Below, piece by piece: positions 1 to 64,000 of a stretch of 64,000 bases of DNA. Position 1 is the first letter of the stretch. Each line of letters opens with the position of its first letter. The stretch spans positions 21,817-85,816 of the forward strand of contig JAFPUE010000049.1 in NCBI GenBank assembly GCA_017395555.1, written 5' to 3'. This stretch comes from Ruminiclostridium sp. (GTDB taxonomy: Bacteria > Bacillota > Clostridia > Oscillospirales > Ruminococcaceae). The notes beneath the pieces are model-generated. The model was not told where the DNA came from. It worked only from the letters and a program-made list of their open reading frames with translations, and did not search any database. The position numbers and the translations under genes are program-made.

Positions 1-112
1 GTCGATAGCTTGAATTTTGAAATAAGTGATATCATTTTTATGATCCGCACCTCAATTATTCACTGTTCAATATTCATTATTCACTATTCATTACTTTTCA
101 GGGGGTTACATA

Positions 113-2161
113 ATGAAAACCTATAAATGCAAAAATATCCGTAATATCGCGTTTGCAGGCCACGGAGCAAGCGGCAAGACTTCCCTCACCGAGGCGATGC
201 TTTTTGTAAGCGGCGGTATCGACAGACAGGGAAAGATAGCCGACGGAAACACCGTGAGCGACTATGACCCCGATGAGATAAAGAGAAAGGTCTCGCTCAA
301 CACTTCTCTCGCGTATGCAGAATGGAAGGACGTTAAGATAAACATAGTTGACACTCCCGGTCAGTTCGATTTCATCGGCGGTATGTATGAGGGTATCAGA
401 GCCGCGGAGACAGTCGTTATCACCGTTCCCGCAAAGGACGGCGTTCAGGTAGGCACGATCAAGGCTTACAGAGAAGCAAAGAAGCGCGGCAAAGCGACAA
501 TGTTCGTTGTAACGAAGACCGACGAGGAGAACTCCAGCTTCTACCGCGTTCTTGAAGAGCTCAAGACCAACTTCGGTTCCTCCGTTTGCCCGGTAATCGT
601 TCCGTTCGACAAGCCCGGCAAGGTCGAAAGCTACATCAACCTGTTTGAGATGAAGGCATATAAGTACACGAACGGCAAGGCGGAAGAGGTTGAAATGCCC
701 GCTTCCGAGAACCGTATCAAGGGACTTCGCGCTGCAATGGCGGAAGCTATCGCAGAAACCGACGAAGAGCTCATGATGAGATTCTTTGAGAACGAGGGCG
801 AGGACTTCACCGAAGCCGAGATCACAAAGGGACCTCATGACGGCGTGGATCAGGGTAACATCACCCCTGTTGTCTGCTGCTCCGCAGAAAAGCTCGAAAG
901 CATCGACAAGGTGCTCGACACAATGATATACATGCTCCCGTCGCCCGACGAGAGAAAGGACGAGATCGTTGACTACAACGAGGAGATGCCGCTTGCGGCG
1001 TTCGTATTCAAGACCCTCGCCGATCCGTTCGTAGGAAAGCTCAGCTTCGTCAAGATCGTTGCCGGCGTTCTCACCGCAAAGGTAGATATCATCAACGCGA
1101 CTACCGGCGAAAGCGAAAAATTCGGCAAGATGCTCGCGCTCAAGGGCAAGAAGCAGGAAGAAATGATCGAAGCGTATGCGGGCGATATCGTAGCGCTCAC
1201 TAAGCTCAACGCCAACACCAGCGACACGCTCTGCGACTCCTCGAACGTATTCTCGCTCGCACCTATCGAGTTCCCCGTTCCTTGCTACTTCAAGGCAGTT
1301 TCCGCGAAGGACAAGAACGACGAGGGCAAGATCAGCAACGCTATCCGCAGACTTCTCGAAGAAGACCGCACACTCAGCTATATCCACAACCACGAGACAC
1401 ATCAGCGTATTCTCGGCGGTCTGGGCGAGCAGCACATAGACGCTTCCGTTCAGAAGCTCAAGAACAAGTTCGGCGTTGACGTTATCCTCAGCGATCCGAC
1501 TATCGCATACAGAGAGGCTATACGCAAGAAAGTATCCGTTGAAGGAAAGCACAAGAAGCAGTCCGGCGGTCATGGTCAGTACGGTCACGTTAAGATCGAA
1601 TTCGAGCCGCACAACGAGGATCAGCTCATATTTGAAGAGCGTGTATTCGGCGGAAGCGTTCCGAAGAACTTCTTCCCGGCTGTTGAAAAGGGCTTGCAGG
1701 AAAGCATCGTTCACGGCGTTCTCGCGGGATATCCCGTTGTACGTCTGAAAGCGACACTGTTCGACGGTTCGTATCACCCGGTTGACAGCTCGGAGCAGGC
1801 GTTCAAGATGGCTGCTCACATCGCGTACAAGAACGGACTTTCTCAGGCTTCACCCTGCCTGCTCGAACCGATCGAGCTTATGAAGTTCACGGTGCCGGAC
1901 GACAACACCGGTGATATAATGGGTATCGTAAACAAGCGCAGAGGCGCGGTTCTCGGTATGAACCCCGTAGGCGAGGGACTGACCGAAGTCGATGCCGAGC
2001 TTCCTATGGCAGAAACCGGCGATCTTGCAACCGTTATCCGTCAGATGACGAAGGGCATGGGCTGGTTCACAATGGAATTTGCGCGTTACGAGCAGCTTCC
2101 GTCCAACCTCGAAGCCGATGTTATCGCGAACGCTCCGAAGTTCAGCGAGTATGAGGGATAA
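113..2161 (+). CDS. EF-G-like translational GTPase
   Basis: A 682-residue protein with the full elongation factor G layout. The G domain has a P-loop GHGASGKTS at residues 16-24 and the DTPG switch II motif at 80-83; the later EF-G domains follow (a domain IV stretch around SGGHGQYGHVKIEF). It is the EF-G2-like branch rather than the main FusA: the guanine-specificity motif is TKTD (134-137) instead of NKxD, and no str operon (rpsL/rpsG/tuf) surrounds it. By family it should bind GTP and act on the ribosome, but EF-G2 paralogues are often not essential and their exact role is unsettled. The ATG at 113 follows a GGGGG ribosome site. It stands alone, with an AT-rich run of TATTCATTA-like repeats upstream. 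Confidence 0.9.
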   Translation: MKTYKCKNIRNIAFAGHGASGKTSLTEAMLFVSGGIDRQGKIADGNTVSDYDPDEIKRKVSLNTSLAYAEWKDVKINIVDTPGQFDFIGGMYEGIRAAETVVITVPAKDGVQVGTIKAYREAKKRGKATMFVVTKTDEENSSFYRVLEELKTNFGSSVCPVIVPFDKPGKVESYINLFEMKAYKYTNGKAEEVEMPASENRIKGLRAAMAEAIAETDEELMMRFFENEGEDFTEAEITKGPHDGVDQGNITPVVCCSAEKLESIDKVLDTMIYMLPSPDERKDEIVDYNEEMPLAAFVFKTLADPFVGKLSFVKIVAGVLTAKVDIINATTGESEKFGKMLALKGKKQEEMIEAYAGDIVALTKLNANTSDTLCDSSNVFSLAPIEFPVPCYFKAVSAKDKNDEGKISNAIRRLLEEDRTLSYIHNHETHQRILGGLGEQHIDASVQKLKNKFGVDVILSDPTIAYREAIRKKVSVEGKHKKQSGGHGQYGHVKIEFEPHNEDQLIFEERVFGGSVPKNFFPAVEKGLQESIVHGVLAGYPVVRLKATLFDGSYHPVDSSEQAFKMAAHIAYKNGLSQASPCLLEPIELMKFTVPDDNTGDIMGIVNKRRGAVLGMNPVGEGLTEVDAELPMAETGDLATVIRQMTKGMGWFTMEFARYEQLPSNLEADVIANAPKFSEYEG

Positions 2162-2204
2162 TGCACAAAAGTGTAACCCAAAAATCTTATACCGTGTGTC
2201 ACTG

Positions 2205-2272
2205 TTGACAAAATGTACCAAAAAAGTTTATACAAATTTACTATTGCAATAACAGTGACACGGTGGTATAAT
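2205..2272 (+). promoter_or_regulatory. Two overlapping promoters within an inverted repeat
   Basis: The first promoter is TTGACA (2205-2210), 18 bp, TATACA (2229-2234). The second is TTGCAA (2244-2249), 17 bp, TATAAT (2267-2272). An 11-bp inverted repeat, GTGTCACTGTT (2196-2206) and AACAGTGACAC (2251-2261), overlaps the -35 of the first and fills the spacer of the second, which is where a repressor would sit. Transcription would start near 2279 and run into the terminator at 2363-2393. Seen directly; function inferred. Confidence 0.6.
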
Positions 2273-2278
2273 ATAGAT

Positions 2279-2393
2279 GTTGAATGAAGTTGAGTGGTTT
2301 TACTTCTGTTTTTCAATTGCAACATTTCATTTTTTTCATAACTTATCTCCTTTATTTTTTCGCCCCGCGTGTGACCCACGCGGGGACTTTTTT
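2279..2393 (+). ncRNA. Candidate small RNA of about 115 nt
   Basis: A strong promoter ends at 2272 and a strong intrinsic terminator sits at 2363-2393, leaving a transcript of about 115 nt. The only frames across it run through the terminator and have no ribosome site. The body is pyrimidine-rich. No known RNA family is recognised. It could also be a leader or attenuator for the repeat array that follows, but no gene is seen there until 2983. Confidence 0.4.
2363..2393 (+). terminator. Intrinsic terminator
   Basis: A perfect 9-bp stem, CCCCGCGTG and CACGCGGGG, with a 5-nt loop, followed by ACTTTTTTT. It closes the short transcript that starts near 2279. Confidence 0.85.
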
Positions 2394-2396
2394 GTG

Positions 2397-2820
2397 CCGA
2401 AGCCGGCACGGGCAATCCGCGGCTATTCTCTTCAACGGGCGGGCGCAGTGGTCGTATCATGTTATTCTCTGCTATGGCAGCCCTGTTGCGCAGAAGCCTG
2501 CGCTCGCAATCCGTAGCTATTCTCTTCAATGGGCGGGCGCAGTGGTCGTATCCTGTTAGTCTCTTCTTCGTCATCCCTGTTTCCGAAGCCTGCGCTCGCA
2601 ATCCATAGCTATTCTCTTCAACGGTCAGGCGCAGTGGTCGTATCATATTATTCCCTGCTATGGCAGCCCTGTTTCCGAAGCCTGCGCGGGCAATCCGCGG
2701 CTATTCTCTTCAACGGGCGGGCGTGGTGGTCGTATCCTGTTAGTCTCTTCTTCGTCATCCCTGTTTCCGAAGCCTGCGCTCGCAATCCGCAGCTATTCTC
2801 TTCAACGGGCGGGCGCGCTC
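2397..2820. repeat. 92-bp tandem repeat array, about 4.5 copies
   Basis: Units start at 2397, 2491, 2583, 2675 and 2767 (spacings 94, 92, 92, 92) and the last is partial. Each opens with a CCGAAGCC-like box and contains GCTATTCTCTTCAA and GGCGGGCG blocks. Copies 1 and 3 share one second half (GCTATGGCAGCCCTG) and copies 2 and 4 another (CTCTTCTTCGTCATCCCTG), so the higher-order unit is about 184 bp. Frames run through the array but have no ribosome site and look like chance. Confidence 0.85.
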
Positions 2821-2896
2821 CGTCATTCTTAATTTGAAATCCCGTAGGATCAATAAGTTTTTACAGGAAAAAGGTTGTTTATTTACAGGAAAACTA

Positions 2897-2925
2897 TTGA
2901 TTTTTTTAAGATTAGGTGATATAAT
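2897..2925 (+). promoter_or_regulatory. Promoter of the vWA-like gene
   Basis: TTGATT (2897-2902), exactly 17 bp, TATAAT (2920-2925), about 55 bp before the ATG at 2983. Confidence 0.75.
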
Positions 2926-2982
2926 AGTAATAGCTTATATGCTTATGGCTTATATATGATTTTGTAACCGGAGGAAATGAAA

Positions 2983-3564
2983 ATGAAGGATAATCTCAAA
3001 CAGCTCCTGTTCTCGTTTGACTACGCTCTCGTCGAGCCCGGTCACGCGGATGAGGCGGCAAAGGCGCTTAAAAATTTCGTCACAGCTGTAAAAAAGACCG
3101 ATAAGGAAATAAGAGTTTCCGCTATCTCGTTCAACGAGGGCAAGGAAATAAAAATAGTCGATACGCCCATAGAAAAGGTGAAGTTCCCGAAGCTCGGAAC
3201 AGGAAGCAACACAACCGGTGCCTGCTCCATGCTCGATAAGACATCAAAGCTCATGGACGATATCGGTATGCGTCTCACAAACACTCCCGAAGAGGAAAGA
3301 CCTTCAAAGATAATCCTCACCATTCTGGTGTTCGGAAGAGACAACGCGAGCAAGAACTGCACATACGAACGGCTCAGAGATATGATCGCGCATCAGCGTG
3401 ATGTGTATAGCTGGAAATTCTTCCTCATCACGGACTTTTCGATAAATATGGAAAAACTTGGTATTGCAGAAGACGACACGATTATAATTAAACATGTTAA
3501 GGGCGACTGGTTCAAGCAGCCGTTTGAAGAGCTTTCGGATAAGATAGTTGGACTTTTGCAGTAA
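2983..3564 (+). CDS. Degenerate vWA-like protein
   Basis: A 193-residue cytoplasmic protein resembling the von Willebrand A fold of TerY-type proteins. The region with GTGSNTTGACSMLDK, then TPEEERPSKIILTILVFG, then YERLRDMIAHQ followed by WKFFLI keeps the order of strands and helices seen in vWA domains. The metal-site DxSxS motif expected in the first strand is absent (it reads FSFDYALV), and the usual second aspartate after the central strand is replaced by FGRDN. Metal-dependent ligand binding is therefore doubtful; a scaffold role is inferred. The start at 2983 is chosen because GGAGG at 2970-2974 is 8 nt upstream; the in-frame ATG at 2977 is too close. Single-gene unit with its own promoter and terminator. 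Confidence 0.65.
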   Translation: MKDNLKQLLFSFDYALVEPGHADEAAKALKNFVTAVKKTDKEIRVSAISFNEGKEIKIVDTPIEKVKFPKLGTGSNTTGACSMLDKTSKLMDDIGMRLTNTPEEERPSKIILTILVFGRDNASKNCTYERLRDMIAHQRDVYSWKFFLITDFSINMEKLGIAEDDTIIIKHVKGDWFKQPFEELSDKIVGLLQ

Positions 3565-3572
3565 ATAACGTT

Positions 3573-3610
3573 ACGGCACTGTGCGACAATATCCGCGCAG
3601 TGCCGTTTTT
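3573..3610 (+). terminator. Intrinsic terminator
   Basis: CGGCACTGTGCG pairs with CGCGCAGTGCCG (one mismatch), followed by TTTTT. It lies between the vWA-like gene and the GGDEF/EAL gene, so these are separate units. Confidence 0.8.
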
Positions 3611-3655
3611 GACACACAGGTTTGGATAAAATATGACGGAAGGAGGCGAAGCAGC

Positions 3656-5923
3656 ATGGAACGAAAGGCATTGCAGATCAGAAATAACCTTAAAAATACG
3701 GAATACCTGTTTATCGGGCTTATCGTGCTTGTCGTTATAGCTATCATCATTATGATGTCGGTATATATCCCCGCAGTATCCGGTGTGCTTTCCGAGCACG
3801 CCGACAACGAAGTGCGCACGGCGCTTACCGCGAACTCACTCAACATACAGGCGTATTTCAACGGTAAGACCGAGTCTCTTAAAGGTTTCGCGAACAGATT
3901 CATGGCGATAGATCTCAGCAATAAGGAAGCTGTGCAGAAAGCGTGCATCGACGTTGCCGGGGCGACAGGGTTCAGACATATCGGCTTCACGGAGCCGAAC
4001 GGCATTACCATAAGCAGCTACGGCGAGTCCGAAAACACCTCCCACCGTGCCTTCATCAAGGAAGGTCTCGCGGGCAGGACGACGCACTACGCAAACGTAA
4101 ACTGCGATTTCGACGACGCTCTCTCGGATATGTACACCGTTCCTGTCAGAAACCCAAAAGGCGAGATAATCGGAACGCTCACCGGCGACTGCACTCCTTT
4201 TGCCTTCTCCGAAGTCGATCTTATGGAAGTTGACGGCGACTACACCTGCTTCTATATCTTCGATCAGAACGGAGACGTAGTTTACTGCGATCCCAATAAC
4301 GATGAGGGCATTTCACTCGGCAGCAATATCGTCTCTATGATAGACGACAGGACCGTCGCAAACGATGTGAGCTATTTCCTCAACAGCACCATAGATGACA
4401 CCGTAAAGCGCATAAAGATCGGCGGCAAGCAGTATATCACAGCGTTTTCGAGCTTCACCGACAGCGACTGGACTATCGCGGCTATCGTTCCTGAGAGCAC
4501 GGTTTACGCGGGTCTTGCTCCCATCATCAGCTTTACCGTTGTGCTTATACTGCTGATGACGATACTTCTCCTCGGCGCGATAATACTTGTTACCATAAAG
4601 ATTTCCGAAATAAAGAATGATATCGAGAGCGCTATAATTGACGGAATGAAGGTATTTTATACCGACAGCATAACCGGGCATGATACCCCGGCGAGGTTCC
4701 GCGAGAATTACGCCGTCGCGATGAAGGACACCGCGACAAAGCACGCCATGATCTCGCTCGACGTTGACGGCTTCAAGGCAATAAACGATTTGTTCGGATA
4801 TGACGGCGGAAACGAAGTCATAAAGAAGATGTCAGACTCAATAAAGCGCAATATCGGCAAGAACGATTTCTTCACGAGAAAAAGCGGAGACCTGTTCTAT
4901 ATTTTCGCGGATTTTTCCGATAAAAACGAGCTCATAGCTCTTGCGGACAGGATAATCTCCGATCTTGAATATCAGGTAAATGAGGTCAAGCTCGAAATTT
5001 CCGTCGGCATTTATGTGATCGACGATCCGCACATCAAGTCCCGCGTTGCCGCGGACAGATCCGACATGGCAAGAGAGACGCTCAAAAACGATAAGCAGAG
5101 CGGTTACGCATTTTTCGACGCTTCGATGCTCGAAAAGCTGAGACGGCAGAAGCGCATCGAGGACATAATGGAGGATTCGCTCGCGCTGCGTGAGTTCATA
5201 GTATATCTCCAGCCGAAATACGCGCTCGGCGACAGCAACGAGGTTGTCGGCGCGGAAGCTCTTGTGCGCTGGCGCCACGACGGCAGGCTCATACCGCCCG
5301 GTGACTTTATCCCGGTCTTTGAGAAGAACGGATTTGTACGGAAGATAGACTACTATATGTTTGAGGAGGTCTGCAAGCTCCAGAAGAAATACCTCTCCAT
5401 GGGCTACAAACCGAAAGTCATATCCGTCAATATGTCCCGCGTGCATATCAACCAGCCGGGTTTCGTTTCCGATCTTGCGGGTATCTGCGACAAGTACGGC
5501 ATTGAGACAAAATATCTCGAAATAGAGATAACCGAAAGCGCGGCTTACGAGAACCCCGTGAAGCTGTATGAAATATTCCGCGAGATCAAGAGCTACGGCT
5601 TCCACGTTTCGATAGACGACTTCGGAACCGGCTACTCGTCGCTGAATATGCTGAAAGACCTGCCGGTTGACGTGCTGAAAATAGACCGCTCATTCCTTAC
5701 GGAGAACGCCGACGAGCACGAGAACGCGAGCCTTATCATAGGCTGCGTGGTATCGCTTGCCGCGTCGCTTCGGATACACACTATCTGCGAAGGCATAGAG
5801 ACAAAGGAGCAGGCGATACTGCTCACAAAGCTCGGCTGCAATATGGCGCAGGGGTTCTTCTTTGCAAGACCCATGCCGGTAGCCGACTACGAGGAGCTTG
5901 CCTACGGCATTAAGGCGAGCTGA
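3656..5923 (+). CDS. Membrane c-di-GMP phosphodiesterase, degenerate GGDEF plus EAL
   Basis: A 755-residue sensor enzyme. A transmembrane helix (about 18-38), an extracytoplasmic Cache-like sensor, a second helix (about 288-313), a GGDEF domain and a C-terminal EAL domain follow in order. The GGDEF signature reads SGDLF, so cyclase activity is unlikely, although the GTP-fold sequence DVDGFKAINDLFGYDGGNEV remains. The EAL domain is complete: EAL at about 534-536, DDFGTGYSS near 653, then KIDRSF, EGIET and QGFFFARP. It should hydrolyse c-di-GMP in response to an external ligand, with GGDEF perhaps acting as a GTP sensor. The start at 3656 has AGGAGG 9 nt upstream; a longer in-frame start at 3581 lies inside the preceding terminator. 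Confidence 0.9.
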   Translation: MERKALQIRNNLKNTEYLFIGLIVLVVIAIIIMMSVYIPAVSGVLSEHADNEVRTALTANSLNIQAYFNGKTESLKGFANRFMAIDLSNKEAVQKACIDVAGATGFRHIGFTEPNGITISSYGESENTSHRAFIKEGLAGRTTHYANVNCDFDDALSDMYTVPVRNPKGEIIGTLTGDCTPFAFSEVDLMEVDGDYTCFYIFDQNGDVVYCDPNNDEGISLGSNIVSMIDDRTVANDVSYFLNSTIDDTVKRIKIGGKQYITAFSSFTDSDWTIAAIVPESTVYAGLAPIISFTVVLILLMTILLLGAIILVTIKISEIKNDIESAIIDGMKVFYTDSITGHDTPARFRENYAVAMKDTATKHAMISLDVDGFKAINDLFGYDGGNEVIKKMSDSIKRNIGKNDFFTRKSGDLFYIFADFSDKNELIALADRIISDLEYQVNEVKLEISVGIYVIDDPHIKSRVAADRSDMARETLKNDKQSGYAFFDASMLEKLRRQKRIEDIMEDSLALREFIVYLQPKYALGDSNEVVGAEALVRWRHDGRLIPPGDFIPVFEKNGFVRKIDYYMFEEVCKLQKKYLSMGYKPKVISVNMSRVHINQPGFVSDLAGICDKYGIETKYLEIEITESAAYENPVKLYEIFREIKSYGFHVSIDDFGTGYSSLNMLKDLPVDVLKIDRSFLTENADEHENASLIIGCVVSLAASLRIHTICEGIETKEQAILLTKLGCNMAQGFFFARPMPVADYEELAYGIKAS

Positions 5924-5948
5924 TTTCTGACGAGAGGAAGTGTACCGC

Positions 5949-6560
5949 TTGGACGACGATATAGCGCTCAGATTTGCCGATATTATCGACAATGCCGCGG
6001 AATCGCTTTTTGCGGCGCTCCAGTATTGCTATCTCATAGCGGAGAATGATTTTTACAACATAAATGTCAAGGATCTGTTCAGAGTCGGACTCGTGGATAT
6101 CACAAATCCCGAGTGCTTCCGCAATATGGGTATGATGCTTGACGAGAGCAGGCTCGGCGAGCTCGGGGAACCGAAATTCCGCGAGGTGCTGGAGATAATC
6201 CGGTACAGCTTCGCCGTGCGTCTGCCTTTCGCGAAGCGTGATGCGCCCGAAAGCTACATACGCGAGACACAGCTCAAACAGATGTATGATATACTTGAAG
6301 AATACGGCTTCCTGAATCCCGACGGTATCGTAGTGGAGAGCTTCAAATCCTCGTCGTGGCTTGCAAAGACCAAAAAGCCGGAGCCGCCGTATGATACGGA
6401 ATGGTTCCGCAGCTGGATCTACACCTACGGTCACGATATCGCCGCGATAAACAACAGGAATATGTTCCTGCTCGGCTGTGCCGATGCGCTTTTCCCGCTC
6501 TACTACTCATCATTGAAGGAAAGACTTGTTGACGAATTCAACAAGTACGGTACGGAATAA
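5949..6560 (+). CDS. Hypothetical protein
   Basis: About 203 residues, acidic and helical, with no signal peptide or membrane segment. No family is recognised. It begins 25 nt after the EAL gene and its stop shares a base with the start of the deacetylase gene, so the three are probably one operon. The start is uncertain. The TTG at 5949 has AGAGGA 10 nt upstream; an in-frame GTG at 5940 leaves almost no gap to that site. The co-transcription suggests a link to c-di-GMP signalling or the envelope, but nothing in the sequence proves it. Confidence 0.6.
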   Translation: MDDDIALRFADIIDNAAESLFAALQYCYLIAENDFYNINVKDLFRVGLVDITNPECFRNMGMMLDESRLGELGEPKFREVLEIIRYSFAVRLPFAKRDAPESYIRETQLKQMYDILEEYGFLNPDGIVVESFKSSSWLAKTKKPEPPYDTEWFRSWIYTYGHDIAAINNRNMFLLGCADALFPLYYSSLKERLVDEFNKYGTE

Positions 6561-7390
6561 TGTTAATGTCATTAAAGAAGCTCGCTGCGGCTGTATTGGC
6601 TGCGGCGATAGCTGCATCGGGCTGTGCTTCCGGAAACGCTCCGACAGTGACAAGCACGGAAGCAACGGCTGCGCAGACGACGGAAACGGAGCAGACGGAG
6701 ACGACTTCCGGAAAATACGAAAAGGGGGAAAATCCTGTGCGGACTGCGGAGGAGCTTGCCGGAAAGAAGGTCATAGCTCTTACCTTCGACGACGGACCCA
6801 ATACCGGCGTTACGAATGAGGTACTTGATGTTATCGAGGAGTACGGCATAAAAGCGTCGTTCTTCGTTATCGGGCAGAATATAGATGACGAATCGGCAAA
6901 GGTCATGCAGCGCGCACATTCCCTCGGCTGCGAGATCGACAGCCACAGCTTCACCCACAGCTACATGAATGAGATGTCCGCGGAGGGCATAACGGACGAA
7001 ATGGAACGTACCGCGCAGCTTATATACGACAATGTGGGCGAGTACCCGAAGTTCTTCCGCCCGCCGTATATCGCGGTGAACGAGACGATGTTCGATTGCA
7101 TTGACCTGCCGTTTATCAGCGGTCTCGGCTGCAACGACTGGGATGACAGCGTAAGCATTGAAAAGCGCGTGCGTTTCCTTACCGAGAAATGCCCCGAGGA
7201 CTGCATAATCCTACTGCATGACGCAAAAGACAACGAAAAGACCGCGGAAGCCGTCCGTCAGGCAATCCCGATCATGCTCGAAAACGGCTTCGAGTTCGTG
7301 ACCGTCTCCGAGCTTTTCGTCGCGAAAGGTATAGTCCCCACTTCTGACGGCATTGTGTACAGCTACGCGACAGAGACTGGTTGGAAGTGA
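6560..7390 (+). CDS. Polysaccharide deacetylase lipoprotein (NodB/CE4)
   Basis: A 276-residue exported lipoprotein. The N-terminus has KK, a hydrophobic stretch and the lipobox ASGC with the lipidated cysteine at 22, then a Thr/Glu-rich linker to about residue 60. The CE4 domain follows with all five motifs: TFDDGP (75-80), SHSFTHSY giving metal ligands H129 and H133, RPPY (167-170), a DWDD segment and LLHD ending at 221. It should remove N-acetyl groups from peptidoglycan or another surface glycan outside the membrane. The ATG overlaps the upstream stop by one base, implying translational coupling. Confidence 0.9.
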   Translation: MLMSLKKLAAAVLAAAIAASGCASGNAPTVTSTEATAAQTTETEQTETTSGKYEKGENPVRTAEELAGKKVIALTFDDGPNTGVTNEVLDVIEEYGIKASFFVIGQNIDDESAKVMQRAHSLGCEIDSHSFTHSYMNEMSAEGITDEMERTAQLIYDNVGEYPKFFRPPYIAVNETMFDCIDLPFISGLGCNDWDDSVSIEKRVRFLTEKCPEDCIILLHDAKDNEKTAEAVRQAIPIMLENGFEFVTVSELFVAKGIVPTSDGIVYSYATETGWK

Positions 7391-7613
7391 GTCTCTGCAT
7401 CGAGTCGGGCTTTGGTTGGAAGCCTGCTGCCTTCGGCTGTTTGGGACTCTGTCCCAAGCCCTGCCGGAGCGTCGCCCCGGACTCGACCAAGGTTTCACCT
7501 TGGATCCAAGGACGCGTTTTTTCAAGAGAAGCTTTAAGACTTTTTTAGACAGGGGCTCTGCCCCTGCGACCCCGCCAGCCCCCTTTAAAAAAGGGGGCTG
7601 GACACCCTAAATA

Positions 7614-7683
7614 AATGCAGTATTTCTGAAATACATCTATGGGCGGCTCTCATAGAAATGCAGTGGGGTTGGCAAAGACTCCG
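7614..7683. repeat. Dispersed ~75-bp intergenic repeat, copy 1
   Basis: Contains TATTTCTGAAATACATCTAT followed by GAAATGCAGTGGGGTTGGC. The same two blocks in the same order occur at 21098-21173. Confidence 0.7.
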
Positions 7684-7694
7684 ATATAAAAATC

Positions 7695-7735
7695 AAAACT
7701 GCTTGTTGCTAATTCACAACAAGCAGTTTTTGTTA
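7695..7735. terminator. Bidirectional terminator
   Basis: A 14-bp stem, AAAACTGCTTGTTG with CAACAAGCAGTTTT, flanked by an A-run and a T-run. It separates the convergent deacetylase (+) and lipoprotein (-) genes. Confidence 0.85.
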
Positions 7736-7775
7736 TTTTATGATACGGGATTTGTTTTGGGTGTCAAGTTCCATC

Positions 7776-8366
7776 TCAATTGATCGAAAGCAAGCCGGGG
7801 ATAAGCTCGCCGGTGTCGGTTTTGAGTATTTCGCAGAACGTGCTGACATTTCTGCCGAACTGTATCTTGCCCTGCGAGAAGATGCCGCCGTCTATATCGA
7901 GACTGCCGGTGCCGGAAAAAATGACCGAACCGCCGGAATAGACCGCATTGCCGTAATCGCCGCCGCTGCCTTTGAGCTTGCTTTCTCCGTCGGAGCAAAG
8001 TATAAGCCGCTCCGAGGACGATGTTACAGCGTAGCCGTTGTCGTTGGATATATCCGCATTCACAAAGACGAGCTTCACGATATCCTGCGTTTCGACGTTT
8101 ATGCCGCCCGAAAGATTGCCGCTTATATTGTAAATTCCGCCCTTCGATATCAGTATATCATTGTTCTCGCCGAACCATGCGCCCTGCCCGCTGATGTTCA
8201 CCTCGTCGCCCACTTCTATGGTACATTCGCCGGAGCGCACATCTTCATCGTTCACGGGCTGGTACGGGTCAACAGCCTTTGAATACTTGTCGGGCATATA
8301 TATTCCGCAGCCGGACATTACTGCCGAAAGCAGAAACGCCGCAGCCGATATCATCATTTTTCTCAT
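7776..8366 (-). CDS. Lipoprotein with Cthe_2159-like carbohydrate-binding fold
   Basis: A 196-residue exported lipoprotein: MRKMM, a hydrophobic stretch, lipobox MSGC with the lipidated cysteine about residue 20. The rest is rich in short beta-strand repeats with Gly/Asn turns (ISKGGIYNISGNLSGG, then a strand with NADISND, then GNAVYSGGSVIFSG), the pattern of the beta-helix carbohydrate-binding family typified by Clostridium thermocellum Cthe_2159 (DUF4353). It is shorter than usual for that family. Binding a cell-wall or plant glycan at the surface is inferred. AGGTGAT precedes the ATG. It is transcribed toward the deacetylase gene and ends before their shared terminator. Confidence 0.65.
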   Translation of the reverse strand: MRKMMISAAAFLLSAVMSGCGIYMPDKYSKAVDPYQPVNDEDVRSGECTIEVGDEVNISGQGAWFGENNDILISKGGIYNISGNLSGGINVETQDIVKLVFVNADISNDNGYAVTSSSERLILCSDGESKLKGSGGDYGNAVYSGGSVIFSGTGSLDIDGGIFSQGKIQFGRNVSTFCEILKTDTGELIPGLLSIN

Positions 8367-8480
8367 TTATTATCACCTTTGGGAATGATAGTATGATCTT
8401 ACTCTGTATTATAAAGTTTACCCCAGTATTGTGAAAAACAAATGATAAAATGAGATATTTTTGATAAATAATGAACTTAT

Positions 8481-9662
8481 TCAGTCAACAAATTTTCCGC
8501 CGAGTATTACAAACTCCGGCTTTTCCGTTATGTCGAATATCTCGCCGCGGAATGCCGCAAGATCGGCGTCCTTACCGGTCTCTATGCTCCCCACACGGTC
8601 ATCAATGCCACAGATACGCGCGGGAGTTATCGTAACGGCGCGTATCGCCTCGTCCCGGCTCAGCCCACCGCGCACAGCTATTCCCGCTGTCACGGGAAGG
8701 TACTGTATCGGCGTTTCGGGGTGATCTGTGCAGATAGCGAACTCCACGCCCTTTTTGTGCAGCTTTGCCGCGTTTGTGATGTTATAATTTATGACCTCCG
8801 GCTTGCAGCGATCCGCAAGCAGCGGGCCTATTACGCACTGTGCGCGCTCGTCCCTCAGCTCGTCCGCGATAAGATGCCCGTCGGTAGCATGGATAAGCAC
8901 ATAGTCGATCGAAAACTCCTTCGCTATGCGTATCGCCGTAAACATATCGTCCTGCCTGTGGCAGTGGAAATGCGCCTTGATCTTTCGCTGCAGCAGCGGA
9001 ATCAACGCCTCGCACTTCATATCGAGATCCGGACGCGATGTCTCGTCGTCCGTACCCTTTGTGCGCTCGTATTCCGCGAGATCTTCCATATATCTGCGCG
9101 CCTTCATCAGCTGCTCGCGTATAACCGCCGCAGTCGCCATTCTCGTCACAGGCGTTTCGTCGCGGTCATTATACACGCGCTTCGGGTTTTCGCCGAGCGC
9201 GAATTTTATCGAAACGGGGTCCTTAATTATCAGCTTGTCTATGCGCGAGCTTCCGTATGTCTTCATTGCAAGGAAGCTGCCGCCGACAGGGTTTGCGCTG
9301 CCGACACCGGTGACTACCGTGCCTACGCCGGCTCTCGCCGCTTCCGCAAAGCACAGGTCTGCCGCGTTTATCGCATCGACGGCACGAAGGTGAGGTGTCG
9401 AAGGGTCAGTCGCTTCGTTCACGTCGTCGCCCTCAAATCCGAGCCCGTTCTCGCAGATACCTATATGGCAGTGTGCATCGACGAACGCCGGATAGACGGT
9501 AAGCCCCGACGCGTCGATAACGTCACCCGACTCCGCGGAGCCGGAGAAATTGTCCATATATCCCACATCGGTGATGATACCGCCGTTTGTCTCGATGTAT
9601 CCGCACTCGATAACGCCGGTCTCGTCCGATGCCGTAAATATTCTCGCATTGCAAATTATCAT
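8481..9662 (-). CDS. Metal-dependent amidohydrolase
   Basis: A 393-residue cytoplasmic hydrolase of the imidazolonepropionase/dihydroorotase-like amidohydrolase superfamily. The metal-site HxH motif is in FVDAHCHIG near residue 65, further histidines are in AHFHCH and LIHATDGH, and the late catalytic aspartate is in ICTDHPE. The flanking small beta domain is seen at both ends (ASGLTVYP; VGSIETGKDADLAAF). The substrate cannot be named. Its start overlaps the aroK stop by 4 bp (ATGA), so it is co-translated with aroE-aroK, although shikimate synthesis has no known amidohydrolase step. Confidence 0.85.
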   Translation of the reverse strand: MIICNARIFTASDETGVIECGYIETNGGIITDVGYMDNFSGSAESGDVIDASGLTVYPAFVDAHCHIGICENGLGFEGDDVNEATDPSTPHLRAVDAINAADLCFAEAARAGVGTVVTGVGSANPVGGSFLAMKTYGSSRIDKLIIKDPVSIKFALGENPKRVYNDRDETPVTRMATAAVIREQLMKARRYMEDLAEYERTKGTDDETSRPDLDMKCEALIPLLQRKIKAHFHCHRQDDMFTAIRIAKEFSIDYVLIHATDGHLIADELRDERAQCVIGPLLADRCKPEVINYNITNAAKLHKKGVEFAICTDHPETPIQYLPVTAGIAVRGGLSRDEAIRAVTITPARICGIDDRVGSIETGKDADLAAFRGEIFDITEKPEFVILGGKFVD

Positions 9663-10144
9663 ATTGACTTCCTTATAAGTTCAGTTATCTGCTCGGGAGT
9701 CCCGGCAGCCTCAATAACTATGTCGGCGCGTTCGGAATATATCGGTCTGCGCGTATCGAACAGCTCCTTCACCTTTTCCTTCGGGTTGTTGTACGCGAGC
9801 GGACGGTTGCTGTCGCCCTTTATCCGCCCGTAACAGGTCTCGAAATCCGCGTCAAGGAACACTACCCTGCCGGTCTGCTTCGCGGTCTTTGCGGTATTTT
9901 CGTTTATGATCGCTCCGCCGCCGAGCGCAACGACGCTGTTGTCCGGCATCTCCCGGATATACTTCGCTTCGAGCTCTCTGAAATGCGGCTCGCCGTACCT
10001 TTCAAATATCTCCGGGATCGTCATATTCTCGTGCTCCACGATATATCTGTCAAGATCGGCAAACGTCATACCCGCTGCTTTCGCGAGCTCACGCCCGATA
10101 CGGGATTTGCCGCAGCCCATAAATCCGCAGAGGTAAATTTTCAT
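9659..10144 (-). CDS. aroK: Shikimate kinase
   Basis: 161 residues, normal length. It phosphorylates shikimate with ATP on the route to chorismate. The P-loop GFMGCGKS is at 7-14, the shikimate-binding DLD is near 31-33, the GGG motif is in ALGGGA, and the lid arginine is in NRPLAYNN. Both ends overlap neighbours by 4 bp: aroE upstream and the amidohydrolase downstream. Confidence 0.95.
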   Translation of the reverse strand: MKIYLCGFMGCGKSRIGRELAKAAGMTFADLDRYIVEHENMTIPEIFERYGEPHFRELEAKYIREMPDNSVVALGGGAIINENTAKTAKQTGRVVFLDADFETCYGRIKGDSNRPLAYNNPKEKVKELFDTRRPIYSERADIVIEAAGTPEQITELIRKSI

Positions 10145-10992
10145 ACAAGATCCTCCATGTCGGAAATAAGTTGTCTCAGATCACCCTCGGCAAATTCCGC
10201 ACCGTTCCATATCTCCTGCGCTGCGGCGGCCTGCAGAACGAGCATAGCCATACCGGTCATAGCGGGCTTGCCGAGAGCTTTCGCGGTCTTGTAAAGCAGC
10301 GTCTCCTTCGGGTTGTACACAACATCGAAAACGTGCGAGCAGTGTCGGATAACGTCCTCGGTGCAGGGCATTTTGTCGGTTTTCGGGAACATTCCGACGG
10401 GCGACGCGTTTATAAGCAGATCGTATTCCGGCATTTCCCCGCCGAGATCGTCCGCAGAGAGCACTTCCCCGCTTATCACGGCTATGTTTATTTTCGCGTC
10501 GGGCATTCTCTCCTTTACCGCGGAAACAGTCTTTTCCGCGTCTCCGGCGAAGTCCCTGAGCACGGCAACGGTAACGTCGCCGCCGCTGTATGCGGCCTGG
10601 GCAGCTATCATTCTTCCGACACCGCCGCAGCCTATCACGAGAACGCGCGAAGCGAGCTTTGCGCCGAGCATATCTATCGAGCGGGTGAAGCCGAACACAT
10701 CTGTATTATATCCGGTCTTCTCTTCCCCGTTCTTAACGCAGTTTACCGAGCCGAAGCGCTCTGCGGAGCCGTCCAGACGGTCACAATACGGGATTATGCC
10801 CACCTTATGCGGGATAGTCGCGTTGAAGCCGTCGAACTCCGCGAGCTTTCCGAAATTACCGGCGAGCTCTTCCGGCGGGATATCGAGCAGCTCATAGCTT
10901 CCTTCGATACCGGAGAGCTGCATAAGTCTCGTATGGATTTTCGGTGAGAGTGAATGTCCGAGAGGGTGACCGATAAGCGCATATTTTTTCAT
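10141..10992 (-). CDS. aroE: Shikimate dehydrogenase
   Basis: 283 residues. It reduces 3-dehydroshikimate to shikimate with NADPH. The N-terminal substrate domain has GHPLGHSLSP and the catalytic lysine in TIPHK; the partner aspartate is in GYNTDVFG. The nucleotide-binding loop is GCGGVGRM, and NASPVGM and TGMAMLVLQAA complete the family pattern. It comes 140 bp after fabD on the same strand and overlaps aroK by 4 bp, so the run fabD-aroE-aroK-amidohydrolase may be one transcript. Confidence 0.95.
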   Translation of the reverse strand: MKKYALIGHPLGHSLSPKIHTRLMQLSGIEGSYELLDIPPEELAGNFGKLAEFDGFNATIPHKVGIIPYCDRLDGSAERFGSVNCVKNGEEKTGYNTDVFGFTRSIDMLGAKLASRVLVIGCGGVGRMIAAQAAYSGGDVTVAVLRDFAGDAEKTVSAVKERMPDAKINIAVISGEVLSADDLGGEMPEYDLLINASPVGMFPKTDKMPCTEDVIRHCSHVFDVVYNPKETLLYKTAKALGKPAMTGMAMLVLQAAAAQEIWNGAEFAEGDLRQLISDMEDLV

Positions 10993-11132
10993 ATTATTAC
11001 CTTTCTTGAATTATCAGATTGAAGTTCTTTTGGACGAGGGAGGTTTGGAGGGGGAGCCCTTTTCTTTCAAGAAAAGGGCTTCTCCTCCATGCGCGTCAGC
11101 GCGGATCGTCAGCGCGGATCGTCAGCGGTGGC
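10993..11132. repeat. Hairpin and short direct repeats between fabD and aroE
   Basis: AGCCCTTTTCT and AGAAAAGGGCT form an 11-bp stem with a short loop, followed by two copies of GTCAGCGCGGATC and a partial third. It belongs to the mini-hairpin strings found in several gaps of this cluster. Confidence 0.5.
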
Positions 11133-12032
11133 TCACACGTCCATAGCTTCCGCGGCGACTCCTTCGAGGGTCTTTTTGACCATACCTGTGAGGGCTTTGC
11201 CGGGGCCGCACTCGACGAAGCTGTCTATGCCGTCGGACTGCATCGCGGCGAGCTCCGAGGTGAAGCGCACGGGCGAGAAGATGTGGCGGGAGAGGATGTC
11301 GTGGATATCGGAGAAATCGTCGAGCTTTCCGCCGGTAACATTCGAGTAAAACGCCTTCTGCGGCTTTTCTATCTTTATATCCTTTATCAGCTCCTTGAAT
11401 TCAAGCCCTGCCTCCTTCATATACTCACTGTGGAAGGCTGCGGCTACCGCAAGCGGAAGTATGCGCTTTGCGCCTTTCTCTTTAAGAATCGCGGAAGCCT
11501 TTTCTATACCCGCGTCACAGCCGGCAATGACGGTCTGCACGGAGGTGTTGTAGTTTACGGGAACGACATAATCGCCTGCCGCGTTCACCTCTGCGCAGGC
11601 GGCTTCGATAACGTCGGACGGAAGCCCGATGACCGCAGCCATTTTGCCGCCGTTCTTCTTTGCCGCCTTGTCCATGCACGCCGCGCGGTGCTTTATCAGC
11701 GTAAAACCGGTGGGCAGATCAACGGCTCCGGCGGTCACGAGCGCGGCATACTCGCCGAGGGAATGACCGGCTACCGCGGCAAAATCCCCGCCGTCAAGTC
11801 CGAATTTCTTCACGCACATGAGCGACATAGTGAATATAGCGGGCTGGGAGACGCTTGTTACCGCGAGCTCCTCCGCCGTGCCCTCGAACATTGCCTTTTT
11901 TATGTCAAAGCCGAGAATGTCGCTTCCGGTCTCGAAAATATCCTCATAAACCGCGGGAGCCTCGTCATACAGCTTCTTTCCCATTCCGCTGTACTGCGAG
12001 CCCTGCCCGGAGAATAAAAGTGCAGTTGCCAT
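11133..12032 (-). CDS. fabD: Malonyl-CoA:ACP transacylase
   Basis: 299 residues. It moves malonyl from CoA to the ACP phosphopantetheine. FSGQGSQ (7-13) opens the protein, the nucleophile serine is S91 in GHSLGEY, and the later catalytic histidine lies in AAFHSEYM. It is divergent from fabH across a 195-bp intergenic region. That is unusual because fabD normally sits inside the fabH-fabK-fabG-fabF run; here it leads the minus-strand aro genes instead. Confidence 0.95.
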   Translation of the reverse strand: MATALLFSGQGSQYSGMGKKLYDEAPAVYEDIFETGSDILGFDIKKAMFEGTAEELAVTSVSQPAIFTMSLMCVKKFGLDGGDFAAVAGHSLGEYAALVTAGAVDLPTGFTLIKHRAACMDKAAKKNGGKMAAVIGLPSDVIEAACAEVNAAGDYVVPVNYNTSVQTVIAGCDAGIEKASAILKEKGAKRILPLAVAAAFHSEYMKEAGLEFKELIKDIKIEKPQKAFYSNVTGGKLDDFSDIHDILSRHIFSPVRFTSELAAMQSDGIDSFVECGPGKALTGMVKKTLEGVAAEAMDV

Positions 12033-12107
12033 AGTAAAAATTCCTTTCTTTTCCTATCTTTTTTCCGTACAGTTTGTCCGAAATTTCATTTTTTTCTTTG
12101 TGCGATA

Positions 12108-12136
12108 TTGACAAAAACGGGCTGTACTGTTATAAT
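12108..12136 (+). promoter_or_regulatory. Promoter of the fab/acc cluster
   Basis: TTGACA (12108-12113), 17 bp, TATAAT (12131-12136), about 90 bp before fabH. A small hairpin TGCGG/TCCGCA follows near 12150. No FapR- or FabT-type operator is recognised. Confidence 0.8.
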
Positions 12137-12227
12137 ATTAATAAGTGTGCGGTCATATTCCGCAGTATGTATCAATTAATATTATAATACATTTTTTAAA
12201 TAAAATCAACAGCTATCGGAGATAAAA

Positions 12228-13226
12228 ATGCGAGGAATTAAAATTATCGGTACGGGAATGTATGTTCCCGAGATCGTGGCAAGCAACGACTGGCTTTCGA
12301 CAATACTCGATACGAATGACGAATGGATATATACAAGAACGGGAATAAGAGAGCGCCGCATTTCCGCGGATAAGCCCAACTACTACATGGCGGAGCAGGC
12401 GGCTCTTGCCGCCGTCAAGGACAGCGGCATTGACCCGGCAGAGATTGATCTCGTTCTTGCGGCTACCTGTTCGCCCGATTTCTTTTATCCGGCACTTTCC
12501 TGCCTTGTGCAGCACACAGTCGGTGCGGAAAACGCCGCCGCATTTGACATAAACTCCGCCTGCACGGGCTTTATAAATGCACTCGACACGGCTTCGAGAT
12601 TTTTGCAGGACAGCGATTACCGCAATATACTTATTGTGGCGAGCGAGCGTCTTGCCCCGCACTGTGACTACACCGACAGATCGGCGAGCATACTCTTCGG
12701 AGACGGCGCGGGTGCCGCAGTCGTAACAAAGAGCGACAAGCCCATGTGGTCATATCTCAGCGCAAAGGGCGATTATTTCAACGCGCTCTACTGCAAGGTA
12801 GATCACAGCCGCTCGAACTGCCCGCTTCTTGAACCCGATACCCTCCCCGAGGGAATTATCGACACGGAATCAAAAACACATACTCTCCAAATGAACGGCA
12901 AAGCCGTTTACAAATTCGCGGTTGACGCGATGCAGACCGCAGTAAACAAGGTGCTCGAAAAGTCCGGGCTCACAAAGGAAGATATAGACCTCTACATACC
13001 TCATCAGGCAAACGCACGCATCATCGAAAGTGCCGTCAAGGGTCTCGGGCTTCCCGAAGAAAAGGTCTATGTGAACCTCGAAAACCGCGGCAACACCTCC
13101 AGCGCCTGCATCCCCACCTGTCTCGCCGAGCTCGGCGAATCCGGCCGCCTCAAAGAAGGTATGAAGATCTGCCTCGTAGGCTTCGGCGCCGGCCTCACCA
13201 GCGGCGCGATCGTGTTCGAGCAGTGA
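12228..13226 (+). CDS. fabH: Beta-ketoacyl-ACP synthase III
   Basis: 332 residues. It condenses acetyl- (or branched acyl-) CoA with malonyl-ACP to start fatty acid synthesis. The catalytic cysteine is C112 in NSACTGF, the histidine is H259 in IPHQAN, and the asparagine is in ENRGNTSSA. The C-terminal GFGAGLTSG loop is present. It is first in the plus-strand fab/acc run, directly downstream of the promoter at 12108-12136. A GGAG site precedes the ATG. Confidence 0.95.
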   Translation: MRGIKIIGTGMYVPEIVASNDWLSTILDTNDEWIYTRTGIRERRISADKPNYYMAEQAALAAVKDSGIDPAEIDLVLAATCSPDFFYPALSCLVQHTVGAENAAAFDINSACTGFINALDTASRFLQDSDYRNILIVASERLAPHCDYTDRSASILFGDGAGAAVVTKSDKPMWSYLSAKGDYFNALYCKVDHSRSNCPLLEPDTLPEGIIDTESKTHTLQMNGKAVYKFAVDAMQTAVNKVLEKSGLTKEDIDLYIPHQANARIIESAVKGLGLPEEKVYVNLENRGNTSSACIPTCLAELGESGRLKEGMKICLVGFGAGLTSGAIVFEQ

Positions 13227-13465
13227 GACGAGCGCGCACAGCGCGCAAGAAGGTCGCTGACGCTCGAGATCGGGGGCACCCCTTTTGGTGAATCGAAGTT
13301 TTCTTTTATGCGCGCATCGTGCGCGCTTTTGGAAAACTTCTCACCGCTTCATTGCGGTGCAAAAGGGGCTTCCCCCGAACCCCCTCCTCAAAAAACTTTA
13401 ATCGCTTCGCATTTAAGGGGCGGGATTTCCGAACAGTTTGAAGGCGAAGAAGAAAGGATATAAAA
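13227..13465. other. Mini-hairpin string between fabH and fabK
   Basis: Nested palindromes: GAAGTTTTC...GAAAACTTC encloses TGCGCGCA/TGCGCGC, and CACCGC/GCGGTG and GGGGCACCCC lie beside it. There is no T-run, so it is probably a processing or structural element rather than a clean terminator. Confidence 0.45.
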
Positions 13466-14389
13466 ATGAAGACAAGGATAACCGAGCTCCTCGGAATACA
13501 GTACCCGATATTGCAGGGCGGTATGGCTTGGGTAGCCGAAAGTACCCTCGCAGCCGCCGTTTCAAATGCGGGCGGCGCAGGTATCATCGCCGGCGGTGCC
13601 GCTCCCATAGACTATCTGCGTGAGCAGATAAGACGCGCAAAGTCGCTCACCGACAAGCCCTTCGGCGTGAATGTAATGCTCATGAGCCCCAACGCCGAAG
13701 ACCTCGCGCAGCTCGTAATAGATGAAAAAGTTGCGTTTGTGACCACCGGCGCGGGAAATCCCGGCAAGTTCATGGAGGGCTGGAAAACCGCGGGGGTAAA
13801 GGTGATACCTGTCGTTCCGTCGGTGGCTCTGGCAAAGAGAATGGAGCGCGGCGGTGCCGACGCAGTCATAGCGGAAGGTACCGAAAGCGGCGGTCATATC
13901 GGTGAAAATACCACAATGTGCCTTGTTCCGCAAGTCGTTGACGCGGTGGAAATACCCGTGCTCGCGGCAGGCGGCATAGCCGACGGACGCGGCATAGCGG
14001 CATCCTTCATGCTCGGAGCCGAGGGCGTTCAGGTAGGCACTCGCTTCCTTGCAAGCGAGGAGTGTCAGATACACAAAAATTACAAAGACCTCGTTATCGG
14101 GGCTAAAGATACCGACAGCATCGTAACCGGCAGATTTACCGGTCACCCCTGCCGCAATGTCAAGTCGAAGCTCGCGAAGAAGCTCCAGACCTTCGAGAAG
14201 GACGGCGGCACACCCGAGGAATTTGAACAGATCTCGGCGGGCTCGCTGCGCAAGGCCGTTGTTGACGGAGACCTCGAAAACGGCTCGTTCATGTGCGGCG
14301 CCATAGCAGGTATGGTAAACGATATCAAGCCCTGCAAGGACATCATCGAAGAAATGTTTGCGCAGGCTGAAAAGCTGCTCGGCAAATAA
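13466..14389 (+). CDS. fabK: Enoyl-ACP reductase II (FMN)
   Basis: 307 residues. It reduces trans-2-enoyl-ACP in the last step of elongation, using FMN; it replaces the FabI type found in many other bacteria. TELLGIQYPILQGGMAWV opens the TIM barrel, EGTESGGHIG carries the active-site histidine region, and LAAGGIADGRG with VGTRFLAS are the phosphate-binding loops shared with nitronate monooxygenases. The position in a fab cluster decides for FabK over a nitronate monooxygenase. AAAGGA precedes the ATG. Confidence 0.92.
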   Translation: MKTRITELLGIQYPILQGGMAWVAESTLAAAVSNAGGAGIIAGGAAPIDYLREQIRRAKSLTDKPFGVNVMLMSPNAEDLAQLVIDEKVAFVTTGAGNPGKFMEGWKTAGVKVIPVVPSVALAKRMERGGADAVIAEGTESGGHIGENTTMCLVPQVVDAVEIPVLAAGGIADGRGIAASFMLGAEGVQVGTRFLASEECQIHKNYKDLVIGAKDTDSIVTGRFTGHPCRNVKSKLAKKLQTFEKDGGTPEEFEQISAGSLRKAVVDGDLENGSFMCGAIAGMVNDIKPCKDIIEEMFAQAEKLLGK

Positions 14390-14507
14390 GATAAACACAT
14401 TCGCTTTCGCTTCCTTTCGCGCACGAAAGGAAGCAGGGTAAGAGCTCGAGAGAGGGACAGAGTCCCGCTCTCGTCCGCGTAAGCGGAGACGAAAGGAGAA
14501 GAAACCA

Positions 14508-15248
14508 ATGGCAGTTGCACTTATAACGGGAGCGTCGCAGGGAATCGGAGCCTGCATAGCGAAGAGACTTGCGAAGGACGGGTACGATATCGCGATAAAC
14601 CATTATCCGTCGGACGGCGACAAGGCAAAAGCCGAAGCTGTCGCGGAGGAATGCAGAAAAGCGGGCGTTAAGGCGGAGATATTCGCGGCTGACGTTTCCG
14701 ATTTCGCACAGTGCGCGGATATGGTAAAGGCTGTAAAGGATACATTCGGCAGTCTCGACGCGCTCGTAAACAATGCGGGTATAACAAAGGACACGCTCCT
14801 TACACTTATGAGCGAGGAGCAGTACGATCAGGTCATAGCGGTCAATCAGAAGTCCGTTTTCAATATGATGAAGCCTGTTGTTAAGGTTATGATGAAGCAG
14901 AAGCACGGCGCAATCGTCAATATGGCTTCGGTAGCGGGACTTTACGGCAACCCCGGACAGTTCAACTACTCGGCTTCTAAGGCGGCAATAATCGGTATGA
15001 CGATGACCGCGGCAAAGGAAGTCGGCGCAAGGAATATCCGCGTGAACGCGGTAGCTCCGGGACTTATAAAGACCCCGATGACCGACGTGCTCACGGACGA
15101 GCAGAAGGCAAAGATATTCGAACAGATCGCGCTCAGACGCTTCGGCGAAGTCGAGGAGATCGCGTCGGTGGTATCGTTCCTGCTTTCCGACAGCGCTTCA
15201 TACATCACCGGTCAGACAATAGAGATAAGCGGCGGACTCTCAATGTGA
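14508..15248 (+). CDS. fabG: 3-oxoacyl-ACP reductase
   Basis: 246 residues, a short-chain dehydrogenase that reduces 3-oxoacyl-ACP with NADPH. The cofactor loop is TGASQGIG (8-15), NNAG follows near 87, and the catalytic Ser/Tyr/Lys lie in NMASVAG and YSASKAA. The end TGQTIEISGGLSM is typical of FabG. It is preceded by a 118-bp gap with hairpins (GCTTCCTTTCG/CGAAAGGAAGC and CGAGAG/CTCTCG around GGGACAGAGTCCC). Confidence 0.95.
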   Translation: MAVALITGASQGIGACIAKRLAKDGYDIAINHYPSDGDKAKAEAVAEECRKAGVKAEIFAADVSDFAQCADMVKAVKDTFGSLDALVNNAGITKDTLLTLMSEEQYDQVIAVNQKSVFNMMKPVVKVMMKQKHGAIVNMASVAGLYGNPGQFNYSASKAAIIGMTMTAAKEVGARNIRVNAVAPGLIKTPMTDVLTDEQKAKIFEQIALRRFGEVEEIASVVSFLLSDSASYITGQTIEISGGLSM

Positions 15249-15271
15249 ACGCCGGAAGAACAGGAGAAAAC

Positions 15272-16504
15272 ATGAGAAGAGTTGTTATAACGGGTCTCGG
15301 AATACTGAGCCCGATAGGAAACACCGTCGATGAGTTCTGCAAAAACCTGAAAGCGGGAAAGCACGGTTTCACGCTTGATACATGGTTCCCGGGACAGACG
15401 GAGGAAAAGAACGTTGTTGCGAAGGTAAAGGATTTCGACGTTTCCGAGTACATAGACAAGAAAGAAGCGCGCCGCACCGATCCCGTTACGCAGTACGCGG
15501 TATATGCCTCCAAAAAGGCGCTTGAAGATGCGGGAACGGACTTTTCCGACATTGACCCGTACAAGCGCGGAGTAATAATCGCTTCGGGAATAGGCGGCAT
15601 ACAGACCACCGAGGAGCAGATACTCAACTATCACAACAAGGGCAACGGCAGAGTTTCGGTATTCACGATACCGATGATGATAAGCAATATGGCACCGGGC
15701 GTTGTAGCGATAAAGACGGGCTTCAAGGGCGCAAATTACTCGGTAGTTTCCGCCTGTTGCTCATCCACGCACGCGATAGGCGAAGCGTTCAGAATGGTAA
15801 AGCACGGCTATCTCGACTGCGCGATAGCGGGCGGTACCGAAGCGTGCAGCATAGGGTTCGCAATGGCGGGCTTCAACAATATGCACGCAGTTACCCGCAG
15901 CACCGACCCCGACAGAGCTTCGATACCATTTGACAAGGAGCGCTCCGGATTCGTTCTCGGAGAAGGCGCGGGCATAATAATCCTCGAAGAATACGAGCAC
16001 GCGGTAAAGCGCGGAGCGAAGATATACGCAGAGCTCGTCGGCTACGGTGCGACGTGTGACGCGTTCCACGAAACGAGCCCCGACCCCTCGGGCGAGGGCG
16101 GAGCGAAGGCAATGGAATTCGCTGTCGCGGAAGCGGGAGTTTCCCCGGAAACGATAAACTACTGCAACGCGCACGGCACCTCCACAAAGCTCAATGACGC
16201 CACCGAGACCGCGGCACTCAAAAAGGTGTTCGGCGATCACGCGTACAAAATGGCGGTCAACTCCACCAAGTCCATGACGGGTCATCTTCTCGGCGCGGCC
16301 GGCGGACTTGAAGCTGTTGCGGTGGCGCTCCAGATGAAGTACGGCTTCGTTCACGCGACAGTCGGACTGAGTGTGGATGACGAGGAATGTGATCTCGACT
16401 GCTGCAAGGGCAGCGCGAGGGATATGAAGATCACAGGCGCAATAAGCAATTCGCTCGGATTCGGCGGACACAACGCTACGCTGTGCTTCCTGCCTGTTGA
16501 ATAA
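15272..16504 (+). CDS. fabF: Beta-ketoacyl-ACP synthase II
   Basis: 410 residues. It carries out the elongating condensation of acyl-ACP with malonyl-ACP. The nucleophile is C162 in SACCSSTH; the two catalytic histidines are in NAHGTSTK and KSMTGHLLGAAGG. The ATG at 15272 follows AGGAG by 5 nt; an in-frame GTG at 15245 overlaps the fabG stop but has no better ribosome site, so the shorter form is preferred. Confidence 0.95.
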   Translation: MRRVVITGLGILSPIGNTVDEFCKNLKAGKHGFTLDTWFPGQTEEKNVVAKVKDFDVSEYIDKKEARRTDPVTQYAVYASKKALEDAGTDFSDIDPYKRGVIIASGIGGIQTTEEQILNYHNKGNGRVSVFTIPMMISNMAPGVVAIKTGFKGANYSVVSACCSSTHAIGEAFRMVKHGYLDCAIAGGTEACSIGFAMAGFNNMHAVTRSTDPDRASIPFDKERSGFVLGEGAGIIILEEYEHAVKRGAKIYAELVGYGATCDAFHETSPDPSGEGGAKAMEFAVAEAGVSPETINYCNAHGTSTKLNDATETAALKKVFGDHAYKMAVNSTKSMTGHLLGAAGGLEAVAVALQMKYGFVHATVGLSVDDEECDLDCCKGSARDMKITGAISNSLGFGGHNATLCFLPVE

Positions 16505-16516
16505 ACGGAGGTCCTT

Positions 16517-16984
16517 ATGCAGTACGAACATGGTGAGCTGCTCGGCGCAGCAAAGGAATACATCGCTCTCATGAAGGAAAGCGGTCTCGGATATTTCAGG
16601 ATAAAGAACGACAAATTTGAGATAGAGCTTGGCGAGAAGCACCCGCCTATGGCTCCGCCTCCAATGCAGATGCCCTTCCCGGCAATGCCGACCATACCTC
16701 CGACACAGCAGGCTTCCATACCCGCACCGAGCACCGAATGTCCCAAGCCCGGCAACATCGTGAGCTCCCCGATAGTCGGCACGTTCTACGCGGCTCCGTC
16801 ACCGGAAAAGCCCGCCTATGTGACTGTCGGCAAGCAGGTACACAAGGGCGACGTGCTTTTTATAATTGAGAGCATGAAGCTGATGAACGAGGTCACGAGC
16901 GAGTACGACGGCGTTGTTGCGGAGATACTTGTCAACGACGGCGAGACGGTAGAGTTCGGCGAGCCGATAATGCGCATAGAATAA
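16517..16984 (+). CDS. accB: Acetyl-CoA carboxylase biotin carboxyl carrier protein
   Basis: 155 residues. The N-terminal helix pair is followed by a Pro/Met-rich linker (about 48-80) and the biotinyl domain. The biotinylated lysine is in ESMKLMNE, and SSPIVGTFY begins the domain. It carries carboxybiotin between AccC and AccAD. It lies 12 bp after fabF and 10 bp before fabZ. Confidence 0.95.
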
Positions 16985-16994
16985 GGTGAATCCT

Positions 16995-17420
16995 ATGAAA
17001 ATGGACATAGAGCAGATAAAGGAAATAATCCCGCACCGCGATCCGTTCCTGCTTATCGACGAGATAGAGGAGATCGAAGAAGGAAAGCGCGTTGTGGCAC
17101 TCAAGCACATCAAGGCTGACGATTTCTGGTTCAAGGGTCATTTCCCCGATTACCCGGTAGTTCCCGGCGTGCTTATCCTCGAAATGATGGCACAGGCAGG
17201 AGCCGTAGCAATGCTTATGCTCCCCGAAAACAAGGGTAAGATCGGCTTCTTCGGCGGCGTTAAGGAAGCAAAGTTCCGCCGTCAGGTTGTCCCCGGCGAT
17301 ACCCTCCGCCTCGAAGTCGAGATCATCAAGGTCAAAGGTCCCGTCGGCATCGGCAAAGGCATCGCCACCGTCAACGGCGAAAAAGCCTGCTCCGCCGAGA
17401 TCTCGTTCGCGATCAAGTAA
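16995..17420 (+). CDS. fabZ: 3-hydroxyacyl-ACP dehydratase
   Basis: 141 residues, hot-dog fold. It dehydrates 3-hydroxyacyl-ACP to the trans-2-enoyl form. The catalytic histidine is in [12 protein letters not shown]-like context near residue 14 and the glutamate is in [11 protein letters not shown] after [11 protein letters not shown]. The ATG at 16995 is 5-6 nt from AAGGTGA; the upstream GTG at 16986 overlaps that site and is rejected. Confidence 0.95.
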
Positions 17421-17592
17421 GAAAGTTTTGTGCAGCTGCGCTGACGCGCGTGTCCTACGCGGACGGCGCCAGCCTACGCGGCTGGATGCGCAAGCGCACG
17501 GGCGCTTGACCCCGATGACCGTAACACGGAACTTGAAAAGATACTGCACAAGGGCAGAGATACTATATCTTTGATAAAACGGAAAAATACAG
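17421..17592. other. Mini-hairpin string between fabZ and accC
   Basis: Consecutive small stems: GTCCTACGCGGAC, CCAGCCTACGCGGCTGG and TGCGCAAGCGCA. No promoter is evident and both neighbours are on the plus strand. Confidence 0.45.
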
Positions 17593-18936
17593 ATGATAGA
17601 TAAGATACTTATAGCAAACCGCGGCGAAATAGCACTCCGTATAATAAGGGCCTGCCGCGAGCTTGGAATAGAGACTGTCGCGGTATATTCCACCGCCGAC
17701 AGAAACGCGCTCCATGCGCAAATAGCAGACCGTTCCGTCTGTATAGGCGGCGCAAGAAGCACCGACAGCTATCTTAATACCCGCTCCATTCTCGCCGCCT
17801 GCGAGATAACCGGCGCAAGAGCAATACACCCCGGCTTCGGCTTTCTCTCCGAAAGCACCCGGTTCGTGCGGCTCTGCGACAGGTGCGGCATCAAGTGGAT
17901 AGGTCCCGGTGCCGACGCTATGGAAGCCATGGGCGATAAGGCTAACGCGAAAGCGACTATGATAAAAGCGGGAGTTCCCGTTGTGCGCGGTTCCGACGGC
18001 GTAGTCGCCGATCCCGACGAAGCAAAGCGCATAGCCGCGGATATAGGCTACCCCGTTCTTGTAAAAGCGAGCGCGGGCGGCGGCGGACGCGGTATAAGAC
18101 GCGCCGACAGCGAAAAAGACCTCGAAAGCGCAATGACCGCCGCAAAGCAGGAAGCCCTCCGCTTCTTCGGCAACGATGATGTATATATTGAGAAATTTAT
18201 CGTTAATCCGCGCCATGTCGAGATACAGATACTTGCCGACGAGCATGGAAACGTTATCCACCTCGGTGAGCGTGACTGCTCCTGCCAGCGCCGTAATCAG
18301 AAGGTGCTTGAGGAGTCCCCGAGCCCGATAATGACACCGGAGCTCCGCGAGAAAATGGGTGAGGCTGCCGTAAAGGCGGCAAAGGCGTGCGGATACCACA
18401 ACGCCGGAACGGTTGAGTTCCTTGTGGACAACGACAGGAATTTCTACTTCATGGAAATGAACGCGCGTATCCAGGTTGAGCACCCGGTCACCGAAATGGA
18501 AACGGGCATAGACCTTATAAAGCAGCAGATAATGATCGCGAGCGGTATGCCGCTTAACATAAAGCAGGAGGACGTAAAGCTCAGCGGTCACACGATAGAA
18601 TGTCGTATCAACGCCGAGGATCCGAAAAACGGGTTCCGCCCCTGCCCCGGCAGGATCGAATCGGTGCATTGCCCCGGCGGCTTCGGCGTAAGAATAGATA
18701 CCGCAGTATATCAGGGCTATGAGATACCGCAGTATTACGACAATATGATAGCAAAGCTCATAGTTCACGGGCAGGACAGAGAAGAAGCAATAACGAAAAT
18801 GCGCGTTGCTCTCGGCGAAATGCTGATAGAGGGAGTGCAGACAAATATCGACTATCAGCTCAGCCTGCTGCGTGACAATGAATTCCGCAGCGGTAATTTC
18901 GATATCGGTTTCCTTAACCGCAAGGATTTTTCGTGA
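17593..18936 (+). CDS. accC: Biotin carboxylase
   Basis: 447 residues. It carboxylates the biotin of AccB using ATP and bicarbonate. The opening IANRGEIALRIIRA, the ATP-grasp Gly loop SAGGGGRGIR, ERDCSCQRRNQKVLEE and the catalytic NARIQVEHPVTE stretch are all intact. Full length. It follows a 172-bp hairpin-filled gap after fabZ and has only a weak ACGGA ribosome site. Confidence 0.96.
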   Translation: MIDKILIANRGEIALRIIRACRELGIETVAVYSTADRNALHAQIADRSVCIGGARSTDSYLNTRSILAACEITGARAIHPGFGFLSESTRFVRLCDRCGIKWIGPGADAMEAMGDKANAKATMIKAGVPVVRGSDGVVADPDEAKRIAADIGYPVLVKASAGGGGRGIRRADSEKDLESAMTAAKQEALRFFGNDDVYIEKFIVNPRHVEIQILADEHGNVIHLGERDCSCQRRNQKVLEESPSPIMTPELREKMGEAAVKAAKACGYHNAGTVEFLVDNDRNFYFMEMNARIQVEHPVTEMETGIDLIKQQIMIASGMPLNIKQEDVKLSGHTIECRINAEDPKNGFRPCPGRIESVHCPGGFGVRIDTAVYQGYEIPQYYDNMIAKLIVHGQDREEAITKMRVALGEMLIEGVQTNIDYQLSLLRDNEFRSGNFDIGFLNRKDFS

Positions 18937-18960
18937 TAATATTCAGAGGTGATTTGACGC

Positions 18961-19875
18961 ATGGCTCTGGAAGATCTTTTCAAAGTCGTGAAAGACCGGT
19001 CAAAGGCTGATCCGAAGCCGAAGACCGACACAAAAATAAAAAAGCCCGCAGCAGGTGTTGAGATACCCAAGGGGCTCCTGTTCAAATGTCCGAGATGCGG
19101 GACAGTCGTTTACAGGGACGACTTCGAGCGCAACAGATCGGTGTGCTCCTCGTGCAATTACCACGCGCGCATCAGCTTCCGCGAAAGGCTTGAAATGACC
19201 GCAGACAAGGGTACGTTCACCGAGCTCGACGCGGGACTGACCTCGCTCAACCCGATAGATTTTCCCGGCTACGAGGAAAAGATCGCCGAGCTGCGTGAGA
19301 GCTGCGGCATAAAAGAAGCCGTGGTCACGGGCGTTTGCAAGATACATAAGTACAATACCGTCATAGGAATTATGGACAGCAATTTCATGATGGCGAGCAT
19401 GGGAAGCGTTGTGGGCGAAAAGATCACCCGCGCTTTCGAGTACGCAACGGAGCATAAGCTGCCGGTGGTGCTGTTTACGGCATCGGGCGGCGCGAGAATG
19501 CAGGAGGGTATCATTTCCCTTATGCAGATGGCGAAGACCTCCGGCGCGATAGCACGCCACAGCGAAGCGGGACAGCTCTACGTCACCGTAATGACCGATC
19601 CGACAACGGGCGGTGTCACTGCATCGTTCGCGAGTCTCGGAGATATCATAATCGCCGAGCCGAAGGTGCTTATCGGATTTGCAGGCAGACGTGTCATAGA
19701 GGGCACGATAAAGCAGAAGCTGCCGGACGATTTCCAGTCCGCGGAGTTTATGCTTGAAAACGGATTTGTGGATATGATAGTCGAGAGAAAATACCTTCGC
19801 CCGACACTTTCAAAGATATTCCGCACGCATAACTATACGCGCACGGAGGAATACAAGGGAGGTGCAGGCGCATGA
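18961..19875 (+). CDS. accD: Acetyl-CoA carboxylase carboxyltransferase beta
   Basis: 304 residues. The N-terminal zinc ribbon is CPRCG...CSSC (about 42-63), followed by a crotonase-like carboxyltransferase domain with [12 protein letters not shown] and [12 protein letters not shown]. With AccA it moves the carboxyl from biotin to acetyl-CoA. AGGTGA lies upstream of the ATG. Its end overlaps accA by 4 bp, which fits an equimolar complex. Confidence 0.96.
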
Positions 19876-20678
19876 GTGATCTTACGGCTACCGAAAGACT
19901 TGCCCTTATACGCGAAAAGGGAAGACCGACGGTAAGGGACTATATCCCCGCACTTTTTACAAACTTCCTTGAATTGCACGGAGACAGGCATTTCGGGGAC
20001 GACGCGGCGATAATCGGCGGCGTGGCTATGTTCTCGGGGATGCCGGTCACGGTGCTTGCGCAGGTAAAGGGGCGCAACCTTGAGGAAAACAAGCAGTCTA
20101 ACTTCTCCATGCCGCACCCGGAGGGCTACCGCAAGGCTCTTCGTCTTGCGAAGCAGGCGGAGAAATTCCACAGACCGGTGATATGTCTTGTTGACACTCC
20201 CGGCGCGTTTTGCGGCATAGATGCCGAGAAGCGCGGACAGGGTGAAGCTATTGCCCGCAATCTTATGGAATTTATGACACTGCGCACACCGATAATCTCC
20301 ATTGTGCTCGGAGAGGGAGGAAGCGGCGGAGCGCTTGCGCTTGCCGTATGCGACGAGCTTGCAATGCTTGAAAACGCTCTGTATTCGGTCATCTCACCGA
20401 GAGGGTTTGCGTCGATACTGTGGAAGGACGCGACGCGGGAATCGGAGGCTGCCGAGCTTATGAAGATAACGGCGGAGGATCTTGTGCGGTTTGGTGTATG
20501 CGAGAAGATAATAGACGAGCCGGACGGCGGGGCGCAGAACGCTGCCGATCTTACCTCGGAGAATATTTCTGATTATCTGTCGGAAGCGATACCGAGACTG
20601 AAATCGACGGATATCGACACGCTTCTCGAAAGAAGGTATAATAAGTTCCGCAAGATAGGCGTATTTGCGGAAGAATGA
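19872..20678 (+). CDS. accA: Acetyl-CoA carboxylase carboxyltransferase alpha
   Basis: 268 residues, the short Gram-positive form lacking an N-terminal extension. [26 protein letters not shown] and [11 protein letters not shown] are the family motifs. It completes the ACC complex and ends the run that began at fabH. Confidence 0.96.
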
Positions 20679-20761
20679 GATAAACTTATTCGGCAAAATG
20701 CTTAAATTGGCATTATGCAGTTGTGAAAAATTGCCAATTTTTTAAAAATTGTAAAAAGCTA

Positions 20762-20790
20762 TTGATTTTTTGAATACTATCATTTATAAT
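20762..20790 (+). promoter_or_regulatory. Promoter of acpP
   Basis: TTGATT (20762-20767), 17 bp, TATAAT (20785-20790), about 54 bp before acpP. The carrier protein gene thus has its own promoter, separate from the fab/acc run. Confidence 0.75.
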
Positions 20791-20843
20791 GATAAAAGCT
20801 GATACAATCAATTAATAAATAATTATCAAACGGAGGTTATATT

Positions 20844-21077
20844 ATGATTTTTGACAAAGTAAAAAGCATTATCGTTGACCAGCTCGACGTTGATGAGGAT
20901 AAGGTAACTCTTAACTCAAGCATTCAGGACGATCTCGGTGCAGACTCTCTCGACATCGTTGACCTTGTTATGAGCTTTGAGGACGAATTTGATCTTGAAA
21001 TACCCGACGATCAGGTAGAGAATATAAAGACTGTCGGCGATGTAGTCAAGTACATCGAAGAAAACACCGAAGGCTAA
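20844..21077 (+). CDS. acpP: Acyl carrier protein
   Basis: 77 residues, acidic, helical. The phosphopantetheine serine is in [10 protein letters not shown]. It carries the growing acyl chain for all the fab enzymes upstream. CGGAGG precedes the ATG and the gene has its own promoter. About half a kilobase of repeat and hairpin sequence follows. Confidence 0.96.
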
Positions 21078-21097
21078 GTGCCGAAGCCGGCACGGGC

Positions 21098-21173
21098 GAC
21101 TGCTGTATTTCTGAGATACATCTATGGACGGGTGCAGACTGAAATGCAGTGGGGTTGGCGAAGAGCCCAATCA
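21098..21173. repeat. Dispersed ~75-bp intergenic repeat, copy 2
   Basis: TATTTCTGAGATACATCTAT then GAAATGCAGTGGGGTTGGC, matching 7614-7683 with a variable middle. Both copies lie soon after a plus-strand stop codon. Confidence 0.7.
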
Positions 21174-21188
21174 GTAAACTATAAAGAT

Positions 21189-21224
21189 AACCGCACAGGA
21201 CGTAAGTTCTGTGCGGTTTGTTTG
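21189..21224 (+). terminator. Intrinsic terminator after acpP
   Basis: AACCGCACAG pairs with CTGTGCGGTT, followed by TGTTTGT. Confidence 0.75.
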
Positions 21225-21277
21225 TATTAACGCTGTTTTCTCGCTATGAAGTCCGGAGTGGGCAATATCTCATTTAT

Positions 21278-21316
21278 AAAAGACTGCCGAAACTAACAAA
21301 TTCAGCAGTCTTTTTT
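21278..21316. terminator. Intrinsic terminator
   Basis: AAAAGACTGC pairs with GCAGTCTTTT, flanked by A and T runs. It could end transcripts from either side (acpP or the V-ATPase operon). Confidence 0.75.
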
Positions 21317-21506
21317 GAACAAATCTCTGTAATCTGTCTCCCCGTTTATGTGAGCTGAATAGTAGAGACAGGTTGTGAATTACATCTACGGCTGTCAATG
21401 AGTCGCCGCCTATGCAAGAGCCGCCCTTTAAACCTCACTCGTGCGGCGGATCGCGGTCGCGCCCGCTTCGGCGCGGCCCCCGCGGCAGCGGCTCTATAAA
21501 AGTCTC

Positions 21507-22118
21507 TCATTTCGCTTTAGTTGCTTTGATGATCTTCTGGCGGGAGAACTCCTCGCGCTCTTTTTCTTCGAGGGCTTCGGAGATAAACTTGACCTGCTCC
21601 TTATACTTGGGGATAAGGATATTTTTGAGGGCGTTGGCACGCTTCTGGGATTTGCGGATCGCGACGGAAAGGCGATACACGCTGTTCTCTATCTCCGCAA
21701 GCATTATGCCGGTCTGCTTGGCTTTGAGAAAGCTGACATAGGCTTTGTCAAAGCTCGAATCGGTGTCGGCAAGGCTGTAACAGAGCTTCGGGGTTGGATC
21801 GCCGCCCGAAAGCTGCGGGAGCTCAATGCCCATTACGCTGCGGTACGATATGTCTATCGTGCGGTCTATCGGCATTATCGCGGACTTCTGCGAAATGATT
21901 CCGTCTATGACATTCGCGTTCTGAAGCGCGGAATACGCATCGGCAAACGTCTTTTCAAGGCTTTCGCTGAGCGACTTCGCCTTGTCCGTCAGCATAACCA
22001 TTTCCCTTATCAGGATATTGCGCTTTCTGTCCATAAGCTCATAGCCAAGCTGCGCCTGACGCAGAGAATGTCTGGCATTTATCAGATTGCCCTTTGTCGC
22101 AAATACCTGCTGTGCCAT
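21507..22118 (-). CDS. atpD: V-type ATPase subunit D (central stalk)
   Basis: 203 residues, almost wholly helical. The start NLINARHSLRQAQLGYELMDRKR and the C-terminal helix with RRAN-like KRANALKNILIPKY fit the long coiled coil of the rotor shaft. It turns inside the A3B3 head. It is last in the operon, 24 bp after atpB. Confidence 0.93.
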   Translation of the reverse strand: MAQQVFATKGNLINARHSLRQAQLGYELMDRKRNILIREMVMLTDKAKSLSESLEKTFADAYSALQNANVIDGIISQKSAIMPIDRTIDISYRSVMGIELPQLSGGDPTPKLCYSLADTDSSFDKAYVSFLKAKQTGIMLAEIENSVYRLSVAIRKSQKRANALKNILIPKYKEQVKFISEALEEKEREEFSRQKIIKATKAK

Positions 22119-22142
22119 AAGCCTTTGCCGTTCCTTTCGTTA

Positions 22143-23522
22143 TTATTTCTTTTCTCTGTAATGCTCGTCTATGAGCTTCGCGTTCATTCGGTCAAGCTCC
22201 GATTTCGGCAGCAGCGAGAGCAGATCCCACGCAAGCTCCAGCGTCTCCTCCATGCTGCGGTTCTCGTCCGGACCCTGCTTTAAGAAGCGCTGCTCGAACT
22301 CCGTACCGAATACCATATACTTCTTGTCTATCGGTGAAAGCTCGTCCTCGCCTATTACGGAAGCGAGCGAACGCGCGTCCTGTACCTTCGCGTAGGCGGC
22401 AAAAAGCTGGTTCGCAACATCGCTGTGATCGGCGCGGGTAAATCCCTCACCTATGCCGTCCTTCATAAGACGCGACAGCGACAGCAGTACGGACAGACCG
22501 GGATAAACGCCCTCGGAATCGAGGTTTCTGTCAAATACTATCTGCCCCTCCGTGATGTATGCCGTAAGATCGGGTATCGGGTGGGTTATATCGTCGTTCG
22601 GCATCGTAAGAATCGGTATCTGCGTTACCGAGCCGGTAGATCCGTCAATTACTCCTGCGCGCTCATACATGGACGCGAGATCGGAGTAGAGATATCCCGG
22701 ATAGCCCTTTCTTCCGGGTATCTCGCCCTTTGACGACGAGAACTCACGCAGGGCTTCCGCGTAAGATGTGATATCCGTCATAACGACAAGAATGTGCATA
22801 TTCTTCTCGAACGCGAGATATTCCGCAGTCGTAAGCGCACATTTCGGCGTAAGGATACGCTCGATGATCGGGTCATTCGAGAGATTGAGGAACATTACAA
22901 CTCTGCCGCTCGCGCCCGCCTGATCGAACTCACGGCGGAAGTAATCCGCGACATCGTGCTGAACGCCCATTGCGGCGAACACGACAGCAAAATCCTGTCC
23001 GTTCTCCTCCGCGATACGCGCCTGCTTTACTATCTGCACCGCGAGCTTGTTGTGTGACAGACCGGAGCCCGAGAATATCGGGAGCTTCTGTCCGCGGATA
23101 AGCGTCATAAGGCAGTCTATTGAACTGATACCGGTGTGTATGTAGTTGCGCGGGTAGCTTCTCGCAACGGGGTTAAGCGCGCGTCCGTTTATATCTCCGA
23201 GCTTCTCGGCGAAAACGTCCCCGAGACCGTCCGCAGGCTTTCCTGCACCGTTGAACACGCGTCCGAGCATCTCCGTGCTGAGCGGTATCTCCAGCGGCTT
23301 TCCGGTGAACACGGTGCGGGTGTTGTCGAGAGAAAGTCCCGACGTGCCTTCAAAGACCTGCAGTATTACCTTGTCGCCTTCCATCTGCACCACGCGCCCG
23401 AGACGTCTTGTACCGTCCTCAAGCAGCAGCTCTCCGATCTCCTCATAAGCGACACCGCTTACTCCTTCGAGTGCGACGAGAGGACCGTTTACATCGGCTA
23501 AACCGGCATATTGGATATTCAT
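22143..23522 (-). CDS. atpB: V-type ATPase subunit B (non-catalytic)
   Basis: 459 residues, full length. It has the nucleotide-binding fold of the ATPase alpha/beta family without a catalytic P-loop ([14 protein letters not shown] stands in its place), as expected for the B subunit. [15 protein letters not shown] and [13 protein letters not shown] are diagnostic. It alternates with subunit A in the head. Confidence 0.96.
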
Positions 23523-23542
23523 ATAAGCACGTCCTCTCTTTG

Positions 23543-25291
23543 TTATTTCAGCGCGCCGATCGTTACGTCGATCTCGCGGCTGTATTCGTCAAACATTTCC
23601 GGCTTGTCGTTCGGAATGTCGTATTTCATCTTTATCAGCTTGTCGAACAGCCCCGTACCGATGATATCCGTTACCGCGACATCGCGCTTGAGCGCGTCCA
23701 CGGAAGCGTGGTAAAGGCGCAGTATGACACGCATCATCAGGAGCTGCTTGCTCATGGGAACATAGGTGTCGTCCTTATGGAACGCGTTCTGCTGCAGAAA
23801 TCCTACTCTTACGACTTTCGCCGTTTCGAGCACGATCTTCTGATCGTCCGGCAGAACGTCGGAGCCTATCAGCTTTACGATCTCCATGAGCTTGTTCTCT
23901 TCGATAAGGATATTGCAGATCTCCTGTCTTACGTCGAGGAAATCCTCGCCGACGTTCTTTCTGTAATATTCCTCAAAGTCGAGTATATATTCCGAATAGC
24001 TGGTGAGCCAGTTTATAGCGGGATAGTGACGGGCGTAGGCGAGCTGCTTATCGAGCGCCATAAAGCAGCGCACGAAACGCTTCGTGTTCTGCGTTACCGG
24101 CTCGGAAAAGTCGGATCCGGCGGGCGATACCGCGCCTATTACCGTAACGCTTCCGCGCTTTCCGGAAAGTACGTTGCAGTTTCCGGCACGCTCGTAGAAC
24201 TCCGCCAGACGCGACGGCAGGTATGCGGGATAGCCTTCCTCGGCGGGCATTTCCTCAAGTCGTCCGGATATCTCACGGAGCGCCTCCGCCCAGCGGGATG
24301 TGGAATCCGCCATTATCGCTATATCATAGCCCATATCGCGGTAATACTCCGCGATGGTTATTCCCGTATAGATAGAAGCCTCACGCGCCGCAACAGGCAT
24401 ATTCGACGTGTTCGCGATAAGAACCGTTCTGTCGGTGAGGTGCTTGCCGCTCTTGGGGTCAATAAGCTCCGAGAACTCCTCAAGAACCTGCGTCATCTCG
24501 TTTCCGCGCTCTCCGCAGCCGATATAGACGATGATATCCGCGTCGCACCACTTTGCTATCTGGTGCTGGGTCATGGTCTTACCGGTACCGAAGCCGCCCG
24601 GTATCGCTGCTGTTCCGCCCTTTGCAACAGGGACGATAGAGTCGAGTATTCGCTGACCCGTGATAAGCGGGGTATTTATTGTGATACGGTTCGCGACGGG
24701 GCGCGGCGTTCTGATCGGCCATTTCTGACAGAGCGTCAGAGGTATTTCCTCGCCGTTCGCGTCAACCTTCAGAATGGTGTCGTTGACTTTATAGGAACCG
24801 TCCGGAGCCGCGTAAGTTACCGTGCAGCTCCTGATTCCCGGCGGCACCATGACCCGGTTGACAATGAGAGCCGTTTCGCGGCACTCGGCGTAGATCTGTC
24901 CCGCGGAGAGCTCGTCGCCTTCTTTGACGAGGACTTTTACGTCAAATTCGCGTTCGGGGTCAATGGTGGGGATGTCGCTTCCCTCGGTGACATAAACGCC
25001 GTCCGTCTTTCTCATATCGGTGAGCGGACGCGCTATGCCGTCGAAGATAGCGGAGATTATTCCCGGTCCGAGAGTGACGCTCATAGGTCCTCCCGTACCC
25101 TCTACCTCTTCTCCTATTTTAAGACCCGCGGTATTCTCATACACCTGTATGGTGGTGAATTTATCGTTGACACCTATGACTTCGCCTATCAGGTGCTTTG
25201 TTCCGACATAGACCATCTCGCGCATTGCGAAATCCTTTGTCGCGCGCAGCTTGATAACGGGTCCGTTTATCGCATATATGGTATTGTTCAT
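23543..25291 (-). CDS. atpA: V-type ATPase subunit A (catalytic)
   Basis: 582 residues. The P-loop [13 protein letters not shown], the Walker B-like stretch [13 protein letters not shown] and the A-subunit-specific insert region are present. It hydrolyses or makes ATP coupled to H+ or Na+ movement. It lies 14 bp after atpE and 20 bp before atpB. Confidence 0.97.
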
Positions 25292-25305
25292 TCCGTGGAT
25301 TCCTT

Positions 25306-25896
25306 TCAGAGCTGCATTTCAGACCTTGACGCAAACGCGCCGCGCTCGTTCTCAAATGAGGTGTCGAGCGTAAGATCGATATATATGCCCTTTTCGGGGT
25401 ATTTGAAGATAAGACCGCCGAGAACTATGTTCCTGTCGGCAGCCGCCTTGGCGCCGTATTTCTTCGCGATCTTCTCCGCTTCGGCAAGATCGGCCTTGCG
25501 GCAGAATATCGACACTGTGCTGTCGATCTTTTCACGGTTGTCGGCAGCCTCGGCACAGCTTGCAAGATACCCCGCGTACTCTTCGGACGCGGTGAGCGCC
25601 TCGATATCGTTCCTGATATCATTAAACAGCCCGTCCACGAGCGAATTGCGGTGCATGAGCACCTTTCTGTCCGCGGCGTATCTGCGCTCGGACACGCGCT
25701 TTCTCTCATCGCTGCGATATTTCGATATCTTCGCGCCGAGAACGCTTCCCTGCTCGGTCTCACCGCGTTCCTTCTCTTCGTTTATCATAGCCGCGGCACG
25801 CTTTTCGGCATCGGCAAGGATATTCCCGGCATCTGCGGCGGCAGCCGCGATTATATGCTGCTCGAGCTTTGCGAGCTTTGCAGACAGATCTGCCAT
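25306..25896 (-). CDS. atpE: V-type ATPase subunit E (peripheral stalk)
   Basis: 196 residues. An Ala/Glu/Lys-rich N-terminal coiled coil (about 1-75) is followed by a mixed C-terminal domain ending near FENERGAFAS. This is the normal subunit E layout. It pairs with the 104-residue G/H-like subunit at the start of the operon. Confidence 0.9.
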   Translation of the reverse strand: MADLSAKLAKLEQHIIAAAAADAGNILADAEKRAAAMINEEKERGETEQGSVLGAKISKYRSDERKRVSERRYAADRKVLMHRNSLVDGLFNDIRNDIEALTASEEYAGYLASCAEAADNREKIDSTVSIFCRKADLAEAEKIAKKYGAKAAADRNIVLGGLIFKYPEKGIYIDLTLDTSFENERGAFASRSEMQL

Positions 25897-25973
25897 TCCG
25901 CAATTCCTCCTTTTGACAATTGATAATGGTGGAGCGTTATTCGTCCGTTGTATCGCCGAATTTCATGATCGGG

Positions 25974-26282
25974 TCACATCTTTATTCCCACAGCTTCGCT
26001 GACATATCTGCTCAGCGTCTCGGAAATGTGTGAATCGCCGTGTCTGTCGGGTATCTCGACGATAAGCGGCTTGCGCAGCGTCAGCTTCAGCTCGGATATC
26101 TCCGGTCTGCAAAGCTCCACCAGCTTCTTGGTAATGAAAACAGTCGCTATGTCGTCCTGCACGACAGCCTTTCTCAGCGCATCCATGACCTCGTCGTGCT
26201 TATGCACGACAACACCCTCTACTCCGGCGATACGCATTCCCATCTGTGTATCGTCGTTATCGCTTATAAGATAGCATCTCAT
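25974..26282 (-). CDS. atpF: V-type ATPase subunit F
   Basis: 102 residues, a small Rossmann-like protein: MRCYLISDNDDTQMGMRIAGVEG, a helix, IATVFITKKLVE, then a strand with VEIPDRHGDS. It binds the central stalk. It lies 12 bp after atpK and 77 bp before atpE. Confidence 0.93.
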   Translation of the reverse strand: MRCYLISDNDDTQMGMRIAGVEGVVVHKHDEVMDALRKAVVQDDIATVFITKKLVELCRPEISELKLTLRKPLIVEIPDRHGDSHISETLSRYVSEAVGIKM

Positions 26283-26294
26283 AAACTTCCACCG

Positions 26295-26723
26295 TCAGCC
26301 GTTGAGTATAAGTATGGAAACGAGGATTCCGTAGATCGCGACACCCTCGCCCAGAGCAACGAAGATCAGCGCCTTGGAGAAGGTCTTTTCGTCCTCGCTT
26401 ACCGCTCCGATAGCCGCGGAAGCAGCGTTGCCTACCGCGATACCTGTACCGATCGTAGCAAAGCAGGTAGGAAGTGCCGCCGCTATGTACTTCATTCCGT
26501 CAGCGGAAGCAGCAGCCGCCCCGGCAGCCTCGGGAGCCTGCGCGGAAGCAAGTATCGGCATGAATACACACATAAGTATCATCGTGCCGAGGAACAGACC
26601 GCCGTTGAGAAGCACGGCGCGCTTACGGCTGAACTCGATGCCCGCGTGAGCCTTGCGGATAGCGGAAACGAGCGGAATGATTATCATTGCGAGTGCAAAA
26701 AGCGGTAATACATATAAAATCAT
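26295..26723 (-). CDS. atpK: V-type ATPase membrane ring subunit K
   Basis: 142 residues with four hydrophobic helices. The C-terminal pair is the ring proteolipid, with the ion-binding glutamate in FVALGEGVAIYG; the N-terminal pair and an Ala-rich linker form the extension common in clostridial K subunits. Neither an obvious Na+ nor H+ preference can be read with confidence. Confidence 0.92.
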   Translation of the reverse strand: MILYVLPLFALAMIIIPLVSAIRKAHAGIEFSRKRAVLLNGGLFLGTMILMCVFMPILASAQAPEAAGAAAASADGMKYIAAALPTCFATIGTGIAVGNAASAAIGAVSEDEKTFSKALIFVALGEGVAIYGILVSILILNG

Positions 26724-26808
26724 TGTTTTGTCCTCCAGAAATACATTTGATATATTTTTCGCGGTTCACGCGCCCGATGCGCGAAAACTGCATTACTGTG
26801 CCGGAATA

Positions 26809-28851
26809 TCATGAGGTCTTGGCGCTTATCGAAACGCTCTTGAACGGTATGCCGCCGCCCTTGAAATAGCGGCTGAACAGCTCGTAGAATTCGAGACGGA
26901 GCACCTGAATGCCCACTATGAAGCCCTCGAAGCCGGTAACGAAGATGTTTCCGATGACAAGCACTATTATGCTGCCCACACCGTCAAACATTCCGGCGAT
27001 TATGCTGAATACGAGCATAAGTCCCGCGTGGCTCAGGATAAAGCCGCCGATACGCAGATAAGACATCGTGTTGGTAACAAATGTCAGACAGGTCTCAAAA
27101 AGATCTATGACACCTTCGATTATGAATATGCCGACAGACTTCTTTTCCTCCGCCGGGCCTTCACTCAGCGCGTCAAGCCGCTTTTTCAGTCCGGTGTCGA
27201 TGTTGCCGCCGTTCGCCGCGGCAGCTCCGCCCTGCTTTATACCGTGAGACTCCATGAAGTGCAGCAGCGGCTCCTTGAAGAATATCAGCGCCAGCGGAAG
27301 CGCGATAAGGAATATCACATACACAGGGCTCATTATCTCTATACCGAGCGCTATGCTGCAGCCGAAGCCGGCTATAAGCGAGGTGTAGAGCACAAATCCG
27401 CATATACCGCTCGCGCCGAAGATCCCGGATTCGTAATCCTTCATCCGCAGGCTCACCACGATATTTATTATCATCGTAATGACTATAAGCATTATACCGA
27501 AGATCAGCGCCATTATCAGGAACAGCGTCGATGCCTGGAATACATCCTCGGGCGGCTCGCTGTAAAACAGCGAATATATCGGCGGGAACCGGAATATCGC
27601 GAAGTCCTTGAGCAGCTCCTCGTTTCCGAATACCGAGCCGTAAACAAAGCCGAATATCGTGCTCGAAAAGCCTATTCTCGTGATTATCGGGGCAAGTCCC
27701 GCTTTCGTCAGCTTTGTCAGCAGCAGTCCGAGCAGCATGATACATATACCCTGCCCCACATCGCCGAACATCATTCCGTACAGCAGCATATACGTTATCC
27801 CGACTATCGGCGTCGGATCTATGCCTGTCGCGGCAGGCATACCGTACATCTTGACAAACATCTCGAAGGGACGGAACAGGCGGTTGTTTTTCAGTATGAC
27901 CGGCACCGAGCTGTCGTCCGGAGACGGGTTGCTGTATGTCACCGTGATATCGCCGACATCGTCCATAAGCGCGGAGAAGCGTTTTCGCTCCTTTGTCGGG
28001 ATATAGCCCGAGAAGTGGAACCTGCTGTCAAAGACCGTAACGTTCGTTCGCAGCTCGTAGCTGCTGTTTATCGTTCTCAGCTTCGCATAGACCTTGGTGA
28101 GCTTGCTGCCCTCCCTGTCCGCGATCTTTTTGAGCTCTGTCTCTATCTCGCTTACCCTCGCGAGGTCACCGTCCATTTCCTCCAGCAGCATATGAGCCGC
28201 CTGATCGGAATTGCCCTTCAGATAATCCGGGAGCTGCGTCCGTTCAAATCCGAGACTGTTGAACAGATAGTCTGTGTTGTTCTTTTCGTCGGCGGGCGTA
28301 AGGTACAGGCACCATGTGAAGTTCTCCTTCCTGTCGCAGGGATAGAAGAAGAACAGCTTATCGTCATAGAATGACAGCTTTCGTATGCTGTTGTTCGGTA
28401 TCTTGCCGAACCTTGCCTTTATGTACCTGCACGCGAGAAGCTCCGAGAGATCGGCATCAAGACCCGAGAACCGCAGGAGGTTGTTGTATATCGCAGCCTT
28501 CGCGCGAAGCTCTCCGCCTATCCGCAGCTTTTCCTCCGATAACTCCGACTGCAGCTTGTCTATACTGTCGAGGTACTTCTTGAAATCCGTGGGCGTATTG
28601 TACTCGACGTCGTCGTAGGCGGCATTATCGTCGAGCTTCACGCCGAGCGTCTCAGCGAGAACTCTTGTGCGCTTTATCATTCGCTCGTACACGCCCTTGT
28701 CCTTCAGGTTCTTCGCCGTGAAGTCGGTGCCGGACGTGTCCGGCGGAGGATTTATGTGGAAGGCTCCGCTTTCACAGCACTTAGCAAGAGTTTTGCTGAT
28801 CTTTCGCAGATTGCCCTCTATATCCACCAGCGTAACTTTTTCAATTGCCAT
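26809..28851 (-). CDS. atpI: V-type ATPase subunit I/a
   Basis: 680 residues. A cytoplasmic N-terminal half (about 1-340, dumbbell-like with two coiled-coil segments) is followed by about seven or eight membrane helices. GDVGQGICIMLLG and the C-terminal ROEF-like helix with RLEFYELFSRYF are family features; the conserved arginine that faces the ring lies in that last part. It forms the ion half-channels. Confidence 0.94.
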   Translation of the reverse strand: MAIEKVTLVDIEGNLRKISKTLAKCCESGAFHINPPPDTSGTDFTAKNLKDKGVYERMIKRTRVLAETLGVKLDDNAAYDDVEYNTPTDFKKYLDSIDKLQSELSEEKLRIGGELRAKAAIYNNLLRFSGLDADLSELLACRYIKARFGKIPNNSIRKLSFYDDKLFFFYPCDRKENFTWCLYLTPADEKNNTDYLFNSLGFERTQLPDYLKGNSDQAAHMLLEEMDGDLARVSEIETELKKIADREGSKLTKVYAKLRTINSSYELRTNVTVFDSRFHFSGYIPTKERKRFSALMDDVGDITVTYSNPSPDDSSVPVILKNNRLFRPFEMFVKMYGMPAATGIDPTPIVGITYMLLYGMMFGDVGQGICIMLLGLLLTKLTKAGLAPIITRIGFSSTIFGFVYGSVFGNEELLKDFAIFRFPPIYSLFYSEPPEDVFQASTLFLIMALIFGIMLIVITMIINIVVSLRMKDYESGIFGASGICGFVLYTSLIAGFGCSIALGIEIMSPVYVIFLIALPLALIFFKEPLLHFMESHGIKQGGAAAANGGNIDTGLKKRLDALSEGPAEEKKSVGIFIIEGVIDLFETCLTFVTNTMSYLRIGGFILSHAGLMLVFSIIAGMFDGVGSIIVLVIGNIFVTGFEGFIVGIQVLRLEFYELFSRYFKGGGIPFKSVSISAKTS

Positions 28852-28869
28852 TATTCGCCGTGTCCTTTC

Positions 28870-29883
28870 TTATATAATGAGGTACTTTTCGATCTCTTCC
28901 GGCGGGAGGCCGTACCTGAGCCCCTCGATTATCCTGCACAGGTTCATGCTTTCCGTCCTGAACAGCATCATAAGCGCGTAAAGGGATTCCGTCTCGTTCG
29001 TGCTTACGGCGAGCCGGTGGCGGAAATACTTGTGATCCGCCATATTCACGCTTATCTCCGGAATATCGGAATACGCGGGTGTCGCCGCGCGTATCTTCAC
29101 GAAAAGGTCACGCAGAGCGGAGACCGGGTCCTGCATTTTCAGCGCTTCCTTTATATCCCTCGTGCGCAGCCGCTTGTGATACGGTATCAGCAGCTCGGTA
29201 ATGCTGCTGTTGTCGCCGAACGTGCTTTTGAGGCGGTAGCACATCAGCAGGTTGTCCGCATCCGTCTTGCGAAGGAAGAACTCCTTCAGCTGCTCGGCTG
29301 CGGCACCGCGCTCCGTTCGTTCTATCTGCTCGAACGCCCACTTGATATAGCAGACGTTTATCATCGTTACAATGCGGTTTATATCCGGCTTCGGGTCATT
29401 TAACAGCGGGTCCAGCGCCTTTCGGTACATCGTGCCTTTTATCGCTGCCGAGACCTCCGGCAGATTTTTCGATGCCGCAAGCCGTATCGGGTCAAAGGCG
29501 AGGTGCTCCGATATATATTCGGGGTACGACATCACGAAATCTTCCTGATTGCCGGAGCTGACGGCTATTATAGCCTTTGTGAGCTGCTCACATTCGAGCT
29601 GCTTTATATGGAAGCTCATTATCCCCGTTTTGTCGCCGGAAGCGAACCTGCACACCCGCATATAGTTGTCAAAGGCGTTCTTGTGTATAAGCTCCTCCGC
29701 CTGCTTTCGGCGTATCGAAGACTCGGCGACATCAGCAAAATCGTCCGCGTAAAGAGGCTTTGTCTTTAAGAACGCTATCGCCGCCGCTATCGAGCCTTTG
29801 TGTATGAGGCTGATATAGTCGTCTTTTTTGAGGAATTTCCCGTACACTGCCCGCGCCTTTGCGGTCACTGCGTTATTTGCCAA
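28870..29883 (-). CDS. atpC: V-type ATPase subunit C/d
   Basis: 337 residues, all helical, no membrane segment. It matches the AC39/subunit C family that couples the central stalk to the K ring. It lies 18 bp before atpI and 39 bp after the short coiled-coil subunit. Confidence 0.88.
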   Translation of the reverse strand: MANNAVTAKARAVYGKFLKKDDYISLIHKGSIAAAIAFLKTKPLYADDFADVAESSIRRKQAEELIHKNAFDNYMRVCRFASGDKTGIMSFHIKQLECEQLTKAIIAVSSGNQEDFVMSYPEYISEHLAFDPIRLAASKNLPEVSAAIKGTMYRKALDPLLNDPKPDINRIVTMINVCYIKWAFEQIERTERGAAAEQLKEFFLRKTDADNLLMCYRLKSTFGDNSSITELLIPYHKRLRTRDIKEALKMQDPVSALRDLFVKIRAATPAYSDIPEISVNMADHKYFRHRLAVSTNETESLYALMMLFRTESMNLCRIIEGLRYGLPPEEIEKYLII

Positions 29884-29922
29884 GCTCCTTTACACCTCCT
29901 GTCCCTGCGGTGATCTGCCGTT

Positions 29923-30237
29923 TCAGCCGAGATCGAGTATTCTGTCGGTTATCTCGCGTTTCCACGCGTCTCTTCCTGCCGCCATTTTCTCGTCAAGAAG
30001 CCGGCATTTCTCCTCGGCAGCGCTCTCCGCCGCCGCTATTTCGCTGTCGGATGCCGCTTTTATCTCTGCCATGCGGGCATTCATCATCTCCGAGAGCTTC
30101 CCGGAATTTTCCCGCGCGGTCTTTTCTCTTTCTTTTTCTGCTTCGGCAAGTATAGCTTCCGCCTTTTTCTCGGCTTCAACTGCAGCTGCCCGTGCTTTCT
30201 TATCCATTTCGATTATCGCGGCTACGGAATTGTCCAT
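29923..30237 (-). CDS. V-type ATPase coiled-coil subunit G/H
   Basis: 104 residues, nearly all Ala/Glu/Lys heptads, ending in REITDRILDL. This is the stalk partner of subunit E. The ATG at 30237 has GGGGAG about 8 nt upstream; an in-frame GTG three codons earlier overlaps that site. It is the first gene of the V-ATPase operon. Confidence 0.85.
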   Translation of the reverse strand: MDNSVAAIIEMDKKARAAAVEAEKKAEAILAEAEKEREKTARENSGKLSEMMNARMAEIKAASDSEIAAAESAAEEKCRLLDEKMAAGRDAWKREITDRILDLG

Positions 30238-30299
30238 TTTACACACTCCCCGATCAGATTTCTTCGCTTTTCATAATATTTACAAAGATATATTAGTTT

Positions 30300-30328
30300 A
30301 TTATATTACATTTTATCGGAATTGTCAA
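30300..30328 (-). promoter_or_regulatory. Promoter of the V-ATPase operon
   Basis: On the minus strand TTGACA (30328-30323), 17 bp, TATAAT (30305-30300), about 63 bp before the first ATG. Both boxes match consensus. Confidence 0.85.
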
Positions 30329-30474
30329 CGTCAAAATGTCACTAAATTGTATTGTTCAAATGTGGAACTTTGCCTTACATCCCTGTTTTCCGCTCTGCAC
30401 AAGGCTTTCCGGCGTTTTGCACGGCAGGACTTGACCGGCAGATAAAAGCTGCGCGAAAAATTTTGAAAAAGGTA

Positions 30475-30503
30475 TTGACAAACCGAAAAAGATGTGATAT
30501 ACT
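30475..30503 (+). promoter_or_regulatory. Promoter of tRNA-Leu
   Basis: TTGACA (30475-30480), 17 bp, TATACT (30498-30503), about 30 bp before the tRNA. Confidence 0.85.
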
Positions 30504-30533
30504 AATACAGTCATCAGCGTGATGACATCACCC

Positions 30534-30619
30534 GCGGAGGTGGTGGAATGGCAGACACGCTACTTTGAGGGGGTAGTGGGCGTTAGCTCGTGTGAGTTCA
30601 AGTCTCATTCTCCGCACCA
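30534..30619 (+). tRNA. tRNA-Leu (anticodon GAG)
   Basis: 86 nt with encoded CCA. Acceptor GCGGAGG pairs with TCTCCGC. The anticodon stem CTACT/GGTAG holds the loop TTGAGGG, with anticodon GAG after the invariant T. There is a long class II variable arm, and the T-arm GTGAG-TTCAAGT-CTCAT is normal. Its 3' part is the attachment site of the element to the right. Confidence 0.95.
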
Positions 30620-30620
30620 G
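30564..30620 (+). repeat. Left attachment repeat (att), 57 bp
   Basis: From TTTGAGG in the anticodon loop to one base past CCA. It is identical over 57 bp to 63787-63843; the bases on both sides differ. A tRNA 3' end with a tyrosine integrase next to it is the classic attachment site. Confidence 0.92.
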
Positions 30621-30630
30621 TGAAAAGCTG

Positions 30631-30674
30631 ATAACAGAGCCGTTTGTGAGTAATATCACGAACGGCTTTGTTAT
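30631..30674. terminator. Terminator shared by tRNA-Leu and integrase
   Basis: A 19-bp stem with two imperfect pairs, beginning ATAACAGAGCCGTT and closing with AACGGCTTTGTTAT. It lies just inside the element, so the tRNA terminator is supplied by the inserted DNA. Confidence 0.8.
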
Positions 30675-30724
30675 TTCATTTTGTGCGAAAACCCCTCAAT
30701 TCTAAACTCGTTCTAAACTGACGG

Positions 30725-31927
30725 TCATGCGGGGGTGTCAGCATCTCCGTTTTTTTCGCCATCATTATTATTCTGATGATAGAGATCTCTGAGTTCGTAG
30801 GCGTCGATCTTCCGCCGCTCCTTGCTTATATGCAAATAGATGTTGCTCGTGGTTTTTATGTCCGAGTGTCGAAGCCAGCTCTTTATCCGCTCTATGTCCC
30901 ACCCGAGGTCGTATAAAACGCTTGCTGCCGAGTGCCTCAAATCATGAAAACGCATATGAGGAAGTCCTGCCTTTTCTAACACTGCGCTGAACTTGTTGGA
31001 AATGAAGTCCGGGCGGTAGAAGTCGCCATTGGGTCTGCAAAAGGCATAGCCGTAGTCGAGATATGCCGAGCCCAGCAGCCGACGGTTCTCATCTCCCTTT
31101 GCTTTCAGCTCCAGCAGCATATCCTTGAATTCTGGCAGAAGCTCAAAAGTGGCGTTGCTGTCGGCGGTTTTGGTTTCATCGCTGTGAATTATAGATTTGA
31201 TCCTTACAATGGTGCTTTTGATCTCAAAGGTGTTCTCCTCAAAATCAATATTCTCCCACTTAAGCCCAAGTATCTCGGAGCGGCGCAGCCCGTAGAACAG
31301 AGTCATATAAACTATCGGGTAAAGCTCATGTCCCTTGAACGTCTCAAGGATCTGCTGAGCCTCTTTTGCTGTTTTATAGACTTTTTTGACCTGTTTTTCC
31401 CCCGAACCCTTTGGAATCTTAACTCCGTTTGCGGGGTTAGAGCTTATAAGCTCAAGCACATACGCATCATTAAGGCTGCTTTTGATTATGGTTGCAGACT
31501 TTTTAATTGAGGAGTACGATAATCCACCGCCCGTTTTGTGATTCCCGGATGTGTGCAAATAATTATAAAAGTCGAATATCACTTTAGGAGTGATGTTTTC
31601 GAGCTTAAGGTTTCTTTCCTCAAAGTAAGGGAAGATGTGGGCATTAGCAACCAACTCATAGGCTTCGCCTGTACTTTTGGCGATCGTATCCTTATGATCG
31701 TGAAGCCATTTTCTCAGATAAGGCACAAATAAGGTATCTTCCGGAGATCTTTCGTCTTCCAGATAGGAATACTTCTTAATGTAATCGTCGTGCTGTGCCT
31801 TAAGGAATTTTTTATTACCCTTTTCCTTCAGCCCTGTGGATATCCACTTCAGATTCTTTTCGCCGTTCACATAGTAGCATAATACGACGTACATAAAACC
31901 ATTTTTAGTTTGAATACTTGCTGTCAT
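30725..31927 (-). CDS. int: Tyrosine site-specific recombinase (integrase)
   Basis: 400 residues. An N-terminal arm-binding region with WISTGLKEKG, a SAM-like core-binding domain (about 75-190), then the catalytic domain. The catalytic residues are R in GLRRSEILGL, H..R in HDLRHSAAS, H in WLRHSDIKTTSNIYLH, and the nucleophile Y in that last motif. It should integrate and, with a directionality factor, excise the element at tRNA-Leu. The ATG at 31927 has AAGGAA 8 nt before it; the upstream ATG at 31951 does not. It is transcribed toward the tRNA. Confidence 0.95.
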   Translation of the reverse strand: MTASIQTKNGFMYVVLCYYVNGEKNLKWISTGLKEKGNKKFLKAQHDDYIKKYSYLEDERSPEDTLFVPYLRKWLHDHKDTIAKSTGEAYELVANAHIFPYFEERNLKLENITPKVIFDFYNYLHTSGNHKTGGGLSYSSIKKSATIIKSSLNDAYVLELISSNPANGVKIPKGSGEKQVKKVYKTAKEAQQILETFKGHELYPIVYMTLFYGLRRSEILGLKWENIDFEENTFEIKSTIVRIKSIIHSDETKTADSNATFELLPEFKDMLLELKAKGDENRRLLGSAYLDYGYAFCRPNGDFYRPDFISNKFSAVLEKAGLPHMRFHDLRHSAASVLYDLGWDIERIKSWLRHSDIKTTSNIYLHISKERRKIDAYELRDLYHQNNNDGEKNGDADTPA

Positions 31928-32028
31928 AATCGTTCGTTCCTTTCTTACCATACGAACGATGCCTCGATACTATTATAACATAATCCGTATGATTTTTTAA
32001 TTGTCAGATCATTAGAATAAACGAAGTT

Positions 32029-32061
32029 CCTTTGTGACATTATGTACAAATGTCACAAAGG
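32029..32061. promoter_or_regulatory. 33-bp perfect palindrome between int and xis
   Basis: CCTTTGTGACATT and AATGTCACAAAGG, 13-bp arms, 7-bp centre. There is no T-run on the minus-strand exit, so a regulator or recombination protein site is more likely than a terminator. Confidence 0.55.
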
Positions 32062-32081
32062 CTCCGTCGGAATAATATGTA

Positions 32082-32306
32082 TTATTCCTTATTGCCGGCA
32101 ACGAGGTCGGCGGCAATCCCCTGAATGATGTTATCAAGGAATTCTTCGATGCTCGCTCTCGGGATTATGAACTTCTTCCCGATTCGCATACATCTGACGG
32201 TATGCGTCTTGAGGAGCTCATAAGCCTTGAACTTGCCGATGTGAAGTATCTCACACATCTGGTCGACGGTGAGTACCTCAGGATAGTTAGTAAGTTTTGT
32301 CTCCAT
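32082..32306 (-). CDS. Excisionase-family DNA-binding protein
   Basis: 74 residues, a winged-helix of the MerR/excisionase type: LTVDQMCEILHIGKFKAYELL is the helix-turn-helix and MRIGKKFIIPRASIEEFL is the wing and last helix. By position next to the integrase it is the likely directionality factor. AGGAGG-like sequence precedes the ATG. Confidence 0.85.
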   Translation of the reverse strand: METKLTNYPEVLTVDQMCEILHIGKFKAYELLKTHTVRCMRIGKKFIIPRASIEEFLDNIIQGIAADLVAGNKE

Positions 32307-32372
32307 AAATGTACCTCCTGTTTTAAAACTGTTGTGGCAATAAGTGAAGTATTAGGCTGCTTGATAAGAGGG

Positions 32373-33200
32373 TTATTTCCCATAATAATCGTTTGACCAC
32401 ATGAGGTTGTCGGCACGCCAATTTGTCCTGTCGCCGTCAATAAACTTAATCCACTTATGACCGTGCGGATTTGGCAGAAACGCCTCGGCTACAAGCTGGT
32501 ATCCCCGCTTTTGAAGCACTTCTCCGATTGTCATTATCCTGATTGTGCCATTTTTTCGCCGATTGTAATACTTTCCTTCCCTTCGTGTATCACGTATCCG
32601 TCCATGATTTGATACCTCGGCAAATGTTCCGGTAATCCTGATAAAATGTTCATCCGGATCTGCTAATTCCGGTACGGGTGTCTTGTACTTGTCGAACGAA
32701 TCATCGTACCAACGCCATACCTTATATAGCACTGTCATTTTCTTTCCGGCGCAGCATCTGTAAATAGCCGAGGGCTTAATTCCGTAATGATTTGCTGCTT
32801 CGGCACCCGAACGCCATGTCCTGATGAGCTGTCCGGAAAGGTCAAACTCCCTGACTATCTTTCCTTTGAAATAACGGCGGTCACGAACGGAATACAGATT
32901 TCGGTAGTCGTTATTTTTGAGATTTCTGTCTCCATGGATAACACGATAACTGTAATCGGGTTTGCCGCGGAAAGCTTCCAGCACCAGCTTGTCCACTGCC
33001 CTTACTCTTGATTTGTGTTTCTCGCGGTCATACAATCGTACATACAGAGCGTCATTCCTGACAAAGGGACATATCATTTGCTGGGTAATTGCATTCCTGA
33101 CCTTGCCGTTGTCCGATACCTCATACAGCGGAAGCTCCTGTATGCGGCGCCACTGCGTTCCATAGGAAACTGTTCGCAGATTTTCGTTTGTAATGCTCAT
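32373..33200 (-). CDS. NUMOD4/HNH endonuclease-like protein with two modules
   Basis: 275 residues. The first module has ELPLYEVSDNGKVRNA (NUMOD4) followed by an HNH_3-like core with VIHGDRNLKNNDYRNL. A middle NUMOD1-like stretch has GAEAANHYGIKPSAIYRCCAGK. A second NUMOD4-like part (EVSNHGRIRDTRR) and a second core with FIDGDRTNWRADNLMWS close the protein. The arrangement is of phage/mobile-element HNH proteins. The first core keeps the His and Asn residues; the second lacks the leading His. AGGAGG is 8 nt before the ATG at 33200. Confidence 0.7.
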   Translation of the reverse strand: MSITNENLRTVSYGTQWRRIQELPLYEVSDNGKVRNAITQQMICPFVRNDALYVRLYDREKHKSRVRAVDKLVLEAFRGKPDYSYRVIHGDRNLKNNDYRNLYSVRDRRYFKGKIVREFDLSGQLIRTWRSGAEAANHYGIKPSAIYRCCAGKKMTVLYKVWRWYDDSFDKYKTPVPELADPDEHFIRITGTFAEVSNHGRIRDTRREGKYYNRRKNGTIRIMTIGEVLQKRGYQLVAEAFLPNPHGHKWIKFIDGDRTNWRADNLMWSNDYYGK

Positions 33201-33330
33201 ATACATTACCTCCTTGATTAATAGTAGTTTCGGAATTCCATCATTGGGAACTCTCGCTTATATTATGATTACGACAAGGGTTCGATAAGAAAGTATTGAT
33301 TTGCTCCTTAAAAATATGTCTGATTAATAA

Positions 33331-33409
33331 GGTTTTGTTGTTGGATATACGTAAAAATCCAGGTTTTGTTATTAGATATAAGTGGTAAATGTGGTTTTGT
33401 AGTTAAATT
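33331..33409. repeat. Three iteron-like direct repeats
   Basis: GGTTTTGTTGTTGGATATA, GGTTTTGTTATTAGATATA and GGTTTTGTAGTTAAATTA start at 33331, 33362 and 33392 (30-31 bp apart). They lie upstream of the HNH, xis and int genes, as arm sites or replication iterons would. Confidence 0.6.
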
Positions 33410-34088
33410 ATCTGCCATTTCTTTGTAGTGCTTCCAAAAGCCTGAATTTGTATATATCGTTAGTTTTTATATCAGATTGATTATTCCAGAACAGTGATGT
33501 GATAATTCGGAAAGAACAAAAAGTCCTTGCAATATTTCTTTGCAGGGGTACTCTGTAATCTGAACCTTCTCGTAATCATAATATAAGTACAAGGCTATAA
33601 GACGAACGGAGATTCATCATGGGCCGATGGTGTCGGGCGCGGTATGGCGAACAGGACGAGCAAATATCTCGTCCTTTAATAATACTCACAAGGCAGCACG
33701 GCTTGCTAATCTTGATCCTGTGACTGTAGATCACGGATATGATCATGGAATGTCTGAGTTCGATCTTAATGTCGGACTATATCGGCGGGATAGTTGGTAT
33801 AGATATCTGATCAGAAACGAGCGTGTCCTCGAAAACTGATGATATAACCACTTATCTTCCAATAATAATGAAAAAGCGGTGATTTTTATGGTATGGATCA
33901 TGATGCACGTCAGGGGCACGCACGCCCGAAAAACGCTCCCTCACGGGGCGCACTTAACAGCATTAACATTGGGTCACGCAAATTCGCCGCGGTGAGTACC
34001 TAATAAGACCGAATAAAATACCCGATTTTTCACGGGATAACTATGTCCAAATGAAAGTATTCGACATTTCTCGACCTTCAAACAATTA

Positions 34089-34150
34089 AGCCCCATACCG
34101 AGGTACCTTATATATAAGGTGAACTCTGGTATGGGGCTGTTTGATTTTTA
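34089..34150 (+). terminator. Terminator-like hairpin
   Basis: AGCCCCATACC pairs with GGTATGGGGCT around an inner stem ACCTTATA/TATAAGGT, followed by GTTTGATTTTT. No intact gene precedes it. Confidence 0.6.
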
Positions 34151-34270
34151 CAAACATCAATAAATAACCGAAAAACTAATAGTAATTGTTGTGCTTATAA
34201 AGGGTTTCTCTTATTTGCATTAGCGTATCATCATAATATAGATGACAAACTAAATAAGGAGGTACAAATA

Positions 34271-35191
34271 ATGTCAAATCCTAAATCTCTGCACCAACAG
34301 GTCAACACAATCATTTACAGTCAGTTGCGATATGGTCAGTCAAAGTTCAAAGCCCGGCGCGATGAGGGCACGAAATACCCGAAGGGGATATTTTCTCACG
34401 ACACATTTGAAACCTATATGCAGCAGTGTCATCAGTTCATTAACTGGCTGAAAGGAAACGAGAAGCTGCCGAAGGTCAGAGCGATTGCCGATGCTCGAAA
34501 GTATGTCGGAATGTATCTGAACGAGTTGAAGCATAACGATTATTCAGCGTTTACTGTTCACACTACCGCATCCGCGCTTGCTAAACTGTTTGATTGCAGA
34601 ATGGAAGATTTCGGTGTCGATCTCGCCAAGCGGGAGAGGAAGGTCATTACGCGTTCTCGCAAAGAACCGGACCCGGAGTACGAACGCAAGCATCAGGATA
34701 TTGTTGACTTCTACCGGGGCTGCGGACTTCGGCGCTGTGAGATGCTGCGGCTGAAGGGTGAGGATGTGTACAGGAATGAGAACGGCGACGTTATCGTCCA
34801 TGTTCGCAAAGGCAAGGGCGGCAAGGAGCGTTTTGTGACCGCTCGCACTCAATATGCCGAACACATTCTGAAAATGGCCGGTGCTGTTCTGCCAAAAGAG
34901 AATGTTTTTCTCACGCTCCCGGGTAAGCTGCAAAATCATCGGTACCGTGGCGATTTCGCCAAAGGTCTGTATTATGAGCTCGCTCGACCTGTCGAAGAGA
35001 TCCCGCCGGAGGAACTATATATAATGCGTAAGGATCGTGCGGTCATAACAGAGTCGGGGTTATTGCGGAGAGTTACTTGTATAAGGATTGAAACAAACGC
35101 AGTCTTAAATCATTTTGCTAATTCCTCAACTATCTCGCCCAGCAGAGCGCAATTCTCGGGCGAGAGTTTTTTATTGCTTGCAGCGTTATGA
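34271..35191 (+). pseudogene. Truncated tyrosine recombinase-like gene
   Basis: The open frame encodes 306 residues. The first ~260 match the recombinase pattern: a core-binding region, then FYRGCGLRRCEMLRLKGEDV with the first catalytic Arg, then VHVRKGKGGKERFV. The H-x-x-R, second His and Tyr segments that should follow are missing, and the last ~45 residues run antisense through the XRE gene, so the 3' end was lost when the regulator/defence block arrived. AGGAGG precedes the ATG. It is not expected to be active. Confidence 0.7.
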
Positions 35192-35478
35192 ATACGAAAA
35201 GAATTAATAAGACGACCAACGATCTCTGTCTGGGTACTGCTCAGTCCCATGACGGAGATCATTTCACTTTTCTCCGTTCCGAGTAATTCATCTATGGATA
35301 TGTTGAATATGGCGGATATTGATCGTAAAGTATCTAGCGGCGGGGTAGATTGGTTGAGTTCATACTTGCTGACGGCGGTCACCGTCAGTTCGAGCGCCTC
35401 TGCCAGACGCTTCTGCGTATACCCGCGGCTTTTGCGTAAATTTTTCAGTTTCTCTCCGAAATCGTATGGCGTATTCAT
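35110..35478 (-). CDS. XRE-family transcriptional regulator
   Basis: 122 residues. The helix-turn-helix is at about 8-62 (KLKNLRKSRGYTQKRLAEAL, then TVTAVSKYELNQSTPPLDTL), with a C-terminal helical region for dimerisation. The ATG at 35478 follows GAGGG; the longer in-frame start is rejected. It is divergent from the defence cassette and probably controls it through the inverted repeat at 35523-35552. Confidence 0.85.
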   Translation of the reverse strand: MNTPYDFGEKLKNLRKSRGYTQKRLAEALELTVTAVSKYELNQSTPPLDTLRSISAIFNISIDELLGTEKSEMISVMGLSSTQTEIVGRLINSFRIHNAASNKKLSPENCALLGEIVEELAK

Positions 35479-35514
35479 AATTATGCCCTCATAGTGTAAA
35501 TGTGACGAAAACAC

Positions 35515-35552
35515 TTGAATTCTATTCTATATTATGGTATAATCGTAGAATA
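35515..35552 (+). promoter_or_regulatory. Promoter and candidate operator of the defence cassette
   Basis: TTGAAT (35515-35520), 17 bp, TATAAT (35538-35543). The inverted repeat TATTCTA (35523-35529) and TAGAATA (35546-35552) brackets the -10 box, a typical repressor position; a further TAGAATTATTTTCTA lies near 35576. Confidence 0.7.
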
Positions 35553-35617
35553 ATAGTGGATTTCTGCAACAAATTTTAGAATTATTTTCTATATGATGCG
35601 TCAAACGAGGGGAAATC

Positions 35618-38600
35618 ATGGCAAAACTTGAGGAATTAACGGTAGGCAGCATAGTAAAAGGTCTGATAAACGAGGGAAATGTGACTATCGTAGCAGTCAC
35701 ATGGTATGGTGATTCGGTATTGCAGGTGTCGTTCAAGGATGACAAGGAACAGCTCGCAAGCCAGCTTGTATACCGTGAAGACGAGAACAACCTTGAAATA
35801 CAGAAAAGCAGCCTTCCGTGGTGCTTTGACGCAGATGGAAGCGTAATGCGTCTTGCATCGGAAGCGTACAGAATAAACCTTGCACACATATTTGACCCGT
35901 ATCTTGCGGTACATACATCGTCGATCGAGCCGTTGCCGCACCAGATATCGGCTGTATATCAGGAAATGCTGCCAAAGCTTCCGCTCCGGTATATACTCGC
36001 GGACGACCCCGGCGCCGGCAAGACGATCATGACGGGATTATTGATGAAAGAGCTCATCATCCGAGGCGATCTCAAACGCTGTCTGATAGTATCGCCGGGA
36101 AGTCTGTCGGAACAGTGGCAGGACGAGCTTTACAGCAAGTTTCATCTTAAATTCGACATACTCACCAATGACCGCATAGAATCGGCTGTCGGCGGAAATG
36201 TGTTTGCAGAAAGCAACTTCCTTATCGCGCGCCTTGATAAACTCGCAAGAAATGAAAATTTACAGGAAAAGCTCCGTATAACAGACTGGGATCTTGTGGT
36301 CATAGACGAGGCTCACAAGATGTCTGCGACAGTGTGGGGTGGGGAGATAAAATATACCGCTCGCTTCAAGCTCGGCAGAATGCTGTCAGAGCTTACTCGG
36401 CATATGCTCCTGCTGACTGCAACTCCGCATAACGGAAAGAACCAGGACTTTCAACTGTTTTTATCACTTATAGACCAGGACAGGTTTGAGGGTGTAACCC
36501 GGTCAAGCAATCAGTCCATAGATACTGCGGACATTATGCGCCGTCTTGTCAAAGAAGAACTGCTGAAGTTTGACGGAACCCCGCTTTTCCCCGAAAGACG
36601 TGCATATACAGTAAATTACGATCTGTCCCCGCAGGAAGCTGAACTATACCGCGCCGTGACCGATTATGTACAGGAAGAATTTAACCGTGCCGAGCGGCTT
36701 GACGAGAGCCACAGAAGCACGGTCGGCTTTGCGTTGACTATTTTGCAGAGAAGGCTTGCATCTTCGCCCGAAGCTATCTACCAGTCGCTGCACCGCAGGA
36801 AAGAACGCCTTGAACACAGGCTTGCCGAGGAACGAATCGGCAGGCACGATGAAGATATAGTATCAGCAACATCTCAGAACGAGTATGATGATGACGATAT
36901 GCCCTCCGAGGAAATGGAGGAAGAAGAGGAGCGCGTAGCAGATCAGGCTTCCGCTTCCACCACAATAAAAGAGCTCGAAGCCGAGATCGCTACCCTCAGA
37001 AAACTGGAAACGCTTGCCGGCGAGGTGCGGGCAAGCGGAAAGGATAAAAAATGGGAGGAGCTTTCACTGCTCCTTCAGGATAACGAGTGTATGTACTCGC
37101 GGGACGGACAGCGCGAGAAGCTGATCATCTTCACCGAGCACCGCGATACTTTGCGCTATCTCTCGGATAAGATACGTTCACTGCTCGGGGACGACAACTG
37201 TGTCGTAACTATTCACGGCGGTATGACAAGAGACGAGCGCCGCAAGGTCGAAGCCCTGTTCAAGCAGGATAAGGACGTTCGCATACTTATCGCGACGGAC
37301 GCGGCGGGCGAAGGTATCAACCTCCAGCGCGCCCATTTAATGGTAAATTACGACCTACCGTGGAATCCGAACCGTCTTGAACAGCGTTTCGGACGAATTC
37401 ACCGTATCGGACAGACTGAGGTCTGCCACCTGTGGAATCTCGTATCGAAGGAGACCCGCGAAGGTGCGGTATTCCAGCGGTTATTTGAAAAACTCGAAGA
37501 AGAACGCGAGGCTCTCGGTGGAAAGGTCTTCGACATACTCGGCAAGATCATGTTTGATAACCGGCCTCTGCGCGAATTGCTGATAGAGGCGATACGCTAC
37601 GGCAACGATCCCGAGGTGCGTAAAAAGCTGCAGCAGGCAGTCGATAATTCGATAGATATTGAGAAAATACGAAAGCTGATCGACGAGAACGCGCTTACCG
37701 AAGACACCATGGATGTGGGCAAGGTCATGGCGATACGTGCGGAGATGGAGCGCATCGAGGCGCACAAGCTCCAGCCGCACTTTATCGAATCGTTCTTCAT
37801 TGAGGCTTTCGGTCATCTCGGCGGCAAGCTCTACAAACGCGAGCACGGACGCTACGAGATAACTTATGTTCCCGGAAAGATACGCAACCGCGATATGCAG
37901 ATAGGCTTCGGAGAATCGGTATTGACGAAATACGAGCGTATATGCTTTGATAAGGCCGACTGCAACCTCCCCGGTCTTGCTCCCGCGGCGCTGATATGTC
38001 CGGGTCACCCGCTTCTCGAAGCAACGAGCGACCTTATCCGCGAAAAGTATCGCAGCGTTATGAAGCAGGGCGCGGTGTTCATCGACGAGAACGACTTCGG
38101 CACGGACGCACGTCTGCTGTTCTATATCGAGGACTGCATACAGGACGGCGTTGTGCTCCCGAACGGCTCAAAGCGCGTCATATCTAAGAATGTGCATTTC
38201 GTTGAGCTGAAAGAGGACGGCACTGCAATAAACGCAGGCTACGCGCCGTATCTCGATTATCGCAGCGCGAACGAAGATGAATACAAAGCGATACGCGGGT
38301 TTATAGACACTCAGGACTGGCTCACAAAGGGCGTCGAGGAGAAAGCAAAGGGTTACGCGATATCCGAAATCATCCCGCGGCATTTCTCCGAGGTGCGCGA
38401 ACACAGGCAGAAAATGGTGAGTAAGGTCGCAAAAGCTGTACAGACGCGTCTGACTGCGGAGATACAGTATTGGGATTTCAGAGCGGCTGAACTCAAAGAA
38501 AAAGAAAATGCCGGTAAAACCAACTCAAAGCTCAACTCCGACAACGCGCACAGAAAAGCGGAGGAGCTCGAAGCGCGTATGCACCGCAGGCTCGCTGAAC

Positions 38601-39124
38601 TCGAAAAAGAGAAATCTGTGTCCGCGGCCCCGCCGATCATTGTGGGCGGAGCACTCGCTATCCCGCTGGGACTGCTTTATAAGCTCACAGGAAAACCAAT
38701 GCCCGATATGTTCGGGAGCGGTGACAGAAAAGCCGTAGAGCTTGCCGCGATGAAAGCGGTCACGGATATAGAAAACTCGCTCGGATTCATCCCTCGGGAT
38801 GTAAGCCGCGAAAACTGCGGATATGACATAGAATCCGTGATACCCGACGACAAGCGGACCTGCACCGAAAGCGGCATACGCTTCATTGAAGTCAAGGGCA
38901 GGACAAAGGGCGCAGATACCGTAACCGTCACGAGAAACGAGATACTAACCGCGCTCAATAAACCCGAATCGTTCATACTCGCGATCGTCGAGGTTGACGG
39001 CGACAATACAAAGACCGTATATCTGCGCTGTCCGTTCACCGTGAAGCCCGACTTCGCGACAACGGGCATAACATACAACATCGCCGACCTGATAAGCTCG
39101 TCGGAAATACTTCTTGAAAGGTAA
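35618..39124 (+). CDS. SNF2-family helicase with DUF3883 (anti-phage cassette)
   Basis: 1168 residues. The N-terminal ATPase domain has Walker A PGAGKT (131-136), DEAH (230-233) and LLTATPHNGK. The helicase C domain has TIHGGMTRDERRK, ATDAAGEGINLQ and RFGRIHRIGQ. An acidic insert lies near 425-450. The C-terminus is DUF3883-like, with IRFIEVKGR resembling a PD-(D/E)xK nuclease core. It should translocate on DNA and may cut it. In other genomes this protein is found with DUF1156 and DUF499 genes in defence islands. The next gene starts 8 bp after its stop. Confidence 0.88.
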   Translation: MAKLEELTVGSIVKGLINEGNVTIVAVTWYGDSVLQVSFKDDKEQLASQLVYREDENNLEIQKSSLPWCFDADGSVMRLASEAYRINLAHIFDPYLAVHTSSIEPLPHQISAVYQEMLPKLPLRYILADDPGAGKTIMTGLLMKELIIRGDLKRCLIVSPGSLSEQWQDELYSKFHLKFDILTNDRIESAVGGNVFAESNFLIARLDKLARNENLQEKLRITDWDLVVIDEAHKMSATVWGGEIKYTARFKLGRMLSELTRHMLLLTATPHNGKNQDFQLFLSLIDQDRFEGVTRSSNQSIDTADIMRRLVKEELLKFDGTPLFPERRAYTVNYDLSPQEAELYRAVTDYVQEEFNRAERLDESHRSTVGFALTILQRRLASSPEAIYQSLHRRKERLEHRLAEERIGRHDEDIVSATSQNEYDDDDMPSEEMEEEEERVADQASASTTIKELEAEIATLRKLETLAGEVRASGKDKKWEELSLLLQDNECMYSRDGQREKLIIFTEHRDTLRYLSDKIRSLLGDDNCVVTIHGGMTRDERRKVEALFKQDKDVRILIATDAAGEGINLQRAHLMVNYDLPWNPNRLEQRFGRIHRIGQTEVCHLWNLVSKETREGAVFQRLFEKLEEEREALGGKVFDILGKIMFDNRPLRELLIEAIRYGNDPEVRKKLQQAVDNSIDIEKIRKLIDENALTEDTMDVGKVMAIRAEMERIEAHKLQPHFIESFFIEAFGHLGGKLYKREHGRYEITYVPGKIRNRDMQIGFGESVLTKYERICFDKADCNLPGLAPAALICPGHPLLEATSDLIREKYRSVMKQGAVFIDENDFGTDARLLFYIEDCIQDGVVLPNGSKRVISKNVHFVELKEDGTAINAGYAPYLDYRSANEDEYKAIRGFIDTQDWLTKGVEEKAKGYAISEIIPRHFSEVREHRQKMVSKVAKAVQTRLTAEIQYWDFRAAELKEKENAGKTNSKLNSDNAHRKAEELEARMHRRLAELEKEKSVSAAPPIIVGGALAIPLGLLYKLTGKPMPDMFGSGDRKAVELAAMKAVTDIENSLGFIPRDVSRENCGYDIESVIPDDKRTCTESGIRFIEVKGRTKGADTVTVTRNEILTALNKPESFILAIVEVDGDNTKTVYLRCPFTVKPDFATTGITYNIADLISSSEILLER

Positions 39125-39132
39125 AAAACGAA

Positions 39133-41892
39133 ATGGCTGTGAAAAAACTGATCGAGGTGGCGCTGCCGCTTGAAAAGATAAATGAGGAGTCCGCGCGCGA
39201 AAAGTCGATACGCCACGGTCACCCCTCGACCCTGCACTTGTGGTGGGCTAGACGGCCGCTCGCGGCGGCACGCGCCGTGATATGGTCATCGCTCGTTGAT
39301 GACCCGTCATCACACCCCGAGGAATTCCCGACCGAGGAGGATCAGAACAAGGAGCGCGAGCGGCTTTTCCGTATTCTCGAAGACCTTGTCGTATGGGAGA
39401 ACAGCAATAACAAGACCGTTCTCGACGCGGCAAAAGCCGAGATAATGAAGTCAACCGGCGGCAATCCGCCTCCGCTGCTTGACCCGTTCGCGGGCGGCGG
39501 CGCGATACCGCTCGAAGCGCAGAGGTTAGGGCTTGAAGCTCACGCGCATGACCTGAACCCTGTCGCGGTCATGATAAACAAGGCTATGATCGAGATACCG
39601 CCGAGGTTCGCGGATAAGCCGCCGGTGAATCCGCGGGACAGCGCACAGCAGAATGTCGGCGCGTGGCCGGGAACAAAAGGGCTTGCTGCAGATGTCCGCT
39701 ATTACGGCGAATGGATGCGCGACGAGGCGTTCAAACGCATAGGTCATCTGTACCCGAAGGTGAAAGTGCCGGATGATCAGGGCGGCGGTGAGGCGACTGT
39801 TATCGCATGGATATGGGCGAGAACGGTAAAGTGTCCGAATCCGGCGTGTGGGTGTGAGATGCCGCTTATGCACTCTTGCTATCTTTCCAAGAAAAAAGGT
39901 AAAGAGGTATGGGCTGAACCAGTTTATGACACGAACAAAAAACTGAGTTTCAAACTTCATAGTGGAGGCAAACCCGCTATAGACGGGACAATAGACAGGA
40001 AAGGCGCAATATGCGTTGGCTGTAAGGCTCCTATCGAGTATCCCTATATTCGTGAAGAAAGCTGTAATGAAAGGATAGGAAACTCACTTATAGCTGTTGT
40101 CGCCGAGGGCAGAAACGGGCGTTTATATATTCCGGCTTCGGAAGAACAAATAAACTGTGCGAAAGTCAATAAACCTGAAAACTATCCCGATGGCAGTCTT
40201 GCGTATTATCCCGGGCACCTTAATACTAATGTTTACGGTTTGAACGAGTTTCATAAACTCTTCACCAACCGTCAACTTACTGCTCTCACCACATTCAGCA
40301 ACCTTGTTGCTGAAGCACAGGCAAAAGCAGAACAGGACGCTATAAAAGCGGGAATGCCTGATGATAATGTGCCGATAGCCGAGGGCGGCAAGGGCATTAA
40401 GGCTTATGGCGAAGCGATTGGGGTTTATTTGGCGTTTGTTATAAGTAAACTCGCAGATAGAGGGTCAAGCATTTGTAGTTGGGATTCCAGCCGTGAGGGG
40501 CTTCGAAATACTTTCGGAAGACAAGCTATTCCTATGGTATGGGATTATGCAGAAGGTAATCCGTTTTCAAATTCTTCCGGTTGTTTTGACAATTCAATAG
40601 AATGGGTAGAGAAATGTATATTACAATTTCCAAACTCAAATTTGAATGGAGACGTAAGACAATTCGACGCACAAAGTGATTGTGAGTTAAGAAACATAAT
40701 GGTGTCATCTGATCCACCGTACTATGATAATATCGGGTATGCAGACCTGTCCGATTATTTTTATGTGTGGCTTCGGCAAAGTCTAAAAAATACCTATCCC
40801 AAAGTATTCAGAACTATGCTTGTTCCAAAAGCCGAAGAACTGATAGCTACTCCTTACAGGCACGAAGGCAGCGTAAAGAAAGCACAGGAATTTTTTGAGG
40901 ACGGAATGTTCCATACCTGTCAGCAGATATACAAATATGCGAGAGAAGATATTCCGGTAACAATATATTACGCATATAAACAAAGTGATACAGACAGCGA
41001 AAATAATCAAACTGCTTCCACCGGTTGGGAAACAATGCTAAGCGCAATTATAAAATCAGGGTTTACTATTACAGGCACTCTTCCTATGCGTACCGAAATG
41101 TCAAACAGGTCAATAGCGAGTGGTGCCAACGCCCTCGCGTCCTCTATCGTCCTCGTCTGCCGCAAACGTCCGGAAGATGCATCGAGCGTTACCCGCCGTA
41201 ACTTTATAAACGAGCTTAAACGCGAGCTGAAACCGGCTCTGCAAAAACTCCAGAGCAGTAACATCGCACCTGTCGATCTCGCGCAGTCGGCTATCGGCCC
41301 CGGTATGGCTGTGTTCTCTAAATATAAGTCCGTGCTCGAAGCCGACGGAACGGAAATGACGATACGCACGGCTCTGCAGATCATTAATCAAGAGCTCGAC
41401 CTTTACTTCAACGAGCAGGATACCGCTCTCGATAAGGAGAGCCGCTTCTGCGTTGATCTCTACACGCAGTTCGCGTTCAACGACGTGAAATTCGGCGATG
41501 CAGACACACTCGCAAGGGCGAAGAATACCTCGGTCGACGCGCTGAAAAACGCGGGCGTGGTATTTGCCGAAAAGGGCGTTGTAAGGCTGCTTGGGCGCGA
41601 TGAGATAAACGAGACCAAAAACGAGAATATCCTGTGGCTGCTCACACAGCAGATGACCCGCGAGTTCGAGAACGGCGGAATACAGCAATGCGCAGATTTT
41701 ATCCGTACTGCAAGCGACGGTGCTTGTGAACAGGCAAAGGCTCTCGCGTACAGACTGTTCACTATCGCGGACAGGAAGGGCTGGAACGCTGAGGCGTATG
41801 CGTACAACAACCTTGTGACCTCGTGGGCTGCGATAAAGGAAGCGGCGACGAGACTCGGAGGTTCTGCACAGCAGATAACATTTGATGATTGA
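39133..41892 (+). CDS. DUF1156 adenine-specific DNA methyltransferase
   Basis: 919 residues. The N-terminal DUF1156 region has ARRPLAAARAVIW. The SAM-binding motif is DPFAGGG (117-123) and the catalytic motif is DPPY (527-530), consistent with N6-adenine methylation. A four-cysteine cluster, CPNPACGC (from 234) and CVGC (294-297), is probably a zinc site. It should mark self DNA for the cassette. Base composition changes sharply inside the gene: about 68% GC near 39500, about 33% near 40570 and 55% again near 41230, suggesting that the central, probably recognition, part was exchanged. Confidence 0.88.
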   Translation: MAVKKLIEVALPLEKINEESAREKSIRHGHPSTLHLWWARRPLAAARAVIWSSLVDDPSSHPEEFPTEEDQNKERERLFRILEDLVVWENSNNKTVLDAAKAEIMKSTGGNPPPLLDPFAGGGAIPLEAQRLGLEAHAHDLNPVAVMINKAMIEIPPRFADKPPVNPRDSAQQNVGAWPGTKGLAADVRYYGEWMRDEAFKRIGHLYPKVKVPDDQGGGEATVIAWIWARTVKCPNPACGCEMPLMHSCYLSKKKGKEVWAEPVYDTNKKLSFKLHSGGKPAIDGTIDRKGAICVGCKAPIEYPYIREESCNERIGNSLIAVVAEGRNGRLYIPASEEQINCAKVNKPENYPDGSLAYYPGHLNTNVYGLNEFHKLFTNRQLTALTTFSNLVAEAQAKAEQDAIKAGMPDDNVPIAEGGKGIKAYGEAIGVYLAFVISKLADRGSSICSWDSSREGLRNTFGRQAIPMVWDYAEGNPFSNSSGCFDNSIEWVEKCILQFPNSNLNGDVRQFDAQSDCELRNIMVSSDPPYYDNIGYADLSDYFYVWLRQSLKNTYPKVFRTMLVPKAEELIATPYRHEGSVKKAQEFFEDGMFHTCQQIYKYAREDIPVTIYYAYKQSDTDSENNQTASTGWETMLSAIIKSGFTITGTLPMRTEMSNRSIASGANALASSIVLVCRKRPEDASSVTRRNFINELKRELKPALQKLQSSNIAPVDLAQSAIGPGMAVFSKYKSVLEADGTEMTIRTALQIINQELDLYFNEQDTALDKESRFCVDLYTQFAFNDVKFGDADTLARAKNTSVDALKNAGVVFAEKGVVRLLGRDEINETKNENILWLLTQQMTREFENGGIQQCADFIRTASDGACEQAKALAYRLFTIADRKGWNAEAYAYNNLVTSWAAIKEAATRLGGSAQQITFDD

Positions 41893-41902
41893 GGTGGAAG
41901 AA

Positions 41903-44900
41903 ATGGCACAGAATCATATTATCGTTCAGGAAGCGTTCGCAAAGATGCTTCCGTTTATGGCAGGATACATCGGCCGCGAATTAAGCAGAAAGTACGGCGA
42001 CAGCTGGTGGGATGAGGTGTGGGATACGCTTTCCGACCAGCGCGACGATCTGCCCACCGGCGGGGATTACAGCTTTCTTGTGGATTCGCTCGATGTTGCG
42101 AACTGCCTGCGTCTTATCGACCGTAAGTGGAATGACGTGTTCAGAATTAAGCTCGCGCTCGATTACAGAACGTGGAGCAAGGAGCTTATGGGTGTACGCA
42201 ATAAGGTGTCACATATCGGCTCGGAAGATATGAATGAGAATGATACATGGCGCGCTCTCGATACAATGGCGAGGCTGTGTGACGCGTTCGATGATGAGAC
42301 AGCAGAGGAGATACGCACGATGCAGCGCGATCTGCGCTACGGTGCTGCGGGCGGTGCCTCCGAGATAAAAGCCGCGCCTGCTCCTGTTCAGACCGAGGTT
42401 TCTGGTATTATAAGCAAAGTGGGCTCCGGGCTTCCGAGCTGGCGCGATATAATGCAGCCGCACCCGGATGTTGCGGAGGGTCGCTACAAGCACGCAGAGT
42501 TTGCTGCCGATCTCGCACAGGTCGCACGCGGCGAGGGTTCGTTCGAGTACCGCGACCCGGTCGAGTTCTTCAAGCGCACATACATAACCGATGGTATGGC
42601 AGGACTGCTTGTGCAGGCCTTGCAGCGCATTACCGGACAGGGCGGAGAGCCTGTTATACAGCTGAAAACTGCGTTCGGCGGCGGTAAGACGCATAGTATG
42701 CTCGCACTGTATCACCTGCTCCGTGCAAACGTGCAGCTTGACAAGATATCGAGTGTGAAGCCCGTGCTTGAAAGAGCCGGGCTGAAAACGCTGAAAAAAG
42801 CGAATATAGCAGTGATCGTGGGAACTGCCGTTGACCCGACAAAATCCCGCCGTCCGCAGAACTTCCCTGGTATCACGATAAATACGATATGGGGCGAGAT
42901 TGCAGCGCAGCTTGCTGAGTCGAGCGGCAACCCGAAGCTGTATGACTATGTGAAGGAAGCGGACAAGAAGGGCGTGTCACCCGGATCAGCTGCCTTGAAG
43001 GAAATGCTCGACGCGTGCGGTCCGTGCCTTATCCTTATGGACGAGCTTGTGGCATACGCAAAGAAGCTGTACGGAGTTGACGGACTCCCGGCGGGTTCGT
43101 TCGATAACTTCATCACATTCATTCAGGAGATAACCGAAGCGGCACGCGCAAGCAAGAACAGTCTTGTTGTAGCGTCTATCCCCGAATCCGATATCGAGGT
43201 AGGCGGTGAAGCAGGAAAGATCGCACTTGAAAGTATAGAACACACATTCGGTCGTATGGAATCTATCTGGAAGCCTGTTGCGGCAAACGAGGGCTTTGAG
43301 GTAGTAAGGCGCAGGCTGTTCCTTGACTGTAAGGATACGGAGGCCTGTGAGAAGGTTTGTTCGGAATTCAGCAATATGTACCGCAGCAACAAGACAGATT
43401 TCCCCATCGAGGTTTCCGAGGTCGCGTACAAGGACAGAATGCTTTCGTGCTATCCGATACATCCGGAAGTATTCGACAGGCTGTACAATGACTGGTCAAC
43501 GCTCGAAAAGTTTCAGCGCACAAGAGGTGTACTGCGTCTTATGGCGGCAGTAATCCACGAGTTATGGATGGGAGCAGACGCAAGTCCGATGATCATGCCC
43601 GGTTCTGTGCCGCTTGCGATACAGAACGTGTCGTATGAACTTACAAGATACCTTGACGATAACAATTGGAGCGCTATCATAGACAGTGAGATCGACGGCA
43701 AGAATTCTGCACCGTACAATCTTGAAAAGAGTCAGCCGCGTTTCGGTCAGACATACGCAGCACGAAGGGTTGCAAGAACTGTATTTCTCGGAAGCGCACC
43801 GTCCACTCGCGGACAGTCTATACGAGGCCTTGAAGCGACAAGAGTACGCCTCGGAACGATAATGCCGGGCGAGAATATTCCTGTGTTCAATGACGCTTTG
43901 AATTCGCTGCAGTCAACGCTGACTTACCTCTACGCTAACAGCGCCGGGGATCGTTTCTGGTTCGATACGCGCCCGACGCTCCGCAAGACTGTGGAGGAAC
44001 GCGCTTCGCAGTATACCGACAACAATGTGATCTATGAGATAAACGAGCGGCTCAAAAAGGAGAGAACTGACTCCCGGTTCTCAGGACTTGTCAAGAGCCC
44101 GTCATCTTCCCTTGACGTCACTGATGAACAGAACGTGAAACTCGTTATCCTTGACCCTAAGAGTACATATAAGGCAAGCGCCGGGATGAAGAGCCCGGCA
44201 TTTGAAAAAACGCTTGATATTATCAATAATCGTGGTACTTCACCTCGTATATATCGCAATATGATCGTTTTCGTAGCGCCCGATCAGGATACGATGCAGT
44301 CGCTGAAAGACGGCGTGAAAATGTATCTTGCATGGAAGTCGGTACGGGACGACAGCGAGGAGCTTAACCTTGATGCCACACAGAATAAGGCAACAAAGGT
44401 AAGCCTCGAAAAAGCAGACGAGACCGTAAGATCCCGTATCAGCGAAACGTATTGCTGGCTCATTTCTCCTTATATTGATATGCAGGATGATATAAAGGAA
44501 ATAAAGTGGACAGCCTCGAACATCCGCGGTGGAAATGATAGTATAGCTGCAAGAGCCGCGAATAAGCTGGAACAGGATGAACTTCTTATAAAGAAGTGGG
44601 CTCCGGTGATGCTTAAAATGGAACTTGACAGTGTTTTGTGGAAGGACAGCGACTCAATCCCTGTTAAGAAACTTTGGGACTATCTGTGCACCTACTGTTA
44701 TCTTCCGAGACTGATGAACTATTCTGTATTGGAGGAAACGATTCTCTCCGGACTTAATTCTCCAGACTATTTCGGTTATGCGGAAGGCGTATCCGGCGAC
44801 AAGTATATTGGCTTGAAATTCAATCAGTTTGTTGGTTTGGTTGACATATCGGGGTATCTTGTTAAGCCTGATATTGCAAGCAAGCAGCTTCTTGATGAAA

Positions 44901-45247
44901 TGAGAAGCAAGGGCTCTGAGCCAGCTGTGCCTGAAACAACACCCTCTTTTCCTCAGGTGGTTGTAAAGCCCGATCCCGATAAACCAGTCTCGGAACCATC
45001 ACCACAAATAAATAAGCAAACCCATTTCTTTATGTCTGCAAAGCTCGATAATACGAGAATAAATCGCGATGTACAGACCTTTATGCAGGAAATCATCAGT
45101 CACCTCAGCGACGAAGATGATTGTAACCTCGAAATAACATTGGAGGTATCTGCGTCAGCACAGAATGGCTTCTCGCAGCCCGTTGTCAGAACGGTATCAG
45201 AGAACTGCAAGACGCTTAAGATCAGTAACTTCGGATTTGAGGAATAA
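41903..45247 (+). CDS. HEPN-DUF499 ATPase (anti-phage cassette)
   Basis: 1114 residues. The N-terminus (about 1-125) is a Swt1-like HEPN domain with the complete motif RNKVSH (99-104), the RNxxxH ribonuclease signature. The DUF499 ATPase follows, with Walker A AFGGGKTHS near 258-265 and Walker B LILMDELVAYAKK. The last ~100 residues form a separate acidic domain after a proline-rich linker. It probably couples DNA sensing to RNA cleavage, but that is inference. The ATG at 41903 follows GAGGTGG; an ATG at 41885 overlaps the methyltransferase stop and lacks a site. Confidence 0.85.
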   Translation: MAQNHIIVQEAFAKMLPFMAGYIGRELSRKYGDSWWDEVWDTLSDQRDDLPTGGDYSFLVDSLDVANCLRLIDRKWNDVFRIKLALDYRTWSKELMGVRNKVSHIGSEDMNENDTWRALDTMARLCDAFDDETAEEIRTMQRDLRYGAAGGASEIKAAPAPVQTEVSGIISKVGSGLPSWRDIMQPHPDVAEGRYKHAEFAADLAQVARGEGSFEYRDPVEFFKRTYITDGMAGLLVQALQRITGQGGEPVIQLKTAFGGGKTHSMLALYHLLRANVQLDKISSVKPVLERAGLKTLKKANIAVIVGTAVDPTKSRRPQNFPGITINTIWGEIAAQLAESSGNPKLYDYVKEADKKGVSPGSAALKEMLDACGPCLILMDELVAYAKKLYGVDGLPAGSFDNFITFIQEITEAARASKNSLVVASIPESDIEVGGEAGKIALESIEHTFGRMESIWKPVAANEGFEVVRRRLFLDCKDTEACEKVCSEFSNMYRSNKTDFPIEVSEVAYKDRMLSCYPIHPEVFDRLYNDWSTLEKFQRTRGVLRLMAAVIHELWMGADASPMIMPGSVPLAIQNVSYELTRYLDDNNWSAIIDSEIDGKNSAPYNLEKSQPRFGQTYAARRVARTVFLGSAPSTRGQSIRGLEATRVRLGTIMPGENIPVFNDALNSLQSTLTYLYANSAGDRFWFDTRPTLRKTVEERASQYTDNNVIYEINERLKKERTDSRFSGLVKSPSSSLDVTDEQNVKLVILDPKSTYKASAGMKSPAFEKTLDIINNRGTSPRIYRNMIVFVAPDQDTMQSLKDGVKMYLAWKSVRDDSEELNLDATQNKATKVSLEKADETVRSRISETYCWLISPYIDMQDDIKEIKWTASNIRGGNDSIAARAANKLEQDELLIKKWAPVMLKMELDSVLWKDSDSIPVKKLWDYLCTYCYLPRLMNYSVLEETILSGLNSPDYFGYAEGVSGDKYIGLKFNQFVGLVDISGYLVKPDIASKQLLDEMRSKGSEPAVPETTPSFPQVVVKPDPDKPVSEPSPQINKQTHFFMSAKLDNTRINRDVQTFMQEIISHLSDEDDCNLEITLEVSASAQNGFSQPVVRTVSENCKTLKISNFGFEE

Positions 45248-45266
45248 TACTGATTGGTAATAGTAT

Positions 45267-45300
45267 AACAACGCTCTCGGCACTATCGGGAGCGTTGTTT
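45267..45300 (+). terminator. Terminator of the defence cassette
   Basis: A 13-bp stem, AACAACGCTCTCG with CGGGAGCGTTGTT, followed by TATTT. It ends the helicase-methyltransferase-DUF499 transcript. Confidence 0.8.
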
Positions 45301-45360
45301 ATTTGGCATAATTAATATATGGATGTGTGGTATTTCAAGCAAAATCAGCGCCTTAAACCC

Positions 45361-45389
45361 TTGATTTGTATTCTAGAGTGTGATATAAT
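45361..45389 (+). promoter_or_regulatory. Promoter of the small ORF at 45413
   Basis: TTGATT (45361-45366), 17 bp, TATAAT (45384-45389). Confidence 0.75.
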
Positions 45390-45412
45390 GATATAAAGGG
45401 AGGAGTGTAATT

Positions 45413-45640
45413 ATGTTTTACGATCAGATGTTTAATCCGAACTATAACAACCCTAATTATTACCAGCAAATACAGAATCAGATATATCAATATCAGCAAG
45501 AACAGGATAAGGAAGTTTATAATGCAGTTAAGGGGTTCCGCGATTGGTGTGACGCTATGACGAAACTTGATCAACAGCATCAACAACAGGCAATTGTGTT
45601 ATGTTTGAATGAAATAGCACGAAACCGTGGATGGAATTAA
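45413..45640 (+). CDS. Small hypothetical protein, Asn/Gln/Tyr-rich start
   Basis: 75 residues. The first 30 are rich in Asn, Tyr and Gln; the rest is helical (VKGFRDWCDAMTKLDQQHQQ). GGGAGG is a strong ribosome site and a consensus promoter lies just upstream, so it is very likely expressed. Similar short proteins occur in mobile elements of Firmicutes, but I know no function. Confidence 0.65.
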   Translation: MFYDQMFNPNYNNPNYYQQIQNQIYQYQQEQDKEVYNAVKGFRDWCDAMTKLDQQHQQQAIVLCLNEIARNRGWN

Positions 45641-45691
45641 TTCAAAGAAGTAACTATAATAGCTTATGAGCAGTAAGGCAGAGGTGTGGGG

Positions 45692-46435
45692 ATGAGCGAA
45701 AATATAAAGAACATAAAATGGTTTTCGATAATAACTGCTTTTTTCTTGGTATTAACATACATATTTAGTATCGTTGAATTCAAGTATGATTTTATTTCAA
45801 GCAACTTCTTGTTCACAGCTTTTGGAGGTGTGTTTGCAAGTTTTTGTGTAGTTCTGATAATGGAGATTATAAAGTATAGGATAACCAAGAAAACCGTAGA
45901 AGACAGTATTTATCAAAATTTAGTTATGCTTTATAAATATTTTGTTTATGAGTTACAGAACTCAAAAGTATATAAAGATAACAAAATGGAATCAGTACCA
46001 GAAAATTTATACACTGCTAAAGAACAGTTATTTGTTTCGATTTGTAATTATATTAGATTTTTGGATTATTGTAGCATTTGTAAATCAGTTTTATTCAAAG
46101 AAATAAGTAGATTTAAAAATGAAGAAATACCATGCTTGGATATGCACATTAATAAAGCAGGTTATCTTCGAATAGCTATTCTACAAACAAAAATAAACAA
46201 TAACACTCCGAATTGTCAACCTACATATTCTGATATTATGGTATCAAACGTAATTAATAAGATGATGTCAGACGCAGAGATAAGAAGTAAGGCTATAGAC
46301 GGTTTATTGAATATTTTTGAGTCATCGTTTCCTAAACGATATAATTGGAAAAATGATAAAAAAATAGCAAATGCTATAAGTGTTACTCTGGAGTCTCTTA
46401 ATACTACTACGGCTGATTTTTTGATAAACGATTGA
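45692..46435 (+). CDS. AT-rich two-helix membrane protein
   Basis: 247 residues. Two transmembrane helices lie near 10-30 and 40-62; a cytoplasmic helical region of about 185 residues follows. No family is recognised. The layout of a short hairpin anchor plus a cytosolic domain recalls membrane effectors such as SLATT proteins, but no motif confirms this. The low GC compared with the DUF499 gene points to a separate origin. The ATG at 45692 is preferred over the GTG two codons upstream, both near GAGG. Confidence 0.6.
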   Translation: MSENIKNIKWFSIITAFFLVLTYIFSIVEFKYDFISSNFLFTAFGGVFASFCVVLIMEIIKYRITKKTVEDSIYQNLVMLYKYFVYELQNSKVYKDNKMESVPENLYTAKEQLFVSICNYIRFLDYCSICKSVLFKEISRFKNEEIPCLDMHINKAGYLRIAILQTKINNNTPNCQPTYSDIMVSNVINKMMSDAEIRSKAIDGLLNIFESSFPKRYNWKNDKKIANAISVTLESLNTTTADFLIND

Positions 46436-46580
46436 AAACAAAATCTAAGATCGAGCCAAAGAATAAATCATTGCTTACTATTCTAATAATTATAGTTATA
46501 AAATAAATGACGAGTTGTGTATAAAATTTCCTAATCTAGATTAACCTATAGCCAATTTCAATTTAAGGAGTAGTAAAACT

Positions 46581-46910
46581 GTGGATTCAATATCGATAGG
46601 CGCTAACATAAAGAAATACCGCACGGAAAAAGGCATTAAGCAATCTGAGCTTGCGGAAAAGACCGGCGTAAGCGCAAACTACATCGGAATACTCGAACGC
46701 GGCGATAAAGCCCCATCACTTGCTATGCTCGTGGACATTGCAAATACGCTCGGTGTTACTGCGGATATGCTTTTGCACGGTGTTTTGAACGACAACTACA
46801 AGATCAAAGGCTCGTTGCTGCTCGACAGAATAAACGCGCTCACGAAAAAAGAACAGGATAGGATATTCGCTGTGATCGAGGCTCTTATCGAGCACGCAGA
46901 TCAAACATAA
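46581..46910 (+). CDS. XRE-family transcriptional regulator
   Basis: 109 residues from a GTG start with AAGGAG upstream. The helix-turn-helix covers about 6-62 (IKQSELAEKTGVSANYIGILERG, then SLAMLVDIANTLGVTADMLL), followed by a short helical tail. It is similar in layout to the minus-strand regulator at 47309-47638, so the two may be paralogues acting on each other's promoters. Confidence 0.85.
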   Translation: MDSISIGANIKKYRTEKGIKQSELAEKTGVSANYIGILERGDKAPSLAMLVDIANTLGVTADMLLHGVLNDNYKIKGSLLLDRINALTKKEQDRIFAVIEALIEHADQT

Positions 46911-46918
46911 CACTAATG

Positions 46919-46950
46919 AAGCTCCCGGTACTGAACACCGGGAGCTTTTC
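46919..46950. terminator. Bidirectional terminator
   Basis: GCTCCCGGT and ACCGGGAGC form the stem, flanked by A and T runs. It separates convergent genes. Confidence 0.85.
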
Positions 46951-46951
46951 T

Positions 46952-47158
46952 TCATCTTATCCGTTCAGCTGTGGAAGATGCGAGAATAGATATGAGCATC
47001 TCCGGAGAAGGCTCCTTACCTTCAAATTGAGACCAGAACAATACCGCATCCGGGTCGTTCGATGTCATCCCCTCTTTTATAAGTTCTTTCAGCTCGCGAC
47101 GCACATCCTTTTCCGATACACCATGAGCTTTTGCCGTTTGCTTAATAATGTTTTTCAT
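46952..47158 (-). CDS. Small Spo0A-C-terminal-like protein
   Basis: 68 residues: KNIIKQTAKAHGVSEKDVRREL, then an acidic loop and a final helix. Small mobile-element proteins of this pattern are sometimes labelled as Spo0A C-terminal-like, from the shared helical DNA-binding fold; regulation is a guess. AAAGGAG is 9 nt before the ATG at 47158. An AGAGGT-N5-ACCTCT operator sits just upstream. Confidence 0.55.
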   Translation of the reverse strand: MKNIIKQTAKAHGVSEKDVRRELKELIKEGMTSNDPDAVLFWSQFEGKEPSPEMLISILASSTAERIR

Positions 47159-47186
47159 TCTCAATTTCTCCTTTCAAGCATCTATC

Positions 47187-47203
47187 AGAGGTTGTTTACC
47201 TCT
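47187..47203 (-). promoter_or_regulatory. Operator, perfect 17-bp inverted repeat
   Basis: AGAGGT-TGTTT-ACCTCT lies between a TATTATACT-like -10 and the ATG of the small gene at 46952-47158. A close variant precedes the XRE gene at 47309-47638. Confidence 0.6.
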
Positions 47204-47308
47204 TGTAGAAGTATAATACCACAAATAGCCTGTCGAAAAATAGAAAAACAAGTCGGGAAATAAAAAAATCAGCGATTGCACGCTGATTTGTCGAATTATG
47301 TTGCTTTA

Positions 47309-47638
47309 TTACTCTTTAGCCTGTTCAATAAGAAGATCTATGACCGCAAGGATCTTTAACTGATCCTTTTTGGAAAGACTTTCAAGCTTCTTACCTATCA
47401 TATTTTGCTTAATGCCAACTTCGGCGCTCAGGATATCGCATAAAAGCATATCAGCGGAGATATCAAGCGCGTTGGCAATGTTGATCAGAGATTCCAGCGA
47501 CGGGTATCGTTCTCCTCTTTCGAGAACACCGATGTGCTTCGAGGATATACCCGCAAGTTCCGCAAGCTTATCCTGTGACATTCCGGCAGCAACACGATAC
47601 TTCCTGATATACCTGCCTATCGACGACAGATCTGTCAT
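47309..47638 (-). CDS. XRE-family transcriptional regulator
   Basis: 109 residues. The helix-turn-helix is at about 5-60 (YIRKYRVAAGMSQDKLAELA, then SSKHIGVLERGERYPSLESL), followed by a helical tail like that of the 46581-46910 protein. It probably represses itself and the small gene downstream through the two matching operators. The ATG at 47638 is preferred; a GTG four codons upstream is possible. Confidence 0.85.
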   Translation of the reverse strand: MTDLSSIGRYIRKYRVAAGMSQDKLAELAGISSKHIGVLERGERYPSLESLINIANALDISADMLLCDILSAEVGIKQNMIGKKLESLSKKDQLKILAVIDLLIEQAKE

Positions 47639-47654
47639 AAAAACACCCACTCTC

Positions 47655-47671
47655 GGAGATTATTTACCTCT
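47655..47671 (-). promoter_or_regulatory. Operator upstream of the XRE gene
   Basis: GGAGAT-TATTT-ACCTCT, matching the 47187-47203 operator with one imperfect arm. It follows a TATACT -10 box on the minus strand. Confidence 0.55.
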
Positions 47672-47781
47672 CATAGTATATCCTATATCGAGAGATTAAT
47701 AAACAGTCTATCAGAGTGATGATACCTCGGCGTGAGGCATTGAGATGTTTTAAAATAGTGATACTTTTTTCATTTTACCCC

Positions 47782-47810
47782 TTGAACTATAACCCAAAGT
47801 ATGCTATAAT
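47782..47810 (+). promoter_or_regulatory. Promoter of the transglutaminase-like lipoprotein
   Basis: TTGAAC (47782-47787), 17 bp, TATAAT (47805-47810). A short inverted repeat around TAGAAATA follows it. Confidence 0.75.
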
Positions 47811-47863
47811 AACTACTAGAAATATTTATTTCTAGTAGTTATTATTAAAAAGGGGGAATTATT

Positions 47864-48895
47864 ATGAAAAAGAATAGAGCGTTTATGATCACATTATGTG
47901 TCTGCGTCCTGCTTGCGGGATGCAGTAATCAGCATCATAACAGTATTTCGACAAACGCTATGGCTCCGCCAGATGCAGCGATCGAAGTCACGGCAGAAAC
48001 TACCACATCGGTATGGGAAGAAGATCATTGGGATATTGATCCTTCATCGAACAAAGCTACGTTCATAACAGAGATAAAGGATCCGCTTTGCGCACCGGGT
48101 GGTAGCAATTATACCCAAGAAAGTACAGCAAGCACGACAACAAAACCAAAAGGAGCTGCTGTCAAAACGAAAGCTGTTAAGTGCTCAACGGAGTTCATCG
48201 ACGATTATACCCACAAGTATTATTATCAAAGCCTTACCGGTAACCAGAAAAAGTATTATCGGTATTGCTTTGATCAGAAACGGTATCTGACTGTTGCTCC
48301 GGAGCCTAAAGTGTCTGATAAAGATAAAAGGATCGCGCTTATCGCTTTCAACAGAGATAATCCTCATCTGGTCCTGTATCCTACTCGGTATTCCATAGAC
48401 AACGGTCTGACAAGCATGACAGCGAAAAAACGTAACAAGGTTTTAAAGGCTGCAAAAGCTATTGCTGATAAAGCATGTAAGTTCGACCGGACATTTGATA
48501 AGCTGAAGGTCATCCATGACGAGCTGCTTGATAACATTGCTTACGAGTCCTATAAAGAGATGATATCAGCATTTCTTGAAGGCAAAGCCGATTGCAGCGG
48601 ATATGCGGACGCCTTCTGCATGGTGTGCCAGCTTGCAGGTATCGAATGTATCGTTGTATGGGGAACAGCGAATAATGGTGCGGGTGTAAACGAACATGCG
48701 TGGAATATGGTGAGGATCGGCGATGACTGGTACAATGTTGATGTTTGCTGGGATGACGTAAAGCACGACAGATATACTTATTTTCTGCGTTCCGATAATG
48801 CGTTCTGCAAGAACCATACTGCGGAAACGTTGATATGCTGCCCGAATGCATCAAAGAAATATCCTGTGGATCATCTCGGGAACGAGACTATATGA
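47864..48895 (+). CDS. Transglutaminase-like lipoprotein
   Basis: 343 residues. The signal ends in lipobox LLAGC (cysteine near 20); a Thr/Lys-rich linker runs to about 105. The C-terminal transglutaminase/protease-like domain has the triad Cys in KADCSGYADAF, His in VNEHAWNMV and Asp in WYNVDVCWDD. It acts outside the membrane, cutting or cross-linking surface protein or peptidoglycan peptide; which of these cannot be told. It may be co-transcribed with the gene at 48916. Confidence 0.85.
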   Translation: MKKNRAFMITLCVCVLLAGCSNQHHNSISTNAMAPPDAAIEVTAETTTSVWEEDHWDIDPSSNKATFITEIKDPLCAPGGSNYTQESTASTTTKPKGAAVKTKAVKCSTEFIDDYTHKYYYQSLTGNQKKYYRYCFDQKRYLTVAPEPKVSDKDKRIALIAFNRDNPHLVLYPTRYSIDNGLTSMTAKKRNKVLKAAKAIADKACKFDRTFDKLKVIHDELLDNIAYESYKEMISAFLEGKADCSGYADAFCMVCQLAGIECIVVWGTANNGAGVNEHAWNMVRIGDDWYNVDVCWDDVKHDRYTYFLRSDNAFCKNHTAETLICCPNASKKYPVDHLGNETI

Positions 48896-48915
48896 TATAA
48901 CAAACGGAGGCAAAT

Positions 48916-49623
48916 ATGGGTGACATAAGTATTATGGCAAGAAGGCTTTCAGACAAGTATGTGCAATATGGTTGGAGCGGTAACAGCGGGTATTTCTCGT
49001 GGGTCGGCGCAAGACTGCTTGACTGGTATAACGGCCCAGAATTAGTGGAATATCTCTTCGGGCTTGGGCAGATGAAGATTATTGGAAAGCCATACGCTAT
49101 TGGTTCTGATGTACCTTATTTCGATATAAACAGACCTGCGAATGAACCGTGCTGGGTTGATCGTTCGGAACGCTGGATATTCAGCCGAATCGCATTTATC
49201 GACTATGGATATTTCTATGACAGCGACAACAAATGGTATTATATTCACCCGGGACCGTTCAGAGTAAAGTTCCCGCTTGAGCATATAGCTGCTGTTGTTG
49301 AAAAAACTGAGGACAAATCTGAATATGAGTATTTAATGGAAATTAATAAAATGCTTGCCTCATATATCCTGTTTGATTATCCACAAGCACACGACGATTT
49401 TAATGATTTTATGGAAAAATACTTTACGGAACAAAACACGCCAAAGGACTATGTTGTGGAAGATGTAATGTACGCCAAAGACCCTATCCACAAATTGTTT
49501 GAAAGCTACAATTCTTTATTCTCATATTTCGACGATTGGGTAGTTGTTGTTCCGACGGATAATGGGATCGAATTTAAAATGAGAAAATGTGAGGAGCCTC
49601 GCGTGGAAACGATCAATTGGTAG
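48916..49623 (+). CDS. Hypothetical protein rich in aromatic residues
   Basis: 235 residues, no signal peptide or membrane helix. The first half is rich in Trp, Tyr and Gly (QYGWSGNSGYFSWVGARLL) and the second is helical and acidic. No family is recognised. It begins 20 bp after the transglutaminase-like gene with ACGGAGG upstream, so it shares that transcript. Codon use is more AT-rich toward the 3' end. Confidence 0.6.
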   Translation: MGDISIMARRLSDKYVQYGWSGNSGYFSWVGARLLDWYNGPELVEYLFGLGQMKIIGKPYAIGSDVPYFDINRPANEPCWVDRSERWIFSRIAFIDYGYFYDSDNKWYYIHPGPFRVKFPLEHIAAVVEKTEDKSEYEYLMEINKMLASYILFDYPQAHDDFNDFMEKYFTEQNTPKDYVVEDVMYAKDPIHKLFESYNSLFSYFDDWVVVVPTDNGIEFKMRKCEEPRVETINW

Positions 49624-49888
49624 GTTTGCTTATCGAAATTATACCTACCTATCAGATCATAATCCCGGGATGCTATGTACTTTTCGATATAATAGGCATG
49701 GACACATACGGACGATTTATTCTGAAAACTATCCATAAGGTAGAAGACAATTCATAAAAACGTGAAGAAAGTCATGAATTGAAACTTCAACCTTATTCTG
49801 CGCTCGTTGTAATCATAATAGAAGTAGCAACATATATGACGAACGGAGTTTATATCGCTATTATGAAAACGAAAGGCAGGAAAGAAAC

Positions 49889-50188
49889 ATGGATGAATTG
49901 AAACATACTTATGATGCGGATATCGCGAAACTTATCGAGGACCTCTATTACGGAGAGATCAGACCTTGTGAGGAACGCGGCGTTTTATCTGACAAGATGA
50001 AGGCAGCCGAACACGAGCTCGCTGCAGTAACGGATAAGCTTATGAAAGCCAACCCGGGGCTGAACGAGCTTTGGGAAGAATGGCAGGAAAAGCAGTCCGT
50101 GCTTGACAGCCTCTATGCTGTCAACGAGTTCGGAAAAGGGCTTGCACTGGGCATCAGACTTATGCAGGTCGGAAAGGAAGGTTCATAA
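49889..50188 (+). CDS. DUF6809-like small protein
   Basis: 99 residues, helical. It begins with an IEDLYYGEIRPCE stretch and ends FGKGLALGIRLMQV, the layout of the DUF6809 family of short proteins in clostridial mobile elements; function unknown. The leader at 49808-49855 resembles that at 33575-33611 (AATCATAATA then GACGAACGGAG). A terminator follows. Confidence 0.6.
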   Translation: MDELKHTYDADIAKLIEDLYYGEIRPCEERGVLSDKMKAAEHELAAVTDKLMKANPGLNELWEEWQEKQSVLDSLYAVNEFGKGLALGIRLMQVGKEGS

Positions 50189-50197
50189 TAGCACGAT

Positions 50198-50229
50198 GCC
50201 CGCTGTACAAGATGTACAGCGGGCGTTTT
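50198..50229. terminator. Bidirectional terminator
   Basis: GCCCGCTGTAC and GTACAGCGGGC around AAGAT, then GTTTTG. It separates two convergent genes. Confidence 0.85.
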
Positions 50230-50234
50230 GTTTA

Positions 50235-51257
50235 TTATCCCATCTTGAACGACTCAGCCATACTCGTTACAAAGTGCCATTGCCGTTCCATATAGGTTTT
50301 CAGCATTTTAGTGCGATCGTGATAATCGGCAAGAGCGCTGTCAGGTGCATTAAAATGCTCTGCTATCGCCAAAGCGGCAGCGTTTCCGCTTTCCATACCT
50401 GCGGAGATCCCCTCGCCCATAGGGTTCAGAAAGCCCGCTACCTCTCCTGCGAACAGCAGCCGTCCCTCGCCGTAGTCTATATTGCATCCTGCCTGTATAT
50501 GCGGCATGAGCCACTTTTCCTCCTTCACGGTTTTGTCTATCGTAAGAGCATGACGATCCTGCATATAGCGAATAAAGCTGTCATAATAGTATGCAATCAT
50601 GCTCGTATCCTTAACGGCGACACCCAGCACAAGCATATCGTCCTTCACATTGAACCAAGCGTCATACTCGGACAGCTCCGGCTGTAGGTAAGCGTAGAAA
50701 TAGTGCGGATCGAGGTCAATTTTTCCGTAATTGAAGGTCTGATATGTGGTGATGTATTTCGGTGAGATTTTCAGCACCGATCTTTTAAGTACGGACGTAA
50801 CACCCTCGCAGTCGATTACATATCTCGCCTGTTCGTTGTAGGGCTTGTCGGAATGAAGTTTCAGCTCGATATGATTGCTTTTCTGCTCACAGGATATTGC
50901 CGAAGTCTCATCACGAAACTCGGCACCCGCTTCGACAGCATTTTCGGTCAGCCAGTTATCAAACGAGCTGCGCCAGATGTTGACACCTTCCTGCTCAAAA
51001 GCGTATCCCTTGCCCTTGTCATCGGTAAATATCATGCCGCGGTTATCAGTCGGAGTACACATTGCGGAGCGCGGAACATCTTTCCCGAAATACCGGCTTA
51101 CCAAGTCCATGGACTTCTTTATCAGTACGCCCGAACACGACTTGTACCGCGGCATCTTCATTCGTTCAACGAGCAAGACTTTCAAGTGACTGTCGGCGAG
51201 CGTTTTTGCCGCTGTTGAGCCTGTCGGTCCCGCACCGACAACTATAACATCATACAT
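50235..51257 (-). CDS. FAD-dependent oxidoreductase (geranylgeranyl reductase family)
   Basis: 340 residues. The dinucleotide loop is VVGAGPTGSTAA (6-17) followed by VLLVER; the second FAD motif is LLFAGEVAGFLNPMGEGISAG. The CSG in YKSCSGVL is typical of the geranylgeranyl reductase/halogenase-like flavoproteins. The substrate is unknown; an isoprenoid or lipid is possible. It is an unusual passenger for an island, with a strong AGAGGT site. Confidence 0.85.
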   Translation of the reverse strand: MYDVIVVGAGPTGSTAAKTLADSHLKVLLVERMKMPRYKSCSGVLIKKSMDLVSRYFGKDVPRSAMCTPTDNRGMIFTDDKGKGYAFEQEGVNIWRSSFDNWLTENAVEAGAEFRDETSAISCEQKSNHIELKLHSDKPYNEQARYVIDCEGVTSVLKRSVLKISPKYITTYQTFNYGKIDLDPHYFYAYLQPELSEYDAWFNVKDDMLVLGVAVKDTSMIAYYYDSFIRYMQDRHALTIDKTVKEEKWLMPHIQAGCNIDYGEGRLLFAGEVAGFLNPMGEGISAGMESGNAAALAIAEHFNAPDSALADYHDRTKMLKTYMERQWHFVTSMAESFKMG

Positions 51258-51282
51258 CTGTTACCTCTGTGTTTTAGAGTTT

Positions 51283-51618
51283 TTATTCAAGCGAAACCGG
51301 CTCACGCCTAAGTATTTTCTGCCAGTTTCTCCTTCCGTAAAGAAATCTCACTATATGCACCGTATGAGAATTTTCGTCTATGACATAAAACGCCAGATAG
51401 TTCTTGACGGGTATCATCCTGATTTTCCACTCTTTCAGGACAGGGTCATCAATGATCTGATGCTTCTCCGGCATAAAGGAGAGTTTTCCTATTTCTTCCT
51501 CGATAGTATCAAGGAGACTGTCGGCGGCCGACGGATTTAGGAGCGTGAATTCAATATAATCCGCCGCTTCAATGATGTCCTGCTCGCCTTTATGCGTGAT
51601 ATGAATAGCGTATGTCAT
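51283..51618 (-). CDS. RelE/ParE-family toxin
   Basis: 111 residues. The ParE pattern ITHKGEQDIIEAADYIEF, RMIPVKNYLAFYVID and IVRFLYGRRNWQKIL is clear. It should poison gyrase or cut mRNA, depending on the branch, and be held by the antitoxin whose stop overlaps its start by 4 bp. Confidence 0.9.
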   Translation of the reverse strand: MTYAIHITHKGEQDIIEAADYIEFTLLNPSAADSLLDTIEEEIGKLSFMPEKHQIIDDPVLKEWKIRMIPVKNYLAFYVIDENSHTVHIVRFLYGRRNWQKILRREPVSLE

Positions 51619-51887
51619 TTCCTGCGGCGCTCCCTGATACTTGCCATAGCTTCTGAGAACGGTCTGGTATTGCCTTTCTCAACATCCGAAAGACCGTCTT
51701 TGATAAGGTCGTACAGTTCAAATCTTCCCACAAGCGATTCATAAGCCTCGATACTCATAACAGCAAGATCGCCCTTGCCGTTTTTGGTAATGAATACCGG
51801 CTCATCATAGGTGTGGCAGAATGTGGATATTTCATTGTAGCCGTTTCTGAGGTCGGCGCTTGATCTGATATTTGGCATATCGGTCAC
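51615..51887 (-). CDS. Phd/YefM-family antitoxin
   Basis: 90 residues: RSSADLRNGYNEISTFCHTYDEPVFITKNGKGDLAVMS-type N-terminal DNA-binding fold, here seen around ITKNGKGDLAVMSIEAYESL, and a charged C-terminal tail that binds the toxin. AAAGGAG precedes the ATG. It should repress the operon together with the toxin and help keep the island in the population. Confidence 0.9.
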   Translation of the reverse strand: MTDMPNIRSSADLRNGYNEISTFCHTYDEPVFITKNGKGDLAVMSIEAYESLVGRFELYDLIKDGLSDVEKGNTRPFSEAMASIRERRRK

Positions 51888-51966
51888 TCCTTTCTATGGT
51901 CCAGAAAATATTACAATTGGTTTTTGTCACTCCGTTTGGCTGATTTTTGATAGTATAAATCAGAAT

Positions 51967-52299
51967 TTACCCGTTAATATCGTCAATAAATAAATCAGGA
52001 ACGCCTTGCTCTTTTAGCGAAAGTCTATCCGTATCAGACAAAGGGTTTTTATGATATTTGCCGTCGGATTTATATTTTCCTTCTTCAATATCAGCGTACA
52101 ATTCACCAACAAAATTTAACCACCTCGTTGCATATTTTGCTGGGTTTATAACCTTGAAGAAATCAAATCCTCCTGCTTTATAAAAGACTTGTATCGCTTC
52201 GTGAAGGAAGCTATCGCTTGTAAGTTCAAATTCTGCCGGAATAATAAAATCACTATTATCCCATTCGCCGTAATTGACTCTTTCTGGTACCTCTAACAT
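51967..52299 (-). CDS. Hypothetical protein
   Basis: 110 residues, acidic, no membrane helix. AGGAGG precedes the ATG at a normal distance, so it is probably real. No family is recognised. It is AT-rich compared with the two-component genes next to it. Confidence 0.55.
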   Translation of the reverse strand: MLEVPERVNYGEWDNSDFIIPAEFELTSDSFLHEAIQVFYKAGGFDFFKVINPAKYATRWLNFVGELYADIEEGKYKSDGKYHKNPLSDTDRLSLKEQGVPDLFIDDING

Positions 52300-52384
52300 A
52301 TTTATACCTCCTCTAAATTCCGATTTATCTTCTTAAATAATCAAACATACGATATGACGCAGCCTGAAATTTTAAAAGTTTTCT

Positions 52385-52417
52385 GTATCTCACCCCGCCG
52401 AAGGCGGGGTGAGATAC
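52385..52417. repeat. Perfect 15-bp palindrome with GAA triloop
   Basis: GTATCTCACCCCGCC, GAA, GGCGGGGTGAGATAC. There is no T-run. A similar triloop palindrome with different sequence is at 54821-54851 on the other side of the two-component genes, and the IS200 ends have the same form. Confidence 0.7.
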
Positions 52418-52447
52418 GTTTCTGCTTTTACAAATATATGATATTCT

Positions 52448-52476
52448 ATAACAATATTATACACGAATATTGTTAT
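52448..52476. promoter_or_regulatory. 29-bp AT-rich palindrome
   Basis: ATAACAATATT, 7 bp, AATATTGTTAT, perfect arms. It lies upstream of the two-component operon and of the divergent hypothetical gene, so it could be an operator for either. Confidence 0.5.
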
Positions 52477-52521
52477 ATTGTCAAGAGCAAATCAGCGTTT
52501 ATCCGAAAACCAGAGATACGA

Positions 52522-52593
52522 GTTCATTTCACATCCAAAAAAGTTCATTTCGCGCCATATCGTTAAACTTTTCCGCCGCATTTCCGATATAAT
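52522..52593 (+). promoter_or_regulatory. Candidate LytTR sites and promoter of the two-component operon
   Basis: GTTCATTTC occurs at 52522 and 52543, exactly 21 bp apart, which is the spacing of LytTR-type direct repeats. TATAAT is at 52588-52593 with a weak -35 near 52565. Activator sites with a poor -35 fit autoregulation. Confidence 0.5.
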
Positions 52594-52651
52594 AATAGAC
52601 AAAGTATTGCCCTTACTACCGGCTGTGAGCCATAAAAACGGAGATGATAAA

Positions 52652-53356
52652 ATGAGATTTGCTATATGCGACGACGAAGCCGAGATTCGCAGGGATATTT
52701 CTGACAGGATAACCGCGCTTTGCCCGGGAGCATCTGTGACGGAGTTTTCGTCGGGCGGCGAGCTTCTCGCGGGCGCGGGAGGCTTTGACATAATCTTTCT
52801 TGACATTGGAATGGACGGGCTTGACGGTATGCAGACCGCTAAAAGGCTGCGTGAGGACGGCTGCCGAGCGGCGATCATCTTTGTGACTGCATTCGAGGAC
52901 AGAGTTTTCGACGCGTTCGATGTCGGCGCGTTCAACTTTCTCGTGAAGCCCGTATCGGCGCAAAAGTTCGCGGAAGTGCTGAAAAAAGCGATAGACAGCC
53001 GCACCGAGCCTGCCGCGACTGCAACAAGCGACAGGTTCATAGCCGTGAAATCCGGCGGTGTAAGCACCAAGCTCGCGTTGTCCGAGATCATGTACGCCGA
53101 GGTGTTCGACCGCATTCTGATACTGCACACGGTCAGCGGAAAAGTAGAGTACCGCGGGCGTCTGAACGAGTTCGAGAAATGCACCGACGAGACGTTCTTC
53201 CGCACGCACCGCTCGTACCTCATAAACCTGCGATACCTCGAAAAATACACGTCAAGCGAGGTCACAATGGAGAACGGCGACCGCGTCCTACTCGCGAAAC
53301 AGCGGTACAGCGAGCTTGTCAGGGCGTATCTGCGCTATATAAAATCGGAGGGCTGA
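52652..53356 (+). CDS. LytTR response regulator (AgrA-like)
   Basis: 234 residues. The receiver domain (1-118) has the acidic pair in CDDEAE, the phosphorylation aspartate in IFLDIGMDG (about 51) and the lysine in FLVKPVS. The LytTR DNA-binding domain (about 130-232) follows, with FFRTHRSYLINL. It should bind pairs of direct repeats and control the operon. The ATG at 52652 has GGAG 8 nt upstream; the 58-codon in-frame extension has none. The kinase gene starts one base after its stop. Confidence 0.92.
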   Translation: MRFAICDDEAEIRRDISDRITALCPGASVTEFSSGGELLAGAGGFDIIFLDIGMDGLDGMQTAKRLREDGCRAAIIFVTAFEDRVFDAFDVGAFNFLVKPVSAQKFAEVLKKAIDSRTEPAATATSDRFIAVKSGGVSTKLALSEIMYAEVFDRILILHTVSGKVEYRGRLNEFEKCTDETFFRTHRSYLINLRYLEKYTSSEVTMENGDRVLLAKQRYSELVRAYLRYIKSEG

Positions 53357-53357
53357 A

Positions 53358-54725
53358 ATGTACGATTATCTTGAATTTTACACGGACATCAGCCTGACGC
53401 TGACGATGATTATTACGCTTCTGGTGTATTCCGTCGGGCTGATGCAGTTCCTCCGCCCGTTCACGAAGAGCCGTCTCGCGCGGTATCTCACGGGCGCGGC
53501 GTATGCGGCGATAATGCTTGTGATGTTCTTCCTGCCGCAGGAGTTCAACAATATGATAGCCTACGGCGCGGGAGTCGTTGGAGCGTTTGCGGTATTCACC
53601 CTGCTCGACCGGCGTAACTACGCGCAAAAGCTGTTTCTCGCATTCTCGTTCTTCTCGGTTCGCTGGCTCACCGCCGCTGTCGGCACTTCGATATGGCTGA
53701 AAGTCTACGGCTGGACGTGCGGGTTCGTCATTGACGCGTTCATGTTCGAGCCCGAAAAACAGGTCGCAGCGTACATCGTTTACGATGCTGTCGAGGGCTG
53801 CATAATGGCGGGAATAATGCTCCTGCTGATAACGATTTTCCACAAGGTCTATGTCAGCAAAAACGAAAAAATGACCATAAAAGAGGCGCTTTTGCTGATG
53901 CTGCCGAGCGTGGCGGGAGTGTTCAACTACCGGCTGCTGCTCTACTTCAACAGCATCGACACGCGCGAGATCGACATCAGCCCCTACGACCTCATTTCGT
54001 TCGTTTTCTACCTCGTTTCGTACACGGCACTGGTCGCGGTCATTTATTTCTACGAGCAGATCAAAGCCGGACAGCGCCGCGAGAAGGAGACCGCTATGCT
54101 TTCGGTGCAGACCGACAATATCCGCGACTACATCAGCGGTGCGGAGAGCCTGTACCGCGACATCCGCGCTATACGCCACGATATGCGCAATCATCTCGCA
54201 GTCCTCGAAAGCCTGCACGCGCGGGGCGAGAACGAGGCATTTGAGAGCTATCTTGCGGAGGCGCGCGAGCGTATCGGCAGCGACAAAGGTGTGAACAGCG
54301 GCGACCCCGTGACCGACGTTATCCTCACCGAAAAACAGAGCGAAGCCGAACGCCGCGGTATCGCGTTTGAGTGCGATTTCCACTATCCAGACAGCTTTTC
54401 CGCGGGCGCTCTCGACATGAGCATTATACTCAATAACGCACTGAATAACGCTATCGAAGCCGCCGAGAAATGCCCAGAGGGCGAACGGAGAATAGCGATC
54501 AACTCGCTGAAAAAGAAAAACGCGTTTGTGATAACGGTCACGAACACCTGCACAGGCGACTGCATCACCGCGGACGGTGAGCTTCCCGAAACGACAAAGC
54601 CCGACCGCTCCGAACACGGCTTCGGGCTTGTGAACATCAGAAATACCGCCGAAAAATACGGCGGCGGTATAGATATTTCCTGCGAAAACCAGCTGTTCAC
54701 TCTGACGGTCATGCTGATGACGTGA
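53358..54725 (+). CDS. GHKL sensor histidine kinase (AgrC-like)
   Basis: 455 residues. About six membrane helices fill residues 10-235; a coiled coil follows, then the kinase core. The phosphoaccepting histidine is in AIRHDMRNHL, the N-box is LNNALNNAIEAA, and the G-box is HGFGLVNIRNTAEKYGG. This is the peptide-sensing type, but no agrB/agrD-like gene is seen nearby, so the signal is unknown. It is paired with the upstream regulator. Confidence 0.92.
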   Translation: MYDYLEFYTDISLTLTMIITLLVYSVGLMQFLRPFTKSRLARYLTGAAYAAIMLVMFFLPQEFNNMIAYGAGVVGAFAVFTLLDRRNYAQKLFLAFSFFSVRWLTAAVGTSIWLKVYGWTCGFVIDAFMFEPEKQVAAYIVYDAVEGCIMAGIMLLLITIFHKVYVSKNEKMTIKEALLLMLPSVAGVFNYRLLLYFNSIDTREIDISPYDLISFVFYLVSYTALVAVIYFYEQIKAGQRREKETAMLSVQTDNIRDYISGAESLYRDIRAIRHDMRNHLAVLESLHARGENEAFESYLAEARERIGSDKGVNSGDPVTDVILTEKQSEAERRGIAFECDFHYPDSFSAGALDMSIILNNALNNAIEAAEKCPEGERRIAINSLKKKNAFVITVTNTCTGDCITADGELPETTKPDRSEHGFGLVNIRNTAEKYGGGIDISCENQLFTLTVMLMT

Positions 54726-54726
54726 T

Positions 54727-54792
54727 TTCGCGTCGGAAAAAGGGCGGTTCGCGGCATTTGGCTTGATTTCATACGGCTTCGGACGATATAAT
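54727..54792 (+). promoter_or_regulatory. Promoter of the five-gene operon with candidate LytTR sites
   Basis: TTGATT (54763-54768), 18 bp, TATAAT (54787-54792). Upstream, TTCGCGTC at 54727 and TTCGCGGC at 54748 are exactly 21 bp apart. With the two sites at 52523 and 52544 (TTCATTTC) they fit TTCRYKKC, so the same regulator may act on both promoters. Confidence 0.5.
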
Positions 54793-54820
54793 AAATGCAA
54801 GCGGTATAGTATTGTCTGAA

Positions 54821-54851
54821 GTTTTCTCCCCCGCGGAGCGGGGGAGAAAAC
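54821..54851. repeat. Perfect 14-bp palindrome with GGA triloop
   Basis: GTTTTCTCCCCCGC, GGA, GCGGGGGAGAAAAC. It lies in the leader of the five-gene operon and could act on transcript elongation or stability, or be a palindromic mobile remnant. Confidence 0.65.
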
Positions 54852-54914
54852 GAGTCCAACACACTTCCGCTGCGGCATGGATTTGCCAAATCATCACAGA
54901 AAGGATTTGATAGT

Positions 54915-55412
54915 ATGATCACAAACACAATGTCAGCGCTGATGTCGGCCGGCACCACTCTTAAACAGGCTCAGGTGCAGCAGAGTGCAGTTAGAAAAGA
55001 CGAGGGACACGCTGGACTGCTGAAATCGGAGATCGAGCATTCCGTCAAGACCGATACAAGCGCGAAACAAGCCGAACTGAAAGAGACCGAGGAACACGCT
55101 GCCGATCTGAGATCGAAGCAGACAGACACGCTTGAAGCTGCGACCGCCGAGCTTCGCGACAATATCGACAGAGCCCGTGAAGTCGACCGCGAGGAAACCA
55201 AGAAAGAGGCAAAGGCAGCCGAAAAGAAGAAGTCCGAAAAGACCGAGAAGGACGACAAGACCGGAAAGCTCGGAAATGCTTCCGAAACGGACGAAAACGG
55301 CGAGAATGACGGCGTTAAGGCAGTCACGGGAACGGAGACAGTCGAGGTCGCTCTGCCCGATGAAACTCCCGACCCGATACGAGTTCACAAGCCTATTGAC
55401 ATCACGGTCTGA
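54915..55412 (+). CDS. Unknown Lys/Glu-rich coiled-coil protein, first of five
   Basis: 165 residues, very hydrophilic. After a short Met/Ala-rich start, residues 25-130 are Lys/Glu/Ala coiled coil, followed by an acidic tail. It has no signal peptide and no recognised family. AAAGGA is 9 nt before the ATG. It opens the operon that follows the LytTR promoter; a chaperone-like or regulatory partner of the next proteins is only a guess. Confidence 0.65.
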   Translation: MITNTMSALMSAGTTLKQAQVQQSAVRKDEGHAGLLKSEIEHSVKTDTSAKQAELKETEEHAADLRSKQTDTLEAATAELRDNIDRAREVDREETKKEAKAAEKKKSEKTEKDDKTGKLGNASETDENGENDGVKAVTGTETVEVALPDETPDPIRVHKPIDITV

Positions 55413-55424
55413 GGGGGTGAGCCT

Positions 55425-55955
55425 ATGGGAATGAGGATTGACAGCTCGTATAACAATTATCCCGTAAACACAAGTACACAGATCGATACCGCGCGCAAGA
55501 CCGCGAATGACGAGCTAGCGTATTTGAAGGACAAGTTCAAGGATTACAGCTTTGTCGCCGCGAATTTCAAACAGGGCATGCGCTACGGCTCGAACGCGAC
55601 CACGAATGTCGCTATTTCTCCGCAATTTTTGAAGAAAATGGCGAACGACCCGAAGCTCGCGGAGGAATACGAAAAAGAGATCGCAAATATGAAGTCCTGC
55701 GATCAGTGGTGCCGCGCCAACATTAGCGCTCGCGGGGATAAGCTCGTCGCGGACGGCTGGGCGATAGACAAGGACGGCGGGATAAGCCGTTGGAGCATAG
55801 GCACACACGACGACCGCACAGCTCGCGTGAAGTCGCCCACGGAGTACGCGAATAAGCTGTATGAGAGGAAAAAAGAAAAAGGCAGGATAGTTCTGAAAAG
55901 TCGAACGAATACTGTAAAGAACAAGCCCGCAGCACGGTTCGACAGAAAAGCGTAA
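55425..55955 (+). CDS. DUF6033-like protein, module A
   Basis: 176 residues. After a short Tyr/Asn-rich start comes a helix (ELAYLKDKFKDYSFVAANF) and then the shared module VAISPQFLKKMANDPKLAEE. The later part has a small beta unit (AIDKDGGISRWSIG) and a basic tail. The pattern fits the DUF6033 family, whose function is unknown. GGGGGTGAG precedes the ATG. The next two genes carry diverged copies of the module. Confidence 0.6.
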   Translation: MGMRIDSSYNNYPVNTSTQIDTARKTANDELAYLKDKFKDYSFVAANFKQGMRYGSNATTNVAISPQFLKKMANDPKLAEEYEKEIANMKSCDQWCRANISARGDKLVADGWAIDKDGGISRWSIGTHDDRTARVKSPTEYANKLYERKKEKGRIVLKSRTNTVKNKPAARFDRKA

Positions 55956-55968
55956 CGGAGGTGAGCGT

Positions 55969-56865
55969 ATGGCAGTCAACGGTATAGGTGCTTTGCAGTA
56001 CCGGAACATTTACAATCAAGCGAACAGCCGCGTTGAAAGCAACAGCGAGCAGCCCGAAAAAGCCGCTGTACAGGACAAGATCGAGTTCTCCGCTGACAGC
56101 CTCGCGCAGTCGGCGGCACTCAGGAGCTTTCGTGGTAAATATCCCGCGTTGAGCATTTCGGTAGGCTCCGAAATGAATTACAGCAAGGACAGGAAAACCG
56201 GCACGGTCGCTGTAAATGAGCACTTTCTGAACAAAGCAATGAACGACCCCGAAGCCGCGAAAACCATGTCCGACTTGATATACGGTATCGACAAAGCCGA
56301 GAAAACAGTCGCAGCGTATTACAATTCTCTCGGCGGCGTGACAGAAAGAACAAGTCATTGGTACATCGACGAAAACGGGAATTGCTATAATTTCAGCTAC
56401 ACTCGCAGAGACGACAAGTTGAACAAAAAGCTGCGCGAAGAAGCCGAAAAAGACCGTCAGGAGTGTATCGAGCGCAGTATTGAAAAATCCCGGGACGCGG
56501 AGGAAGTTCGGCCGGAAGAAGCCGCTGAAGATGAAGAAACCGTCGAAGATGAAGACGCTGCCGAGAGCGACGAAGAGATCGAGTCGGAGTCTGTCGGAAA
56601 GAGCATGGGCATAAACGCCGCGAAACTCGCGCGAATGCTCGCCGCCGCAAAAACACGGTCGCAGGTGCAGTCGGTAATGGACATGATACAGTCAGATCTC
56701 CGCGAGTGCGACGCGGGCAAGGAGCAGGGATATGATGTTGATGAGGCGTCGGTGTCGGCAGCCGAAAACCTGCTTGAAGAAGCAAAATCCCGCATGAGCA
56801 GCGCCGAAGACCGCGAGCCTACGCCGCAGGAGGAAATGATGTCGGCGTTAGCGTCGTTGATGTAA
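55969..56865 (+). CDS. DUF6033-like protein with acidic tail
   Basis: 298 residues. It starts MAVNGIGALQYRNIYNQ, an N-terminus reminiscent of flagellar hook/rod-type proteins; the module SFRGKYPALSIS...VAVNEHFLNKAMNDPEAAKT follows near 45-95. A highly acidic, low-complexity segment (about 175-210) links to a helical C-terminus. It has no signal peptide. It begins 13 bp after the previous stop with GGAGGTGAG. Confidence 0.6.
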   Translation: MAVNGIGALQYRNIYNQANSRVESNSEQPEKAAVQDKIEFSADSLAQSAALRSFRGKYPALSISVGSEMNYSKDRKTGTVAVNEHFLNKAMNDPEAAKTMSDLIYGIDKAEKTVAAYYNSLGGVTERTSHWYIDENGNCYNFSYTRRDDKLNKKLREEAEKDRQECIERSIEKSRDAEEVRPEEAAEDEETVEDEDAAESDEEIESESVGKSMGINAAKLARMLAAAKTRSQVQSVMDMIQSDLRECDAGKEQGYDVDEASVSAAENLLEEAKSRMSSAEDREPTPQEEMMSALASLM

Positions 56866-56879
56866 AAGGAGATGTTCCC

Positions 56880-57560
56880 GTGAGCAATACCATGTATATA
56901 TCCGCGCAGACCGCGTATCTGAAAGCATTTACGGATAGCATAGCGCCTACAAAATCCACAGAAACGGAGTTCGCGCAGGCGCTCAATAACTGCATAAACG
57001 AACGGTCACTCGACGACTACAAGGCATATATCAAGGAGCGCGTGTCCTCGCTCGTCCTGCACCCGACGCAGTTCGGCGACACCTACGCCGTGAGCATATC
57101 CGACGCGGGTTATCGGGCAATGCAGGCTGACCCGCAGTACGAAAAGTGGGTGCTTGACCAGATACACAGCGCATTCTCGGCGGAAGTACCCTCGTGGCTG
57201 CGGCAGCTCGGCGGCAACCAATACCACACACTTCAATTCGGCAGCAAGCCCGAGCAGTTCCGGCAGGACACTTACTCAACGGGCGACGGCGCACTGAAAA
57301 AAGAAGAGAAGGAAGAATACTGGAAACAGCTTAAAGAGATACGGGACAAGCGGCGCGAGGAGTTTGAGAAAATGCTCAAAAAGAAGCGTATCGCGCTTGC
57401 ACAGGCACAGGCTCTCGCATTGGAACGACGGCTCGCGTTTGCGGATATGATCGAATCGGACACCGATATTCCCGACGCTATGAGCTACGCCGAGGCTAAT
57501 GTCAGCGAGGTCTCGCCGATTCTATTTATTGATATTTCCGAAATATTAGCAATGATGTAA
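56880..57560 (+). CDS. DUF6033-like protein, diverged module
   Basis: 226 residues from GTG, 8 nt after AGGAG. The module is YIKERVSSL, then YAVSISDAGYRAMQADPQYE near 60-80, aligned with the two upstream proteins. A charged coiled coil (about 140-190) and a hydrophobic end (SPILFIDISEILAMM) follow. No signal peptide. Gene spacing of 14 bp supports one operon. Confidence 0.6.
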   Translation: MSNTMYISAQTAYLKAFTDSIAPTKSTETEFAQALNNCINERSLDDYKAYIKERVSSLVLHPTQFGDTYAVSISDAGYRAMQADPQYEKWVLDQIHSAFSAEVPSWLRQLGGNQYHTLQFGSKPEQFRQDTYSTGDGALKKEEKEEYWKQLKEIRDKRREEFEKMLKKKRIALAQAQALALERRLAFADMIESDTDIPDAMSYAEANVSEVSPILFIDISEILAMM

Positions 57561-57573
57561 GGGGGTGAGAAAT

Positions 57574-58254
57574 ATGAGAAGTTACGGATTGAGCCGATAT
57601 ACGCCTTATAGCAGATACCGTCCGACCTCGCTCTATAACCGCAACCGGACGAGCATATACCAACAGCTCGCGTCGAAGTCAAACGGCGCAAATGCGGCCC
57701 GCAAAACGTATCAGACCACATCTGCGGCAAAGACGACCTATACGACAAATCTGTCAGATGCCGTATCGGGTATCGCGTCGTCGGTGTCCGATCTCAGCAA
57801 AGCTATGTCGGGAACCGACCGCGAGAAGATGTACGACGCTGCAAAGAGCTTTGTTGACAGCTACAACGATATGTACTCGGCAGTCAGCAGTTCCCGTAAC
57901 AGCTTTGTTTCGGGGCGCACGTCGGTCATGACGAACACCGCAAAGGCGTATTCGGGAACACTCGAAAAAGCCGGTGTTACTGTCGGCAAGGACGGGAAGT
58001 TGTCTATCGACAAGGAGAAGTTCATGGAAGCCGATGACAAGGCACTTAGCTCCGCACTGGGCAGGAACTCCACATTCACAGGCTCCGTGGTATCACAGGC
58101 GGTGAATGTCTCGCGTTACTCGGACAGCTTTTCGTACACGAGCTACGGCGGTTACAACAGCTATGGCGGCTACTCCAAAAACAGCCTGTTCGATTACGCC
58201 GGAACAACGCAAAGCAGTGTGCTTGCAGGGTATCTGCTTAATCAGTGGATATGA
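57574..58254 (+). CDS. Protein resembling the FliD (hook cap) C-terminus
   Basis: 226 residues. The Arg/Tyr/Ser-rich start (about 1-40) is followed by helices, FVDSYNDMYSAVSSS, then AGVTVGKDGKLSIDKEKFME and SALGRNSTFTGSVVSQAV, the order seen at the end of flagellar hook-associated FliD proteins. No other flagellar gene is in the window. The last ~45 residues are Ser/Tyr/Gly-rich repeats. The ATG at 57574 is 5 nt from GGGGGTGAG. The 3' half is duplicated at 59416-59736. Confidence 0.6.
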   Translation: MRSYGLSRYTPYSRYRPTSLYNRNRTSIYQQLASKSNGANAARKTYQTTSAAKTTYTTNLSDAVSGIASSVSDLSKAMSGTDREKMYDAAKSFVDSYNDMYSAVSSSRNSFVSGRTSVMTNTAKAYSGTLEKAGVTVGKDGKLSIDKEKFMEADDKALSSALGRNSTFTGSVVSQAVNVSRYSDSFSYTSYGGYNSYGGYSKNSLFDYAGTTQSSVLAGYLLNQWI

Positions 58255-58321
58255 TACCGTGCCTCAATAAAATCACAGACTACATTACAACGCCCGCGGG
58301 GATTATTGTCCTCGCGGGCGC
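57934..58321 (+). repeat. Duplicated segment, intact copy
   Basis: The second half of the FliD-like gene plus its terminator, matching 59416-59800 with scattered substitutions and a small difference in the terminator loop. Confidence 0.85.
58291..58320 (+). terminator. Terminator of the five-gene operon
   Basis: CGCCCGCGGGGA pairs with TCCTCGCGGGCG (one mismatch). The T-run is weak (CTTGCTT). Confidence 0.6.
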
Positions 58322-58394
58322 TTGCTTATATGTAATTTAAGAGGTGTTGACAAGCGGTTTCGATGTGGGCGCTCCTCCTACAAATCGTGATTTA

Positions 58395-59329
58395 TCAAAC
58401 CATGCCCAACCCGTTTTTGCGAATATCATTCAATTCCTCGGCAGTCAAACAGCCGGACTGATACAAGCGCAGGTACTCCTTCGAAACATCGGAATCAAAG
58501 ATCAATACATCATCTGAATTTATTGTTACATTGACTCCTTTTCGATAAAGTTGTCCGATCGGATGTTTTTTCATATCGGACACGCGGCCTAAAAGCACAT
58601 TGCTCGTTGGTGTGATATTAAGCCTTATATTACGCTCTACAAGGAAGTCGATGACGCTTTCATCTTGTACTGCGTTTATACCGTGCTGCACTTCCTGTAA
58701 ATGTAATATATTAACAGCAGAAACGACATCCTGCGCAGTACCCCATTCGCCCACATGGGCTTTAAAAACAAGTCCATTATCAATAGGGACGAAATTTTCT
58801 ATTGGCTGCGCCATCTCATCACCATATAAATCAATCGAATAAAATTCTTTATGCCCCCAGAAGTGATTCAAACACTCCTCCAAATAATCAATTGGACAGT
58901 GCCGTGAAAGCCCTATCTGTAAGCGCAGTTCAATTTCAGGTGCGATTCTTTCATTAGTTTCCTGAAACGCCGCAATTAATTCTTCTATATTGTTATGGAA
59001 AAACTCATTAAGTCCCCATACATCTTCACCGATTTCCAGTACAGTTACTCCGTCTTTTTTGCTTGTACAAAAGTTGCTTCGATCAGCAGCTTACGCCCTT
59101 CCGTGCTATTAAACCGATTGCTGATATACTGACCGCTCCAAGCGTCCATTTCCTTCATAGAACCGAGCTGACATGAGATGGGTTCTATATTATATCCTGT
59201 TTTCGATAAGATATATTCTCTGCAACCACCCAAAACAAAATGATTATGTAGATCCGACTTTGGAAAACGTCGAATCAAGTCCAAGTCGCCACTTTTAATT
59301 GCTTCAATAAAAATAGAATCTTCCCACAT
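58395..59329 (-). pseudogene. Adenosine deaminase-like gene, frameshifted
   Basis: Two adjoining frames form one protein of about 311 residues. The first (59329-59045) has PKSDLHNHFVLGG, the metal-binding HxH. The second, which continues upstream of its apparent start as GVTVLEIGEDVWGLNEFF, has AHVGE, VQHGI, TPTSN and NSDD, all deaminase motifs. The break is in a run of six T (59055-59060; six A on the coding strand); one added A restores the frame. The C-terminus is also short, and another frame after NGLGMV runs FDKSRFVGG for about 20 codons, so a second lesion is possible. It should convert adenosine to inosine if expressed whole. Confidence 0.75.
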
Positions 59330-59387
59330 ACAGTTGCCTTAGTTGTTTCTCCGAAAACACCGATTTATGCTATCATGCATTTCTATT

Positions 59388-59416
59388 ATTATAGCACAAA
59401 GTTCCCATAAAGTCAA
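59388..59416 (-). promoter_or_regulatory. Promoter of the adenosine deaminase-like gene
   Basis: On the minus strand TTGACT (59416-59411), 17 bp, TATAAT (59393-59388). The -35 box abuts the start of the duplicated segment. Confidence 0.7.
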
Positions 59417-59800
59417 ATACCGCAAAGGCATACTCCGGAACACTCGAAAAAGCTGGTGTTACTGTCGGCAGGGACGGAAAGCTGTCTATCGATAAGGAGA
59501 AGTTCATGGAAGCCGATGATAAGGCTCTAAGCTCTGCACTTGGCAGGAACTCCACATTTACGGGCTCCGTGGTATCACAGGCGGTGAATGTATCGCGCTA
59601 CTCGGACAGCTTTTAGTACACGAGCTACGGCGGTTATAACAGCTATGGCGGCTACTCAAAAAGCAGCCTGTTCGATTATGCCGGAACAACGCAAAGCGGT
59701 GTGCTTGCAGGGTATCTGCTTAATCAGTGGATATGATACTGAGACTCCATAAAATCACAGACTACATTACAACGCCCGCGGGGAGAGATCGCGGGCGTTG
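59416..59800 (+). pseudogene. Duplicated 3' fragment of the FliD-like gene
   Basis: It matches 57934-58321: the same frame reads AGVTVGRDGKLSIDKEKFME and SALGRNSTF, but a TAG replaces the Ser codon after SDSF (near 59615) and the 5' half is absent. It includes the downstream terminator. It is either a truncated tandem copy or the result of a duplication that enclosed the deaminase gene. Confidence 0.85.
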
Positions 59801-59806
59801 TTTTTG
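59771..59806 (+). terminator. Terminator, second copy
   Basis: AACGCCCGCG and CGCGGGCGTT followed by GTTTTTG. It has a better T-run than the first copy. Confidence 0.75.
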
Positions 59807-59815
59807 TAATCCGAA

Positions 59816-60492
59816 AACCCCCGGCTGTGCCGGGGGTTCAAAAGAGCTTTAGCGTTGAACAAAAAACTCCAACGTGGTAAAATAGGAATGCGGTTTGGCA
59901 ACTGCATCAACCCACGAGGGAGGCATGTCAAGTGAATGACAATAATAGTTTAGCACATACGAGCTGGAATTGCAAGTACCATATAGTATTTGCGCCGAAA
60001 TATAGGCGATAAATACTGTTAAACCAAAATCGAGTTGAAATGGGGAAAATATTACGCGAATTATGCGAGTGAAAAGGTATAAAAATAATCGAGGCAGAAA
60101 TCTGCTCCGATCATGTACATATGTTTGTAGAAATACCACCAAAAATGAGCGTATCAAGTTTCATGGGATACCTGAAAGGGAAGAGCAGCGTAATATTTCA
60201 CGAAAGGCACGGGAACTTGAAGTATAAATACGGAAACAGGTCATTTTGGTGCCGTGGATTTTATGTAGATACAGTTGGAAAAAATGCAAAAAGAATTGCA
60301 GAATACATTCAAAACCAACTGAAAGAAGATATGATGACCGATCAGATAACCCTTAGAGAACTTGAAGACCCGTTTACGGGTAGCAAGTAACAGACTTTTC
60401 TGCAAGTGTCAGACCGTATTTGCGTCTTCAGACGTATGCCAGAGCGTAGCCTTTTAGGCTCCTTTGAAAATCCACTGGCTACGCCGGTGGAT
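59816..60492 (+). mobile_element. IS200/IS605-family element, decayed
   Basis: The left hairpin AACCCCCGGC-TGT-GCCGGGGGTT (59816-59838) and the right hairpin ATCCACTGG/CCGGTGGAT (60470-60492) bracket a tnpA gene, as in IS200 elements, which have subterminal palindromes instead of inverted repeats. Exact ends are not defined. Confidence 0.75.
59932..60390 (+). pseudogene. tnpA: IS200-type TnpA with two in-frame stops
   Basis: Reading from GTG 59932 gives SLAHTSWNCKYHIVFAPKYRR, so the first 26 codons are clear; then TAA (60010-60012), a further 19 codons, TGA (60070-60072, probably once Trp) and the rest. The HUH motif DHVHMFVEIPP and the catalytic tyrosine in EYIQNQL are kept, ending DPFTGSK. 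Both stops are single-base changes. It cannot make full transposase. An 89-codon remnant is open from 60121. Confidence 0.9.
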
Positions 60493-61240
60493 CTTTACTA
60501 GAGCATCTCAAAACTGTTTTAAAAAATGAAATAATTGTGTAAAACGCAAGGAAAGGCTCCAAAGGAGTACTGATGCATGGCATAGAGACTTGATTGGTAT
60601 GAAACCGTTATAAAGTGCCCATAAACGTGCAGGATGCACGCATACAAGGCAATTTCTATACGTTAGTTGTCGGTAAAAGTAGCTCTTTTTCTCTCAAATA
60701 GGTTTTGGGGGTTACTTATATTTGTTCTTCTTTGCTGACAACTTTCAAAGCATTAATAATATCTTGACAATATTTTTTGAATAGAGTATAATATAATAGA
60801 TGGGTTATATTCATTTGGCTTAATGATATGATAGGAAATCAGATAATAAAACCATCTATGGCTAATATACATCACAGTTTTGTGAAAAATATTTGAACTG
60901 TTATTGAATTCCACTTAAAACAGTTTTTAATAAACTGTTTAAGAGAATTATTAAATAATATGATAGAAAGCATTTGAGAGATGCAGAGATTTGGATTAAA
61001 TATTTTTATTCTTATCATTTGGATCCAATAATATGACTATTACAAACTGTATTTGGCTTCTTGGCTTCTGTTCAATCTGAAAGAGTAATTACAATAAATG
61101 TCAATCTATTACCATTATGCGAATTATTGGGTAGACGTCAAGTAAATATGTCATACTGAAGCATATAATTATAAAAATACTTATATGTGATACTGTATTA
61201 AATACACTTATAAAAGATATTTGTCGAATTGGGGGATTTT
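60493..61240. other. AT-rich gap with a long leader for the PIN-like gene
   Basis: No gene is seen. A consensus promoter is at 60764-60792, so the message of the next gene would have a leader of about 440 nt. It contains a hairpin (CTTAAAACAGTTT/AAACTGTTTAAG, 60914-60950 area) and no frame with a good ribosome site. No riboswitch class is recognised. Confidence 0.5.
60764..60792 (+). promoter_or_regulatory. Promoter upstream of the PIN-like gene
   Basis: TTGACA (60764-60769), 17 bp, TATAAT (60787-60792), followed by a second TATAAT five bases on. Confidence 0.8.
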
Positions 61241-63427
61241 ATGAAAGTCTCATTATTACCTGAAGAGTCGGGAATACTAATGCAGCGTGACCTTTTTCGT
61301 TTATCTACAACACTATATGCTGATAATTCTGATCCCGATGTCTATTCTTCTATTGAAACTCAATTTCAAATGATAAAATATATTATATCGGAAGAAAAGA
61401 ATGTATTTTTGAGTATAGATAAATTAAAAAACTTGTTTTATGATGTTTTTAAATATCATATTTCAGAACAAGAGGTCGCTAATATTGTTGAAAATCACAA
61501 AGGACTATTTGAAATAAAGAATGACACCAATGAAATAGAAATCCGATTAAATAGCGAGATTTATAGTGAAACTGTTAAATGCCAAAAGTATAATATCGAT
61601 TACTATATTGATAAATATATTTCTGAATATGGTATTTCAGATGCAGATTCATTTAAAGATGCTATTCATAGATACTTATATGAATTAACTACAACAAATA
61701 TTAATACATATAAATTTCTTATCTTTGGAAAAGATGAAAAAAAGTATTCGGATAGTGAGCTGTTCATTGATATAACTCAGTTTAATGAGGATGATATCAA
61801 TCGTATTCACGATTTCATAGTGTGGCATGATCCTGACAAAAATATGGCGTTAGGAAACATTGTATTTACATGTTTAGAATACTGTATGCTAGTTAACGGG
61901 GACAGACCGAATAGTTTGATTTTAAGTAGTATAAGGAAAAGAGAAATTTATCTTGATACAAATATTATTTTTAGAGCATTAGGAATAAATGGAAGCGAAC
62001 GGAAGAAAAATGTTCTTTGCTTTTTAAGAAAATGTTTACAGGCCAAAATTAAAATAATTATTTCAAGTCACACAAAAATGGAATTTGACAATACAATTAC
62101 CTATTACTTGTCAAAAATATCTGCATTTCCAAGAGGCAACATTTTTCCTGGCGCGTATGAACAAATTAGCGACTATAATTTGTTTTCATTTTACGAAGAT
62201 TGGAGATCTCAGCACAAAAACTTGCCGTTTAAGTTTTTTGAGTTTTACATTAATTCCGAATACGAAAAATTGATTAAAAAGTTTAAAATACAATCTGGCG
62301 AACAAATTCCTTCATCAATATATGATTCAGATAGATTTAAGACTAAGCGAAACAATTATTCTTCATCTATAAGTAATAAAAAACAGGAAATTAAATACGC
62401 ATTTATATCTGATGATTATACATATTCTAAAAGAGACAGTCACGATGCAACTATAATAACTTATATTGAATATTTAAGAGACAATTGTAAAGAAAAGAAA
62501 GATATATTTTTAGTTTCATCAGACAAAGTACTTAGAGCATGGGATATGGCGCGTTCTGAAGCCAGATACCCTGTTGTAATATATCCAAGTCAATTGTTTT
62601 TAGTATTAATAAAACTATGTGGAAGATCAGATGATGATTTTGAGAGTTTTGTAAGTTTTATTAATGTTAGACCACAGCACAATCAAATATCAACTGAAAA
62701 AGCAAACGCTATTTTATCAGGAATAAGTACCATTACTGAGGATATAAAAGAGCAAAAATTAATATTGTCTGCAGTTATAGAAAAAGAATACCAGAATATT
62801 TTAAATAATAATGAAGAAGAGTTATTTAAGCATGTTCAAACTTTTAGCCAAAATTACTTAGAAAAAGAACTCAATTCACAAAGAGAAGAAATAATAAAAC
62901 TAAATAATATAGCGAATGAAAACCAGAATAAGATTGAAGCCTTATCCCAAAACGATATTGAGCAAAAACGATTAATTGAAAAGTTGACCAAAGATATTAA
63001 TAATAGTAATGATATAATAAACAAAAAAGAACAAGCTATGAAAGAAAAAGCTATTATTGATAATCAAAATAAAGATAAAATGTTTAATTATGCAATTAAA
63101 AAGATATATCCATTATTCTTTTTAAGGCGAATTATAGTTCCAATCATTTTGATTTTAATCTGTATTGTATTTATAGCTTTTGTATTTTTACAGTTTTTCT
63201 TTACAGATTGGGAATATAATTTTTCAGTAATTTTCTTAAACTGGTTAAAGTCAACATATTTTGGAGGAGGGGCTGCAGAATATACGTACATTCCAGATAC
63301 TGTATTCTTTGCTTTTGTTGTTTTTCTAATGAAAAAATTTATGTGTAATCCTTTTTCAAAATTAAAGAACAAAGAATATAAAATGAAAAAAGCAGAAAAG
63401 TACTTAAAAAAATACAAACTTTTATAA
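61241..63427 (+). CDS. Membrane-anchored PIN-like nuclease candidate
   Basis: 728 residues, very AT-rich. The N-terminal 230 residues are helical and unrecognised. A PIN-like domain follows: D239 in IYLDTNIIFRALG, E281 in SHTKMEFDN, D402 in KRDSHDATI and D428 in FLVSSDKVLRAWD give the four acidic residues expected for RNA cleavage. A coiled coil (about 545-615) leads to two membrane helices (about 630-655 and 685-703) and a basic tail. The closest known logic is a toxin or anti-phage effector held at the membrane, but I know no family with this whole layout. The ATG at 61241 follows GGGGGA; the TTG at 61229 overlaps it. Confidence 0.65.
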   Translation: MKVSLLPEESGILMQRDLFRLSTTLYADNSDPDVYSSIETQFQMIKYIISEEKNVFLSIDKLKNLFYDVFKYHISEQEVANIVENHKGLFEIKNDTNEIEIRLNSEIYSETVKCQKYNIDYYIDKYISEYGISDADSFKDAIHRYLYELTTTNINTYKFLIFGKDEKKYSDSELFIDITQFNEDDINRIHDFIVWHDPDKNMALGNIVFTCLEYCMLVNGDRPNSLILSSIRKREIYLDTNIIFRALGINGSERKKNVLCFLRKCLQAKIKIIISSHTKMEFDNTITYYLSKISAFPRGNIFPGAYEQISDYNLFSFYEDWRSQHKNLPFKFFEFYINSEYEKLIKKFKIQSGEQIPSSIYDSDRFKTKRNNYSSSISNKKQEIKYAFISDDYTYSKRDSHDATIITYIEYLRDNCKEKKDIFLVSSDKVLRAWDMARSEARYPVVIYPSQLFLVLIKLCGRSDDDFESFVSFINVRPQHNQISTEKANAILSGISTITEDIKEQKLILSAVIEKEYQNILNNNEEELFKHVQTFSQNYLEKELNSQREEIIKLNNIANENQNKIEALSQNDIEQKRLIEKLTKDINNSNDIINKKEQAMKEKAIIDNQNKDKMFNYAIKKIYPLFFLRRIIVPIILILICIVFIAFVFLQFFFTDWEYNFSVIFLNWLKSTYFGGGAAEYTYIPDTVFFAFVVFLMKKFMCNPFSKLKNKEYKMKKAEKYLKKYKLL

Positions 63428-63786
63428 TCCATTGTTACTATTGATTCCAAAAAGCTTGAATACAGCACCACGTCACTCAAAAATCTGATTGATTAGCCGG
63501 AACTCGACGACATAGAGTACTGAATAAAGCTTGGGGGCTAGAATCTCTACACATTCCCGTATTATCTGACATTCATGCTGAAAAGATAGCTGTGAGAAAA
63601 GCAGAGATTATGGTTTTTTTATATAATTAAAAGCTGAGGCATCGTTCTAAACTAATTTCCGGAAAATTTCCGCAAATTGTTTTTTAATTCATTTCATTTG
63701 GCTGCATTCGACAATTGAGTTACTTCAAAGTAAAACGAATCTATTGAAAAGTAACAACACAGACGTAATATAATTACATTTCCGAG
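63428..63786. other. Right-end region of the element without genes
   Basis: AT-rich with no supported gene. Some stretches (63440-63530) look like broken coding sequence. It leads into the right attachment repeat. Confidence 0.5.
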
Positions 63787-63843
63787 TTTGAGGGGGTAGT
63801 GGGCGTTAGCTCGTGTGAGTTCAAGTCTCATTCTCCGCACCAG
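63787..63843 (+). repeat. Right attachment repeat (att), 57 bp
   Basis: Identical to 30564-30620, the 3' part of tRNA-Leu including CCA. It lacks the 5' half of the tRNA, so it is a target-site copy and not a gene. Confidence 0.92.
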
Positions 63844-63876
63844 GCGCGACGGCGCCTGCGTGAATACATCGCCCAA

Positions 63877-63951
63877 AACTGAACACCACGGCCGGACAAG
63901 TTGAACAGTCGCGTCGGCAAAGTTGAACACGCTCGTCGCGCGAAGTGAACA
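63877..63951. repeat. Four TGAACA repeats with 22-bp period
   Basis: TGAACA starts at 63880, 63902, 63924 and 63946, each preceded by AAGT or AACT or AAG. Such spaced repeats resemble the transposase-binding ends of IS21-like elements, which would lie mostly beyond the window. Inference. Confidence 0.5.
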
Positions 63952-64000
63952 GCAGATTGAAAACTTGAATTAAGATTATTCTCACGATAGAATGGTATTA

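Follow-up and report, generated by a model that had tools for sequence, protein, structure and literature searches.

A probable integrative genomic island with an Hma gene set in the tRNA-Leu(GAG) gene of a Ruminiclostridium species

What kind of element lies between two identical pieces of a tRNA-Leu gene, 33 kb apart, when no transfer gene is recognised inside it? The question is raised by a 64,000-nt stretch, here called the window, of a Ruminiclostridium sp. draft assembly (GCA_017395555.1, contig JAFPUE010000049.1, 21,817-85,816 forward). Our results make it very probable that the 33-kb segment is one integrative genomic island, that it was inserted by a tyrosine integrase at the tRNA-Leu(GAG) 3' end and that its cargo comes from mobile modules; it would excise via the repeats. 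Its features are collected in Table 1. The genus comparison set consisted of 71 genomes, one per species, and comparisons (G numbers) are thus across species.

Table 1. Features of the island and its borders (positions in the window)
Feature	Position	Strand	Basis and remarks
tRNA-Leu(GAG)	30534-30619	+	ARAGORN; target gene, its 3' end forms the left repeat
Left attachment repeat, 57 nt	30564-30620	+	Exact match
Hairpin AACAGAGCCGTT...AACGGCTTTGTT	30633-30672	+	Sequence; directly after tRNA-Leu
Two arm-type sites TTCTAAACT, 11 bp apart	30700-30719	+	Sequence; 80 nt inside left copy
Tyrosine integrase, 408 aa	30725-31951	-	Phage_integrase E 5.7e-20; SAM-like core-binding domain
HTH_17 protein, 74 aa	32082-32306	-	Pfam HTH_17 8.7e-10; upstream of integrase, same direction
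NUMOD4/HNH endonuclease	32373-33206	-	Family matches
Second, incomplete tyrosine recombinase-like ORF	34271-35191	+	Below Pfam cut-off
Cro/C1-type HTH regulator	35110-35514	-	Pfam
HmaA helicase, 1168 aa	35618-39124	+	PADLOC HmaA 1644.5 bits; match 1-1163 of 1168
HmaB methyltransferase (DUF1156), 919 aa	39133-41892	+	PADLOC HmaB 1164.6 bits; match 3-917 of 919
HmaC ATPase (DUF499), N-terminal Swt1-like HEPN domain, 1121 aa	41882-45247	+	PADLOC match 184-1121 of 1121
249-aa protein	45686-46435	+	No family match in Pfam, PADLOC, PHROGs, NCBIfam
HTH_3 regulator	46581-46910	+	Pfam
HTH_3 regulator	47309-47650	-	Pfam
Transglutaminase-like protein	47864-48895	+	Pfam Transglut_core 1.5e-13
235-aa protein	48916-49623	+	PHROG 1987 (unknown function), 7e-08
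DUF6809	49889-50188	+	Pfam
FAD-dependent oxidoreductase	50235-51257	-	Pfam
ParE toxin	51283-51618	-	Pfam
Phd/YefM antitoxin	51615-51887	-	Pfam
LytTR response regulator, GHKL histidine kinase	52478-54725	+	Pfam
Five-gene block: 165 aa, DUF6033, 298 aa, 226 aa, FliD_C-like 229 aa	54915-58254	+	Pfam
Broken adenosine deaminase	58395-59329	-	Pfam match on 58395-58883 only
369-nt second copy (92%) of 57934-58302	59416-59784	+	Original covers FliD-like 3' end
IS200-like transposase remnant	60121-60390	+	Pfam Y1_Tnp 8e-17, profile 55-121 of 121
732-aa protein	61229-63427	+	No family over cut-off; PIN-like motifs by eye
Right arm-type site TTCTAAACT	63645-63653	+	Sequence; 143 nt before right core copy
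Two ATTTCC words, 11 bp apart	63655-63671	+	Sequence, by eye; adjoining right arm site
Right attachment repeat, 57 nt	63787-63843	+	Exact match
Right flank	63844-64000	+	17 nt dispersed repeat, then left end of IS21-like element; contig end

Attachment repeats, integrase and arm-type sites

The first-pass annotation had claimed a second, mismatch-free copy of the 57-nt 3' part of tRNA-Leu(GAG) at a distance of 33,223 bp, and exact matching confirms this. The window holds two exact copies, and chance origin was rejected, as none of 100 shuffles gave a match at up to 3 mismatches. The repeat extends 1 base beyond the tRNA end. At the left junction the whole tRNA-Leu is followed by the hairpin, probably a terminator that would serve this gene, and at the right junction only the 57-nt 3' copy is found. 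Direct repeats of a tRNA 3' end on both sides, with the whole tRNA on one, are the arrangement of a tRNA-integrated island. Several islands within the 33 kb were considered and rejected, since the core does not recur between the two repeats (the best incomplete matches covered 11 nt exactly and 13 nt at 92%).

Integrase and excisionase-like genes had been proposed just inside the left copy, and Pfam bears this out (Phage_integrase, HTH_17). The integrase adjoining the tRNA is intact and site-specific, with a core-binding and a catalytic domain (the catalytic residues were assessed by eye alone), and aligns full-length with the G034 integrase at 75%. Its best solved relatives include 3nkh, a chain named 'Integrase', and 6emy, named 'Int protein' and presumably Tn1549 Int. 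Relatives were found at 28 loci in genome contigs, with 95% and 91% for two pieces from a single genome and 22-33% for the other 26, and at 7 loci in viral contigs (24-33%). The HTH_17 protein is probably the excisionase; its match to a PHROG excisionase scores only 0.0045 and ranks behind other DNA-binding families. The second recombinase-like ORF has an 87% amino acid relative beside Hma in G002.

The arm words were noticed first and tested afterwards. TTCTAAACT occurs three times in the 64 kb, every time at an island end (expected 0.41; at least 3 in 1 of 100 shuffles). Its positions relative to the core, +80/+91 on the left and -143/-144 on the right, are the same in G002 and G034, where the words are GTTCGCACA and TTCTAATGA, respectively, and where the two ends lie on separate contigs. 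Left and right words are identical (9/9) within each of these three genomes, and between the genomes 4-6 of 9 positions agree. Altogether the left word equals the right one in three of the four genomes having both ends; in the fourth, G088, the words mismatch (5/9). The two core copies of G088 with unmatched arm sites mean that a repeat pair alone does not prove one element. It is important to note that other left-end words reached 9/10 near foreign right ends in three cases, one of them against our own right end. A placement control, in which 69 of 200,000 random slots held our arm word, adds little, because its slots came from the window itself, where the three known sites would already account for about 66.

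G002 and G075 share the arm word GTTCGCACA, and the N-terminal parts of their integrases are 86% alike, as compared to 57-71% in other pairs. Co-variation of this N-terminal part with the arm words was rejected as separate evidence because other domains follow the same order. We propose tentatively that the islands of the genus have one and the same attachment core, each with a private arm word that changes jointly at both ends and with the integrase at these fixed distances. If this is true, islands could stack in tandem on one tRNA and leave singly, because each integrase would act only on its own arm word. Paired ATTTCC words, 11-12 bp apart, were also seen by eye at the right ends of G002, G034 and G090, and the pair could possibly represent excisionase sites.

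The left flank is host DNA, all five scanned proteins being V-type ATPase subunits, and the GC content of the island is near that of this flank. The right flank is thin, as window and contig end together 157 nt past the right repeat. Contig C109 of the same assembly has the final 141 nt of the window at its start and contains an IS21-like element followed by CCTGCG; it fits as the continuation, since CCTGCG are also the six bases preceding the IS21-like element in the window. The DNA after CCTGCG in C109 is a dispersed repeat.

Cargo and its relatives in other elements

Mechanical ORF calling gave 178 ORFs of at least 45 aa in 30600-64000, mostly overlapping or antisense; statements on families cover the 36 island ORFs (30 and 6 small ones) scanned with Pfam, and 10 ORFs were scanned with PHROGs. 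Defence, toxin, signalling and unknown genes, of which the cargo was first said to consist almost entirely, are indeed found. That description has to be amended, as some of the cargo is found outside the island too: judged from sequence comparison, the cargo is a mosaic, and its modules, Hma above all, are carried by other mobile elements of the genus as well.

The helicase, methylase and ATPase genes of Hma abut on one strand in one operon. By gene content this is a complete three-gene anti-phage system, whose protective function is a candidate one. Hma is described as a candidate anti-phage system in PMC8565338, and the HmaA-HmaB-HmaC order given there is found in the island at full length. 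Unlike the Hma model, the island HmaC, the only one compared, has a Swt1-like HEPN stretch (19-135) before the part that matches the PADLOC model (from 184). Hma is also present in G002, near another integrase.

The LytTR/GHKL genes and the five-gene block are common to other species. In G060 the LytTR/GHKL/DUF6033/FliD-like block sits in a 15.4-kb mobilizable element (IME) at tRNA-Ala, which is flanked by 45-nt exact copies of the tRNA-Ala(CGC) end and contains NikA-like, relaxase and integrase genes. The region 49.8-58.3 kb is widely shared, a relative of the FliD-like protein (at least 65%) being present in 12 of the 71 genomes, our own included. As compared to lysS, similarity of the LytTR/GHKL DNA is higher in G011, G070, G076 (1,901 nt), G079 (478 nt) and slightly so in G060, and lower in G090, G034, G002 and G085; no match was found in G089. 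This wide sharing raised the idea of a host segment between two repeats, which we rejected as the main reading given the tRNA-Ala(CGC)-end copies around the G060 block and the matching arm sites of our island. The 732-aa protein has a match only in its own genome among the 71. By eye, 59045-59329 looks like the start of adenosine deaminase, though it has no family match.

The tRNA-Leu site in other species and the movement of the island

The 57-nt core occurs in 13 of the 71 genomes, in two copies in 6 of them, some in tandem (tandem forms in G088, G090 and G070), and 8 of the 12 core-bearing tRNA loci read have the same island-type left end after the tRNA. From these comparisons the island looks like one of a family of integrating islands sharing the tRNA-Leu site. 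Other islands at this site contain integrase fragments. The G072 element there encodes an HTH_36 protein and a Mob_Pre relaxase, which we take to be MobV-type, and the G075 element has integrase, DnaB-like and UvrD genes.

An empty tRNA-Leu site was sought in relatives, and empty-type junctions were found in the other species G060, G070 and G089. In G060 tRNA-Leu runs into the repeat that follows our right copy (16/17 flank bases before the IS), a weak match because this repeat is dispersed in these genomes. Neither the V-ATPase side nor the lysS side adjoins tRNA-Leu in G060; rplU comes next after the repeat, as seen by eye. By eye, the DNA flanking the G070 tRNA is similar to that right of the distal copy in G034; an island junction on another contig of G070 makes mixed strains possible. 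In G089 a plain hairpin comes after the tRNA. Occupancy of the site is thus variable, with empty sites and other islands, both in other species only. The claim that both ends of the island are fixed is supported by the attachment repeats, the int/xis-like genes, the matched arm sites, the other islands and the empty-type junctions.

The island is probably capable of self-excision and self-integration. Specifically, the core-binding and catalytic domains of the integrase would act on the 57-nt core, its N-terminal part would bind TTCTAAACT and the HTH_17 protein would shape the island ends for excision. Recombination between the repeats would then release the island as a circle and leave an intact, empty tRNA gene behind. 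To reach a new cell, the island would need a helper (the conjugation machinery of another element, phage or transformation), or such passage may have ceased.

Transfer and virion genes had not been recognised before, and the 36 Pfam-scanned ORFs agree with this: they contain no relaxase, coupling-protein, type IV secretion or virion family. The island therefore lacks, within these ORFs, the relaxase of an iMOB (an IME with its own relaxase) and the relaxase and type IV secretion genes of an ICE, and the presence of the integrase speaks against a CIME, in which att sites persist after loss of both the integration and the transfer genes. Without a recognised transfer gene, transfer has been either helped or lost.

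As a refinement of the integrative-island reading, the island may be a helper-dependent mobilizable one (iOriT-type IME), excised by its own Int/Xis and using an unrecognised oriT served by the relaxase and secretion genes of another element. This is plausible, though we stop short of calling it probable. Other contigs of the same genome have matches to the Relaxase family (C107 and C121, the latter with one internal stop) and to T4SS-DNA_transf (C32 and C116), G072 has its relaxase and HTH_36 protein at the same site, part of the cargo rides a NikA/Relaxase element in G060, and relaxase-less hitchers are described in PMC11389934. Against it, an oriT search by similarity at E 0.05 with five query stretches (DNA ahead of the mob genes in G060, two G072 pieces and two relaxase contigs of our own genome) gave nothing beyond the shared left end.

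A stranded island, with the integrase intact and the transfer genes lost, is a serious contender that we hold with less than even confidence. It would be passed on only by descent, transformation or phage, and its mosaic would stem from a hot spot where insertions and deletions kept recurring. The broken adenosine deaminase, the IS200 remnant, the incomplete second recombinase and the 369-nt duplication fit such decay, as do the integrase fragments in other same-site islands and the tandem forms, but the full-length integrase, the arm sites matching at both ends and the identical repeats do not.

A phage satellite or remnant prophage is improbable: the NUMOD4/HNH and integrase genes have phage relatives and the G075 element has its DnaB-like and UvrD genes, but no virion, packaging or capsid-remodelling family was found in the scanned ORFs (36 with Pfam, 10 with PHROGs). 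Likewise improbable is a pair of repeats with no connection, be it through an assembly join or through a relic 3' tRNA copy that bounds host DNA by chance, to which the GC near that of the left flank, the wide sharing of 50-58 kb and the contig end just beyond the right copy would correspond, but against which stand the arm sites matching at conserved distances on both sides, the att-like repeats of the shared block in G060 and a contig overlap (141 nt) longer than the 57-nt repeat, which would make a repeat-caused false join unlikely.

Significance and comparison with known elements

The integrative island offers a worked example of defence cargo on an integrase-bearing element without a recognised transfer gene. 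The tRNA-Leu site is used by many species of one genus, and modules are common to islands at different tRNAs. Literature on this site in this group was not among the matches listed, which is no proof of absence. Arm sites provide a simple sequence test that may separate true element ends from other att-repeat pairs; our own island passes it and G088 fails. Moreover, separate excision of tandem islands with one core becomes directly testable through them.

Integrases of the Tn916/Tn1549 type have an N-terminal arm-binding part. Our integrase is their relative in sequence and has the SAM-like and catalytic domains in common with them. Tn916 uses many sites according to PMC11838328, as compared to a tRNA site with an identical 57-nt core in our island. 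The relaxase-less mobilizable hitchers (iOriT) covered in PMC11389934 have, like the island, their own integration module and no relaxase found; in contrast to them, the similarity search recognised no oriT in the island. As compared to the Firmicutes IMEs in PMC5704250, our island has no relaxase found (36 ORFs), its site is tRNA-Leu(GAG) and the elements have one identical core but differing arm words. Features that it has in common with those IMEs and tRNA-borne islands are integration at a specific site, att repeats, accessory cargo and accretion in tandem with elements that are different or decayed.

The tRNA-Leu site and the ends of the island

The window covers positions 21817-85816 of contig C37 in a draft genome of 137 contigs (G000; 86.67% complete, 4.23% contaminated). 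C37 has 85,816 bases, so the end of the window is also the end of the contig. A V-type ATPase operon lies at the left side of the tRNA-Leu locus. The first-pass annotation had claimed an exact 57-bp tRNA-Leu repeat with integrase and excisionase-like genes just inside its left copy, and both parts of this claim are confirmed. The distal copy is exact, and no match to the repeat was seen in 100 shuffled windows. Inside the left end a full-length integrase of 408 aa is followed by a 74-aa HTH_17 protein in the same reading direction. Two copies of TTCTAAACT with a spacing of 11 bp lie between the left-end hairpin and the integrase gene, and the single copy at the right end is followed by two ATTTCC words, also with a spacing of 11 bp. 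The three TTCTAAACT occurrences in the window are all at the island ends (0.41 expected; three or more in 1 of 100 shuffles). The integrase and the HTH_17 protein would act in excision and integration, the N-terminal part of the integrase would bind the arm-type words, and the left end of the island would supply a terminator to the tRNA.

Positions of features of the island and its right flank
Feature	Position in window	Remark
tRNA-Leu(GAG)	30534-30619	
Hairpin	30633-30672	directly after tRNA; could be the tRNA terminator
Full Hma system	35,618-45,247	
HmaB	39133-41892	DNA-adenine methylase in PADLOC-DB vs m5c methyltransferase in the paper that gave it its name (PMC8565338)
HmaC	41882-45247	N-terminal Swt1-like HEPN domain, residues 19-135; PADLOC HmaC match from 184
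369-nt duplication (92%)	57934-58302 and 59416-59784	flanks broken adenosine deaminase gene
TTCTAAACT, right-end single copy	63645-63653	
Distal core copy	63787-63843	last 56 nt of the tRNA and one base beyond
IS21-like element	63861-64000, then L035 1-2760	starts 17 nt past right repeat

Occupied and empty-type sites in the genus

Species differ in the occupancy of this site. A 55-nt core (up to 3 mismatches) was found in 13 of 71 genus genomes, six of which carry two copies (G000, G002, G011, G034, G070 and G088). Of the 12 core-bearing tRNA loci read, 8 have the island's left-end sequence behind the tRNA (own, G002, G034, G072, G075, G076, G079 and G088) and 4 lack it there (G011, G060, G070 and G089). 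Distal core copies with this sequence behind them occur in G070, G088 and G090. Core copies are 13.7 kb apart on one contig in G088 and 14.4 kb apart in G011, there enclosing transposase, PIN_8, kinase, EAL, transporter and AAA_14/DUF4143 genes. Three other elements at this site were read in part. In G072 an island-type left end precedes genes for an HTH_36 protein and a Mob_Pre relaxase (1.8e-27), in G075 there is an integrase (59% to own) with DnaB-like and UvrD genes, and G076 encodes MobA/MobL along with a serine recombinase. Phage-head-like genes were noticed by eye immediately upstream of the tRNA-Leu gene in both G002 and G034 (L039 7431-11945, L041 1390-4262); they point away from the tRNA, and their one weak Pfam capsid match (0.00076) is below the cut-off. 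In an uncultured Clostridia genome (bin.40, L104 480-1100) an island left end with an integrase end, similar to those here (89% DNA), borders on the dispersed repeat and a gene for a transporter rather than on tRNA-Leu.

The search for empty sites in relatives, suggested earlier, did reveal empty-type tRNA junctions in other species. In G060 the tRNA CCA is followed by GGCGCAACGGCGCCTGCGAATCCC..., then repeats, then rplU (by eye), and GGCGCAACGGCGCCTGCGAATCCC follows the distal core copy in G002; the right copy in the window is followed by GGCGCGACGGCGCCTGCG and then the IS21-like element. The 74-bp alignment (98.6%) includes the 57-nt repeat, leaving a flank comparison of 17 bases, 16 of them equal. 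It is important not to overrate the G060 match, because copies of the flanking repeat are scattered over these genomes and the own and G060 tRNA-Leu loci have different gene neighbours. Independently of the dispersed repeat, the flank of the G034 distal copy resembles by eye the post-tRNA flank of G070 (C190) and, more loosely, that of G004. On another G070 contig a core copy precedes an island left end; with both this junction and an empty-type tRNA, the genome may represent mixed strains.

The final 141 nt of the window are also the start of contig C109 (L035), which encodes IstA- and IstB-like proteins. CCTGCG occurs on both sides of the IS21-like element (before it in the window, after it in C109), and repeats, lysS and other genes lie beyond. 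C109 is most likely the continuation of the window's contig. The dispersed repeat of about 100 nt (GCGAATCCCGTCTCGGG...; L035:2760-2950, L138, L040) has places in G000, G002, G011 and G007, sometimes in arrays (own genome and relatives), and directly adjoins the CCA of tRNA-Leu in G060; in the own genome and in G002 it adjoins the distal core copy.

Arm-type words at matched ends

Among the fetched relatives, the pair of words with 11-bp spacing, some 80 nt inside the left ends, was compared with the word 143-144 nt inside the right ends; the words had been noticed first and tested afterwards, so the comparison is not blind. Both a clear left pair beside the tRNA and a right end are present in four genomes (own, G002, G034 and G088). 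Left and right words are equal at 9/9 positions in the own genome, G002 and G034, the ends lying on separate contigs in the latter two. Together with the exact repeats and the integrase, this match supports the claim that both ends of the tRNA-Leu island are fixed. The three words are different (4-6 of 9 positions equal), and the own left word scores at most 7/9 in six other right ends. The G090 right end agrees 9/9 with the G034 left pair, and the right ends of these two genomes are near copies. The tRNA-side pair of G088 is GTTCGCACA; the right end of the next core, after which another island left end follows, agrees at only 5/9, and the two therefore probably come from different elements. 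The tRNA-side end of G011 is without such a pair.

A free search of 300-nt right ends placed words at 10/10 or 9/9 in the own, G034, G090 and G002 right ends (shuffle fractions 0.000-0.002, 2,000 shuffles each). Words of other left ends reached 9/10 in three foreign right ends, including the own one (0.015-0.018). Because of these near matches we suggest only tentatively that several islands combine an identical core with private arm words, a feature deserving a closer look. The placement control (69/200,000) adds little, as the window's own three sites explain that figure.

Cargo, transfer and nature of the island

PMC8565338 describes Hma as a candidate system of three genes and reports it from 26 phyla. 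Full-length HmaB was found in two of the 71 genomes, own and G002, with partial matches in G030. Contig C87 of G002 shows synteny with the region 33.6-45.6 kb (79-91% DNA identity), and Hma lies there near another tyrosine integrase; in this stretch of G002 (L172, 6978-19866), DUF6602 and a CBASS-type SMODS/AGS_C gene come after the Hma operon.

The region 49.8-58.3 kb (DUF6809, FAD oxidoreductase, ParE/Phd, LytTR, GHKL, DUF6033, FliD_C-like) is common, whole or in part, to G011, G070, G060 and others. Relatives of the FliD-like protein at 65% or more occur in 12/71 genomes, the own one among them, and 24/71 genomes have some match at E 0.001. When set against lysS, LytTR/GHKL DNA is more alike in G011 (94 vs 82%), G070 (93/83), G076 (92/82, 1,901 nt) and G079 (92/84, 478 nt), slightly more in G060 (89/87), and less in G090 (80/83), G034 (80/88), G002 (76/82) and G085 (73/84); G089 gave no DNA match. 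In a 15.4-kb element of G060 (C28, L166:1252-16657), exact 45-nt tRNA-Ala(CGC) end copies flank the LytTR/GHKL/DUF6033/FliD-like block, and NikA-like, relaxase and integrase genes are also present. In G002 a gene for NikA/MobC is found some 4 kb past the block, and in G011 the block stands between an integrase and a serine recombinase. Because of these neighbours we read the block as mobile cargo, not core host DNA. The region 60-63.8 kb has low GC, an IS200 remnant and a 732-aa gene found only in the own genome among the 71.

As the first-pass annotation held for transfer genes, the 36 island ORFs given to Pfam included no recognised relaxase, and apart from the shared left end no island DNA resembled the mob regions tried. 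Helpers may exist in the own genome, since relaxase and coupling-protein matches are present on other contigs, one relaxase with an internal stop. The segment is very probably a genuine integrative island with well-marked limits and of an ordinary kind; our confidence is not set higher because the G060 flank match must not be overrated. Integrated elements without a relaxase that ride on helpers have been described (PMC11389934), as has tandem accretion at shared sites (PMC5704250).
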